From NCBI GenBank assembly GCA_017541265.1, contig JAFXZK010000018.1:1-38117 (forward strand): a stretch of 38,117 bases of DNA, given 5' to 3'. Below the pieces are notes generated by a model, which made no database searches, was not told the origin of the DNA, and worked only from the letters and a program-made list of their open reading frames with translations. Of the stretch, positions 1-38,117 are shown piece by piece. Position numbers and translations under genes: made by a program. Each line of letters starts with the position of its first letter. Position 1 is the first letter of the stretch. The stretch comes from Bacteroidaceae bacterium (lineage in GTDB: Bacteria > Bacteroidota > Bacteroidia > Bacteroidales > Bacteroidaceae).

Positions 1-1
1 C

Positions 2-565
2 ATCTATCCCGACCGCATCGAATCACTCAATATCACAGGCAAGGTCATCAAGAGCCATCATAACGTTGGAGGACTGCCCAAAGAAATGAATTTACAACTC
101 TGCGAACCGCTGAAGTGGCTCTTCAAGGACGAAGTGCGCCGCGTAGGCCGGCAGCTCGGCATTCCCGAACACCTCATAGGCCGCCATCCCTTCCCCGGCC
201 CTGGCTTGGCAGTCCGCATCCTCGGTGCCATTACGCCCGAAAAGGTGCGTGTCCTGCAGGAAGCCGACGACATCTACATCCAAGCCTTGCGCGACTGGGG
301 ACTTTACGACCAGGTTTGGCAGGCAGGCGCCATCTTGCTCTCCGAGGTCCGCAGCGTAGGCGTTATGGGCGACGAGCGTACCTACGAAAACCCTGTCGCA
401 CTGCGGGCAGTAACCAGCACTGACGCGATGACGGCCGACTGGGCGCACCTGCCCTACGACTTCCTCGCAAAAGTCTCGAACGACATCATCAACAAGGTCA
501 AGGGCGTTAACCGCGTCTGCTACGACATCTCGTCGAAGCCACCATCGACAATCGAATGGGAATAG
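2..565 (+). CDS. guaA: GMP synthase (glutamine-hydrolysing), C-terminal part
   Basis: This is the 3' end of the gene for GMP synthase, which aminates XMP to GMP with ammonia from glutamine in the last step of guanine nucleotide synthesis. The frame is open from base 2, so the N-terminal amidotransferase domain and most of the ATP pyrophosphatase domain lie outside the window. The 187 visible residues carry the conserved [10 protein letters not shown] segment, the [15 protein letters not shown] block that binds [14 protein letters not shown], and the terminal KPPSTIEWE, where the family ends KPPATIEWE. These are hallmark sequences of the C-terminal dimerisation domain. The stop is TAG at 563-565. 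The gene is intact as far as it can be seen, and a separate promoter for ndk follows, so it is probably the last gene of its transcript. Confidence 0.97.
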
Positions 566-617
566 CGTGACCGTTCGTGACAGTTCGCGTGGCAGTTCGT
601 TAAAAATACTAAAAGCA

Positions 618-649
618 TTTGGTAATCACGCGAAATTGTCGTACCTTTG
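618..649 (+). promoter_or_regulatory. Bacteroidetes-type promoter for ndk
   Basis: TTTG at 618-621, a 20 bp spacer, and TACCTTTG at 642-649 match the -33/-7 consensus of the Bacteroidetes primary sigma factor. The start codon of ndk at 709 leaves a leader of about 50 nt. The assignment is by motif match only. Confidence 0.75.
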
Positions 650-708
650 CAGCCGGAAACGTAGAAAACGTCTCTTCCGCCAAAGGATAAAACGAGACCG
701 AACACGAA

Positions 709-1170
709 ATGGAAAGAACCCTGGTGCTGCTCAAACCGAGCACTGTGATGAGAGGCCTCATAGGCGAAGTCACAAGCCGATTCGAGAAAAAAGGGCTGCG
801 CATCGTCGGCATGAAGATGCTCTGGCTCAACGACGAGATCCTCAACGAACACTACGCTCACCTCGTGGGCAAGCCCTTCTTCCCCGCACTCAAGGCTTCC
901 ATGATGCGCACACCGGTCGTGGCGATGTGCCTTGAAGGCACGGATGCCATTGAAGTGGTACGCTTCATCACTGGCTACACCAACGGACGCAAGGCAGAAC
1001 CCGGAACCATCCGTGGCGACTACTGCATGAGCAACCAGCAGAACATCGTCCATGCCTCCGACTCGCCCACATCCGCAGCCATCGAACTCAAGCGTTTCTT
1101 CAAGCCGGAAGAACTCTTCGACATGGGCGACCTCAACATGGACCGTCTCTATTCAATAGACCTTTCCTGA
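709..1170 (+). CDS. ndk: Nucleoside diphosphate kinase
   Basis: This cytoplasmic enzyme moves the gamma phosphate of ATP to nucleoside diphosphates through a phosphohistidine. The 153 residues match the usual length of about 150. The sequence starts MERTLVLLKPSTV, where the family has the phosphate-binding K-P-D/S segment, has KAEPGTIRGDY at 95-105, and carries the active-site motif NIVHASDS with His115 as the phosphorylated residue. The start is the first ATG after a well-matched promoter. It lies 143 bp after guaA, giving two neighbouring purine nucleotide genes, although the promoter between them suggests separate transcription. Nothing odd is seen in the protein. Confidence 0.97.
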   Translation: MERTLVLLKPSTVMRGLIGEVTSRFEKKGLRIVGMKMLWLNDEILNEHYAHLVGKPFFPALKASMMRTPVVAMCLEGTDAIEVVRFITGYTNGRKAEPGTIRGDYCMSNQQNIVHASDSPTSAAIELKRFFKPEELFDMGDLNMDRLYSIDLS

Positions 1171-1210
1171 AAAGTTAAAAGGTAAAAAAGTTAAAAAGTC
1201 TAAAAAGCCT
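1171..1210 (+). repeat. A-rich short-period repeat between ndk and the M23 gene
   Basis: After the ndk stop the DNA reads as units of 7 to 9 bases of the form AAAAGTT, AAAAGGT, AAAAAAGTT, AAAAAGTCT, AAAAAGCCT. No hairpin terminator or clear promoter was seen here, so the peptidase gene may be read from the ndk transcript. Confidence 0.5.
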
Positions 1211-1221
1211 ACACAAGATAC

Positions 1222-2217
1222 ATGAAGTTTTTCACCACCCTTTTCCTGCTTTTTGCTCAATTATCGATTTTCAATTTCCAATCCTCAATTGCTACAGCAC
1301 AAGACCGTCTGGCAAGCATTGCGCCCATCGACCGCAAGATGCGTGCCATTGACAGCATATCGCTGATGCGGCTCGGCGAACAGGAGGCCCTTGCCAACCT
1401 GGAGTTCCCCGCCGCAGCACTCTACCCCAATTGGAACAACGACTACACACGTTCATACGACGTGGCACTTCCCTCCGAATACAAGATTGACCTGCGCGAC
1501 TTCCACATGCCGTGCGAAAGCCGCATGATTACCAGCCACTACGGATACCGCCGCTCCTTCCGCCGCCAGCACTACGGCACGGACATCAAGGTCTTTGTGG
1601 GCGATACCATTCGCGCCGCTTTCTCCGGCAAGGTGCGCGTCGTTGAAGACCAAGGCTACCGCAGAGGCTATGGCAAGTATGTGGTCATACGCCATCCCAA
1701 CGGACTGGAAACTGTTTACGGTCACTTGAGCAGGCATCTTGTCAAGCCCGACCAGATTGTCAGGGCAGGCGAAGTGATTGGACTGGGTGGCAACACCGGA
1801 CGCTCCACTGGCTCACACCTCCACTTCGAGACGCGCTTCCTCGGACAGTTCATCAACCCCGAGAAGCTCTTTGACTTCGAGGCACAGGACGTGAAGGGCG
1901 ACTACTACCTCTTCTGCTCAAACGGTCGTGGTGCCCTATTGGCTTCTGCCGACAACGTCGAGGGCGGCGAAGAGGAGATGGACGAAGAGACAGCCCGCGC
2001 ACTCATGGCTAAGGAAGCCGAGAGCGAGGCATTCCAGAAGAAGAAGATGCAAGAGATGCGGACAAAGCCCCGCACACATGTTCATAAGGTCAAGTCGGGC
2101 GAGACACTTTCTTCTATCGCACGCAAGTGCGGCACAACCATCGATAAGCTCTGCCGCATGAACAACATCAAGCGCACCACTATTCTGCGCCCCGGACAAA
2201 TCCTACGATACAGCTGA
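1222..2217 (+). CDS. Secreted M23 (LytM-type) metallopeptidase with C-terminal LysM domain
   Basis: This is a predicted peptidoglycan endopeptidase of 331 residues acting in the periplasm. Residues 1-27 form a signal peptide ending in ATAQ. The peptidase M23 domain spans roughly 95-215 and keeps the zinc and catalytic residues: His117 and Asp121 in HYGTD, His168 in YGHLS, and His199/His201 in HLHFE. An acidic, charged linker at about 245-285 leads to one LysM domain at about 287-330 (VKSGETLSSIARKCG, ending RPGQILRYS), which binds glycan strands. With all metal ligands present it should be an active hydrolase rather than a degenerate activator. The signal peptide is partly encoded by a five-unit heptamer repeat (1257-1291), which is odd for a coding region. 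The start is ATG at 1222; the hydrophobic stretch directly behind it supports the choice. Confidence 0.93.
   Translation: MKFFTTLFLLFAQLSIFNFQSSIATAQDRLASIAPIDRKMRAIDSISLMRLGEQEALANLEFPAAALYPNWNNDYTRSYDVALPSEYKIDLRDFHMPCESRMITSHYGYRRSFRRQHYGTDIKVFVGDTIRAAFSGKVRVVEDQGYRRGYGKYVVIRHPNGLETVYGHLSRHLVKPDQIVRAGEVIGLGGNTGRSTGSHLHFETRFLGQFINPEKLFDFEAQDVKGDYYLFCSNGRGALLASADNVEGGEEEMDEETARALMAKEAESEAFQKKKMQEMRTKPRTHVHKVKSGETLSSIARKCGTTIDKLCRMNNIKRTTILRPGQILRYS
1257..1291 (+). repeat. Degenerate 7-bp tandem repeat inside the signal-peptide codons
   Basis: Five consecutive 7-base units are seen: TCAATTA, TCGATTT, TCAATTT, CCAATCC, TCAATTG. They encode part of the hydrophobic core and end of the signal peptide of the M23 peptidase. 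Loss or gain of a unit would shift the frame. Confidence 0.7.
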
Positions 2218-2223
2218 TTACAG

Positions 2224-2345
2224 TTCATAGTTCATAGTCCATAGTTCATAGTTAATTTTCACGGCATAGCTTTGTGCGTTTGCCCCAACTATGAACTATG
2301 GACTAACTTTATATAAACTATTGACTATGAACTATGAACTATGGA
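2224..2345. repeat. Inverted 7-bp repeat blocks at the convergent M23/miaA junction
   Basis: Four units TTCATAG, TTCATAG, TCCATAG, TTCATAG lie at 2224-2251. The complementary units CTATGAA and CTATGGA follow at 2289-2302, and CTATTGA, CTATGAA, CTATGAA, CTATGGA at 2318-2345. The blocks are in opposite orientation, so RNA from either strand could fold, and they may act as a bidirectional terminator for the two converging genes. The miaA stop codon and last residues lie inside the right-hand block. No other gene is seen between 2218 and 2324. Confidence 0.75.
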
Positions 2346-3230
2346 CTCCACAAGCTCTTCTGTTGGCAGTGTGCCGTCGAGCCAGTGGATAGTGAAGCCG
2401 CGACGTTCCATGCCACGGAACCAAGTCATCTGCCGCTTGGCAAACTGATGGATGGCAATCTCAAGCTGTCGCACCATCTCATCATACGAAAGCTGACCCA
2501 GGCAATAAAGGGTCAGATACTTGTACTCTAATCCGTAATACATTAAATCCTCGGCAGGGACACGTTCCAAAAGGCGGCGCACCTCGCCCACCATGTCTTC
2601 TTGCTCCAGACGGCGGCGCAGCCTCTCGCTGATGCGCTGGCGGCGCAGTTCGCGACTGATGCTGACACCCACGATAATACTGTCTATGCAGGGGAACTCC
2701 CTTTCGAGCGTACCGTGCTCACGGTAGTAAGCCTGTATCTCGATGGCACGGATGGCCCGTTTCGGCGTATCGAGGTCCGTGACGTTGTGCAACGTCTTGT
2801 AGCCTTCGAGAATTATCTTCAACTCATCCAAAGACAAATCCTTCAGCCTTTCCCTTAATGCAGGGTTCTCCGGTACTGCCTCCATCTTGTAGCCCTTGAG
2901 GACTGACTCGATGTAGAGTCCTGTGCCGCCACAGAGAATAGGCTGCCGGTGGCGCGAAAGGATGTCGTCGTATGCTGCATGGAAGTCCTGCTGATAGCGA
3001 AAGAGGTTGTACTTCTCTCCCGCCTCGCAGATATCAATAAGGTGGAAGGGAATATGCTTCCCTTCCACCGTATAATCAGCCAAATCTTTACCTGTTCCGA
3101 TGTCCATGCCCCGATACACCTGCCTGCTGTCTGCGCTGATAATTTCAGCATCGCCAAGACGGGCGGCGAGGTGTGCGGCAAGCGTTGTCTTGCCGGAGGC
3201 CGTTGGGCCAAGGATGGTAATGAGTGGCAC
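2325..3230 (-). CDS. miaA: tRNA dimethylallyltransferase
   Basis: MiaA transfers a dimethylallyl group to N6 of adenosine 37 in tRNAs that read UNN codons. The 301 residues match the family length. Visible motifs are the P-loop GPTASGKTT at 8-16, the SADSRQVYRGMDIGTGK block that binds the prenyl donor, the following DIC segment, and the later TKRQMTWFRG-type sequence (AKRQMTWFRGMERRG). The start is GTG at 3228-3230, placed 8 bp after the stop of the upstream 52-residue gene, which suggests translational coupling. The last six residues, IVHSS with the preceding Ser, are encoded by the start of a 7-bp repeat block, so the native C-terminus seems to have been set by repeat DNA. Confidence 0.96.
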   Translation of the reverse strand: MPLITILGPTASGKTTLAAHLAARLGDAEIISADSRQVYRGMDIGTGKDLADYTVEGKHIPFHLIDICEAGEKYNLFRYQQDFHAAYDDILSRHRQPILCGGTGLYIESVLKGYKMEAVPENPALRERLKDLSLDELKIILEGYKTLHNVTDLDTPKRAIRAIEIQAYYREHGTLEREFPCIDSIIVGVSISRELRRQRISERLRRRLEQEDMVGEVRRLLERVPAEDLMYYGLEYKYLTLYCLGQLSYDEMVRQLEIAIHQFAKRQMTWFRGMERRGFTIHWLDGTLPTEELVESIVHSS

Positions 3231-3238
3231 CTTAAAGC

Positions 3239-3397
3239 TTACTCTTTTTCGTCATTACCCCAGAAATCCCAGCTCTCATCCTCCTTGGTGAGGACTTCGC
3301 CATTGGCATCGGCGCTGCCGCTCATCAAGCTGACAGCCATCATGTTCTGTACTTCTGCTTCGTTGACCTGCAGTGCAGGCATCATATATGTCTTCAT
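3239..3397 (-). CDS. 52-residue peptide upstream of miaA
   Basis: ATG at 3395-3397 opens a frame of 52 codons ending at TAA 3239-3241. The peptide begins MKTYMMPALQVNEAEVQNMM, passes through AVSLMSGSADANG, and ends acidic and aromatic (KEDESWDFWGNDEKE). Short peptides with this plan, a basic start then P-x-x-x-V and an MAVSL segment followed by a Trp-rich acidic end, are common in Prevotella as I recall; the function is unknown. It has no signal peptide or membrane segment. It sits 8 bp before miaA and is probably cotranscribed with it. Its leader holds a 31 bp sequence also found before the gene at 31177. It is too short to be a certain gene, but the spacing and composition support it. Confidence 0.7.
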   Translation of the reverse strand: MKTYMMPALQVNEAEVQNMMAVSLMSGSADANGEVLTKEDESWDFWGNDEKE

Positions 3398-3426
3398 AAT
3401 TTTCGATTTGACGATTTACTATTTAT
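3396..3426 (-). repeat. 31-bp leader repeat, copy 1
   Basis: On the minus strand the sequence directly before and into the start codon at 3397 is a 31 bp stretch that agrees at 28 positions with 31142-31172 on the plus strand, also just before a start codon. It is built of roughly 7-base units such as AAATAGT, AAATCGT, CAAATCG. Confidence 0.75.
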
Positions 3427-3454
3427 TAACTATTTTGTCATTTACCCCGCTGTT

Positions 3455-3563
3455 CTGGCGGATTTGTAATCCGCCAGCATAGAGTATAAGCATTTGTAAT
3501 GCGATAATACATGTCGGGATTGCAAATCCCTATACTCTCTACGGTCGGATTGCAAATCCGACC
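3455..3563. repeat. Cluster of four REP-like palindromes
   Basis: Four short hairpins with 3-base loops follow each other: stem CTGGCGGATT at 3455-3477 (loop TGT), GCATT at 3490-3502 (loop TGT), GGGATT at 3516-3530 (loop GCA), and GGTCGGATT at 3543-3563 (loop GCA). The cores share GATT-loop-AATC. An outer pair, AGAGTATA at 3481-3488 and TATACTCT at 3531-3538, encloses the two middle hairpins. The position after the stop of the 755-residue gene fits an mRNA-stabilising or terminating element. The style is that of REP sequences moved by RAYT transposases, but no transposase is in the window. Confidence 0.85.
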
Positions 3564-3581
3564 GAACGGGCAATAGGGTCT

Positions 3582-5849
3582 TTACTTCAGAATCTTCTTG
3601 CCGTTCACGATGTTGATGCCTTTCTGCATCTTCTGGATGCGCTGACCTGCGAGGTTGTAAATGCCGCCCTCTGATTCTTCATTCTTCATTCTTAATTCTT
3701 CATTTATGGAGGTTGCATCGTCTTCGTTGAAGAAGAATGCCTTGACGTTGGAATCAGGAACAGTCAGATAGCAACGGTTGGCACCGACGGTGGGCTGCTC
3801 CTGAGCAACATAGTAGAAGCCAATCTTGTCGTCGATGTTCTGCAGAACATAGCTGCCAAGGGGAGCAGGAGTGTCCTCATAGACACCGGTGAGCAAGCCG
3901 GCAGTGGGAGTGCCCTTGACATAGATACCGCTGGCAGGCATCTCGAATGCCTGAGGAATCTCAACAATAACAGGCGTATGAGCAGGAACAATACCGTCAG
4001 TGATGGGTTCGAGTGTCAGAACAGCCTTCTCCCCGACACCTGTAACAGTGCTTACCGTAACGAAGGATTGGTATTCGGCAGGTATAGCCACAGTGAAGGG
4101 AGCACAGAAAGTGCCGATGAGTGCGTCGCCAACCTTGAACGTTGTTTCTGCCTTGTCGCCAACCTCTACCTCAACGGGAGCGCCAGGGATATTGATGTCC
4201 AGATGAACATAGAAGTATTCGCCCTTGATGGTGCCGTTCAGCTCAACGGGGATGTCACCGAGTGTGGGACCAAGCCACATATCAACGCCTTCCTTATCGC
4301 CAGCAGTAATCTGGATGTTGCCATCATAGGAGAAGTTTCCCTGATTGTTTATCTGGAGATCAGGCACTGTGACGTTACCCACATTTGCAAGAGCGCCACC
4401 AAGGTCAAGGCTGAAGTTCTTAAGACTGAAGTCAATAGTGTTGTCATTGTTGAATGTCACCTCAATGGGAGCAGCAACAGGTGCATCATGTGCTACAGAC
4501 ACATACTTGTCATAGACAACAGGTTCATCAGGATAAATAAGTTCAATGTCGTCAATATACATATGGTCACCCGTCTGACCTTGGCCAGGATCAGCATTAG
4601 TGGAGATGTTGACGAGAATGTATATTTGACCATCAGGATTGTTGCCAGTCGCAACAAAAGGAATCGTTAGCTCTTTCCATTCACCATTGGTAGAAGGGAA
4701 ATCATACTCCGCTTTAGCAATAACCAAGTTCCTGTTATTATCGCTATCGTAACTGTCAGAACTATATGTGATATAGTTGCCATTCCCATGAACAATTGCT
4801 TGGACATGTGCATTGGGATGCTGCGTATTTACAGCAGCAGGAACAAACTTTACCCAAATCTTCATAGCAGAAGGAACCTTAGAAAGTGTCTCACTCTTCT
4901 TGGGGTCAGAAGTTTTGCTATAGTTGTAGTTATTCTTGGCAGAAGCCGAAGTGGCACCTGCATTGATACAACCTGTTGTAAGATTACCCTGAGCAACAAC
5001 ACCCAAAACACTACGAGACCAGATGTCGGCGCAATAGAGACCGTTGCTGCCAGGACGATTATCTTCTACCATCTGAACCTGCTGTGCGCTGGACAAGCTT
5101 GCCAAACTACCTTCAGCTGTCTCGAAAGAGTTCCAGTTGTCGGGAGCATGATTGCTGGAGGTTACGCCACGCCAGTCCTCGAAGTCGCCATTGCCAATCT
5201 GAGTAATACCAGCTGTAGTGTTGTCGATAACAGTTACGACAAACGAAATGTCCTCGAAGTCTTGTGCTGAAGCAGTAATCCTTGCAGAGCCAGCACCTAC
5301 AGGAGTAAGTTTGCCCTCTGCATCCACAGTTGCAACGGCTTCGTTGCTGGAAGCGTATGTAGGAGTTACTCCCTCCACACTCATACCGTCGTTTGCAGCA
5401 GGGTCATCATCTATGTTCATATAGACATGGTCCGTGGCACACATGAAAACACGGCCGGAAAATTTGGCATAATAAACTTTAGATGCGGGCGTGCTTTCCG
5501 TTGCCTTTATTGTGACTGGATACGTTGTATTCGTTGATAAAGCATTTCCTGTACAATTCTCATTATCAAACCAGCCGAGGAATTCTGCTTCTCCGCTGGC
5601 CTGTGCATAAAGATAATAGGTGTGCGTAGGCGCACTGCCCTGGTTGTCTGCACCGGATTCTGCAGAGGATTCTGCTGCATAATTCGGTGCATCCGCCTGG
5701 TTTTTGTAACTTACATAAACCTTACCCTCGCCTACAGCCTTGGCTGTAATCTTGGAATAATAATCTTTATTGCTGGCAAATGCCGACACACTAAACATGG
5801 TGAACATCACCATCATCAGGCTAAGTAGCCTCGTAAACTTAAATTTCAT
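3582..5849 (-). CDS. Large secreted multidomain protein with BIG2-, PCMD- and calycin-like regions
   Basis: This 755-residue protein has a signal peptide (about 1-25, ending SAFAS) and no lipobox. In order I see a repeat-like region at about 29-132 (FLGWFDNENCTGN, InlB/B-repeat style), a BIG2-like Ig fold at about 133-209 (YASSNEAVATVDAEGKLT), a region at about 214-440 beginning GNGDFEDWRG and ending MYIDDIELIY, typical of PCMD/carbohydrate-binding folds, then a calycin-like domain at about 448-560 (IDFSLKNFSLDLGGA). The end, GGIYNLAGQR then GINIVNGKKILK, resembles the C-terminal sorting signal of type IX secretion substrates. The calycin-like part has relatives in the 7135-8214 protein. A heptamer repeat encodes the linker before the tail. 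The role is probably surface-exposed binding; no catalytic residues were recognised. Confidence 0.8.
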   Translation of the reverse strand: MKFKFTRLLSLMMVMFTMFSVSAFASNKDYYSKITAKAVGEGKVYVSYKNQADAPNYAAESSAESGADNQGSAPTHTYYLYAQASGEAEFLGWFDNENCTGNALSTNTTYPVTIKATESTPASKVYYAKFSGRVFMCATDHVYMNIDDDPAANDGMSVEGVTPTYASSNEAVATVDAEGKLTPVGAGSARITASAQDFEDISFVVTVIDNTTAGITQIGNGDFEDWRGVTSSNHAPDNWNSFETAEGSLASLSSAQQVQMVEDNRPGSNGLYCADIWSRSVLGVVAQGNLTTGCINAGATSASAKNNYNYSKTSDPKKSETLSKVPSAMKIWVKFVPAAVNTQHPNAHVQAIVHGNGNYITYSSDSYDSDNNRNLVIAKAEYDFPSTNGEWKELTIPFVATGNNPDGQIYILVNISTNADPGQGQTGDHMYIDDIELIYPDEPVVYDKYVSVAHDAPVAAPIEVTFNNDNTIDFSLKNFSLDLGGALANVGNVTVPDLQINNQGNFSYDGNIQITAGDKEGVDMWLGPTLGDIPVELNGTIKGEYFYVHLDINIPGAPVEVEVGDKAETTFKVGDALIGTFCAPFTVAIPAEYQSFVTVSTVTGVGEKAVLTLEPITDGIVPAHTPVIVEIPQAFEMPASGIYVKGTPTAGLLTGVYEDTPAPLGSYVLQNIDDKIGFYYVAQEQPTVGANRCYLTVPDSNVKAFFFNEDDATSINEELRMKNEESEGGIYNLAGQRIQKMQKGINIVNGKKILK
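3677..3704 (-). repeat. 7-bp tandem repeat inside the 755-residue gene
   Basis: Four units CTTCATT, CTTCATT, CTTAATT, CTTCATT (plus strand) encode the peptide EELRMKNEE, which sits between the folded part and the C-terminal tail of the protein. The unit length is not a multiple of three, so slippage would remove the tail from the frame. Confidence 0.75.
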
Positions 5850-5864
5850 AATAACCTTAATGAT

Positions 5865-5888
5865 TTTGTTTGTTGATTTGTTTGTTGA
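5865..5888. repeat. 12-bp perfect tandem repeat in the leader of the 755-residue gene
   Basis: TTTGTTTGTTGA occurs twice without change at 5865-5876 and 5877-5888, with a related TTGTTTGTTTT at about 5900-5910. It fills the gap between the start codon at 5849 and the stop of the DUF4105 gene. Confidence 0.7.
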
Positions 5889-5894
5889 CGTATT

Positions 5895-7049
5895 TTATTT
5901 TGTTTGTTTTCGTAAATGCTTCCATTGTCCTATGTAATTGACGGAAAGTGCCAACACGAATACGATATGAGCAGGATCGACCAATGGGTTCTCTCTGCTC
6001 GCCAACATGGCGATGCTCCAACCGAGACATATTACGCCGAAAGGCAGCAGCCACCATTTTCGCCAACACCACAAAAGGAGCGGAAGAAGGTTGAACGGTA
6101 TGATGAGCCAGCTGAAGTTGGTGCAGGGGAGCGTCGAGAACACAATCAGATAGGTAAGCAACAGGCCGAAGACTGATTGCAAGGTCAACAGCAGAAGTGA
6201 CAACGGACGCTGCATCCAGAAGCAACTTATGATGGCAAGCAACAGCAGGATGCAAGCCAGCATCACGGGCGTTAGCCAAAAGTCTTCTCCAACATCGACC
6301 GACTGACTGACCAATGTGTTTGCCTCTCCGAGGACGGGCTGCCCGCCCAACGTTGCCTTCTGCAAGACTTCTATCAGGTCGGGATAGACAACCACCTTGT
6401 CTGCAACGGCACAGGGCTGGTCGGCTTCTGTTCCTACAATGGTAAAGAGGAAGAAGCGGTTCCAGGGGAAAGCGTCAATCTGATTGCGAAGCAACGTGCG
6501 GCGTGTCTTCTTGACGAACTTCTCGTCCCACTCCCCGAAGGAAATCGTGTCGGGCTGCACCGCTGTACGAATGGCACGCAGGCAGGCAAGGGCACAGCCT
6601 CGCTTGAGGTAATCGTAAGGGAGATTCATCCCTTCCTCAACCTTGCCGTCAAGGTATTGCCAAAGCTGCTTACGCTTCTCCAGGGGGATGGTGAGGACAT
6701 ATTCAGTAATGCCCCTGCCTTCCTTTCCATAATCTGCCAGCACACGCTTCGTAGGCACAGCAGTCATGCCCATCTTCAGGTCACCTTTCAGGAATGTCAG
6801 CACCTTGTCCGTAACAGACTCTGACTCGTAGGTGTAAACCATATCAAGCCCATAGTGAGGGCATTGCATACGGATACTTGCATGACCTGCACAGGAATAG
6901 AGCACGTCGGAAGGTGTTATGGTCAGGATGCTGACCGTCACGAAGTCGTCGGCCTCGGTGATGGCAAGGGAGTCCTGTCGCGCCTGCTCAAGGCTGTCGG
7001 CCACAGCTCCTTGCCCCCTGCATACGACCGGCGACAGGAAAGCCAGCAT
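5895..7049 (-). CDS. DUF4105 family membrane protein, possibly phase-variable start
   Basis: The protein is 384 residues from the ATG at 7047-7049. An N-terminal domain at about 35-230 matches the DUF4105 family of Bacteroidetes (VLYSCAGHASIRM, YTYESESVTDKVLTFLKGDL, NLPYDYLKRGCALAC). It is followed by about five hydrophobic segments from residue 257 to the end (WLTPVMLACILLLLAIISCF and others), so the domain is likely periplasmic and anchored by a membrane bundle. The function is unknown. The start is odd: from this ATG the first residues MLAFLSPVVCRGQG make a short signal peptide without basic residues. A second ATG at 7082-7084 would give a proper one, but it is out of frame by two bases because of an AT dinucleotide tract between them. 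It may share a transcript with its neighbours. Confidence 0.85.
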   Translation of the reverse strand: MLAFLSPVVCRGQGAVADSLEQARQDSLAITEADDFVTVSILTITPSDVLYSCAGHASIRMQCPHYGLDMVYTYESESVTDKVLTFLKGDLKMGMTAVPTKRVLADYGKEGRGITEYVLTIPLEKRKQLWQYLDGKVEEGMNLPYDYLKRGCALACLRAIRTAVQPDTISFGEWDEKFVKKTRRTLLRNQIDAFPWNRFFLFTIVGTEADQPCAVADKVVVYPDLIEVLQKATLGGQPVLGEANTLVSQSVDVGEDFWLTPVMLACILLLLAIISCFWMQRPLSLLLLTLQSVFGLLLTYLIVFSTLPCTNFSWLIIPFNLLPLLLWCWRKWWLLPFGVICLGWSIAMLASRENPLVDPAHIVFVLALSVNYIGQWKHLRKQTK

Positions 7050-7064
7050 ATATATATATATATA
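7048..7064. repeat. (AT)8A dinucleotide tract at the 5' end of the DUF4105 gene
   Basis: Seventeen alternating A/T bases overlap the start codon at 7049. A 16-base stretch, 7057-7072, is repeated exactly at 31109-31124 at the end of another gene. One unit fewer would fuse the upstream ATG at 7084 to the DUF4105 frame. Confidence 0.85.
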
Positions 7065-7134
7065 ATGTATAGCCGGAGATTCATGCCACTGCGCCCTAAC
7101 GCCTTAATCTTTCAAGTATTAACCCTTTTTACCT

Positions 7135-8214
7135 TTATTGCCCCTGGTCTGCCATAATTATCAGAATGCCCTGTGCGTCGGCGATTTCTATACTGCCATT
7201 GCCATTAATGTCGGCTACTGCACTGTAGGGCGCACTGTCTGCCATAAGAATCAGGATGCGCTGAGCATCTGCGACATTTACCTTGCCGTCGCCGTTGACG
7301 TCGCCCTTAATAACAACAGGGAAGTCGTCGGTTCCGAGCTGGACATAGCAAATCTGACGAATGGTGTCCATCATGTCGATGTCGATGGTGACAAAAAGCT
7401 TGTCATCGTTCATTTTGCCCTGGAGCACAAGGGGTATATCGCCCAGCGCGGGGCCTGTCCAGAAATCAACGCCATCCATATCGCCGGGCTGAAGCTGGAT
7501 GATGCCATTGAAAGCGAAATGACTCAAGCCATCTTCGCCTGTTGTCACTGGGATGTTCTCCACCCTGATGTTGCCGACAGGAATGGACTCTCCGCCATTG
7601 GAGAGGAAGAAGTTCTTCAGCTCGAAGGTGATGGTGCCGTCCGTGTTTTCGATCACGACGACATTGGCGTCCTGGGGCGCTGTGGAGTCCCCGTTGATAG
7701 TAAGGACAAGCGGCTCGGTATAAATTCTGCCATTCTTCGGCGGGAATAGGTCTGTGCCGACCTCGACGAAGAGCTGCTCACTGAGAGCATTAATGTTGAT
7801 GTCGATGGTTGCGTAGAGTTTGGTGTCACTGCACTTGCCCTGTAGCGCATAGGGGATGCTGCTCAAGAGGAAGGCATAAGCCTGAAATTCAGCCGGCAGG
7901 CTGGTGGCAGGGATGGCGAAGGTGCTTTCCTTGCTGAAATGTGTCAGTTCGTCGTCGCCCACAGAGGCAGGAACATCGTTGAGCGCCACGTCGCCCACAG
8001 GGATTTCCTGGCCAACGGCATGGAGGACAAAGTCACGGAGGATGAAGTTGATGGTGCCGTTGCCGTTGTCGACGACAGTGACATTGGCGGTCTGAGGCTC
8101 CATAGCCGTACCGTTCTCGGTGACGACATACTGCTCGGTGTAGTTCTTTTCGCTCTGTGCCGTTGCGCAAAGGCTGGTGAGAGCGACCAAAAGTGTGAGT
8201 AGAGTTTTCTTCAT
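7135..8214 (-). CDS. Secreted protein with two calycin-like domains and a dockerin-like tail
   Basis: This 359-residue protein starts with a signal peptide (MKKTLLTLLVALTSLCATAQ). Two similar calycin-like beta domains follow at about 25-165 (VVDNGNGTINFILRDFVL) and 166-300 (VIENTDGTITFELKNFFL, GVDFWTGPALGDIPLVLQG). They resemble one region of the 3582-5849 protein. The C-terminal 60 residues form a type I dockerin-like pair of calcium loops: DVNGDGKVNVADAQRILILM and DINGNGSIEIADAQGILIIM, each with the D-x-N-x-D/N-G pattern. In clostridia such tails bind cohesins; in Bacteroidales the partner is generally unknown. A promoter match lies 45 nt upstream, so this gene probably heads the minus-strand run that continues through DUF4105. 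Confidence 0.85.
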   Translation of the reverse strand: MKKTLLTLLVALTSLCATAQSEKNYTEQYVVTENGTAMEPQTANVTVVDNGNGTINFILRDFVLHAVGQEIPVGDVALNDVPASVGDDELTHFSKESTFAIPATSLPAEFQAYAFLLSSIPYALQGKCSDTKLYATIDININALSEQLFVEVGTDLFPPKNGRIYTEPLVLTINGDSTAPQDANVVVIENTDGTITFELKNFFLSNGGESIPVGNIRVENIPVTTGEDGLSHFAFNGIIQLQPGDMDGVDFWTGPALGDIPLVLQGKMNDDKLFVTIDIDMMDTIRQICYVQLGTDDFPVVIKGDVNGDGKVNVADAQRILILMADSAPYSAVADINGNGSIEIADAQGILIIMADQGQ

Positions 8215-8264
8215 TTTGACTATGATTAGGTGTTAAAAATATCTTCTTCTCTTAAAATCGCGTG

Positions 8265-8295
8265 CAAAGGTACGACTTTTTTGGCTTTCGGTAAA
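8265..8295 (-). promoter_or_regulatory. Promoter for the calycin/dockerin gene
   Basis: On the minus strand TACCTTTG (8272-8265) fits the -7 element. TTTA at 8295-8292, 19 bp upstream, is an imperfect -33 element. The gene starts at 8214. Confidence 0.6.
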
Positions 8296-8351
8296 GACAA
8301 ATAAGGTATAATCTGACCTAATTACCGACTTTTGGCTTAAATGGTCTGAAA

Positions 8352-8431
8352 AAGTCCCTGTTCTTATCTCCATAAGAACGTGGACTTATAGCCATAAGAA
8401 CGTGGACTTGTCTCCATAAGAACGTGGACTT
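8352..8431. repeat. 22-bp-period repeat array, copy 1
   Basis: Three units containing CCATAAGAACGTGGACTT begin at 8370, 8392 and 8414, so the period is 22 bp. They are preceded by the inverted arm AAGTCCCTGTTCTTAT at 8352-8367. Arms of adjacent units can pair. It lies downstream of the SusCD operon terminator, in the 314 bp gap 8215-8528, which also holds the promoter at 8265 and the terminator at 8460. Confidence 0.9.
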
Positions 8432-8459
8432 TTTCATGTCACGTCCCGTGCGATAAGAA

Positions 8460-8493
8460 AAAGGGCATGTCAGCGCGTTCTGACATGCCCTTT
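8460..8493 (-). terminator. Intrinsic terminator of the FAS1/SusCD operon
   Basis: A perfect 13 bp stem, AAAGGGCATGTCA with TGACATGCCCTTT, closes an 8-base loop. On the minus strand it is followed by TTTCTT. It lies 36 bp after the stop codon of the last operon gene. Confidence 0.85.
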
Positions 8494-8528
8494 GTGAATG
8501 AGAAACCAAAGTTATTCACTCCTCTATC

Positions 8529-11045
8529 TTATTCCTGTGGGAGAGGTAGCCACCAGTGTGCCGGGTTGTTGAGCCAGCTGCGGAACGTCTCGTCCACCTC
8601 GCCTGTATGACGCTTTGCCACGCGCTTGGCGAGGTAGTCCGGTCCACGACGCTGTGCCACACGGCAAAGGTCGCTGAAGCGTGTGCCCTCGAAGGCAAGC
8701 TCAAGGGCGGCCTCGTCGATAATAAGATCCTCGACAGCATCCTGCACGTCCGACAGGTTTGCTTCGTCGTAGATAAAGTCCGCCAAGTCGTCGTCGCTGA
8801 CACTGATGCCATTCTCCTTGAGTTTCTTGCCGATCATCGTGACATAGTTGTAGCTCGAGCGGTACTCCACGGGATCGTCGTAGCGGATGATGCCGCAACC
8901 GCGCTGATGCACGCCGATGGTGTACATTCTATCCAAAGAGACACTTGAGGGGAAGTTGTCTGTGACAACAGCCGGGTTGTAGAGTTTAGTCCTGTCCTTG
9001 GTCAGAATTATCTGATGGTCTAACAGACCACGCATATAAACCTTCTCCTTGAAATCAAGGTATGGCAGGTCGGCGGCAAGCTTCACCTCGCGAAGAGGGA
9101 TATAGTAGCAAGCCTTGCCGCAGTCGTCGTTGGGCTTTTTACCTACAGCATCCTCGCTGGCAGGTCTATAGTAAACTTCACTCTTGTCGATGGTGCGGGG
9201 CGCTTCCATGGGTTCCAGAGGCTCGTCGGTACCCAAAGATGCCTGATATCTTACCTGATAGTCATCGTACTCCTGCTGGAAGTAATTTGTCAGCCAAGCC
9301 TCCAGCTCAGCATACGTCGACATCTTGTTATCGTCCTGCCAGCCTTCCGGCAACATGGTGTAAGAGCCATCGTCCGTCAGGTTATGATAATAGAACAACG
9401 AGTCCGTGATGGGATAGTCAAAGTAATTTCTCTTCAGCGGCTCTCCTGTCGAGGTATTGAAGTAGCCAAAGCCAAAATCCGTGATGGGTAAATACTTGCC
9501 ATTAGCCAAGTATTTCCTGTTGGGGTCAATGGGATACCATTCGGGATTTTCACAAAGGCCGGTCTTGAGGATGGCAAAGGCATAGCCCGGGAAACCAGCG
9601 CGGTTCAGGGCCTCGGCATAGCGGAGCCATACGGTGCTCTTACGGTAGATGACCGGATAAGTTGTGGAGAATGTGTATGAGTTTAAGGAAGAACTACTTC
9701 TGGGATTCTGCTTAGTCACCATCTTGCCATAGAATTCGTTGTCGCCCACACTGAATGTAAACTGGCTACCTCCTCTAGCATATATCCAAGAACGACGGGC
9801 ATCGCCCACTCCCGGCAACTCCTCGAGAGTCGTCGAGGTGTCCCACTTGAAGACTGTCCTGCCATTCTCGATAGCAGTCTCACCCACATAAATCTCATAC
9901 TTCTGACTGTCGCAGAGTGCCTCATAGCCCTTGCTGGGAAGCAACTCACGCTCATAGTTGCGGGAGAGGCTGACACCGCTGATGGTGACGTAGTACTCCT
10001 CGTCATTGAGGCTGACAGTGCCTGAAGCAGTTTGAAGCGTGGCATCGAAACCAAACAGGCGGTTAATGTCGGTCAGCACCCTGCCATCGAGCTTACCCAT
10101 GCTGCTGGGAATACATGTGATGGCTTCCCACTCCCTGCCGATGGCGCTTGTCTCATCATAAGGCACACCGGTATATTCATAAACAGGATAATCCAACCTG
10201 TCGTCCAGTACTCCCGTGCTGATGTAATCGTTAACAGACAGAGGTCCGCAGTTCCTTGTGTTGATGTAGTTGTAGTAATGGAGGGCTGCATCGGCATACT
10301 TGCCGCTCAACAGGTAGAGGTCGCCCAAGACGATGGACACAGGGAACATGCACCTGCTGCTGTGGCAGACACCCCTGTAATAGTTGTACTGCGGCAAGCC
10401 ATACTCCTTCTCGACCTGCTCCATCCTCTCTAACGTGGGTCCGAGCTCACGGGCAAGGTTGTCGGCATTGACCTTCGGATAGTTCTGGCTCGAAAGGAAG
10501 GTGGTGATGGCGTCGGTAGTGAGCATCGGCTGCGTGTAGAAGGGAACACGGTCGGGACCGTATGCGTAAAGCAGCTGCATGTAAACCCACGCACGGATGG
10601 CCTGCACCTGGGCATACTCCTTAATCATGTAGGGCTGGTTCGTGCCCGTCCTGCGCGTTGTGTCGCAATAGGCAATATAAGCGTTACAGCTGTTGATGAT
10701 GTGATAGTAGTCGCTTATCCTCATATAAACGCAGGAACCATCCTTCCACCACTTCTCGGGATCGGATGTGACACCGAATTCGCAGATGGCAGCAATGGAG
10801 TCGCTGACATAGCCGGACGGGTCAACCAGGTCGCCACGGCACTCGTTCAGAATAACATACCGCTCTGCAATGTTCTGCAGAGACTTGATAATACCCCAAT
10901 AGGAATAAAGGGTATCCTGTGCCACGGTGTATGCGTGACGGTCGCTGTTGGGAGAGAGCATGTCCTGGCAGGAAGTGGAGAACATGCCCAACACCATGCC
11001 CAGCAACATCATGCATATAATTGATTTCCTTTTCATCTTATTCAA
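8529..11045 (-). CDS. SusD/RagB-like surface lipoprotein, unusually long (module 2)
   Basis: SusD proteins cap SusC transporters on the cell surface and bind substrate. This one has 838 residues against the usual 500-650. The lipoprotein signal ends FSTSC with Cys26 as the lipidated residue. SusD-like helical repeats are seen in the N-terminal half (SDYYHIINSCNAYIAYC, YAQVQAIRAWVYMQLLYAYG, GDLYLLSGKYADAALHYYNY), and the C-terminal end has AALELAFEGTRFSDLCRVAQ, the usual conserved helix near the end of the family. The middle, about 300-650, is expanded. The gene follows SusC with a 33 bp gap, filled by a heptamer repeat, and a terminator lies after it. An alternative start at Met4 is possible. 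Confidence 0.9.
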   Translation of the reverse strand: MNKMKRKSIICMMLLGMVLGMFSTSCQDMLSPNSDRHAYTVAQDTLYSYWGIIKSLQNIAERYVILNECRGDLVDPSGYVSDSIAAICEFGVTSDPEKWWKDGSCVYMRISDYYHIINSCNAYIAYCDTTRRTGTNQPYMIKEYAQVQAIRAWVYMQLLYAYGPDRVPFYTQPMLTTDAITTFLSSQNYPKVNADNLARELGPTLERMEQVEKEYGLPQYNYYRGVCHSSRCMFPVSIVLGDLYLLSGKYADAALHYYNYINTRNCGPLSVNDYISTGVLDDRLDYPVYEYTGVPYDETSAIGREWEAITCIPSSMGKLDGRVLTDINRLFGFDATLQTASGTVSLNDEEYYVTISGVSLSRNYERELLPSKGYEALCDSQKYEIYVGETAIENGRTVFKWDTSTTLEELPGVGDARRSWIYARGGSQFTFSVGDNEFYGKMVTKQNPRSSSSLNSYTFSTTYPVIYRKSTVWLRYAEALNRAGFPGYAFAILKTGLCENPEWYPIDPNRKYLANGKYLPITDFGFGYFNTSTGEPLKRNYFDYPITDSLFYYHNLTDDGSYTMLPEGWQDDNKMSTYAELEAWLTNYFQQEYDDYQVRYQASLGTDEPLEPMEAPRTIDKSEVYYRPASEDAVGKKPNDDCGKACYYIPLREVKLAADLPYLDFKEKVYMRGLLDHQIILTKDRTKLYNPAVVTDNFPSSVSLDRMYTIGVHQRGCGIIRYDDPVEYRSSYNYVTMIGKKLKENGISVSDDDLADFIYDEANLSDVQDAVEDLIIDEAALELAFEGTRFSDLCRVAQRRGPDYLAKRVAKRHTGEVDETFRSWLNNPAHWWLPLPQE

Positions 11046-11075
11046 TTTTGAAATTTGACTTTTGGATTTTGAATT
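11041..11075 (-). repeat. 7-bp tandem repeat between susC and susD of module 2
   Basis: Five units TTCAATT, TTGAAAT, TTGACTT, TTGGATT, TTGAATT (plus strand) fill the gap between the SusC stop at 11079 and the SusD start at 11045. Confidence 0.75.
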
Positions 11076-11078
11076 GCA

Positions 11079-14000
11079 TTAGAGGTTAATCGAAACACCG
11101 AAGTTGACGCTGCGCCCGTTGGTGAGAAGACCTGTGTCAATACCCTGATAGAGGGTGCTGTTGCGACAGCTCATTTCAGGATCAGTGCCCAGATACTTGG
11201 TGACGGTGAAGAGGTTGTTCGCCTCGCCCCATACCTTCAGACCGAGCAGCCAGCTGTTGCTGTAGGGAATCTTATAAGTCAGACGCACATTCTTGAGTTT
11301 GAGGTAGCTACCGTCTTCAATCCAGCGGTCGCTCATACGCTCGTTGTTGCGCCAGTCTTCACTGTTGGTGTAGCAAGCCTTGGGCATGTCAGTGTTCTGA
11401 CCTTCGTATGTCCAACGACGCAGAGCGGCAGTGGTCTGGTTGTAAGTCGTGTTCAAACCTTCGAGCCTGCTGCGCTGGTAGTTGTAGACATCGTTGCCGA
11501 GACTGTACTTGAAGTTGACGTCGAGACGCAGGTTCTTCCAAGTCAGGCTGCTATAGATGTTACCGTAAAGGTCAGGGTTGGGATTGCCGATGACCACCTT
11601 GTCAGCATCGTCGATGACGCCGTCGCCGTTCTGGTCCACGAAGCGAACGTCGCCAGCCTTGAAGTCGTAGTACTTCTTGGTCTCATCCTTGAGACCGGTG
11701 GGATACTTGAGATAACCCTGGGCACCAGCCACGCTGGCTTCCGCATCGCTGGACAAAATGCCATTGGTCTGCCAGCCATAGAAGCTGCCCACGGGAACAC
11801 CCACAGCCGTAAGGACATTGGCTTCGCCATAAACGCTGGAGGTGTAACCGTTAATGTACTGTACATTGTTGCCAAAGGCATCTGTCAGCTTGATAGTGTT
11901 ACTCTCGCCGGAAGGAAGCGCCGTAATCCTGTTGTTATAATGACCGATGGTGGCACCCAGCTCCCACTTCCAATTCTTCTTGTTGATGAGTACTGCATTG
12001 GCATTGAACTCGAAGCCACGGTTGACGAGTGCACCTTCATTGGTCCAGTACTTGCGCATACCCGACATGTAGTGAAGCTCCCTGAGGGTAAGGAGGTCGG
12101 TTGTCTTGTTCCAGAAGAGGTCAAAGCCGGCAGAAAGACGGTTGTTGATGAAGACACCCTGCATGGCCAAGTTCCACTTCGTAGTGGTTTCCCACTGGAT
12201 GCTGCTGTTCTCAATGTTGTTCATGTAAAGACCTACCGTGTTGTAGGTGACCTTCTGGCTCTCCCAGTACGTACGGGCGGCATAGTAGTCGAGATCGTCG
12301 TTACCGCTCTGGTCGAAGCCTGCCGTCAGCTTGAGATAGTTGATGCCGCCTTTGGTGTAGGGGAACCACTTCTCGTTAGTCATCACCCAACCCAGCTGTA
12401 TAGATGGGAAGAGACCCCAGCTGACTCCAAACAGCTTGAGACCAGCATTGGTGTTCTTACCGAAGCGGCTGCTTGACTGCATACTCGCTGTGGCATCCAC
12501 AAAGTATCGATTGGCGTAATTGTAGTTTGCATCGAGGTAAAGCGTCATATCAACCCAGTTGTCATTTGTACCGTCATAGTTGAGGTACTTCATGTACTTG
12601 TTGATGATGGGCAGCTTGTCGTTCTCGTTGTTGTAGCCACGCATGTAGTTGTAACTGTAAGAGTAGTTGTTATAGCGCCAGCCGCCAAAGACGTTGACAG
12701 AATGGGCACCGTAGATGTTGCGCCAATCAAGACGCAAGTCGTTCTGCACCGTGGTTTCCTTAGAGAAGAGAGTCTTCTGCACCGCGTTGATGTAACCCAA
12801 GTCCTTGAGTTCATAGTTGGTCGTACCGTTGACAGGCAGGAAGTACTTCTCACTATTACGCGTCATCAGGAAATTGAAGCGGTCGCTGATGCTGAATGTT
12901 CTCGTCACCTGATACTTGGGACTGAAATTCAAGTCAATCTGCGTACATTGTGCGTAATTCTTGTTCTCACCGGGAGAGTTTTTCAGAATCCAATAGGGAT
13001 TGCGGAGCGCCTCGTTGTTGTTCCTGTCACCGATTGCCAGGGGGAACTGGAACGGATTGACCACCCAGTTGCCACCTGTGCTGGCATACTTGCCTGCAAA
13101 TTCCGGCGAGAGTTCCAGACGGTCGCCAGCCCAAAAGGCGGTGGAATTCTCATTGTAATAATAAGCATAAGGGCTGATGAAAGGAGCCTGAATGAGACCA
13201 AGAACATTGGTAGAACCGATATTCTGCATACTATAGTCTTCGCTCCAGCCATTGTCCAGAATGTTATAGCTCACCTGATTGTAGGCGATGTCCAGTCCGG
13301 TGCGCACCTTGTCAAAAATCTGGATGTCGGTGTTGAAGCGAAGATTCAGGCGATCGAAATCCGTACCCCTGCCCACAGACTTGCCCTTGGTGTAGCCCAA
13401 AGAAAGTGCATACATGCCAACATCATCACCGCCCTCGACATTAATTTTGTAGTTCTGCGTCATGGCACTCCGATACATGTCCGGCTGCCAGTCAGTATTG
13501 TTGCTGAACACTTTGCGGTAAAAGTTCGAAGGGCTCTTGTCCAAGAAAGCAAACGTGCTGAGACTACTTGCCGACATGTTCTTGACTGTGCTGACCAAGT
13601 CACTCAGATATGAGCTGTACTGGTCGCCGCTGAGGACGCTGATCCTCTTGGGCGCAAACTCCACTCCACCATAGATGCGCACACCAATCTTCGTAGCCAT
13701 GCTCTTGCCTCGCTTGGTGTTGATGACTATCACGCCATTGCCGCCTTTGGCACCATAAAGGGCAGTACCGTTCTTGATAACCTGCACACTCTCAATGTTC
13801 TCGGGGTCAATGCCAGCCAGAATGTTGTTGTAGAAGCCCTCGTGCATGGTCTCACGCTCATATTGGGGATCAATCATATTGCCGTCCAAAATGATAAGAG
13901 GCTGTGCGTTGGCATTGATGGAGTTCACACCGCGTATGGTCATGTAAGAGCCAATGCCGGGAACACCGTTGCGCAACACGGTACGCACGTCGCCAGACAA

Positions 14001-14510
14001 CAGACGCTCAATATCCTGGTCAACAGAGAGGCCACTACTCTCATTAACGTACGCAGTCTTCTGCGAGATAATGGATGTGCCATCGGTAAAACTGCTGTTG
14101 AAAGCGGTGGAAATCAAATTAGCATCTGCCTTCCCATCCTTAACAGCAACCTGCAGGGGATTGTACCCTTCGGCATAGACATAAACCACATCTGAGAACA
14201 CGGGGATGGACAACTTGTAACTACCGTCCTCCTCTGAAAGGGTAGAGTACTTGTCAAGGCCCAATGCCTGAATGCGAACACCACCCATGGGGTCGCCTGT
14301 TGCATCGTCGGTCACAATGCCCGTAACCTCCTTCATCTCGTATGTCTTTTCCTTCTTAGGCTTGGCAGTCTTCTTGGCTGCAACCTCCTCTTCCTCTTCA
14401 ATCTCATCCTGCGCATAGACATTCGTCACGCAAAGACAGAAAAGAGCCGTGAAGCATAGACTTATACCCAAAGTCCTATGCAAGAATGTATTGTTGAATA
14501 TCTTTTTCAT
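11079..14510 (-). CDS. SusC/RagA-type TonB-dependent outer-membrane transporter (module 2)
   Basis: This 1143-residue protein should form the outer-membrane barrel that imports substrate with energy from TonB. It has a signal peptide ending VYAQ (about 34), a charged linker (acidic run, then KKTAKPKKEK), a carboxypeptidase-regulatory-like beta domain at about 63-130 (VTGIVTDDATGDPMGG), and a plug domain at about 165-270 with TIRGVNSINANAQPLIILDG and DPENIESVQVIKNGTALYGA, the signature of the SusC group. The barrel fills the rest and ends in VNFGVSINL with an aromatic/hydrophobic end typical of outer-membrane beta barrels. It is separated by 30 bp from the FAS1 gene upstream and by 33 bp from its SusD partner downstream. 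Confidence 0.96.
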   Translation of the reverse strand: MKKIFNNTFLHRTLGISLCFTALFCLCVTNVYAQDEIEEEEEVAAKKTAKPKKEKTYEMKEVTGIVTDDATGDPMGGVRIQALGLDKYSTLSEEDGSYKLSIPVFSDVVYVYAEGYNPLQVAVKDGKADANLISTAFNSSFTDGTSIISQKTAYVNESSGLSVDQDIERLLSGDVRTVLRNGVPGIGSYMTIRGVNSINANAQPLIILDGNMIDPQYERETMHEGFYNNILAGIDPENIESVQVIKNGTALYGAKGGNGVIVINTKRGKSMATKIGVRIYGGVEFAPKRISVLSGDQYSSYLSDLVSTVKNMSASSLSTFAFLDKSPSNFYRKVFSNNTDWQPDMYRSAMTQNYKINVEGGDDVGMYALSLGYTKGKSVGRGTDFDRLNLRFNTDIQIFDKVRTGLDIAYNQVSYNILDNGWSEDYSMQNIGSTNVLGLIQAPFISPYAYYYNENSTAFWAGDRLELSPEFAGKYASTGGNWVVNPFQFPLAIGDRNNNEALRNPYWILKNSPGENKNYAQCTQIDLNFSPKYQVTRTFSISDRFNFLMTRNSEKYFLPVNGTTNYELKDLGYINAVQKTLFSKETTVQNDLRLDWRNIYGAHSVNVFGGWRYNNYSYSYNYMRGYNNENDKLPIINKYMKYLNYDGTNDNWVDMTLYLDANYNYANRYFVDATASMQSSSRFGKNTNAGLKLFGVSWGLFPSIQLGWVMTNEKWFPYTKGGINYLKLTAGFDQSGNDDLDYYAARTYWESQKVTYNTVGLYMNNIENSSIQWETTTKWNLAMQGVFINNRLSAGFDLFWNKTTDLLTLRELHYMSGMRKYWTNEGALVNRGFEFNANAVLINKKNWKWELGATIGHYNNRITALPSGESNTIKLTDAFGNNVQYINGYTSSVYGEANVLTAVGVPVGSFYGWQTNGILSSDAEASVAGAQGYLKYPTGLKDETKKYYDFKAGDVRFVDQNGDGVIDDADKVVIGNPNPDLYGNIYSSLTWKNLRLDVNFKYSLGNDVYNYQRSRLEGLNTTYNQTTAALRRWTYEGQNTDMPKACYTNSEDWRNNERMSDRWIEDGSYLKLKNVRLTYKIPYSNSWLLGLKVWGEANNLFTVTKYLGTDPEMSCRNSTLYQGIDTGLLTNGRSVNFGVSINL

Positions 14511-14540
14511 AATTCCGCTAAAGTATTACAATGGGACAAG

Positions 14541-16541
14541 CTAATTTTTTCTCTTAAGGATAACCTTGTCAATCACAATATCATATGTGAAACCGTTCTT
14601 ATAATCGTTCTTGCCGGTCTGACCTTCAAAAATAAGCGTCGGGTAAGTGTAGCGCATATTTTTATAGGAATAGGGGAACTCGAAATCCGAAGCTATCGTT
14701 ATCGTGTCAACCTTCAAACCGTTAGAAGTGTTGGTCACCCATGACGAGGTCTTATCCTTTGCCGCATTATTGTTGTACGAAATCTGAGTCCTGAACTTGT
14801 ACTGGTTCTTAGAGGCCTGCTCCTCTATATAAGCAGTATTAAGTTTTGAGGTACGCTTGACTGTGATGTTTGTTAGATCCTCCGGGTCATTGTAAGTCGT
14901 ATCCATCTTGTAAAACTTGTACAGGTCATCGGAATTGGTGAGATCCATGTACCAGCGAGGAACTACGACAAGCTGTATATCATACTTGCCACTCATGACC
15001 TGAGCATTAGGAACGTATGCGCTGGCGTTGTTGCCATAAAGCTTGATTTCCACCTTTGGCACAGAAGTCGCGCTTGGAGAATCCAAATGATAGAAGCTAT
15101 TGTTGCCGACCTTGCCATAAACATTCGTGAAATCTTTGTAAGTATCATTGGAGAACGAGTATTTCTTGGCACCAGAACCCACCTTGTACTTATTACCTTG
15201 ATCTTTATTGTAAAAAATATCGTTACTCTCTATCTCAACTTCAACATCAGGTGCATAGAACTCCGGGGGGAAGTTCCACGAAGTAACTTCATAGGCAACA
15301 CCATTACTCATTTCTATAGGCTCTACATTGAAGAGGTCGGACGGCTTCCAACCGCCAACAACAGCACGAAGCGTGTCACCAAAGGTGTTAAGCAAGTACT
15401 CGGCACCCTCGCCCCTCTCCTGAACAAATGACTTGAGCGTCCATGCATCATTGCTGCCTGCCTTCTTCGGCTGTTTGTGAAGGTTGAAGACAAGGGGAGC
15501 CACGAGATCCATCTCAATGCTCAACTTCTGCAAAGAATCAGGATCCAAGCCCTTGATGGAAACACTGGCACCATCGTCACCAAGTCTCTTGTCGTCATAG
15601 ACGGTTGCATAGACATAGGCATTCTTCAGCTTATCATATGCAGCGCTCCAGGCTGCGTCAGTAGGCATCAGGACAATGAAGACAGAATCTTCGTTGTTGA
15701 TAGGTGCTCCGAACCCTTTCTCCACCATCTGCCACTTATCTGCCCCTTCGGCAGGCAGATACCTGGTATATGAGAACAAACGATTGGAGGTGAGATAGAC
15801 ACTGTCGACATAAGTCGGGTTACCATTTTCATCCGGCAGTCCTTCAATACTTCTGGCCGCGGAGAAATAAGTCGTATCCTTGCCTACAACATACTTGCCA
15901 AAGTCCGTCTGAGGTTCGTTGAACTTGAGATACTCGTAGGAATTATAATGGAACGGAGCGATACCCTGGAGAATATGCATTACACCATTGGCAGCTGCTA
16001 TGTTATAAGCCACTCCACTCGCTCCTGCCGCAAGAGGTATATCCTGCAGAGTGTGGGCTGTCATATCGAAGACCAGATTCTTGCCGTTAATCATCTTAAC
16101 AGTGTCAACGCCTGGCCCGGAGATGTTGTGACGCCACAAGGCAATATGGTTGCCCAAGAACTGCTGCTGGACATTATAACCGTCCGTAACAGAGCCACTC
16201 GTCAACATTTGCATCCACCGCTCATACTCCTCCTGTGGGAACATGCTATTGTCGGGAACCCAGATGGTATTCATCTGCCCACTGTTGAGGATGTCCTCAT
16301 AACTGTAGTCAGGTACTACATGCGTGTTGTCCTTATAGTACTTCGCATGTTGTACGATATCTGCAAAGCGGCTGTAATTGGGATTACTCTTTATCCGCTC
16401 CCACAACGTAAGCGTTGTTTCCGGGGAAGCACCACTGAAATTGTAATGGTCGTCCCATGTGTCGGTACAGCCTGGCACAGCTATCAGGACTGTACCCAAG
16501 GCAAATGCACCGATGTATCTGTTTATTCTGTTATTAGCCAT
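14541..16541 (-). CDS. FAS1 (fasciclin) domain lipoprotein, module 2
   Basis: This is a 666-residue predicted surface lipoprotein with a signal ending AVPGC (Cys25). The FAS1 pattern is seen in a first domain (NTIWVPDNSMF at 91-101 and NGVMHILQGIAPF near 197) and a second one beginning FIVLMPTDAAWSAAY near 284. The C-terminal third (about 480-666) is a beta-rich part with no family I recognise (GKYDIQLVVVPRWYMDL). FAS1 domains are usually adhesion or protein-binding modules. Its place directly before SusC, repeated in module 1, suggests a subunit or substrate-capturing partner of the transporter. It starts 41 bp after the stop of the upstream SusD. Confidence 0.85.
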   Translation of the reverse strand: MANNRINRYIGAFALGTVLIAVPGCTDTWDDHYNFSGASPETTLTLWERIKSNPNYSRFADIVQHAKYYKDNTHVVPDYSYEDILNSGQMNTIWVPDNSMFPQEEYERWMQMLTSGSVTDGYNVQQQFLGNHIALWRHNISGPGVDTVKMINGKNLVFDMTAHTLQDIPLAAGASGVAYNIAAANGVMHILQGIAPFHYNSYEYLKFNEPQTDFGKYVVGKDTTYFSAARSIEGLPDENGNPTYVDSVYLTSNRLFSYTRYLPAEGADKWQMVEKGFGAPINNEDSVFIVLMPTDAAWSAAYDKLKNAYVYATVYDDKRLGDDGASVSIKGLDPDSLQKLSIEMDLVAPLVFNLHKQPKKAGSNDAWTLKSFVQERGEGAEYLLNTFGDTLRAVVGGWKPSDLFNVEPIEMSNGVAYEVTSWNFPPEFYAPDVEVEIESNDIFYNKDQGNKYKVGSGAKKYSFSNDTYKDFTNVYGKVGNNSFYHLDSPSATSVPKVEIKLYGNNASAYVPNAQVMSGKYDIQLVVVPRWYMDLTNSDDLYKFYKMDTTYNDPEDLTNITVKRTSKLNTAYIEEQASKNQYKFRTQISYNNNAAKDKTSSWVTNTSNGLKVDTITIASDFEFPYSYKNMRYTYPTLIFEGQTGKNDYKNGFTYDIVIDKVILKRKN

Positions 16542-16582
16542 ATTATGTATGTCTTTTATAACTGACCTAAATTATGTTTCTC

Positions 16583-18559
16583 TTACTGCTCGTACTTAGA
16601 CTTGTTCCAAACAGGATTCTGTTCTATGGCACCGTTGCTTGCCTTTACTTCCATATAGTAAATGGGACAATACAGACCGTAACGATTCTTGAACCTGTTT
16701 ATCAGGGTGGTGGCAAATGCCGAGTTCGAACCGACGCCAAGGAACTGGTCAACCATTGCACTCATACCATACGTTCCATTGGTAACACCTTTTTCACGCG
16801 GGTCTTCCGGATCATTAGTGCTATATGAGCAACGCTCTGCCAAACGAACCAGGTCAAACCATCGCTTGCCTTCACCGATAAGTTCAATCTGACGTTCATT
16901 CATAACACATACCATAGTTTTTTTGAAGCTGTATCCATTCTTTGCCCTCTTTTCGGCACCATAAGAATTGCCAATAGTACCTTCTGTCCTGGCATCTTCG
17001 TTGGGCAGCTTACCGGTAGTTTGATAGTTACAATATGAACGGCGATGGATGGCATCGCAGATTGCTTTTGCCTCCTTCTCATTTGCTGTGCCACCCAGAC
17101 ATGCAAGTGCTTCTGCCTTCATGAGCATCACATCGGTCATGCGATAAACAATCCAGTTATTGTACTCACTACCCGCATACCTGAGGACTTTGATTTCTCG
17201 CTGCTTTGACGAATCTTCCATCTTCAGGAAATTATTGCTTGAAAACTTGACATGCCATTTCATGCAGTGATAACTGCCTCCACCTAACTGAGCCGAAGAA
17301 GAAGAAGAGATATCGTCACTTTCACTTGTGGTCAGTTTGTCCTGACAACATACCCAAAGACGAGAGTCCCACTTGCCACCACTATCTCCGTCTCCAGTGA
17401 TGCCACCACTGTAAAGAGCATCCATTGCATCCTTATTAACCTTTAGATGCGTGCTGTTGCTAAATCCATAGAGGCTGTTGACAATTGTGTTCTTCAAATT
17501 ATCAGTCAAATCGTACTGCAATTCGAAGATGCTCTCACGACTGTTCTTGGTGTAGAAAATTGACCTATGAGCCTCTAACTTCGGACTTATTGAACCGGCA
17601 GTTTCAAAAGAGGTGTTCTTAATCATGTCACAGTTATCAAGCCCATAATTGAACGTCTCCAGACTGGAGGTGCTGATTCCGGATCCTGTTCTCTCCTCCT
17701 GGTTTTGGTCGGCGAGAGACTTAAGACTTAAATCAGCATACTCAATAACCTTGTTATAGTCGTCGCTCACATTACGGGTAACGTCCACACCATTGACCGT
17801 TTCCGTCCATGATTTTCCATGACGCCCCTCTAACAGAGAGCCACGCCACAAATACATATCGGCAAGCATGGCATAGATGGCGCAGTTGGTAATCAGACCT
17901 TTGGTGTCATACTTGTTGGTGAAACGGTTGCGTGCCTTTCCCTTCACACGCTCACAATCATTAATAATAGAATCAAGTACTGCAAGCTGGTTTACGAGAG
18001 GGAATGCCTCTACCTCCGAGTCCTTGTTGACCACCTTTTTGGTGAAAGGCACATCCTTGAAAGCACGAATCAGATAGAAGTAATTCAAGGCACGAAGAGC
18101 TGTTATCTCGGCTTGCATCTGAATCCACTCGCCGGTAGTGAACTGTTTGTCCCTTGCAAGGACTGCCTCACCGTGCTGTAACACCTTGTTGCAGAAATTG
18201 ATTGTCGTATAGACACCTGCCCAGTCAAATTCAGACATGCTGGAATCAGGCATACCAGTTAAAATGTCAAGATACCTGTTGTGAGTTTGAATAAGATCAT
18301 CGTTACCTTGCACGGCGGCGTTTTCTTCAAAAGCATCAGCACGAAGATCACCCCATACAGCAAGTTTGGATAAGGTTGACGCCATCTGACGATATGCACC
18401 ATAACGCACGCCTTCCAGGTCATTCTTGTCTTCCCAGAAATTCTCTTCTACGACACGGTCCTGAGGATAAATGGTCAGCCATTCCGTACAGGAAGAAACG
18501 CAGAAACCAAGAAGTCCCGTGAGGCAGACTGTAATATATGTATTCTTAAAACTTTTCAT
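16583..18559 (-). CDS. SusD/RagB-like surface lipoprotein (module 1)
   Basis: The protein is 658 residues when started at the ATG 18557-18559. A longer frame from 18583 would overlap the SusC stop and add eight residues before the signal peptide, so the shorter start is preferred. The signal MKSFKNTYITVCLTGLLGFC ends in VSSC with Cys24 lipidated. SusD features include YPQDRVVEENFWEDKNDLEG near the N-terminus, the helix ITALRALNYFYLIRAFKDVP, and the C-terminal block MNERQIELIGEGKRWFDLVR, which is the best-conserved piece of the RagB/SusD family. It should pair with the SusC encoded 13 bp upstream and sit on the cell surface as its lid. Confidence 0.94.
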   Translation of the reverse strand: MKSFKNTYITVCLTGLLGFCVSSCTEWLTIYPQDRVVEENFWEDKNDLEGVRYGAYRQMASTLSKLAVWGDLRADAFEENAAVQGNDDLIQTHNRYLDILTGMPDSSMSEFDWAGVYTTINFCNKVLQHGEAVLARDKQFTTGEWIQMQAEITALRALNYFYLIRAFKDVPFTKKVVNKDSEVEAFPLVNQLAVLDSIINDCERVKGKARNRFTNKYDTKGLITNCAIYAMLADMYLWRGSLLEGRHGKSWTETVNGVDVTRNVSDDYNKVIEYADLSLKSLADQNQEERTGSGISTSSLETFNYGLDNCDMIKNTSFETAGSISPKLEAHRSIFYTKNSRESIFELQYDLTDNLKNTIVNSLYGFSNSTHLKVNKDAMDALYSGGITGDGDSGGKWDSRLWVCCQDKLTTSESDDISSSSSAQLGGGSYHCMKWHVKFSSNNFLKMEDSSKQREIKVLRYAGSEYNNWIVYRMTDVMLMKAEALACLGGTANEKEAKAICDAIHRRSYCNYQTTGKLPNEDARTEGTIGNSYGAEKRAKNGYSFKKTMVCVMNERQIELIGEGKRWFDLVRLAERCSYSTNDPEDPREKGVTNGTYGMSAMVDQFLGVGSNSAFATTLINRFKNRYGLYCPIYYMEVKASNGAIEQNPVWNKSKYEQ

Positions 18560-18572
18560 TGTCGTCACAATT

Positions 18573-21500
18573 TTAGAAGCCAAGGGTTAAACTGCATGTG
18601 AATGATCTCGAACGGGGCGTACGGTTATTATCAGTTGATACGGCGAACCCCTGAGGAGAAACGTCGGGATCGACACCTGTGTACTTGCTCCAAACCCAGA
18701 GGTTGTTCAAAGAAGCAAACAATTTCAGCTGGTTGATACCTAATTTCTTGAGTTTCTTGGCATCGAAGTCATAACTCAACTGGATATACTGCAAACGCAG
18801 ATAGTCGCCATTCTCAACATAGCGGTCGCTGGGCAGAGAGTTGTAGCTGTTATAGCCTTGAACATTGCTTAATGCACGAGGCACAACTGTTTCGTCACCA
18901 TTCTTACGCCAGCGCCATGTGGTAGCGAAGCTTTGGTTCGTGTTGTTCAACATGCTCTCCAAATTCATGCGTGCGGCATTGACAATCTGGTTGCCGATTC
19001 GGAAATTGAAACCTGCATTCAAAGACAGTCTGCCGAAGTAGAGCTGAAGACCGAAACCACCGTTGCACTTGGGGTTGGAGTTGCCGAGGTAGACCATGTC
19101 ATAGCGGTCAATCTGGCCATCGTGGTTGATATCCTCGTAGATGGCATCACCGCCCTGGAATTGGTAGCGATAGCTTTCATTGTAACAATAATACATGGGC
19201 AGGGGAATACCCTTTGCATCAGTCAGCATGTTTCCATCGGCATCGAAAGCGATGGGGCAGGTGTGCACCTGACCACGGCGTTCAGCGGCAGCAGCAGTGT
19301 TGATGGGTTCGTTGTAATTAGGAGTTCCATCCGCATAGCCTGCATAGCCCGTGCCTGTACCCCATTCGAGTTTGTGGTCTTGGGCATATTGCCAGGTCAT
19401 GCCGTTTTGGTCAACCTCCGCATAGCCGTAGCTGGCTATTGACGCGTTAGTGATACCATTGTGCTCGTAGTCGTACTTATATACACCCAAATAATGGAGA
19501 CCATAGATAGAACCGAGGGCATTGCCTATCTGGACACGCTTGTTGTACTCCAAGTTCTTGGGCTGATATGTCTCGGCACCGTTCAGGCTCTCCAGAATGA
19601 GAGGGTTCATCTCTTCTACCTCGTTGAAGTTCTGTGCGACGTTGCCACGCAACTTCATCGAGAACTTGCCAATCTTACAAATTTTAGAGGTAGAGAAGTT
19701 TAGCTCCCAGCCTTTGTTGCGGAGGACACCTGCATTCACCTTTGCCAGATTAGAGAAACCGTTGGCACTGGGGATACGCTGGTTGTCCATTAAAAGGTCT
19801 GTGGTCCGGTGATCGTAGACTTCACCTTCAAATGTAATCAAGTCCTTAAAGAAGCCGACGTTAAAGCCGACGTTTACCTTACGAGTCTTCTCCCAACGCA
19901 GTTCGCCCAGCGAGAGGTTTTCCGGAACAATGACCTGATGGCCGTTGTAGTAGCCGTTGGTCTTGTATTTGTTGTACTGGTTGTTGCCTGCGCCACCGAG
20001 ACCGGTGATACCCCAAGAGCCACGGACTGCGAGCATGCTCAACCAATCCTTGCTCCAATCCTTCTGCATAAACTTCTCGTCAATAATGTTCCAACGAGCG
20101 CCGATAGACGGGAAGAAGCCGTACTTGTGGTTACGTCCGAAGCTTGTACTGCCATCCCAACGAACCGAACCATCAATAGAATACTTACTCTTGTAGGAGT
20201 AGTGAACCTGTCCGTAAATACTCTGGCTTCTCCATTCATAATTCGTTGATTCTGCCGAACGGAGGAGGGCAACAACAGTGGGGTCGGTGATGCCATTGGG
20301 CACGTTCCATAGACCAAGCACCTGGGAACTGCTGTTTCCTATTGCCATTTCAAAACGCGCCAAAGCACTCAGACTATGGTCTCGGTTCTTGAACGCAGAA
20401 TAATAACGCAAGTCATGACGGGTGGTGAACTCAAGCGATTTACTCTCGTCGTTGCTAACATAGTTACGCTCATTGGCGGTAAGCTTGGCAGCGTTGTCAC
20501 CACCCCAAACCCATTCCATGGTTCGGAGTTCGCTTGGGCAATACATGTCATTACTGGTATTGTAGATGTTGAGCTGTACGTCGCCCATGTAGTTCAGGCG
20601 ATGGTGGTCGTCATCCTTACCGAGCAGTTTGTACTCTACGCTGAACTGGGGAGTCAGGTTGTACTGTTTCTGCTTCCACCACGCATTCATGGCACGTGCC
20701 ACGGGGTTTCCGTTTATGAACATGTCCTTGAGGTCATAGGATGTCATTCTGCCATCATTTTCCTTTTTGAAGGTCTCATCTGTGTAGTAAGTGGCAGCCA
20801 GAGGCAACATGTTGAAATAGTTGCCTGTCAGATTTCCCTGGGCATCATACTCGTAGACGCTCATGTTAGGCATGGCATTGTATGCACGAGCCAGGATGTC
20901 GTTACCATAGTTCTTATTGTTGGTAGTAAAGGCCAGGTTGATGTTGCTCTGGAACTTGATGCGATCGCTGACCCAGTAATCCAATGCTGTAGAACTGGTA
21001 AAGCGGTCAAGTTTCTGTCCGATGATGGAACCTGTACTCTTGTCGTAGTTGGCACTGATACGGAAAGTGGCATTCTCACCACCGCCGGAGAGAGCAATGG
21101 TGAACTTGTGCTCCTGACCGAACTGCTGAACCTTCTTCACCCAATCGGTGTTGTGGCTGAAGTGACTATATATATAAGGTAATTCCTGATTATAGTCCAA
21201 TTCTGGCAGTGAAGTGTTCTTGTGGTATGGATTGTAGTATGCTTCCTTGAGCATCATGGTGTATCCATCACCATTGAGCATTTCATAGCCTTCGGGTTGC
21301 CATGTGCCACTAAATTTGTAGGTGAAGTTCACACGAGTCTTGCCTCGGTGACCACGGCGTGTCTTAATCTCGATGACACCGTTGGAGCCATTTGCACCCC
21401 ACTTGGCGGTACTTGCGGCATCCTTTAGGACAGTAATGCTCTCAATGTCCTCAGGATTGACCTGCAGCAAAGTGGAGAACTGCTCTTCATTGTCCATGGT

Positions 21501-22136
21501 AGAAAAGTCGTATCTGTCCTTTTCGTCCTCAGGGATTTGGAAGATGTGGTCATTCAAGACAATTAGAGGCTGTGCGTTGCCATTGATGGTAGTGGTACCA
21601 CGCAGACGCATGGTTGTGCCAGAGCCGAGGTTTCCGGAATTGGGCACGATGTCGAGACCTGCAATTTGGCCCTGCAGAGCTTGGTCCACAGACTCGAAGG
21701 CAAGTCCTTCTATGTCGTCCATCTTGAAGTTCTGGACAGCACCTGCATACTCACGGGCAGGGATTTCAAGACCTGTCGTCGGGGCGTTCTTCTTGCCGAT
21801 TACAGTGACCTCGGTAATAGTTTTGGTGTTGTCTTGCAGGGTCACCTTAAATACGCTCTTGCCACTGCCTATCTTCTGGCTGAACTTTTTGTAGCCGATA
21901 TAGGAAATTTCCAGCGTATTGTTAGGATCTTTGATATTCATGGTGAAGTTACCATTCATATCAGTGATTGCCTGACTGACAATACGATTGTTCTTATCTT
22001 TCTCCACGACGTTGGCACCGATGATAACGTCAATGTCATCAGAAACGGTACCAGAGATACGCCGTTGCTGTGCGCTTGCGGGCAGCGCCATGAGTGCGAC
22101 CACCCAAAGCAGTAAAAGCTTTGTTATTTTGTTCAT
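18573..22136 (-). CDS. SusC/RagA-type TonB-dependent outer-membrane transporter (module 1)
   Basis: The protein has 1187 residues. A signal peptide (1-23, ASAQ) is followed by a carboxypeptidase-regulatory-like domain at about 25-103 (RRISGTVSDDIDVIIGANV, then AITDMNGNFTMNI), a TonB-box-like TEVTVIGKK near 107-115, and a plug domain with GLAFESVDQALQGQIAGLDI, TMRLRGTTTINGNAQPLIVL and NPEDIESITVLKDAASTAKW. The barrel ends in SFTCSLTLGF with the terminal Phe usual for outer-membrane proteins. It is 12 bp after the large FAS1 gene and 13 bp before susD, so one mRNA is very likely. It differs enough from the SusC at 11079 that a recent duplication is unlikely. Confidence 0.97.
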   Translation of the reverse strand: MNKITKLLLLWVVALMALPASAQQRRISGTVSDDIDVIIGANVVEKDKNNRIVSQAITDMNGNFTMNIKDPNNTLEISYIGYKKFSQKIGSGKSVFKVTLQDNTKTITEVTVIGKKNAPTTGLEIPAREYAGAVQNFKMDDIEGLAFESVDQALQGQIAGLDIVPNSGNLGSGTTMRLRGTTTINGNAQPLIVLNDHIFQIPEDEKDRYDFSTMDNEEQFSTLLQVNPEDIESITVLKDAASTAKWGANGSNGVIEIKTRRGHRGKTRVNFTYKFSGTWQPEGYEMLNGDGYTMMLKEAYYNPYHKNTSLPELDYNQELPYIYSHFSHNTDWVKKVQQFGQEHKFTIALSGGGENATFRISANYDKSTGSIIGQKLDRFTSSTALDYWVSDRIKFQSNINLAFTTNNKNYGNDILARAYNAMPNMSVYEYDAQGNLTGNYFNMLPLAATYYTDETFKKENDGRMTSYDLKDMFINGNPVARAMNAWWKQKQYNLTPQFSVEYKLLGKDDDHHRLNYMGDVQLNIYNTSNDMYCPSELRTMEWVWGGDNAAKLTANERNYVSNDESKSLEFTTRHDLRYYSAFKNRDHSLSALARFEMAIGNSSSQVLGLWNVPNGITDPTVVALLRSAESTNYEWRSQSIYGQVHYSYKSKYSIDGSVRWDGSTSFGRNHKYGFFPSIGARWNIIDEKFMQKDWSKDWLSMLAVRGSWGITGLGGAGNNQYNKYKTNGYYNGHQVIVPENLSLGELRWEKTRKVNVGFNVGFFKDLITFEGEVYDHRTTDLLMDNQRIPSANGFSNLAKVNAGVLRNKGWELNFSTSKICKIGKFSMKLRGNVAQNFNEVEEMNPLILESLNGAETYQPKNLEYNKRVQIGNALGSIYGLHYLGVYKYDYEHNGITNASIASYGYAEVDQNGMTWQYAQDHKLEWGTGTGYAGYADGTPNYNEPINTAAAAERRGQVHTCPIAFDADGNMLTDAKGIPLPMYYCYNESYRYQFQGGDAIYEDINHDGQIDRYDMVYLGNSNPKCNGGFGLQLYFGRLSLNAGFNFRIGNQIVNAARMNLESMLNNTNQSFATTWRWRKNGDETVVPRALSNVQGYNSYNSLPSDRYVENGDYLRLQYIQLSYDFDAKKLKKLGINQLKLFASLNNLWVWSKYTGVDPDVSPQGFAVSTDNNRTPRSRSFTCSLTLGF

Positions 22137-22148
22137 AGTAGGATGATT

Positions 22149-25100
22149 TTATCGGATAGCGTATCTCTTTAAATACCTCTCGGCAGACATGACGTCTTTC
22201 CATGTGCTGTCATGACGTCCGTCGGCATCCAAAGCAGTATGGTTCAGGTAACCAGGGATGGAGTGTATGACGGCAGCACTGGAAGACTGGATGACAATGG
22301 TTTTCATGGCGGCATTGACAGGTGTGCTGCTGCAGGAGACATCACGCGCCAGGACGTTTTTCTCACCGACAGTCACAAAGGGCTGAATGGCACCGGTCAT
22401 GCTGTTGCCGTTTGCCTTCCATGTCACATCGTCACAGACGCGAAGGTCTGTTCCATCGCCGTTTGAAACGCGGTCAACATGTATCTTACAGAAGAGTTCG
22501 AGTTCCTTGTCGTAGCTGGATGTCACCATTTCGTTGGGTGCAAGCGTTGTCTTATCGGCAAACACCGAATTGTCGGCAAAGTGATAGCGCACAAAGTTTG
22601 TCAGATAGGTGATTTTGGCTGCGATGCGCGTGCTGTCCGCTTTAGTTGCAAGCGAGTCAGTGTATTCAATCTCGCCATCGGGAGTAAGTATCGGTTCGCC
22701 AGTCCCGCCCCAGTCAATCATTGGCTTGCAGTGGCTGCGGAAGTCCTCGCGAATCTCTTCCCATGTGGGCAAGCCGGCTGCGATAGCTTCCCGAATCGCC
22801 TCGTTGGTGGGAACGAAGACTGTGTAACGATAGTTGTTGAAGAACTGCACGTTGTAGTCAAGTCCGTTGTCGCCAATGAAGATATTGAATTTCTTGAGTG
22901 CTGACTTAAGCTTTTCGCCTTTCAGAGAACCGTCCACGAGTCCGCAACCGATAATTTCCGTATCATAGCCATCGGCTGTGCAGAGGTCGTAGAACTCGCT
23001 GTAGGGCGTTTCGCCTCCGGAGCCTTCCATGTTCTTTTGGTCGGCATCGTTCGTGAAGATGCTGTAAACGCTACGGTATGTGGGAACCAACGGAGCATCA
23101 AGGACAAATGTATATCCGTTGTCCGTCTCATTGGTTTCTGTAACAAGGCAGGTATTGACACCCTTTGTGTCATTTTCGATGCCCTGACGTTCGTTTTCCA
23201 ACTGGAAGCCACCCTTCACTGCAATGACTTTGTCTGTTTCATCGCGAACGACTTTCACGGCATTACCGTTCTTGGAGAGGTAGTATTCCGGAAGTGGGCT
23301 ATTGGGATCGACGCCATAGTATTCCTGGGTAGGCAGTTTGTCGTTTCCATTTCCCGTATGTGCCATGGGGTTTGTGCCATCGTGCACGATGGTATGGCTC
23401 TCCAGAATATCCTTCAGACGGTTGACCACCTCATCATTTGTGTAAAGACTCGTTCCAGGAATCAGAGCACCGATGGTTCCAAGGGGACCTTTGTCTTTGT
23501 TGTAGGGACAATAATAGTTGTAGAATCTCAGCTTAATGGGCATTTGGCCGGATGTGTAGTAGAATTCTATGACACGCGGTGTACGGCTCTTCATGCTGGC
23601 GGGGTCGTAGTAGTACTTAAGAGCCTCGTCGCTGGGCAACAGGAATGTGAAGCGACTCTGCATGGCCTTAAGGTAGGCGTAATAGTTCAACTTCATGTAG
23701 TCGTCATAAATGGCGGACTTGATGATTTTATTTACATTACTGATAAACGCGGGCGAGGTAACAGAGCGATAGTCTGCCGGCACACAGGTCGTGTTCATCA
23801 CATAAATGACACCATTGCTGGCAAGCAGGCAAGTGTCAAGGTCTTGTTCAATGGCCACATCGACATTATCGAACAACGGTTCCATTGCATCATCGGTAAG
23901 CTTGTTCCATTTACTGGGCACAGAGCCGGTGAACGTACGCTGCATGAAGTTGTTGATAAGCTTGTCAAGTGTGCCGACGGGGATGGCATCGATTTGTTTG
24001 AAGAGTTCTTCGTTGTCGCCCTTTGTAGGCGGAACCCAGTCCACAATCTCACCCTTGTCCACGCCCATGCCTTCCTTGGCATAGTAAACGGCAAGAAGTC
24101 GTTTTCCGGTGCCTTCTGTGAAGTAGTACCACATCTGGTCGTCGCTGGGAACGAAGATGGCCGCCATATCCTTACGAACATCCACTTCATCATAGTAGCC
24201 GTTCCATCCCGGGTCGAACTTAAGGGCAGGAATACGGTCGGGAGCCGTGTTGGTCTTATAAGGATTATATAATACAAAGGTTGCATCGGGTCCCGGCTCG
24301 TACTTTGTGGCTTCACCATTGCCATCCCTCTTTACATATCCGGCTTTCACGTCGAAGTTGTTGTTAGAGAAATACCTCTTGGTAAAAATAGAGTCTGTGA
24401 ACTCGGGGTGAAGGTCTTGGTAGGCTTTGGTGATGCGGCTGCAGTAGAAGGGTGCGCTGAAGCGGTCGAGAATGTGGCTGAAGATATTTGTCTTGCCATT
24501 GGTACGAATGACCTCTGCCATGTTTGTGAGAGGGCAGAGAGGCATCTCTGTAACATTGACATATCCGTTCTCGCAGACACCGTCCTTCTCTTTCAGGATA
24601 GCCTTATAGATGTGTACGTCACTTGGATTACGGGTACGTCCCATGAATTTCTCGAAGTCGCTATCGGTAATGGTGTTCCGGGACATGTGCTCGGAAGTGA
24701 AGTGGAGCATCATGGGAAGGGTGGAGTCGATGGCAAGATAGATGCCCTTGCCGCCACGCTCTTCACGGAAACGTTCCCAGTAGTCCTTATCCGTACCTCC
24801 TTCTAAGTAGTAATAGTTATAGCTCCTTGGGAGTTGCGAAGGAGGAAGGAATGTGATGGAGTCGGTTGCCTCGATGTCAGTGTACCGGCGCATATACTCG
24901 CCACGGGTGGGTGTGGTGTTGTTGCTCGACTCGCTGCTTGCCAGATTTTCCATCACGATGGCGTTGTTGAGCATACTGGTGTGAATCAGCAGCTTTTTCT
25001 GTGCCTGGCTCAGTTTGTCATAACTTGTTGCATAGTGCCAGGGGTTACTCTCAGGCAGCAGAGCATTGGATGTGAAGAAAGCATCCCAGGCGGAGTCATT

Positions 25101-25379
25101 TGCCACGAAAACTGTCTTTGAACCGGTACGGCTCAGCACGTCAGTCAGCGGACGCATGTTCTCGGGATTCACATCCTTGTCGGCGAGCAATTTCAGATAG
25201 GTTCTGAAATTACCTTTTTCCTCCAGGCGTTGATAAATGCTTGTGTTGAGCCAGCTGGGTTTTTCGTCGTCCAGGATGAACTCATCCTTACAAGCATACA
25301 TCAGCCCGCAAGCTGCCAGCAGGCATGCCACCCGGGAGGAATGTCTGCTCCATTTGCTTAAACGGTTTGTCATACGCAT
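22149..25379 (-). CDS. Large FAS1 (fasciclin) domain lipoprotein, first gene of the operon
   Basis: This 1076-residue protein has a basic N-terminus and a lipoprotein signal ending LMYAC (Cys30). At least four places look like FAS1 strands: TVFVANDSAWDAFF near 90, AIFVPSDDQMWYYF near 403, FTFLLPSDEALKYYY near 575, and YTVFVPTNEAIREAI near 850. So it seems to be a string of about four FAS1 domains on the cell surface. Stretches between them are not recognised. It heads the operon, followed 12 bp later by SusC. Met3 is an alternative start. Its size and place suggest a long exposed arm that presents substrate to, or holds proteins around, the transporter; this is inference. Confidence 0.85.
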   Translation of the reverse strand: MRMTNRLSKWSRHSSRVACLLAACGLMYACKDEFILDDEKPSWLNTSIYQRLEEKGNFRTYLKLLADKDVNPENMRPLTDVLSRTGSKTVFVANDSAWDAFFTSNALLPESNPWHYATSYDKLSQAQKKLLIHTSMLNNAIVMENLASSESSNNTTPTRGEYMRRYTDIEATDSITFLPPSQLPRSYNYYYLEGGTDKDYWERFREERGGKGIYLAIDSTLPMMLHFTSEHMSRNTITDSDFEKFMGRTRNPSDVHIYKAILKEKDGVCENGYVNVTEMPLCPLTNMAEVIRTNGKTNIFSHILDRFSAPFYCSRITKAYQDLHPEFTDSIFTKRYFSNNNFDVKAGYVKRDGNGEATKYEPGPDATFVLYNPYKTNTAPDRIPALKFDPGWNGYYDEVDVRKDMAAIFVPSDDQMWYYFTEGTGKRLLAVYYAKEGMGVDKGEIVDWVPPTKGDNEELFKQIDAIPVGTLDKLINNFMQRTFTGSVPSKWNKLTDDAMEPLFDNVDVAIEQDLDTCLLASNGVIYVMNTTCVPADYRSVTSPAFISNVNKIIKSAIYDDYMKLNYYAYLKAMQSRFTFLLPSDEALKYYYDPASMKSRTPRVIEFYYTSGQMPIKLRFYNYYCPYNKDKGPLGTIGALIPGTSLYTNDEVVNRLKDILESHTIVHDGTNPMAHTGNGNDKLPTQEYYGVDPNSPLPEYYLSKNGNAVKVVRDETDKVIAVKGGFQLENERQGIENDTKGVNTCLVTETNETDNGYTFVLDAPLVPTYRSVYSIFTNDADQKNMEGSGGETPYSEFYDLCTADGYDTEIIGCGLVDGSLKGEKLKSALKKFNIFIGDNGLDYNVQFFNNYRYTVFVPTNEAIREAIAAGLPTWEEIREDFRSHCKPMIDWGGTGEPILTPDGEIEYTDSLATKADSTRIAAKITYLTNFVRYHFADNSVFADKTTLAPNEMVTSSYDKELELFCKIHVDRVSNGDGTDLRVCDDVTWKANGNSMTGAIQPFVTVGEKNVLARDVSCSSTPVNAAMKTIVIQSSSAAVIHSIPGYLNHTALDADGRHDSTWKDVMSAERYLKRYAIR

Positions 25380-25453
25380 TGTTTATTTTAGTTTTTTGTT
25401 GTTTTTCGCGTTATTTTCGTCTCGTTTTATGCCATTACACGCACTTAACAGAG

Positions 25454-25461
25454 CAAATTTA
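25454..25461 (-). promoter_or_regulatory. Possible -7 element for the FAS1/SusCD operon
   Basis: On the minus strand TAAATTTG fits TAnnTTTG, with the first gene starting 75 bp further on. No good TTTG was found at the right distance upstream, so activation by a regulator is possible. The match is weak. Confidence 0.35.
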
Positions 25462-25468
25462 TGTATTT

Positions 25469-25536
25469 TTTAACGAAACAAGGTATATTATAAAGGAAAA
25501 AGGCTCTCGTTTTAAGGTTATTTAACAAAACAAGGT
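25469..25536. repeat. Pair of 16-bp direct repeats upstream of the operon
   Basis: TTTAACGAAACAAGGT at 25469-25484 and TTTAACAAAACAAGGT at 25521-25536 differ at one base and are 52 bp apart, close to five helical turns. They lie just upstream of the possible operon promoter and may be binding sites for a regulator. Confidence 0.55.
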
Positions 25537-25601
25537 TAAAATTATTCAATCAGTGATGCCTTTTTGTAAAGAAACGCATAATTAGTGTACCTGACAAGAG
25601 C

Positions 25602-25985
25602 TTGAAAGAGATGCCAACGAAAAAGGGCATTGGGAAGAGCTTTTTCCCACAAATTGGCAAAAGCCCCGGGAGGAAGCATGAAACACGGAAGGTTCAGTCC
25701 GATATTTCGCGACATTACTCAACCAACTCTTGCCACACAGGCCTCATGCAGCCCTGCATACAGGTGCCGCGCTGTTGGACATGTTTCTGGCGATGTCCGA
25801 ATACACGTCAATTCCAGTCCATAATAGGTTCTATCGCAGTTAACAGGCTGCATGTAACTGTTGAAAAAGTTCGCTTTGGCAGATTCGACAGTATGACATC
25901 CAGCTACCAGGCCAGTATGGGCAACGACCTCTCTTCCGCTTGCAAGGGCATCCATAATGTTGACATAACCATGTGTAATACATAG
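25602..25985 (+). other. Unexplained block with a 127-codon open frame
   Basis: The 813 bp between the operon start and the kinase gene holds this open frame (MKEMPTKKGIGKSFFPQIGK onwards, rich in Cys, Arg and Ser). A 78-codon frame is nested on the other strand (25719-25955). Neither has a signal peptide, known domain or obvious promoter, and the composition does not look like the neighbouring proteins. It could be a spurious frame over a non-coding RNA, a decayed gene, or a small genuine gene. I do not recognise it. Confidence 0.2.
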
Positions 25986-26030
25986 CTGGTTGCACCTTCG
26001 ACAGGAAGACAGTTGGCGATGGGTCGGAAA

Positions 26031-26112
26031 AAGTCCCCGTACTTATGGCTATAAGAACACGGACTTATGGCAATAAGTACAGGGACTTATGGCAATAAGT
26101 ACAGGGGTTTGT
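26031..26112. repeat. 22-bp-period repeat array, copy 2
   Basis: The arm AAGTCCCCGTACTTAT at 26031-26046 is followed by three 22-base units at 26047, 26069 and 26091. Each starts GGC(T/A)ATAAG and ends in a variant of GGACTTAT. The organisation and sequence match the array at 8352-8431, in the same orientation. The inner palindrome is ACTTAT-GGCA-ATAAGT. Confidence 0.9.
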
Positions 26113-26152
26113 GACAGAGACTTGCCTGGTTATTAATTTCCAAACTGTTTTC

Positions 26153-26184
26153 TTTGCTATTTTGCCCGCTTATTCGTACCTTTG
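26153..26184 (+). promoter_or_regulatory. Promoter of the ThiD-like kinase, near-leaderless
   Basis: TTTG at 26153-26156, a 20 bp spacer, and TACCTTTG at 26177-26184 match the Bacteroidetes consensus fully. The start codon begins at 26193, only 8 bases after the -7 element, so the mRNA would have almost no leader. Confidence 0.8.
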
Positions 26185-26192
26185 CAGCCGAA

Positions 26193-26960
26193 ATGGAAAA
26201 GAAAGAAAATACCGGCAAGGTTTTCCTCATCGCAGGAAGCGAGCCATTAGGCAGTGCGGGCGTTCAGGCCGACATCAAGGCGATTACGCGTTGCGGCGGC
26301 TGGGCGGCAGCTGCACTGACATGTGTCGTGGACGAGGATGTCCACCGCATCAAGGGCATCCACCACCTGCCCACCGACCTGATTGTCTCGCAGTCAGAGT
26401 CATTTCTCAGCACCGTCGGCGCCGACTGCATCAAGACAGGCATCCTGCCAACCGACGAAATCATCCGCGCCGTGGCTGGTGTGCTGCGGCGCTTCAACCG
26501 GCAGCCCATCCTCATCGACCCGGTTATTGTGAACTTTGCAGGTGAGCAGTTGGTCAGCGACGCTGCCATAGCCGCCTACAAGAACGAACTTTTTCCGCTT
26601 GCCACGCTCATCACGCCCAATGTCCGCGAGGCGGAATTCCTGTTGGGGCACGCCATCAACGACCCTGCAAGCGACCTGCGGAAGCTCGCAGAATGGGGAT
26701 GCAGTGTGCTGGTGAAGAGTGTGGAAGAAGGCAAATACTTGGTGGACTACCTCTATGACCGCGCCACAGAGACGCTCACGCCCCACCCCAAGAAGAAGCT
26801 GGTGCTGGACGACCGCAACGGCACTGGCGACACATTGGCAAGCGCCATCGCCACACATCTGGCGAAAGGCGACGACCTCGCCACTGCCGTCACACGTGCA
26901 GAAGCCTACATGAGCTACTTCCTGGCAGGCCCCCGCTACTATATCAGCGCAAACCTATAA
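26193..26960 (+). CDS. ThiD-like hydroxymethylpyrimidine/pyridoxine-type kinase
   Basis: This is a 255-residue kinase of the ribokinase fold, ThiD/PdxK branch. ThiD phosphorylates hydroxymethylpyrimidine and its phosphate in thiamine synthesis. Visible family features are IAGSEPLGSAGVQADIKAI at 13-31 (ThiD: GSDxSGGAGIQADIK), DPVIV at 109-113, LITPNVREAEFLLG at 139-152 and DDRNGTGDTLASAIATHLAKG at 206-226. The last motif has Asp213 where ThiD has the catalytic Cys (GTGC), as in other ribokinase-type kinases, so the substrate is uncertain. The start is ATG at 26193; a longer frame from TTG 26154 would place the promoter inside the gene and was set aside. No thiamine genes are adjacent. Confidence 0.85.
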   Translation: MEKKENTGKVFLIAGSEPLGSAGVQADIKAITRCGGWAAAALTCVVDEDVHRIKGIHHLPTDLIVSQSESFLSTVGADCIKTGILPTDEIIRAVAGVLRRFNRQPILIDPVIVNFAGEQLVSDAAIAAYKNELFPLATLITPNVREAEFLLGHAINDPASDLRKLAEWGCSVLVKSVEEGKYLVDYLYDRATETLTPHPKKKLVLDDRNGTGDTLASAIATHLAKGDDLATAVTRAEAYMSYFLAGPRYYISANL

Positions 26961-26963
26961 ACT

Positions 26964-26998
26964 ATAAGGCCCACAAGATCTTGTCTTATGGGCCTTAT
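26964..26998 (+). terminator. Hairpin after the ThiD-like gene
   Basis: ATAAGGCCCA pairs with TGGGCCTTAT, with a second small inverted repeat (CAAGATCTTG) inside the loop. It begins 4 bp after the stop codon. The U-run is weak (TTATTATA). Confidence 0.6.
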
Positions 26999-27060
26999 TA
27001 TAGGTCATATGGGACTTATGGGTCTTATAGGTCTTATAAGTCCCACAAGTCTTATGGATT
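26998..27060. repeat. 9-bp tandem repeat at the convergent kinase/wzc junction
   Basis: Seven 9-base units follow a TTAT(A/G)GGTC pattern: TTATAGGTC, ATATGGGAC, TTATGGGTC, TTATAGGTC, TTATAAGTC, CCACAAGTC and a last one running into the wzc stop codon. Within it GGGACTTAT (27011-27019) and ATAAGTCCC (27036-27044) can form a stem behind wzc. The complementary strand has the same TATAAGACC core as the junction at 34147-34188. Confidence 0.75.
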
Positions 27061-29548
27061 ACTTCTCGATGTGTTCCTTTTCTGCGTGTTCGCCGTAATG
27101 GCCGTAAATGCCATAGTGACCATAGCGTCCGTAGCCATAGCCATACTTGCCATATCTTCCGTACCTGCCATATTTGCCGTACTTGCCATATTTGCCGTAG
27201 CCATAATAGTATCCATACTTCTTCTTCTTCATGTCGACGGCATTGAGCACAAGGTTGATCTTCGGCAACTTGTTCTCTGCACTGAGGCTGTTGATGAGGT
27301 CGAAGTTGGCACGCGGGCTGTAGTCGGCGCGGCAGACGAAGAGACACATGTCTGCCACACGGCCGATGGAAAGCGTATCACTGACAAGGCCGATGGGCGG
27401 TGTGTCGAGCAGAACGTAGTCGTAGTGTTCCTTGAGCAGTTCCATAGCCCTGTCGAGCTGTTCACGCGAGATGAGTTCGCCTGGGTTGGGAGGAATGACA
27501 CCAGCCGGCAACACGTCAAGGTTCTTATTGGCAACGCCATGCACAATCTGGGCTTCAAGCACATCGTAAGACATGTCTTCGCCGGAGAGGAATGTAGTGA
27601 GCCCCTTCTTTTCGGCAGAGATGCCGAAAAGCTTCACCAGACGGGGCTTGCGGATGTCGAGACCGACAATGACGACCTTCTTGCCCATCAAAGCCAGCGA
27701 CATGGCAAGGTTGGTGGAGACGAACGTCTTGCCCTCGCCTGGGATGCAGCTGGTGCAAAGGATGACCTTCTCGTCTCCTTCAAGGACGAAGCGCAAATTG
27801 GTGCGCAAGCCTCGGAAAGCCTCCTCCATCGAGTTGTTGGTGTTCTCGCGCACCACAAGCGCCTTTTCGCCATCGACAGTCTTGCCAGCCAATGGGATAT
27901 CCGCCAGAATGCTTATCTTCGTCAGCTTCTCGATGTCCTCGCGTCCCTCGATACGGTAGCGAAGCAAGCTCAACAGCAGGATAATACCGACAGGCAGACA
28001 CGCACCAAAGACCAATGCAGCAAGCCAGATAATCTTGGACTTCGGAGCCACCTGACCAACATACTGGGGCGAGTCGATGATACGCGCCTTGGCAGCGGTG
28101 CTGGCAAGGGAGATGTAGTTCTCCTCGCGCTTCTGCAAGAGCATCAGGTAGAGGTTTGCCTTAATCTCCTGCTGACGGCTCATGTTGGTGAGGGCACGCT
28201 CCTGGGTGGGCGTGCTGGTGATACGTCCGCTGAACATGCGGTACTGGTTGTCGGCGCTCGACTTCTGTGTCATGATGTCGCTGCGGATGGCCTCCAAACT
28301 CATCCTGATAGAGGGCCACATCTCCCCCAGCTGGGAAGTGATGCGCTGCACGAAGGGATTGTCCTCGCTCGATGACTTGAGCAGTCGGTTGCGCTGCAAC
28401 ACTCCTTCGTTATACTTCTTGATGACCTCATTGAGGCTGGCATTATCCAATCCGATATTCGCAGGAATTACCTGCATGGCATTGGCAGGATTGTTCACAT
28501 AGTTGACCAGGCTGTTGATGATGTTGAGCTGTGTCTCCAGCTCTACCTGCTTCTTCTGGTATTCGGTCGTGCTGGAAAGTGCATTAGTGGCATCGTTGGC
28601 CAGGTTGATAAGCTCGTTGCTCTTCTTGTACTGCTCCAGCTCGCCTTCTGTGATGTCCAGCTCGCCACGAATGAAGTCGATACGTTCCTTGATGAACTCC
28701 TCTGTCTTCATCGCCACCTCGTTCTTGTCCTCGTTGGCATCGTCGTTGTAGCTCTTGAACAATTCATTCAGATAATCGAGCGAACGCCCCACCTGCGTGT
28801 CGGTGAATGACACCTGAGCCACTGTTGTCGTCTTGCTGGTTGGTGCAGCCGAAAGCTTGCCCCTGTAAATGCGTGCCGCCGTCTCAATGGGAAGAATTGT
28901 GGCATAGAGTTGCTCGTCTTTCCACTTGGTACCAGGGTTCTGCTGGAAGATAATGACGCCCATCGGGGTGTTGATGCTGCCAGGCAGTTTCTTGACCTCA
29001 CGCTCAAAGGTGACAGGCTCCTTCTGGCCGGGCAGCATAAACTTACCCGACACATGCAGGCCCTTGCCGGACTTGGTCATCTCCAGGTTTATTGCTGTCT
29101 TCAGCACAGCGAGCTGGTGCTGCGGCATATCCACGATGATGGGGTTGTTTTGGTACTGCTCTATCTTCTTGATGCGGCCCTCGATGGCATAGTTCACATA
29201 GAGCTTCAACGACTTGACCACACGACTGTTGATGTTGGTACTGTTCAGGATTTCAAGCTCATTCTCGAAACCGTTACTGTTGGTGATGAGACCCATGTTC
29301 TCCAAGTTCATCTGCCCAGCCATTGCGCGTCGGTTGCTGCTCTCATTGTCCTTAATCAACACCTTCATGGACGACGTAAAGACCGGCTGGGTGTAGCGCA
29401 GATAGGCAAACGCCAGACACAACGCCACAAAGGTGGACAACACTATCCACTGCCAATTGAGTACCACAATGGTCCATATCGAGGAAAGGGTGATGGCACT
29501 GGACTCTTCTTCTTTCTGTAACTCTTCGTTAGCAACGTATTCTGCCAT
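27059..29548 (-). CDS. Wzc-type polysaccharide co-polymerase and tyrosine autokinase
   Basis: This 829-residue inner-membrane protein probably controls chain length and export of a capsule or exopolysaccharide. A Wzz-type domain starts with a membrane segment at about 28-50 (VVLNWQWIVLSTFVALCLAF), followed by a long periplasmic coiled-coil part and a second membrane segment near 510-535 (WLAALVFGACLPVGIILLLS). The cytoplasmic BY-kinase domain has Walker A (CIPGEGKTFVSTNLA), Walker A' (VVIVGLDIRKPRL) and Walker B (YVLLDTPPIGLVSDT). The tail, from residue 773, repeats (K/R/H)YG and has 17 tyrosines, the sites of autophosphorylation in this family. No Wza exporter or other capsule genes are nearby. 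A promoter match lies about 50 bp upstream. Confidence 0.95.
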   Translation of the reverse strand: MAEYVANEELQKEEESSAITLSSIWTIVVLNWQWIVLSTFVALCLAFAYLRYTQPVFTSSMKVLIKDNESSNRRAMAGQMNLENMGLITNSNGFENELEILNSTNINSRVVKSLKLYVNYAIEGRIKKIEQYQNNPIIVDMPQHQLAVLKTAINLEMTKSGKGLHVSGKFMLPGQKEPVTFEREVKKLPGSINTPMGVIIFQQNPGTKWKDEQLYATILPIETAARIYRGKLSAAPTSKTTTVAQVSFTDTQVGRSLDYLNELFKSYNDDANEDKNEVAMKTEEFIKERIDFIRGELDITEGELEQYKKSNELINLANDATNALSSTTEYQKKQVELETQLNIINSLVNYVNNPANAMQVIPANIGLDNASLNEVIKKYNEGVLQRNRLLKSSSEDNPFVQRITSQLGEMWPSIRMSLEAIRSDIMTQKSSADNQYRMFSGRITSTPTQERALTNMSRQQEIKANLYLMLLQKREENYISLASTAAKARIIDSPQYVGQVAPKSKIIWLAALVFGACLPVGIILLLSLLRYRIEGREDIEKLTKISILADIPLAGKTVDGEKALVVRENTNNSMEEAFRGLRTNLRFVLEGDEKVILCTSCIPGEGKTFVSTNLAMSLALMGKKVVIVGLDIRKPRLVKLFGISAEKKGLTTFLSGEDMSYDVLEAQIVHGVANKNLDVLPAGVIPPNPGELISREQLDRAMELLKEHYDYVLLDTPPIGLVSDTLSIGRVADMCLFVCRADYSPRANFDLINSLSAENKLPKINLVLNAVDMKKKKYGYYYGYGKYGKYGKYGRYGRYGKYGYGYGRYGHYGIYGHYGEHAEKEHIEK

Positions 29549-29597
29549 GTTGTTTTGTATTTTGGTTTGTATTACATTCTATAATGCGATTAGCGTG

Positions 29598-29628
29598 CAA
29601 AGATACAAATATTTATAATAATGTTAAA
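29598..29628 (-). promoter_or_regulatory. Promoter for the wzc-type gene
   Basis: On the minus strand TATCTTTG (29605-29598) fits the -7 element. The -33 candidate TTTA (29628-29625) is 19 bp upstream and imperfect. It leaves a leader of about 45 nt. Confidence 0.55.
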
Positions 29629-29701
29629 GGATTTGCACGAAAAATTGTCTTTCCGTGCAGATTTCTCTATCATTCCTTGTCATATATTGCAGAAAAAGTC
29701 G

Positions 29702-29709
29702 TAACTTTG
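29702..29709 (+). promoter_or_regulatory. -7 element for the sugar transferase gene
   Basis: TAACTTTG fits TAnnTTTG. The best upstream match is CTTG at 29676-29679, 22 bp away, which is poor. With the ATG at 29720 the leader would be only a few bases; with the ATG at 29753 it would be about 37. Confidence 0.45.
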
Positions 29710-29719
29710 TCTTCGGAGT

Positions 29720-31117
29720 ATGCGCATACGATGCGTTTCTCCCCTCAGAACAATGCACGAAGGAAAGACTAACATATCTGTGCGGCAAACCGCGCGGCGG
29801 TGGCTTTTGGATGGCATGAACCTGCTGGTCGAGGCACTCGTCTGGATGGGTTGTTTCTATTTGGCAGCTCTCACGGATGGCATAAAGCCAGGTGCAGGCA
29901 TAGTGCCGCCGTATATCTGGTTTGTGCTATATTGCTACGGACTTGCATTCCTCTTTGTCGTTTCGCGCTTCATCCCTAACAACGCCTACAGCCGGACTGC
30001 CCGGCGCGACGAGGTGGTGGCACAGGCGATGAAGACTGCGCTTGCCTGCGGCGTGCTTGCCTTCGCAGTCTTCACCGAAAGGAATGCCATACAAATCACC
30101 GGCTGCCTCTTTTTCTTCGTGGCGCTGGCAACAGAGCGGCTCGTCACCAACAGCTGGTTCATACGCTACAGCCTGCGTCACGGCGAACAAGGCGTCATCA
30201 TCTGCAACGAGGAAACCGCCTGGCAACTGGAGGCGCTGCAGCAAAACACCTACGGGCTGAAGCTGAACCGCTTGGAGATGCAAGCGGAACAGGAACAACT
30301 GGCGGCACAGCGGCTGGAAGTATATCTCGGCGCACATCCCGAAACGGAGAGTGTCTACATTTCACCCCTCGCGCTTCACGATTCACATGAATTGGAGGAC
30401 ATTGCCCACATTTGCCGCAAGCAGGGACAGACGTTTCACCTTCTGCCCATCGCCCCACGCCCCTTGCCCCAGACGATGCAAAGCGAATGCCGAGGCACCG
30501 TCGGCGTACTTTCACCGGCAAAGCTTCCCTTGCAAAGCTTTGCCAACAGAGCGGTCAAGCGTCTGACCGACATCGTGCTGAGCCTCATAGTCCTGCTCAC
30601 CATCTTCCCCGTCTTTGCAGTCATTGCCTTCATCCTCATCAAGAGGCAGAGCAAGGGTCCCGTACTTGAAGCCCGACACCTTTGCGGCATGGACGGCAAG
30701 ACATTCCTTTGCCTCACCTTCCGCACACGCCACTATGAGGCGGCACCATCCTTCCTCGACGGAGCGGACGACCCCGGCTACTTCCCCTTCGGCAGGTTTT
30801 TGACAAACACCAGACTGGAGTTGCTGCCGCAATTCCTCTGTGTACTTTGGGGCAGCATGACGATTGTCGGCTCACAGGCAATGCCGCCCGAGCAATATGC
30901 CAATTACAAACGCGAACTGAGACAACTCTTCGCCACTGGCTGCCACCTCAAGGCAGGCATCACCAATCCTTCACTCTCCGCTTTTCACTCCTCGCTTACG
31001 GAGGCTGATGTCTGGTACTCTCGCAACTGGGGCTTCTGGCTTGACCTGCGCATCATGCTTCAGCGCCTCGGCACATTGCTTAGCAAGTCGAAGGCAAAGT
31101 CTATTAATTATATATAA
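29720..31117 (+). CDS. Divergent polyprenyl-phosphate sugar-phosphotransferase with altered active site
   Basis: This 465-residue membrane protein is related to the enzymes that put the first sugar phosphate on undecaprenyl phosphate (bacterial sugar transferase, PF02397). Three or four N-terminal membrane segments lie between about 33 and 140, then a soluble part, then the transferase region from about 275: KRLTDIVLSLIVLLTIFPVF with its membrane segment, SKGPVLEARH at 311-320, and RLELLPQFLCVLWGSMTIVG at 365-384. In active members the last motif is SLDELPQ with an essential Asp-Glu pair, and VGPRP follows. Here the pair is Glu367-Leu368 and VGPRP is VGSQA. It may be inactive or have a different role. 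The start could be Met1 (29720) or Met12 (29753). It diverges from wzc. Confidence 0.8.
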   Translation: MRIRCVSPLRTMHEGKTNISVRQTARRWLLDGMNLLVEALVWMGCFYLAALTDGIKPGAGIVPPYIWFVLYCYGLAFLFVVSRFIPNNAYSRTARRDEVVAQAMKTALACGVLAFAVFTERNAIQITGCLFFFVALATERLVTNSWFIRYSLRHGEQGVIICNEETAWQLEALQQNTYGLKLNRLEMQAEQEQLAAQRLEVYLGAHPETESVYISPLALHDSHELEDIAHICRKQGQTFHLLPIAPRPLPQTMQSECRGTVGVLSPAKLPLQSFANRAVKRLTDIVLSLIVLLTIFPVFAVIAFILIKRQSKGPVLEARHLCGMDGKTFLCLTFRTRHYEAAPSFLDGADDPGYFPFGRFLTNTRLELLPQFLCVLWGSMTIVGSQAMPPEQYANYKRELRQLFATGCHLKAGITNPSLSAFHSSLTEADVWYSRNWGFWLDLRIMLQRLGTLLSKSKAKSINYI

Positions 31118-31141
31118 TGTATAGAACCATTCCGATAATCC

Positions 31142-31172
31142 ATAAATAGTAAATCGCTAAATCGTAAATTAT
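31142..31172 (+). repeat. 31-bp leader repeat, copy 2
   Basis: This sequence ends 4 bp before the ATG at 31177 and matches 28 of 31 bases of the leader before the small gene at 3397. The units (ATAAATAG, TAAATCG, CTAAATCG, TAAATTA) show a 7-8 base period. Confidence 0.75.
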
Positions 31173-31176
31173 TATC

Positions 31177-31803
31177 ATGTCCATATTCAGCAAACTCTTC
31201 CGAAGAAACGGGAAAGACGAACAGACAAAGGTAGGCGGCATGGAGGACTTCATGCTCCTCATCCGTGTCTATTATCAAGCGGTGATGGCAGCACAGCTCG
31301 GTATCAACAACCTGGGTGCACTGCCCGACCTCCGCATCTTCAAACAGACCTACCGCGTCGCCACCCTCAACAACAAGCTCGGCATCGCCGAGAAGAAGCA
31401 CTGCCGCAAGCTCATGCAGGACATCTACAAAGTGAGCGACGGCTTCTTCACAGAGATTGACGGCAGCATCCGCAAGCACTGCCGCAAGATACAGGATGCC
31501 CAAAGCTATCTCATTCAGTTCCAAGGCTTCAGCCAGGACCTCATGATGCTCATGGGTAACCTCATGCAGTGGAAGATGCGCCTGCCCGGCTTCTTCAAAG
31601 GCGCACTCCGCGAGATGACGGCAAAGCAGGTGCACCAGATTATGACCAAGAACGACTGGAAGGACGAAGGCGTGCGCCGCGCCTGTGTCTCCGTACGCAA
31701 ATACCAAAACGTGCTCGGCTACACCGAAGAGTGGATGACGGAGTACGTCCATACCATCGTGATGCTCGCAAAAAAGGAGCCAAAGAAAAATAGTGAGGAA
31801 TAA
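31177..31803 (+). CDS. Conserved-looking hypothetical protein, all-helical
   Basis: This 208-residue protein has no signal peptide. After a basic start (MSIFSKLFRRNG) the sequence is mostly helical and charged (GGMEDFMLLIRVYYQAVMAA, RLPGFFKGALREM). I do not recognise a family. It lies 60 bp after the sugar transferase and 58 bp before the promoter of the coiled-coil/zapA/rny run, so it could be read with the former. The codon use and regular length suggest a real gene. The leader contains the 31 bp repeat also found at 3396-3426. Confidence 0.75.
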   Translation: MSIFSKLFRRNGKDEQTKVGGMEDFMLLIRVYYQAVMAAQLGINNLGALPDLRIFKQTYRVATLNNKLGIAEKKHCRKLMQDIYKVSDGFFTEIDGSIRKHCRKIQDAQSYLIQFQGFSQDLMMLMGNLMQWKMRLPGFFKGALREMTAKQVHQIMTKNDWKDEGVRRACVSVRKYQNVLGYTEEWMTEYVHTIVMLAKKEPKKNSEE

Positions 31804-31804
31804 A

Positions 31805-31836
31805 CTTGCATAAAGAAAAAAAAAGTACTATCTTTG
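31805..31836 (+). promoter_or_regulatory. Promoter of the coiled-coil/zapA/rny operon
   Basis: TATCTTTG at 31829-31836 matches the -7 element. CTTG at 31805-31808, exactly 20 bp upstream, is a one-mismatch -33. The first gene starts at 31862, leaving a leader of about 20 nt. Confidence 0.65.
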
Positions 31837-31861
31837 TGCGCAAATTGAGATAATCGTTGCC

Positions 31862-32161
31862 ATGAACCAGGAATTGAGAGATATCATCACACGGCTCGAG
31901 ACGCGCGTCAGGCAGCTCATCATGCAGCAGGAGAAGCTGGTTGAGGAGCAGGACAGACTGCGCAAGCAACTCGGCGAAAAGGATGACGAAATACTCAACC
32001 TCCAAATTCAGAACGAAGAACTCAAACAACAATACAGCCGTCTGAAGATGGCAAAGTACATCGACATGGCCGACAACGACGTCAAAGACATGCGCGGCCG
32101 TATCAGAACGATGGTGCGCGATATTGACCGGTGCATCTCTATGCTCAAAGTAACACAGTAA
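31862..32161 (+). CDS. Small coiled-coil protein upstream of zapA
   Basis: This 99-residue protein is almost entirely heptad-patterned helix (LETRVRQLIMQQEKLVEEQD, LNLQIQNEELKQQYSRLKMA). It has no signal peptide or membrane segment. It lies 6 bp before zapA on the same strand, so the two are very likely co-translated. The size, shape and neighbour suggest a ZapB-like cell division partner; this is inference from context, since coiled coils carry little family information. Confidence 0.8.
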   Translation: MNQELRDIITRLETRVRQLIMQQEKLVEEQDRLRKQLGEKDDEILNLQIQNEELKQQYSRLKMAKYIDMADNDVKDMRGRIRTMVRDIDRCISMLKVTQ

Positions 32162-32167
32162 AAGACA

Positions 32168-32458
32168 ATGGATGACACCCTATCAATAACTCTCCGCTTC
32201 GGCTCATGGACCCTGCCCATGACCATCAAGCGTGACGAAGAATACATCTACCGTCAGGCAGAAAAGCTTATCAAGGAGAGATACAGCTTCTATACAAGCA
32301 GCTACCCCGGACAGAACACAGAGATGTATCTGGTGATGACTATCCTCGACATTGCAGTGCTAAGCAAACGACAGGAAACCACCAACGATGCACAGCCTGT
32401 GATGAATGCCCTTCGTCCGCTGCTTGCAGAAGTTGAGGCCGCACTCATCAAAAAGTGA
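32168..32458 (+). CDS. zapA: Cell division protein ZapA
   Basis: ZapA binds FtsZ and promotes bundling of the division ring. The 96-residue protein has the ZapA plan: a short beta N-terminal domain (LSITLRFGSWTLPMTIKRDE) then RQAEKLIKERYSFY and a C-terminal helix for coiled-coil dimerisation (LRPLLAEVEAALIKK). It sits 6 bp after the coiled-coil gene and 42 bp before rny. In many bacteria a 6S RNA follows zapA; the gap here is too short for one. Confidence 0.88.
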   Translation: MDDTLSITLRFGSWTLPMTIKRDEEYIYRQAEKLIKERYSFYTSSYPGQNTEMYLVMTILDIAVLSKRQETTNDAQPVMNALRPLLAEVEAALIKK

Positions 32459-32500
32459 GAGTAAGTGACCTAATTATTAACATCTAACTTTTATAATCGA

Positions 32501-34063
32501 ATGACAATAGACATCATTATTGCCCTCTCGGTAGCCATCATAGTGTTCTTTATCCTTGTGGCGGTATGGTACTTTGTGGCTGTGCCTGCCAAGCGCAAGG
32601 CACTTGCCGAAGAAGCCCGGGAGAATGCCGAAAAAGAGGCAGAAGTCATCAAGCAGAAGAAACTGCTTGAAGTGAAAGAGAAATTCTTGAGCAAGCGTAC
32701 CGAGCTCGAGAAGGAAGTGCGCCAGCACAACCAACAGATACAGCAGAGCGAGAACCGCATCAAGCAGCGCGAAATGCAGCTCAACCAGAAGCAGGACGAA
32801 CTGACACGTCGCAAGCAGGAAGCCGACGCACAGCGCCAGCGCATGGAAACACAGCAGGGATTGCTCGAGAAGAAGGAAGAGGAACTCAATGCACGCTTCT
32901 CCGACCTTATCAACCAGGAGCGCACAAAGCTCGAAGAAATTTCAGGGTTGAGCGTGGAAGAGGCCCGTGAGCGTCTCATCGAAACACTCAAGGACGAGGC
33001 AAAGACCAATGCCGCCGCCTACATCAATGAGATAATGGACGACGCACGCATGACAGCCACAAAGGAAGCCAAGCGCATCATCATCCAGAGCATCCAGCGT
33101 GTTGCTACAGAGACGGCCGTCGAGAACTCCGTCACAGTGTTCCACATCGACAACGACGAGGTGAAGGGACGCATCATCGGCCGCGAAGGTCGCAACATCC
33201 GCGCCCTCGAGGCAGCAACAGGTGTCGAGATTGTCGTCGACGACACACCCGAGGCCATCGTCATCAGTGCCTTCGACCCCATTCGCCGCGAGATATGTCG
33301 TCTGGCTCTCCACCAGCTTGTGTCCGACGGACGCATCCATCCCGCACGCATCGAGGAAGTTGTGGCAAAGGTGAAGAAGCAGATTGACGAGGAAATCCTA
33401 GAAGTGGGCAAGCGCACCACCATCGACCTGGGCGTACATGGATTGCATCCCGAACTGATTCGCATCGTTGGTAAGATGAAGTACCGCAGCAGCTACGGAC
33501 AAAATCTGTTGCAACATGCACGCGAGACAGCTAACCTATGTGCCGTCATGGCAAGCGAACTCGGTCTCAATCCGAAGAAAGCAAAGCGTGCCGGCCTGCT
33601 GCACGATATCGGCAAGGTGCCCGACGAAGAGCCAGACCTGCCGCACGCCTTGTACGGAGCGAAGCTTGCAGAGATGTATAAGGAAAAGCCCGACATCTGC
33701 AACGCCATAGGCGCACACCATGATGAAATGGAGATGACCACCCTGATTGCTCCCATCGTACAGGCCTGCGACGCCATCAGCGGCGCCCGTCCCGGTGCCC
33801 GCCGCGAAATTGTCGAGGCCTACATCAAGCGCCTTAAGGACTTAGAGGACATAGCTATGAGCCACCCAGGTGTGGTAAAGACGTATGCCATCCAAGCAGG
33901 TCGCGAACTGCGTGTCATCGTCGGTGCCGACAAGATCGACGACAAGCAGACAGAGCAGCTCAGCACCGATATTGCAACTAAGATTCAGAACGAGATGACA
34001 TATCCCGGACAGGTCAAGATAACCGTTATTCGCGAGACACGTTCCATCGCCTACGCGAAGTAA
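32501..34063 (+). CDS. rny: Ribonuclease Y
   Basis: RNase Y is a membrane-bound endoribonuclease that starts mRNA decay. The 520 residues contain the N-terminal membrane segment (about 3-25), a long charged coiled coil to about 190, a KH RNA-binding domain at about 205-290 ([20 protein letters not shown]) and an HD domain at about 330-430 with [31 protein letters not shown] (His-Asp metal ligands) and [11 protein letters not shown]. All parts are present and of usual length. It is the last gene of the zapA run and is followed by a hairpin. In several Bacteroidetes zapA and rny are neighbours, as here. Confidence 0.97.
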
Positions 34064-34104
34064 ACCGTCTTACCTCCCTCCGAAGAGAAAAAAACAACAA
34101 ACGG

Positions 34105-34140
34105 AAATGCCCCTGCGCCGTCTTTGGCACAGGGGCATTT
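34105..34140 (+). terminator. Intrinsic terminator of rny
   Basis: AAATGCCCCTG and CAGGGGCATTT form an 11 bp stem, with GCC/GGC able to pair inside the loop, followed by ATTTTTAT. It is 42 bp after the stop codon. Confidence 0.88.
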
Positions 34141-34146
34141 ATTTTT

Positions 34147-34188
34147 ATAAGACCTATAAGACTATAAGACATATATGTCCTATAAGAC
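34147..34188. repeat. 8-9-bp tandem repeat at the convergent rny/recA junction
   Basis: Units ATAAGAC, CTATAAGAC, TATAAGAC, ATATATGTC, CTATAAGAC follow each other, and the next unit contains the recA stop codon. The core is the same as in 26998-27060 read on the other strand. Inner palindrome: GACATATATGTC. Confidence 0.75.
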
Positions 34189-35217
34189 TTATTGGCCTTG
34201 CTTCATTGCCTCATAAATCTTTGCCGTGATCTCGTCGCAAAGCTCCGGGTTGTCGCGAAGGACTTTCTTTGTGGCATCCTTGCCCTGGCCGAGCTTGCTG
34301 CCGCCATAGCTGTACCAAGAGCCACTCTTCTCGACAATCTTGAAGTCTGTAGCCAAGTCGATTATCTCACCGACACGGCAGATGCCCTCGCCATACATGA
34401 TTTCAAACTCGGCACGGCGGAAGGGGGGCGCCACTTTGTTCTTCACCACCTTGACCTTCACCTCGTTGCCAATGATGGTATCGCCGTCCTTGATGCTTTG
34501 AGACTTACGGATGTCGAGGCGCACCGAAGCGTAGAATTTCAGAGCATTGCCGCCAGTGGTCGTTTCAGGATTGCCAAACATGACACCAATCTTCTCGCGG
34601 AGCTGGTTAATAAAGATGCAGGTGGTGTTCGTCTTGTTGATGGTTGCGGTGAGCTTACGCAAGGCCTGACTCATCAGTCGTGCCTGCAAGCCAACCTTGT
34701 TATCGCCCATGTCGCCCTCCAGCTCTGCCTTGGGCGTCAGGGCAGCCACAGAGTCGATGACAATAATATCTACTGCCGCACTGCGAATAAGCTGGTCGGC
34801 GATGTCGAGAGCCTGCTCTCCGTTGTCGGGCTGCGAGATGAGAAGCTCGTCCACGTTCACGCCGAGGTTGGCGGCATAGAAGCGGTCGAAGGCATGCTCC
34901 GCATCAATGAATGCAGCTATGCCGCCTTGCTTTTGCGCCTCTGCAATAGCGTGCAGGGCAAGCGTCGTCTTGCCTGAAGACTCAGGACCGTATATCTCCA
35001 CGATACGTCCCCTTGGGTAGCCGCCCACGCCGAGCGCGTAGTCCAGCGTAATGGAGCCAGTGGGAATGACCTTTATGTTGTCGATTTTCTCCTCGCCAAG
35101 CTTCATGATAGAGCCTTTGCCAAAGTCCTTCTCTATCTTTTCCATTGCGGCCTTTAGTGCTTTCAACTTCTCGTTCTGCTCCCCACCGGCAGCAGCTTCT
35201 TCTAACTTTTTTGCCAT
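34189..35217 (-). CDS. recA: Recombinase A
   Basis: RecA forms filaments on single-stranded DNA for homologous recombination and for cleavage of LexA-type repressors. The 342-residue protein has the Walker A motif GPESSGKT at 77-84, IDAEHAFD, Walker B region [12 protein letters not shown], loop L2 ([20 protein letters not shown]) and [17 protein letters not shown]. The acidic C-terminal tail is short. Its stop codon lies in a 9-bp repeat unit. The leader carries a five-unit 8-bp repeat. No SOS box was identified. The upstream dehydrogenase gene ends 69 bp before the start, so readthrough is possible. Confidence 0.98.
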
Positions 35218-35232
35218 AATCTTATCTTTTTT

Positions 35233-35272
35233 CGTTATTACGTTATGTCGTTATCACGTTATATCGTTATGA
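35233..35272 (-). repeat. Five-unit 8-bp repeat in the recA leader
   Basis: CGTTATTA, CGTTATGT, CGTTATCA, CGTTATAT and CGTTATGA follow without gap (plus strand). The first six bases of each unit are invariant. The block ends 15 bp before the recA start codon. Confidence 0.85.
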
Positions 35273-35286
35273 CGAGCCTTTGGACG

Positions 35287-36519
35287 CTACAGTTCCAGGT
35301 CGCCGTCGTGGATTTCGTGCCAGGGCAGGCCTTGTTCATTGAGCTTTTCCATGAAGGGATCGGGGTCGAACTCCTCGACGTTGTGGACACCGGGCTTGCT
35401 CCAGAGACCCTTGAGGAACATCATGGCACCTATCATGGCAGGCACACCGGTGGTGTAGCTCACGCCCTGCATACCTGTTTCTTCGTAGGCGGCTTGGTGC
35501 GAACAGTTATTATATATATAATATGTATGCTCCTGTCCGTTCCTGAGGCCACGGATGCGGCAGCCTATGCTTGTCTCGCCGTCGTAGTTCTCGCCGAGGT
35601 CCTGCGGATTGGGCAATACTGCCTTGAGGAACTGCAAAGGCACAATCTTGACGACTGCCTCGCCACTGCCGTCCGCCTTCGGGGCCTTGTACTCGACTTC
35701 GTCAATGCGGCTCATGCCGATGTTCTGTATGACATCAAGGTAAGTGAGGTACTGCTGCCCGAAGGTCATCCAGAACCGCGCACGCTTGATGGTCGGATAG
35801 TTGATGACGAGCGACTCTATCTCCTCGTGATGGAGCAGATAGCTCTCCTTCGGGCCAATACCAGGATAAGTCAAGGGCTTGTGAATCTCCATCGGTTCCG
35901 TCTCGATGTACTTGCCGTTCTCCCAATAGAGACCCTTCTGCGTAATCTCGCGGATGTTGATTTCGGGATTGAAGTTCGTGGCGAAAGCCTTATGATGGTT
36001 GCCTGCGTTGCAATCCACGATGTCAAGGTACTGAATCTCGTCAAAATGATGCTTGGCTGCGTAGGCGGTAAAGATACTTGTCACGCCTGGGTCGAAGCCG
36101 CAGCCGAGAATGGCACAAAGCCCTGCCTTCTCGAAGCGTTCACGGTACGCCCACTGCCACGAGTACTCGAAGTGCGCCTCGTCCTTCGGCTCATAGTTTG
36201 CAGTGTCGAGATAGTTGCAGCCCGTTTGCAGGCAGGCTTCCATGATGGTGAGGTCCTGATAGGGCAAGGCAAGGTTCATCACAATGTCGGGCTTGTAGCT
36301 GCCCAGCAACTTGACAAGCTGCTCCACACTGTCGGCATCCACCTGTGCAGTCCGCACCTTCGTGCCGTATTTCTTGTTGAGGACTTCTGCCAGAGCCACG
36401 CACTTCTTCTCCGTGCGGCTGGCAATCATTACTTCTGTAAACGTGTCAGGATTCTGACACACCTTGTGGGCTGCAACGGTGGCTACACCGCCAGCTCCTA
36501 TAATTAATACTCTTCCCAT
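35287..36519 (-). CDS. Carboxynorspermidine dehydrogenase / saccharopine dehydrogenase family protein
   Basis: The protein has 410 residues, starting with a Rossmann fold (VLIIGAGGVATVAAHKVC, glycines 8, 10 and 11). Further family landmarks are IASRTEKKC, QVDADSVEQL, NLALPYQDLTIMEACLQTGC, and CGFDPGVTSIFTAYAAKHHF. This layout fits the carboxynorspermidine/carboxyspermidine dehydrogenases that make polyamines in Bacteroidetes rather than the larger fungal lysine enzymes. The reaction would be NADPH-dependent reductive condensation of aspartate semialdehyde with a diamine. The matching decarboxylase is not in the window. An AT-rich stretch inside the gene (35510-35525) encodes HTYYIYNN and resembles the tract at 7048. 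A promoter match overlaps the upstream terminator. Confidence 0.88.
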   Translation of the reverse strand: MGRVLIIGAGGVATVAAHKVCQNPDTFTEVMIASRTEKKCVALAEVLNKKYGTKVRTAQVDADSVEQLVKLLGSYKPDIVMNLALPYQDLTIMEACLQTGCNYLDTANYEPKDEAHFEYSWQWAYRERFEKAGLCAILGCGFDPGVTSIFTAYAAKHHFDEIQYLDIVDCNAGNHHKAFATNFNPEINIREITQKGLYWENGKYIETEPMEIHKPLTYPGIGPKESYLLHHEEIESLVINYPTIKRARFWMTFGQQYLTYLDVIQNIGMSRIDEVEYKAPKADGSGEAVVKIVPLQFLKAVLPNPQDLGENYDGETSIGCRIRGLRNGQEHTYYIYNNCSHQAAYEETGMQGVSYTTGVPAMIGAMMFLKGLWSKPGVHNVEEFDPDPFMEKLNEQGLPWHEIHDGDLEL

Positions 36520-36546
36520 TGTTGTGTTTTAGGTTAGTTTTGCTTG

Positions 36547-36578
36547 CAAAACTACAAAAAAAAGTCCAAAGCGGCAAG
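36547..36578 (-). promoter_or_regulatory. Promoter of the dehydrogenase gene, overlapping a terminator
   Basis: On the minus strand CTTG (36578-36575), 20 bp, then TAGTTTTG (36554-36547) fits the Bacteroidetes pattern. The gene starts at 36519. The -33 element and spacer lie within the hairpin that terminates the previous gene. Confidence 0.6.
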
Positions 36579-36593
36579 GCTTTGGACTTTTTT
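36558..36593 (-). terminator. Intrinsic terminator of the Gly/Arg-tailed gene
   Basis: A 15 bp stem (AAAAAAGTCCAAAGC with GCTTTGGACTTTTTT) with a 6-base loop lies 28 bp after the stop codon at 36621. The arms end in A and T runs, so it could work on both strands. Confidence 0.88.
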
Positions 36594-36620
36594 CTTTCTC
36601 ATTCATTGCATTTGCTCTCT

Positions 36621-37193
36621 TTAGAAGCCGCCGCCAGGACCGCCGAAGCCACCACGGGGACCGCCGCCGAAACCGCCGCGCGGACCGCCTTCGAAGCCGC
36701 CACGACGTTCTCCGTCAGCATTACGACGCTGCAGCTGTTCGCGATTGCCATTGCCGCGCTGGGGAGTGAGCACCTTCAGCACCTGCTGGGGAGTTAGCAC
36801 TTTGCCGAACTCTTCAGCGAACTTCTTCTGCACTTCCAGACGCTTCTGCATGGTTGCAATCTGCTGTTCCTGACGCTCGAAGCCTTCCTTAATCTTGGCT
36901 GTTGCCTCCTCGTCGCTCATTTCCTTCTTCTCTTCGTCGCGACCAGAAAAATCTGGACGCTGGCCACGTAACTGGTTGGTGGCGAACATCTCCTTCTGAT
37001 AATCGGAATAGATGCTGAGGAAAGTCTTCTGTGCCTCGTCTTCCAGTTTGAATTCCTTTGCCAGACGTTCGCCAGACTTCTCAATGCGTTCGTTGATTGA
37101 CTTTGTACGTTCTTCTTCACTCACGCGCTCCTGGGCGCAAACGGCAGTGCTGCCCAACAGAGCCAGGACTGCCACAATAATTGTCTTTCTCAT
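36621..37193 (-). CDS. Secreted helical protein with Gly/Arg-rich tail (DUF4890/Spy-like)
   Basis: The 190-residue protein has a signal peptide (MRKTIIVAVLALLGSTAVCAQ), a helical, charged body (about 22-145: LAKEFKLEDEAQKTFLSIY, AKIKEGFERQEQQIATMQKR, FGKVLTPQQVLKVL) and a tail of RGGF and GGP repeats from about 165. The body resembles the small periplasmic proteins of the DUF4890 or Spy/CpxP type, in which an LTPEQ-like motif is typical; here LTPQQ is seen. It may act as a periplasmic chaperone or stress protein; this is inference. It ends at a strong terminator. Confidence 0.8.
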   Translation of the reverse strand: MRKTIIVAVLALLGSTAVCAQERVSEEERTKSINERIEKSGERLAKEFKLEDEAQKTFLSIYSDYQKEMFATNQLRGQRPDFSGRDEEKKEMSDEEATAKIKEGFERQEQQIATMQKRLEVQKKFAEEFGKVLTPQQVLKVLTPQRGNGNREQLQRRNADGERRGGFEGGPRGGFGGGPRGGFGGPGGGF

Positions 37194-37292
37194 TTCGCTT
37201 AATTTGTTTATAAGTTTTTTTCTGTCACACTCCTTTGACCACAGAGGCTGTCATAAAGTTTAATGGATGAAACCACATCTAACCTTTTTTAA

Positions 37293-38117
37293 CTATCGGA
37301 CGGTAATATGGAAGCACCCCTGCTTGACTTCGTACTTGACAAAGCAACGTCCCTGTTCGCGGATGTCGCGCAGCACTTCGCTCAGCACCCACTTCAGCGT
37401 ATCGTTCTGTACAGCCCGACGCTCAGGTTCACCAGGAGGTGAGACGGTGGAATAGCGGTTGTAGCAGATGTCGAACGTGGTGCCGAAGCGGTGGCAACTC
37501 TGGTCGGAGGCATTGCCGTTGCGCCTGGTTAGCCGTGCCACATCGTCTTCTGTCCGGAGCACGCTCGACACGATGATACGGTGCAAAGGGATTCCCTTAA
37601 CATACAGGCTGTCGAAATAGTTGCGCCCGATGGTTGAGAGCAGCTGGGCGGCACGAGGGACGAGGTAGGGGATGCTGTGACTCATGCCCCTGTCAATGCA
37701 GTAGAATGGATTGGCACCCACAAAGACGAGTTCCTTCCTGCGGTGCTCAGCCTCTTGTCGGTTGCGAACAGGACGGACGCCCCACTTCCGGGCCGACACT
37801 ATCTGCACGTCCTGCACGTCGGGGAAGCACTTGGCATACGACGGCACACTGCGTACGGGATGCCACTTGGTGCGGCCTGTCGAGTCCTGTTGCAGCTTGG
37901 GCAGTTCCGCACGCTTAGGCTGCTCCGGAATCGAGACGTGCCTAATTGGCAAATTAGGCGTGCCTAATTGGTCATTTAGGCGTGCCTCGTCGGGCAACGA
38001 GGCGTGCTTCGTTTCGGCCTCAACCTTGGGCTGTACCACCTCAGGAAAAGCGAGCCTGACCAAACCAAGCACAGCTACGGTGCCTCCACAAATGCCTAAA
38101 AATATCTTCTTCTTTAG
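37293..38117 (-). CDS. DUF5715-like, M15-peptidase-type protein, 5' end outside the window
   Basis: The frame is open to the window edge. A GTG at 38072 could start a 259-residue protein, but the codons before it read LKKKIFLGICGGTVAVLG, a basic end plus hydrophobic core of a signal peptide or membrane anchor, so the true start lies beyond 38117. A Pro/charged linker follows, then a domain with SCHRFGTTFDI and, near the end, GCFHITV. The first gives the His and Asp spacing of the M15 D-Ala-D-Ala peptidase zinc site and the second the third His, so a cell-wall peptidase activity is possible. The linker is encoded by a 22-bp-period repeat. The family name is from memory and context. Confidence 0.78.
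   Translation of the reverse strand, partial: LKKKIFLGICGGTVAVLGLVRLAFPEVVQPKVEAETKHASLPDEARLNDQLGTPNLPIRHVSIPEQPKRAELPKLQQDSTGRTKWHPVRSVPSYAKCFPDVQDVQIVSARKWGVRPVRNRQEAEHRRKELVFVGANPFYCIDRGMSHSIPYLVPRAAQLLSTIGRNYFDSLYVKGIPLHRIIVSSVLRTEDDVARLTRRNGNASDQSCHRFGTTFDICYNRYSTVSPPGEPERRAVQNDTLKWVLSEVLRDIREQGRCFVKYEVKQGCFHITVR
37937..38017 (-). repeat. 22-bp-period hairpin repeat inside a coding region
   Basis: Three full units begin CGTGCCT at 37937, 37959 and 37981, and a partial fourth at 38003. The first has the palindrome CCTAATT-GGCA-AATTAGG. The others keep pairing arms of other sequence (CCTCGT with ACGAGG in the third). The period of 22 and the GGCA loop are shared with the array at 26031-26112. 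Confidence 0.85.

Follow-up and report, generated by a model that had tools for sequence, protein, structure and literature searches.

Tandem repeats of 7, 8 and 9 bp far exceed chance in the genome of this Bacteroidaceae bacterium. On balance, we regard the arrays as belonging to numerous families of very short interspersed repeats. The families are lineage-specific and have bodies built of tandem 7-, 8- or 9-mers; they would spread by copying and be tuned by slippage and selection. Two families are treated in most detail, one connected to start codons (TAAATNG) and one forming inverted pairs (AACTATG).

Abundance and location of the arrays

Periods were counted in 421 kb of one genome (G000), consisting of the window (the whole stretch of 38,117 nucleotides that was analysed) and 20 other stretches. 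Tandem segments with a period of 7, 8 and 9 numbered 53, 22 and 11, respectively, whereas Markov sequence gave 0.3, 0.0 and 0.0 on average over 3 runs. Other periods were near zero (1, 1, 0, 0 and 1 for periods 2-6; 0, 1, 2 and 0 for periods 10-13), the multiples 14, 16, 18, 21 and 24 showed peaks too, and 30 segments had period 22. Using a simple ORF caller, array density was found to be around 14 times higher in intergenic than in coding DNA (1.76 versus 0.128 per kb), with 65 of 114 arrays being intergenic though only 8.8% of the sequence is non-coding. Both the excess over expectation and the preference for gene junctions, as put forward in the original prediction, are thereby borne out.

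All ten repeat places proposed for the window passed a shuffle test that covered these places only (2000 shuffles per claimed interval). At eight (1257-1291, 2224-2251, 2318-2345, 3677-3704, 11041-11075, 26998-27060, 34147-34188 and 35233-35272) the self-identity at the claimed period was never reached; at the other two, 3396-3426 with P=0.024 and 31142-31172 with P=0.0075, the signal was weaker. By the stricter maximal-segment score, these last two as well as 1257-1291 and 11041-11075, each taken singly, did not rise above an order-3 Markov sequence of 38 kb (~3 expected). Tandem Repeats Finder reported 7-bp arrays at 2222-2253, 2287-2347, 3674-3704, 11044-11075 and 31143-31169, 8-bp arrays at 1170-1207 and 35233-35274, and 9-bp arrays at 26998-27042 and 34146-34192; it gave nothing at 1257-1291 and just an 11-bp pair near 3396-3426. 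The two places with weak single tests are nonetheless real, because they are identical at 28 of 31 positions, on opposite strands, and the 31-mer had 16 matches at <=8 mismatches in the 421 kb (two overlapping pairs included), whereas permuted controls had none for five queries. They thus belong to one family, and the same holds for 2224-2251 and 2318-2345 (in inverted orientation) and for the 9-mers TTATAGGTC and TATAAGACC (on opposite strands), so that the supposed difference in sequence between all places does not apply to these three pairs. The presence of arrays within signal-peptide-like and linker codons, also proposed before, was confirmed at 1257..1291 and 3674..3704 (Table 1). At the latter the frame stays open, one unit having TTAAGA in place of TGAAGA, and the array at 2287..2347 encodes the final codons of miaA (ELVESIVHSS) and its stop.

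Table 1. Repeat arrays and associated features in the window
Position	Strand	Feature	Detected by
1170..1207	+	8-bp array AAAAGTTA, leader of M23/LysM peptidase gene	Tandem Repeats Finder
1257..1291	+	Degenerate 7-bp CAATTTT-like array, N-terminal signal-peptide-like region FAQLSIFNFQSSIATAQ of M23 peptidase	Shuffle test
2222..2253	-	7-bp array, reading exactly AACTATGAACTATGGACTATGAACTATGAACT on the minus strand; inverted pair, left arm	Tandem Repeats Finder
2254..2286	.	33-nt loop between AACTATG arms; holds TAGCTTTG, matching TAnnTTTG	
2287..2347	+	Right arm of inverted pair, interrupted AACTATG units	Tandem Repeats Finder
3396..3426	-	TAAATNG/TNAAATNG leader-family copy, directly 5' of 52-aa ORF	Family match
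3674..3704	-	7-bp GAAGAAT array encoding linker NEELRMKNEE, then C-terminal tail GIYNLAGQR	Tandem Repeats Finder
11041..11075	-	Degenerate 7-bp AATTTTG array, leader of SusD-like gene	Tandem Repeats Finder, shuffle test
26998..27060	.	9-bp array TTATAGGTC, 3' of wzc-like gene	Tandem Repeats Finder, shuffle test
31142..31172	+	Leader-family copy, 7 nt 5' of ATG of gene 31177-31803	Family match
34146..34192	.	9-bp array TATAAGACC between convergent rny/recA, following G+C-rich inverted repeat	Tandem Repeats Finder
35233..35274	-	8-bp array CGTTATNA, recA leader	Tandem Repeats Finder

A family connected to start codons

The sites of the form (TAAATNG)n-TNAAATNG-TAAAT showed a strict orientation. 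The ATG of an ORF followed in the sense direction at 38 of 51 sites and on the antisense side at none (0/51), and at 30 of the 38 the distance lay between -2 and 7 nt (-2 being a two-base overlap with the ATG). Sites without a qualifying ATG made up 13/51, and 15/32 in the loci fetched from relatives, where 17 sites were sense and 1 antisense among 32; a further count from relatives gave 9 and 0 of 10. Since the 7/8 step in the fixed-pattern searches is imposed by the pattern, it was not counted as evidence and the search was repeated with free spacing. This yielded 23 chains, 12 of them sense and 0 antisense, and 18 of the 23 ended in 8-7. The pattern had 155 matches in the own genome at <=1 mismatch, against 24 for the reversed-pattern control (219 versus 80 at <=2 mismatches), and the family was recovered in 50 of the 61 genomes of the genus, the own one counted, with many of the 61 having few or no matches.

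We read this family as a putative dispersed translation leader, comparable to the TAACTGA repeats of the Beggiatoaceae with a different sequence. A Kozak-like A was not seen, the frequency of A at -3 being 0.33 in the leader family and 0.50 in other genes. Folding was weaker (-4.2 versus -5.6 kcal/mol, P=0.008), a difference confounded by A+T content. An A-rich sense strand as a rule for leader arrays in general failed (20 versus 12 among solo arrays).

End points and variants in the AACTATG family

The AACTATG arrays began at phase 0 in 19 of 32 cases and ended at phase 3 in 17 of 32. In a wider set (80 loci from named records, mostly of Bacteroidota) the start was at phase 0 in 52/130 and the end at phase 3-4 in 77/130. 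The 32-mer had 129 matches at <=3 mismatches (61+68, overlapping ones in long arrays counted) and its control 0. An identical one-variant 32-mer recurred at 7 places on 7 contigs, and the variant pattern AATAA was found in three repeats, two of them belonging to a single pair as its arms. In the variant analysis, lengths fall into classes of 25, 32 and 39 because the search pattern imposes this, and these classes were not counted as evidence. The AACTATG/AATTATG pairs had a single polarity in 11 out of 11 cases, and in 17 versus 2 in the wider named-record loci. Finally, the loops of two pairs were 90% identical across 30 nt, most others being unrelated on comparison between pairs. Judged from the sequences, the mostly common end points, recurring variants, single pair polarity and few alike loops point to copying between loci. 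The original prediction had derived from the unlike sequences a shared generating process and no dispersed element. Slippage indeed shapes the arrays; the second part fails because of the common end points, the recurring 32-mer, the polarity, the alike loops, and the architecture and orientation of the leader family, which show families that are dispersed.

Turnover between relatives and the contribution of slippage

Repeat families and the dominant period vary among sister species, the latter changing from 7 to 9 in G069, and one orthologous junction can bear different repeats in each of them. The leader of the SusD-like gene has other units or a 9-mer in sister species, and at the rny/recA junction G008 and G052 carry longer-unit repeats (~22 bp by eye). 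The M23/LysM leader junction lacks an obvious array in 9 relatives (junctions of 30-85 bp), and no AACTATG array occurs at the miaA junction in 9 relatives, of which 2 carry a long stretch of other sequence in its place. The site of the linker array is 22-28 bp long in six relatives and does not resemble the GAAGAAT array. For gene 31177-31803 the leader is related in G068 and G013 and more diverged in G052, with no obvious related leader in G008, G012 and G024. The array in the recA leader is retained in G051, G052, G013 and G069 and absent in G008, G012 and G024; in G067 and G068 the junction is occupied by a long stretch of other sequence.

Slippage might by itself be held responsible, with arrays growing in place from chance X-Y-X seeds at a spacing of 7-9 bp and the intergenic excess reflecting selection against frameshifts. 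The periods indeed take the discrete values 7-9, period 10 being absent, and the length of 7-mer arrays modulo 7 peaks at 4-5 (36/68 in G000), the expectation for X(YX)n, where simulated whole-unit insertions peak at 0-1; such a peak was not seen for 8-mers and is not clear for 9-mers. The change in length among close relatives implied by the original prediction was detected weakly and fits as well: G012 and G024 differ by 21 nt (3 units) at one of 4 distinct comparable loci (6 array clusters had no comparable partner), and the recA unit number differs between species (~3-5 units, by eye). However, independent slippage does not predict identical end points in many arrays of the same unit, one variant 32-mer at 7 places, species-specific families, the altered dominant period of G069, or the 8-7 ending of most freely spaced leader chains. 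We therefore consider slippage alone rather improbable.

TGAA(N3) does not hold up as a universal core: over the 29 distinct units, the best pattern scored 13, while the null reached up to 12. Within the own genome TGAA(N3) fitted 42 of 68 heptamer arrays (null maximum 25), and the four-fold pattern had 154 matches in G000 versus 2 for the reversed control. Across the order, at least one match turned up in 144 out of 295 genomes, and because the control is as common as the pattern in many of these 144, TGAA(N3) is best taken as a lineage trait. Sequence adjoining arrays in general was not shared either, as only GGC[TC]NCGCC with its complement (5 versus 1.1 expected) and promoter-like words turned up. 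Among the flanks of four families inspected, a short common flank (tgtca/tctca) occurred in one 9-mer family of G069 alone.

Inverted pairs and candidate movers

The arm-loop-arm structures are ~96-98 bp long, share a single polarity and in part have alike loops, which would fit MITE- or REP-like elements moved in trans by a transposase (e.g. RAYT/Y1), the heptamer arrays being terminal inverted arms. Among 30 pairs of neighbouring arrays in G000, 18 were inverted, 1 was direct and 11 were unmatched (random array pairs: 4.3% inverted, 3.6% direct). The excess is not general, since G069 had 6 inverted and 6 direct pairs, G013 1 and 0, the other congeners 2 and 6, and the named AACTATG loci 19 and 17; moreover, a large number of arrays stand alone, and most loops show no relation to one another. 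One 96-bp pair, which in its carrier contributes the stop codon of a gene together with the start codon of the gene that follows, is missing where G068 and G012 have the orthologous junction, and in this single clean filled/empty comparison no target-site duplication was visible by eye. A search of G000 for the Y1 transposase family (PF01797) gave four matches, and among the first 11 genomes such matches occurred in the 4 with the highest measured load. In the larger set of 33 genomes, comparing the 7 that carry a full-length match with the other 26, the association was gone (Mann-Whitney P=0.23), and a RAYT/Y1 mover is thus not supported. SbcD (TIGR00619; 0/11 genomes above cut-off, 6/11 with weak matches) and RVT_1 (PF00078; 2/11 genomes) do not follow load, so that none of the three families tried could be linked as a trans factor. 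Altogether, movement by a transposase seems unlikely to us. Homogenisation of arms by template switching was not seen, own-pair arms being not more alike than the arms of other pairs of the family (12/19, P=0.47).

Arrays and gene ends

Around a third of the gene 3' ends adjoining an array in G000 (13/43) had the stop inside it, and at the loci examined the array supplied a stop codon at two and a start codon at one. As a cause of the orientation of solo arrays, stop-codon supply is not supported, for the frame was closed in 19/43 towards gene ends versus 17/34 towards gene starts. The RNA of inverted pairs is predicted to fold strongly (median z -8.4; 25 pairs, 30 mononucleotide shuffles each), and stop codons closed more frames inward than outward in 27 pairs, a smaller number in 6 and the same number in 10. 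Nevertheless, the idea that selection keeps the arrays as hairpins or terminators at gene ends appears quite improbable, because solo arrays lack a preference for closing frames at gene ends and the inverted pairs are, by gene layout, not confined to 3' ends (divergent 8, co-directional 8, convergent 7, within-ORF 4). With 8/27 between divergent genes and 4/27 inside ORFs, a terminator role is not supported.

An artefact of draft metagenome-style assembly (G000 comprises 143 contigs and is 87% complete) can practically be dismissed, as recA-leader arrays recur in the assemblies of other species and AACTATG arrays are also present in the strain genome of Neolewinella lacunae KCTC 42187.

A model for spread and retention

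In the reading that we favour, dispersed families spread by copying, a new copy would be made during replication or repair, with an array already present serving as the template at another site. The copying step could be template switching primed by short homology, for which no transposase would be required. In-register slippage would afterwards alter the unit number, and selection would clear copies out of reading frames. The leader family may be kept as an A+T-rich, weakly structured landing zone for ribosomes in a phylum without Shine-Dalgarno sites; its TAA codons could also halt upstream translation, which may be a second reason for retention. More tentatively, the leader family might represent a transplantable heptad-octad cassette that is copied before many genes, and the initiation machinery, or else an RNA-binding protein dedicated to it, might recognise this cassette. 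Array-templated copying of this kind would then also spread the remaining heptamer families, each lineage running its own junction families without a transposase.

Comparison with known repeats

The likeness to heptanucleotide repeats of other bacteria that was suggested before is sustained. The heptanucleotide STRR are short tandem repeats of cyanobacteria with 7-bp units. Like these and long simple sequence repeats, the arrays have tandem units of 5-11 bp, exceed chance length and are enriched outside coding DNA. Unlike STRR, they display three periods in one genome, the dominant one switching between sister species, and have preferred end points and palindromic pairs. Among long simple sequence repeats, which have short tandem units, 7 bp is the commonest (Mrazek 2007 as summarised in PMC4679880).

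The TAACTGA direct repeats of marine Beggiatoaceae occur in 2-6 units and are mostly intergenic; 147 of 170 sets have a single orientation to the start codon, 132 of these without a ribosome-binding site, and the biggest class ends 1 nt 5' of the start (MacGregor 2015, PMC4679880). The same paper mentions other heptamers in some Bacteroidetes, describes the dispersal mechanism as not evident and proposes a translational role. The leader family similarly has one orientation and lies a few nt from the start codon, but its unit is TAAATNG with one 8-mer step. Also unlike the TAACTGA system, many other families with units of 7, 8 and 9 bp occur side by side here and another family makes one-polarity inverted pairs; the 68 heptamer arrays in 421 kb comprise 29 distinct units, and TAACTGA is none of them.

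The GGGNATC repeats of Xanthomonas and Nostoc are heptameric, dispersed, rich in non-coding DNA and located near ORF ends (Rehm 2015, PMC4692102). The arrays share the dispersed heptamers, the preference for non-coding DNA and the closeness to ORF ends, whereas most are A+T-rich and the GGGNATC repeats are G-rich quadruplex formers (PMC4692102). BrickBuilt, a MITE/minisatellite of Porphyromonas gingivalis, has tandem direct repeats in a small dispersed intergenic element (Klein 2015, PMC4596501), with 23-nt units of strain-variable number, predicted stem-loops, and leader and tail ends that carry inverted repeats related to IS ends (PMC4596501). In contrast, the units described here measure 7-9 nt, and casual inspection showed no IS-like end; the 22-bp arrays are nearer to BrickBuilt in unit size. 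Within the terms searched, no account of the present repeat families was found in the open-licence literature.

Heptamer repeats in bacteria are commonly ascribed to slippage. Here they fall into families that are dispersed, favour certain ends and one polarity, and replace one another at orthologous junctions; one of these families has a fixed orientation and a near-fixed distance to start codons. The spread of such short repeats with no transposase in evidence thereby becomes testable, as does the possible use of shared leader cassettes for translation start in bacteria without Shine-Dalgarno sites.

Abundance and location of the arrays

The window is contig 74 of a 3.24 Mb, 143-contig assembly. 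Genes for SusD-like proteins and TonB-dependent receptors, together with guaA, ndk, miaA, recA and rny, make a member of the Bacteroidales the probable source. The ten places at which tandem units of 7, 8 or 9 bp had been noted are real: shuffling each interval on its own supported all of them (10/10), at eight with the signal at the claimed period reached in 0 of 2000 shuffles and at the other two weakly. Taken singly, four of the ten did not beat a stricter segment score. The two weakest places (3396 and 31142) are copies of each other (28/31 identical).

In 421 kb of the window's own genome (G000), segments of period 7, 8 and 9 numbered 53, 22 and 11, with at most 0.3 expected, and periods 2-6 and 10-13 gave 0-2 segments each. 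At a looser threshold the same 421 kb held 114 arrays, of which 65 were intergenic and 49 lay in frames according to a simple ORF caller. This amounts to 1.76 per kb of intergenic and 0.128 per kb of coding sequence, in line with the claimed location at gene junctions and ends. A promoter-like TAnnTTTG was found 4-13 nt outside 11 of 130 intergenic array edges in the 421 kb, around 4x background.

Dispersal, ends and pairing of the AACTATG family

The arrays of this family are dispersed, and slippage is probably not the sole process involved. A 32-mer of AACTATG units had 129 matches (61+68, counting overlapping matches within long arrays) at up to 3 mismatches in G000, and its reversed control had none; an identical one-variant 32-mer was present on 7 contigs, once on each, and two of these 7 copies lay within longer arrays. 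The ends of the arrays tend to keep a common phase (0 at the start in 19/32, 3 at the end in 17/32). The same ends were commonest in named records, mostly of Bacteroidota (52/130 and 47/130, respectively, in 80 of at least 117 stretches matching four AACTATG units).

Among 30 pairs of neighbouring arrays in G000, 18 were inverted and of the same family, 1 was direct and 11 were unmatched, as compared to 4.3% inverted and 3.6% direct for random array pairs. An earlier count on 41 sequences of several genomes gave 28/52 inverted, 4/52 direct and 20/52 unmatched. The inverted excess was not found outside G000, neither in relatives (six inverted and six direct in G069, 1/0 in G013, 2/6 in others) nor in the AACTATG loci of the 80 named-record stretches (19 inverted vs 17 direct). 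The AACTATG-type pairs share one polarity, in 11/11 cases in G000 and in 17/19 pairs from those named loci. Two loops are 90% identical across 30 nt, others have 9-16 nt in common and most are unrelated. In G069, L113:7168-7324 holds nested inverted arrays, with AACCTCT inner arms and their loop lying within AATTATG outer arms.

Arrays can also supply stop and start codons. A complete 96-bp arm-loop-arm lies at a junction where G068 and G012 have none; its left arm takes in the end of the upstream gene, VVDTIKECIVHSS*, and if read from the last ATG in its right arm the downstream gene begins MNCKKAIILA. The same junction in G068 has the upstream end VVDTIKKCL* and the downstream start MKAIILA. 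The C-terminal ESIVHSS* of the window's miaA likewise falls within its array. By eye, secreted proteins seem to have a recurrent in-frame landing place for arrays in the linker that precedes their C-terminal tail (window 3674-3704, L376, L377, L414); the tails are of the YDLxGR / IYNLxGQR kind and type IX-like.

Differences among species

Array load ranged from 0 to 37 per 100 kb across 33 genomes of the genus, G000 included (15-421 kb sampled from each), and the leading families differed: AACTATG and AAAAGGTG in G000, and AAGTCCTAT, AAGACCTAT and AAATCACAG in G069, whose 32 period-9 arrays outnumbered its 16 of period 7. In G012 and G024 AACAGAC led, with just 8 arrays each. The orthologous TonB/SusD junction carries AATTTTG-type 7-mers in the window, a 9-mer array in G069, two AACTATG units in G068, AATTATG-like units in G012 and G024, and no array in G051. 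In the recA leader the same 8-mer is kept in the window, G051, G052, G013 and G069 (around 3 to 5 units by eye); it is missing from G008, G012 and G024. At this position G067 and G068 carry a long stretch of other sequence. Reading frames are entered too: at one place the saccharopine dehydrogenase gene has in-frame extras of 87 nt (G069) and 42 nt (G013), with heptamers that differ by eye, and neither is present in seven other aligned genomes. For the close relatives G012 and G024, length was comparable at four distinct loci and differed at one of them, by 21 nt.

A leader family before start codons

From the two weak arrays (3396 and 31142) the pattern GTAAATNGTNAAATNGTAAAT was derived. With up to 2 mismatches it matched G000 219 times and its reversed control 80 times; with up to one the counts were 155 and 24. 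At up to one mismatch, 51 distinct sites were examined, from the best 30 of the G000 matches and the 421 kb. An ORF of 60 codons or more began with an ATG no farther than 45 nt away on the downstream, sense side at 38/51 and on the other side at 0/51, with a baseline of 17% for random intergenic points; 30 of these 38 ATGs stood at -2 to 7 nt, the commonest distances being -2 and 7. At relatives' sites such an ATG followed in sense in 17/32 and 9/10 (other side 1 and 0). At least one match occurred in 50 of 61 genomes, G000 included (1 to 155 per genome).

Since the pattern itself imposes a 7-8-7 spacing, chains of at least four AAAT with free spacing of 6-9 were searched in the 421 kb. Of 23 chains, 18 ended 8-7; an ATG followed in sense at 12/23 and in antisense at 0/23. 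One 8-step at the same place is not expected of independent slippage. Where no qualifying ATG was found, some sites lie before short genes (the 52-aa ORF at 3397, for instance) and others seem to fall within reading frames; short ORFs that look like the 52-aa one were also seen in other relatives. Where the ATG lay within 25 nt (33 sites), a co-directional gene was present within 60 nt upstream in 12, within 150 nt in 2 and farther in 9, while 8 were divergent and 2 unknown, and considering these varied settings the family is more than an operon-junction device.

Other features

A second period peak, at 22 bp, comprised 30 segments in the 421 kb, 28 of them less than half within ORFs. These form mostly a separate class; a few have units that are multiples of shorter ones, several hold a short dyad (e.g. 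ACTTAT-GGCA-ATAAGT), and they were present in 22 of the 33 genomes. Their unit size is close to the 22-23 nt repeats reported for P. gingivalis. By eye, REP-like GCCCAGGGC...GCCCTGGG and CCCCAAAGGGG lie beside a Y1 transposase gene of G000. In 15 congeners (G001, G004, G021, G022, G042, G046, G047, G050, G053, G054, G060, G062, G065, G073, G074) MiaA matches were split into two adjacent pieces (around query 3-119 and 178-292), the middle seemingly being absent or unrecognisable.

Coordinates of other features
Feature	Location	Strand	Remarks
52-aa ORF (MKTYMMPALQVNEAEVQ...EDESWDFWGNDEKE)	window 3236-3397	-	also matched in G020 and G069, close to the same genes
Direct repeats with a unit of exactly 22 bp	window 8363-8431, 26041-26106, 37937-37987		period scan
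Y1 (IS200/RAYT-like) transposase gene	G000:C49:17875-18213 (L276)		

Possible mode of spread and function

Tandem heptamers are already known, and a start-codon-directed heptamer has been described in Beggiatoaceae (PMC4679880). In the open-library literature we found nothing on 7/8/9-bp families that show a preference in ends and polarity within one genome, on species-by-species repeat replacement at orthologous junctions, or on this (TAAATNG)n-type leader family. Array-templated copying through template switching may have spread the arrays, and is favoured because no transposase could be linked to them and no target duplication was seen. Inverted copies can arise by template switching (PMC8794818); as arm homogenisation was not seen, this step stays a guess.

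The leader family has a definite place, orientation and distance to the ATG and folds weakly (median -4.2 vs -5.6 kcal/mol, P=0.008), a difference that A+T content confounds; A at -3 is not enriched. Bacteroidetes are generally without Shine-Dalgarno sites, and initiation on unstructured leaders by way of ribosomal protein S1 has been suggested for them (PMC3155529). In F. johnsoniae, secondary structure and upstream nucleotides (A at -3 among them) are reported to tune initiation (PMC6847099). The leader cassette may serve as a ribosome landing zone, and its TAA codons could also terminate upstream translation.
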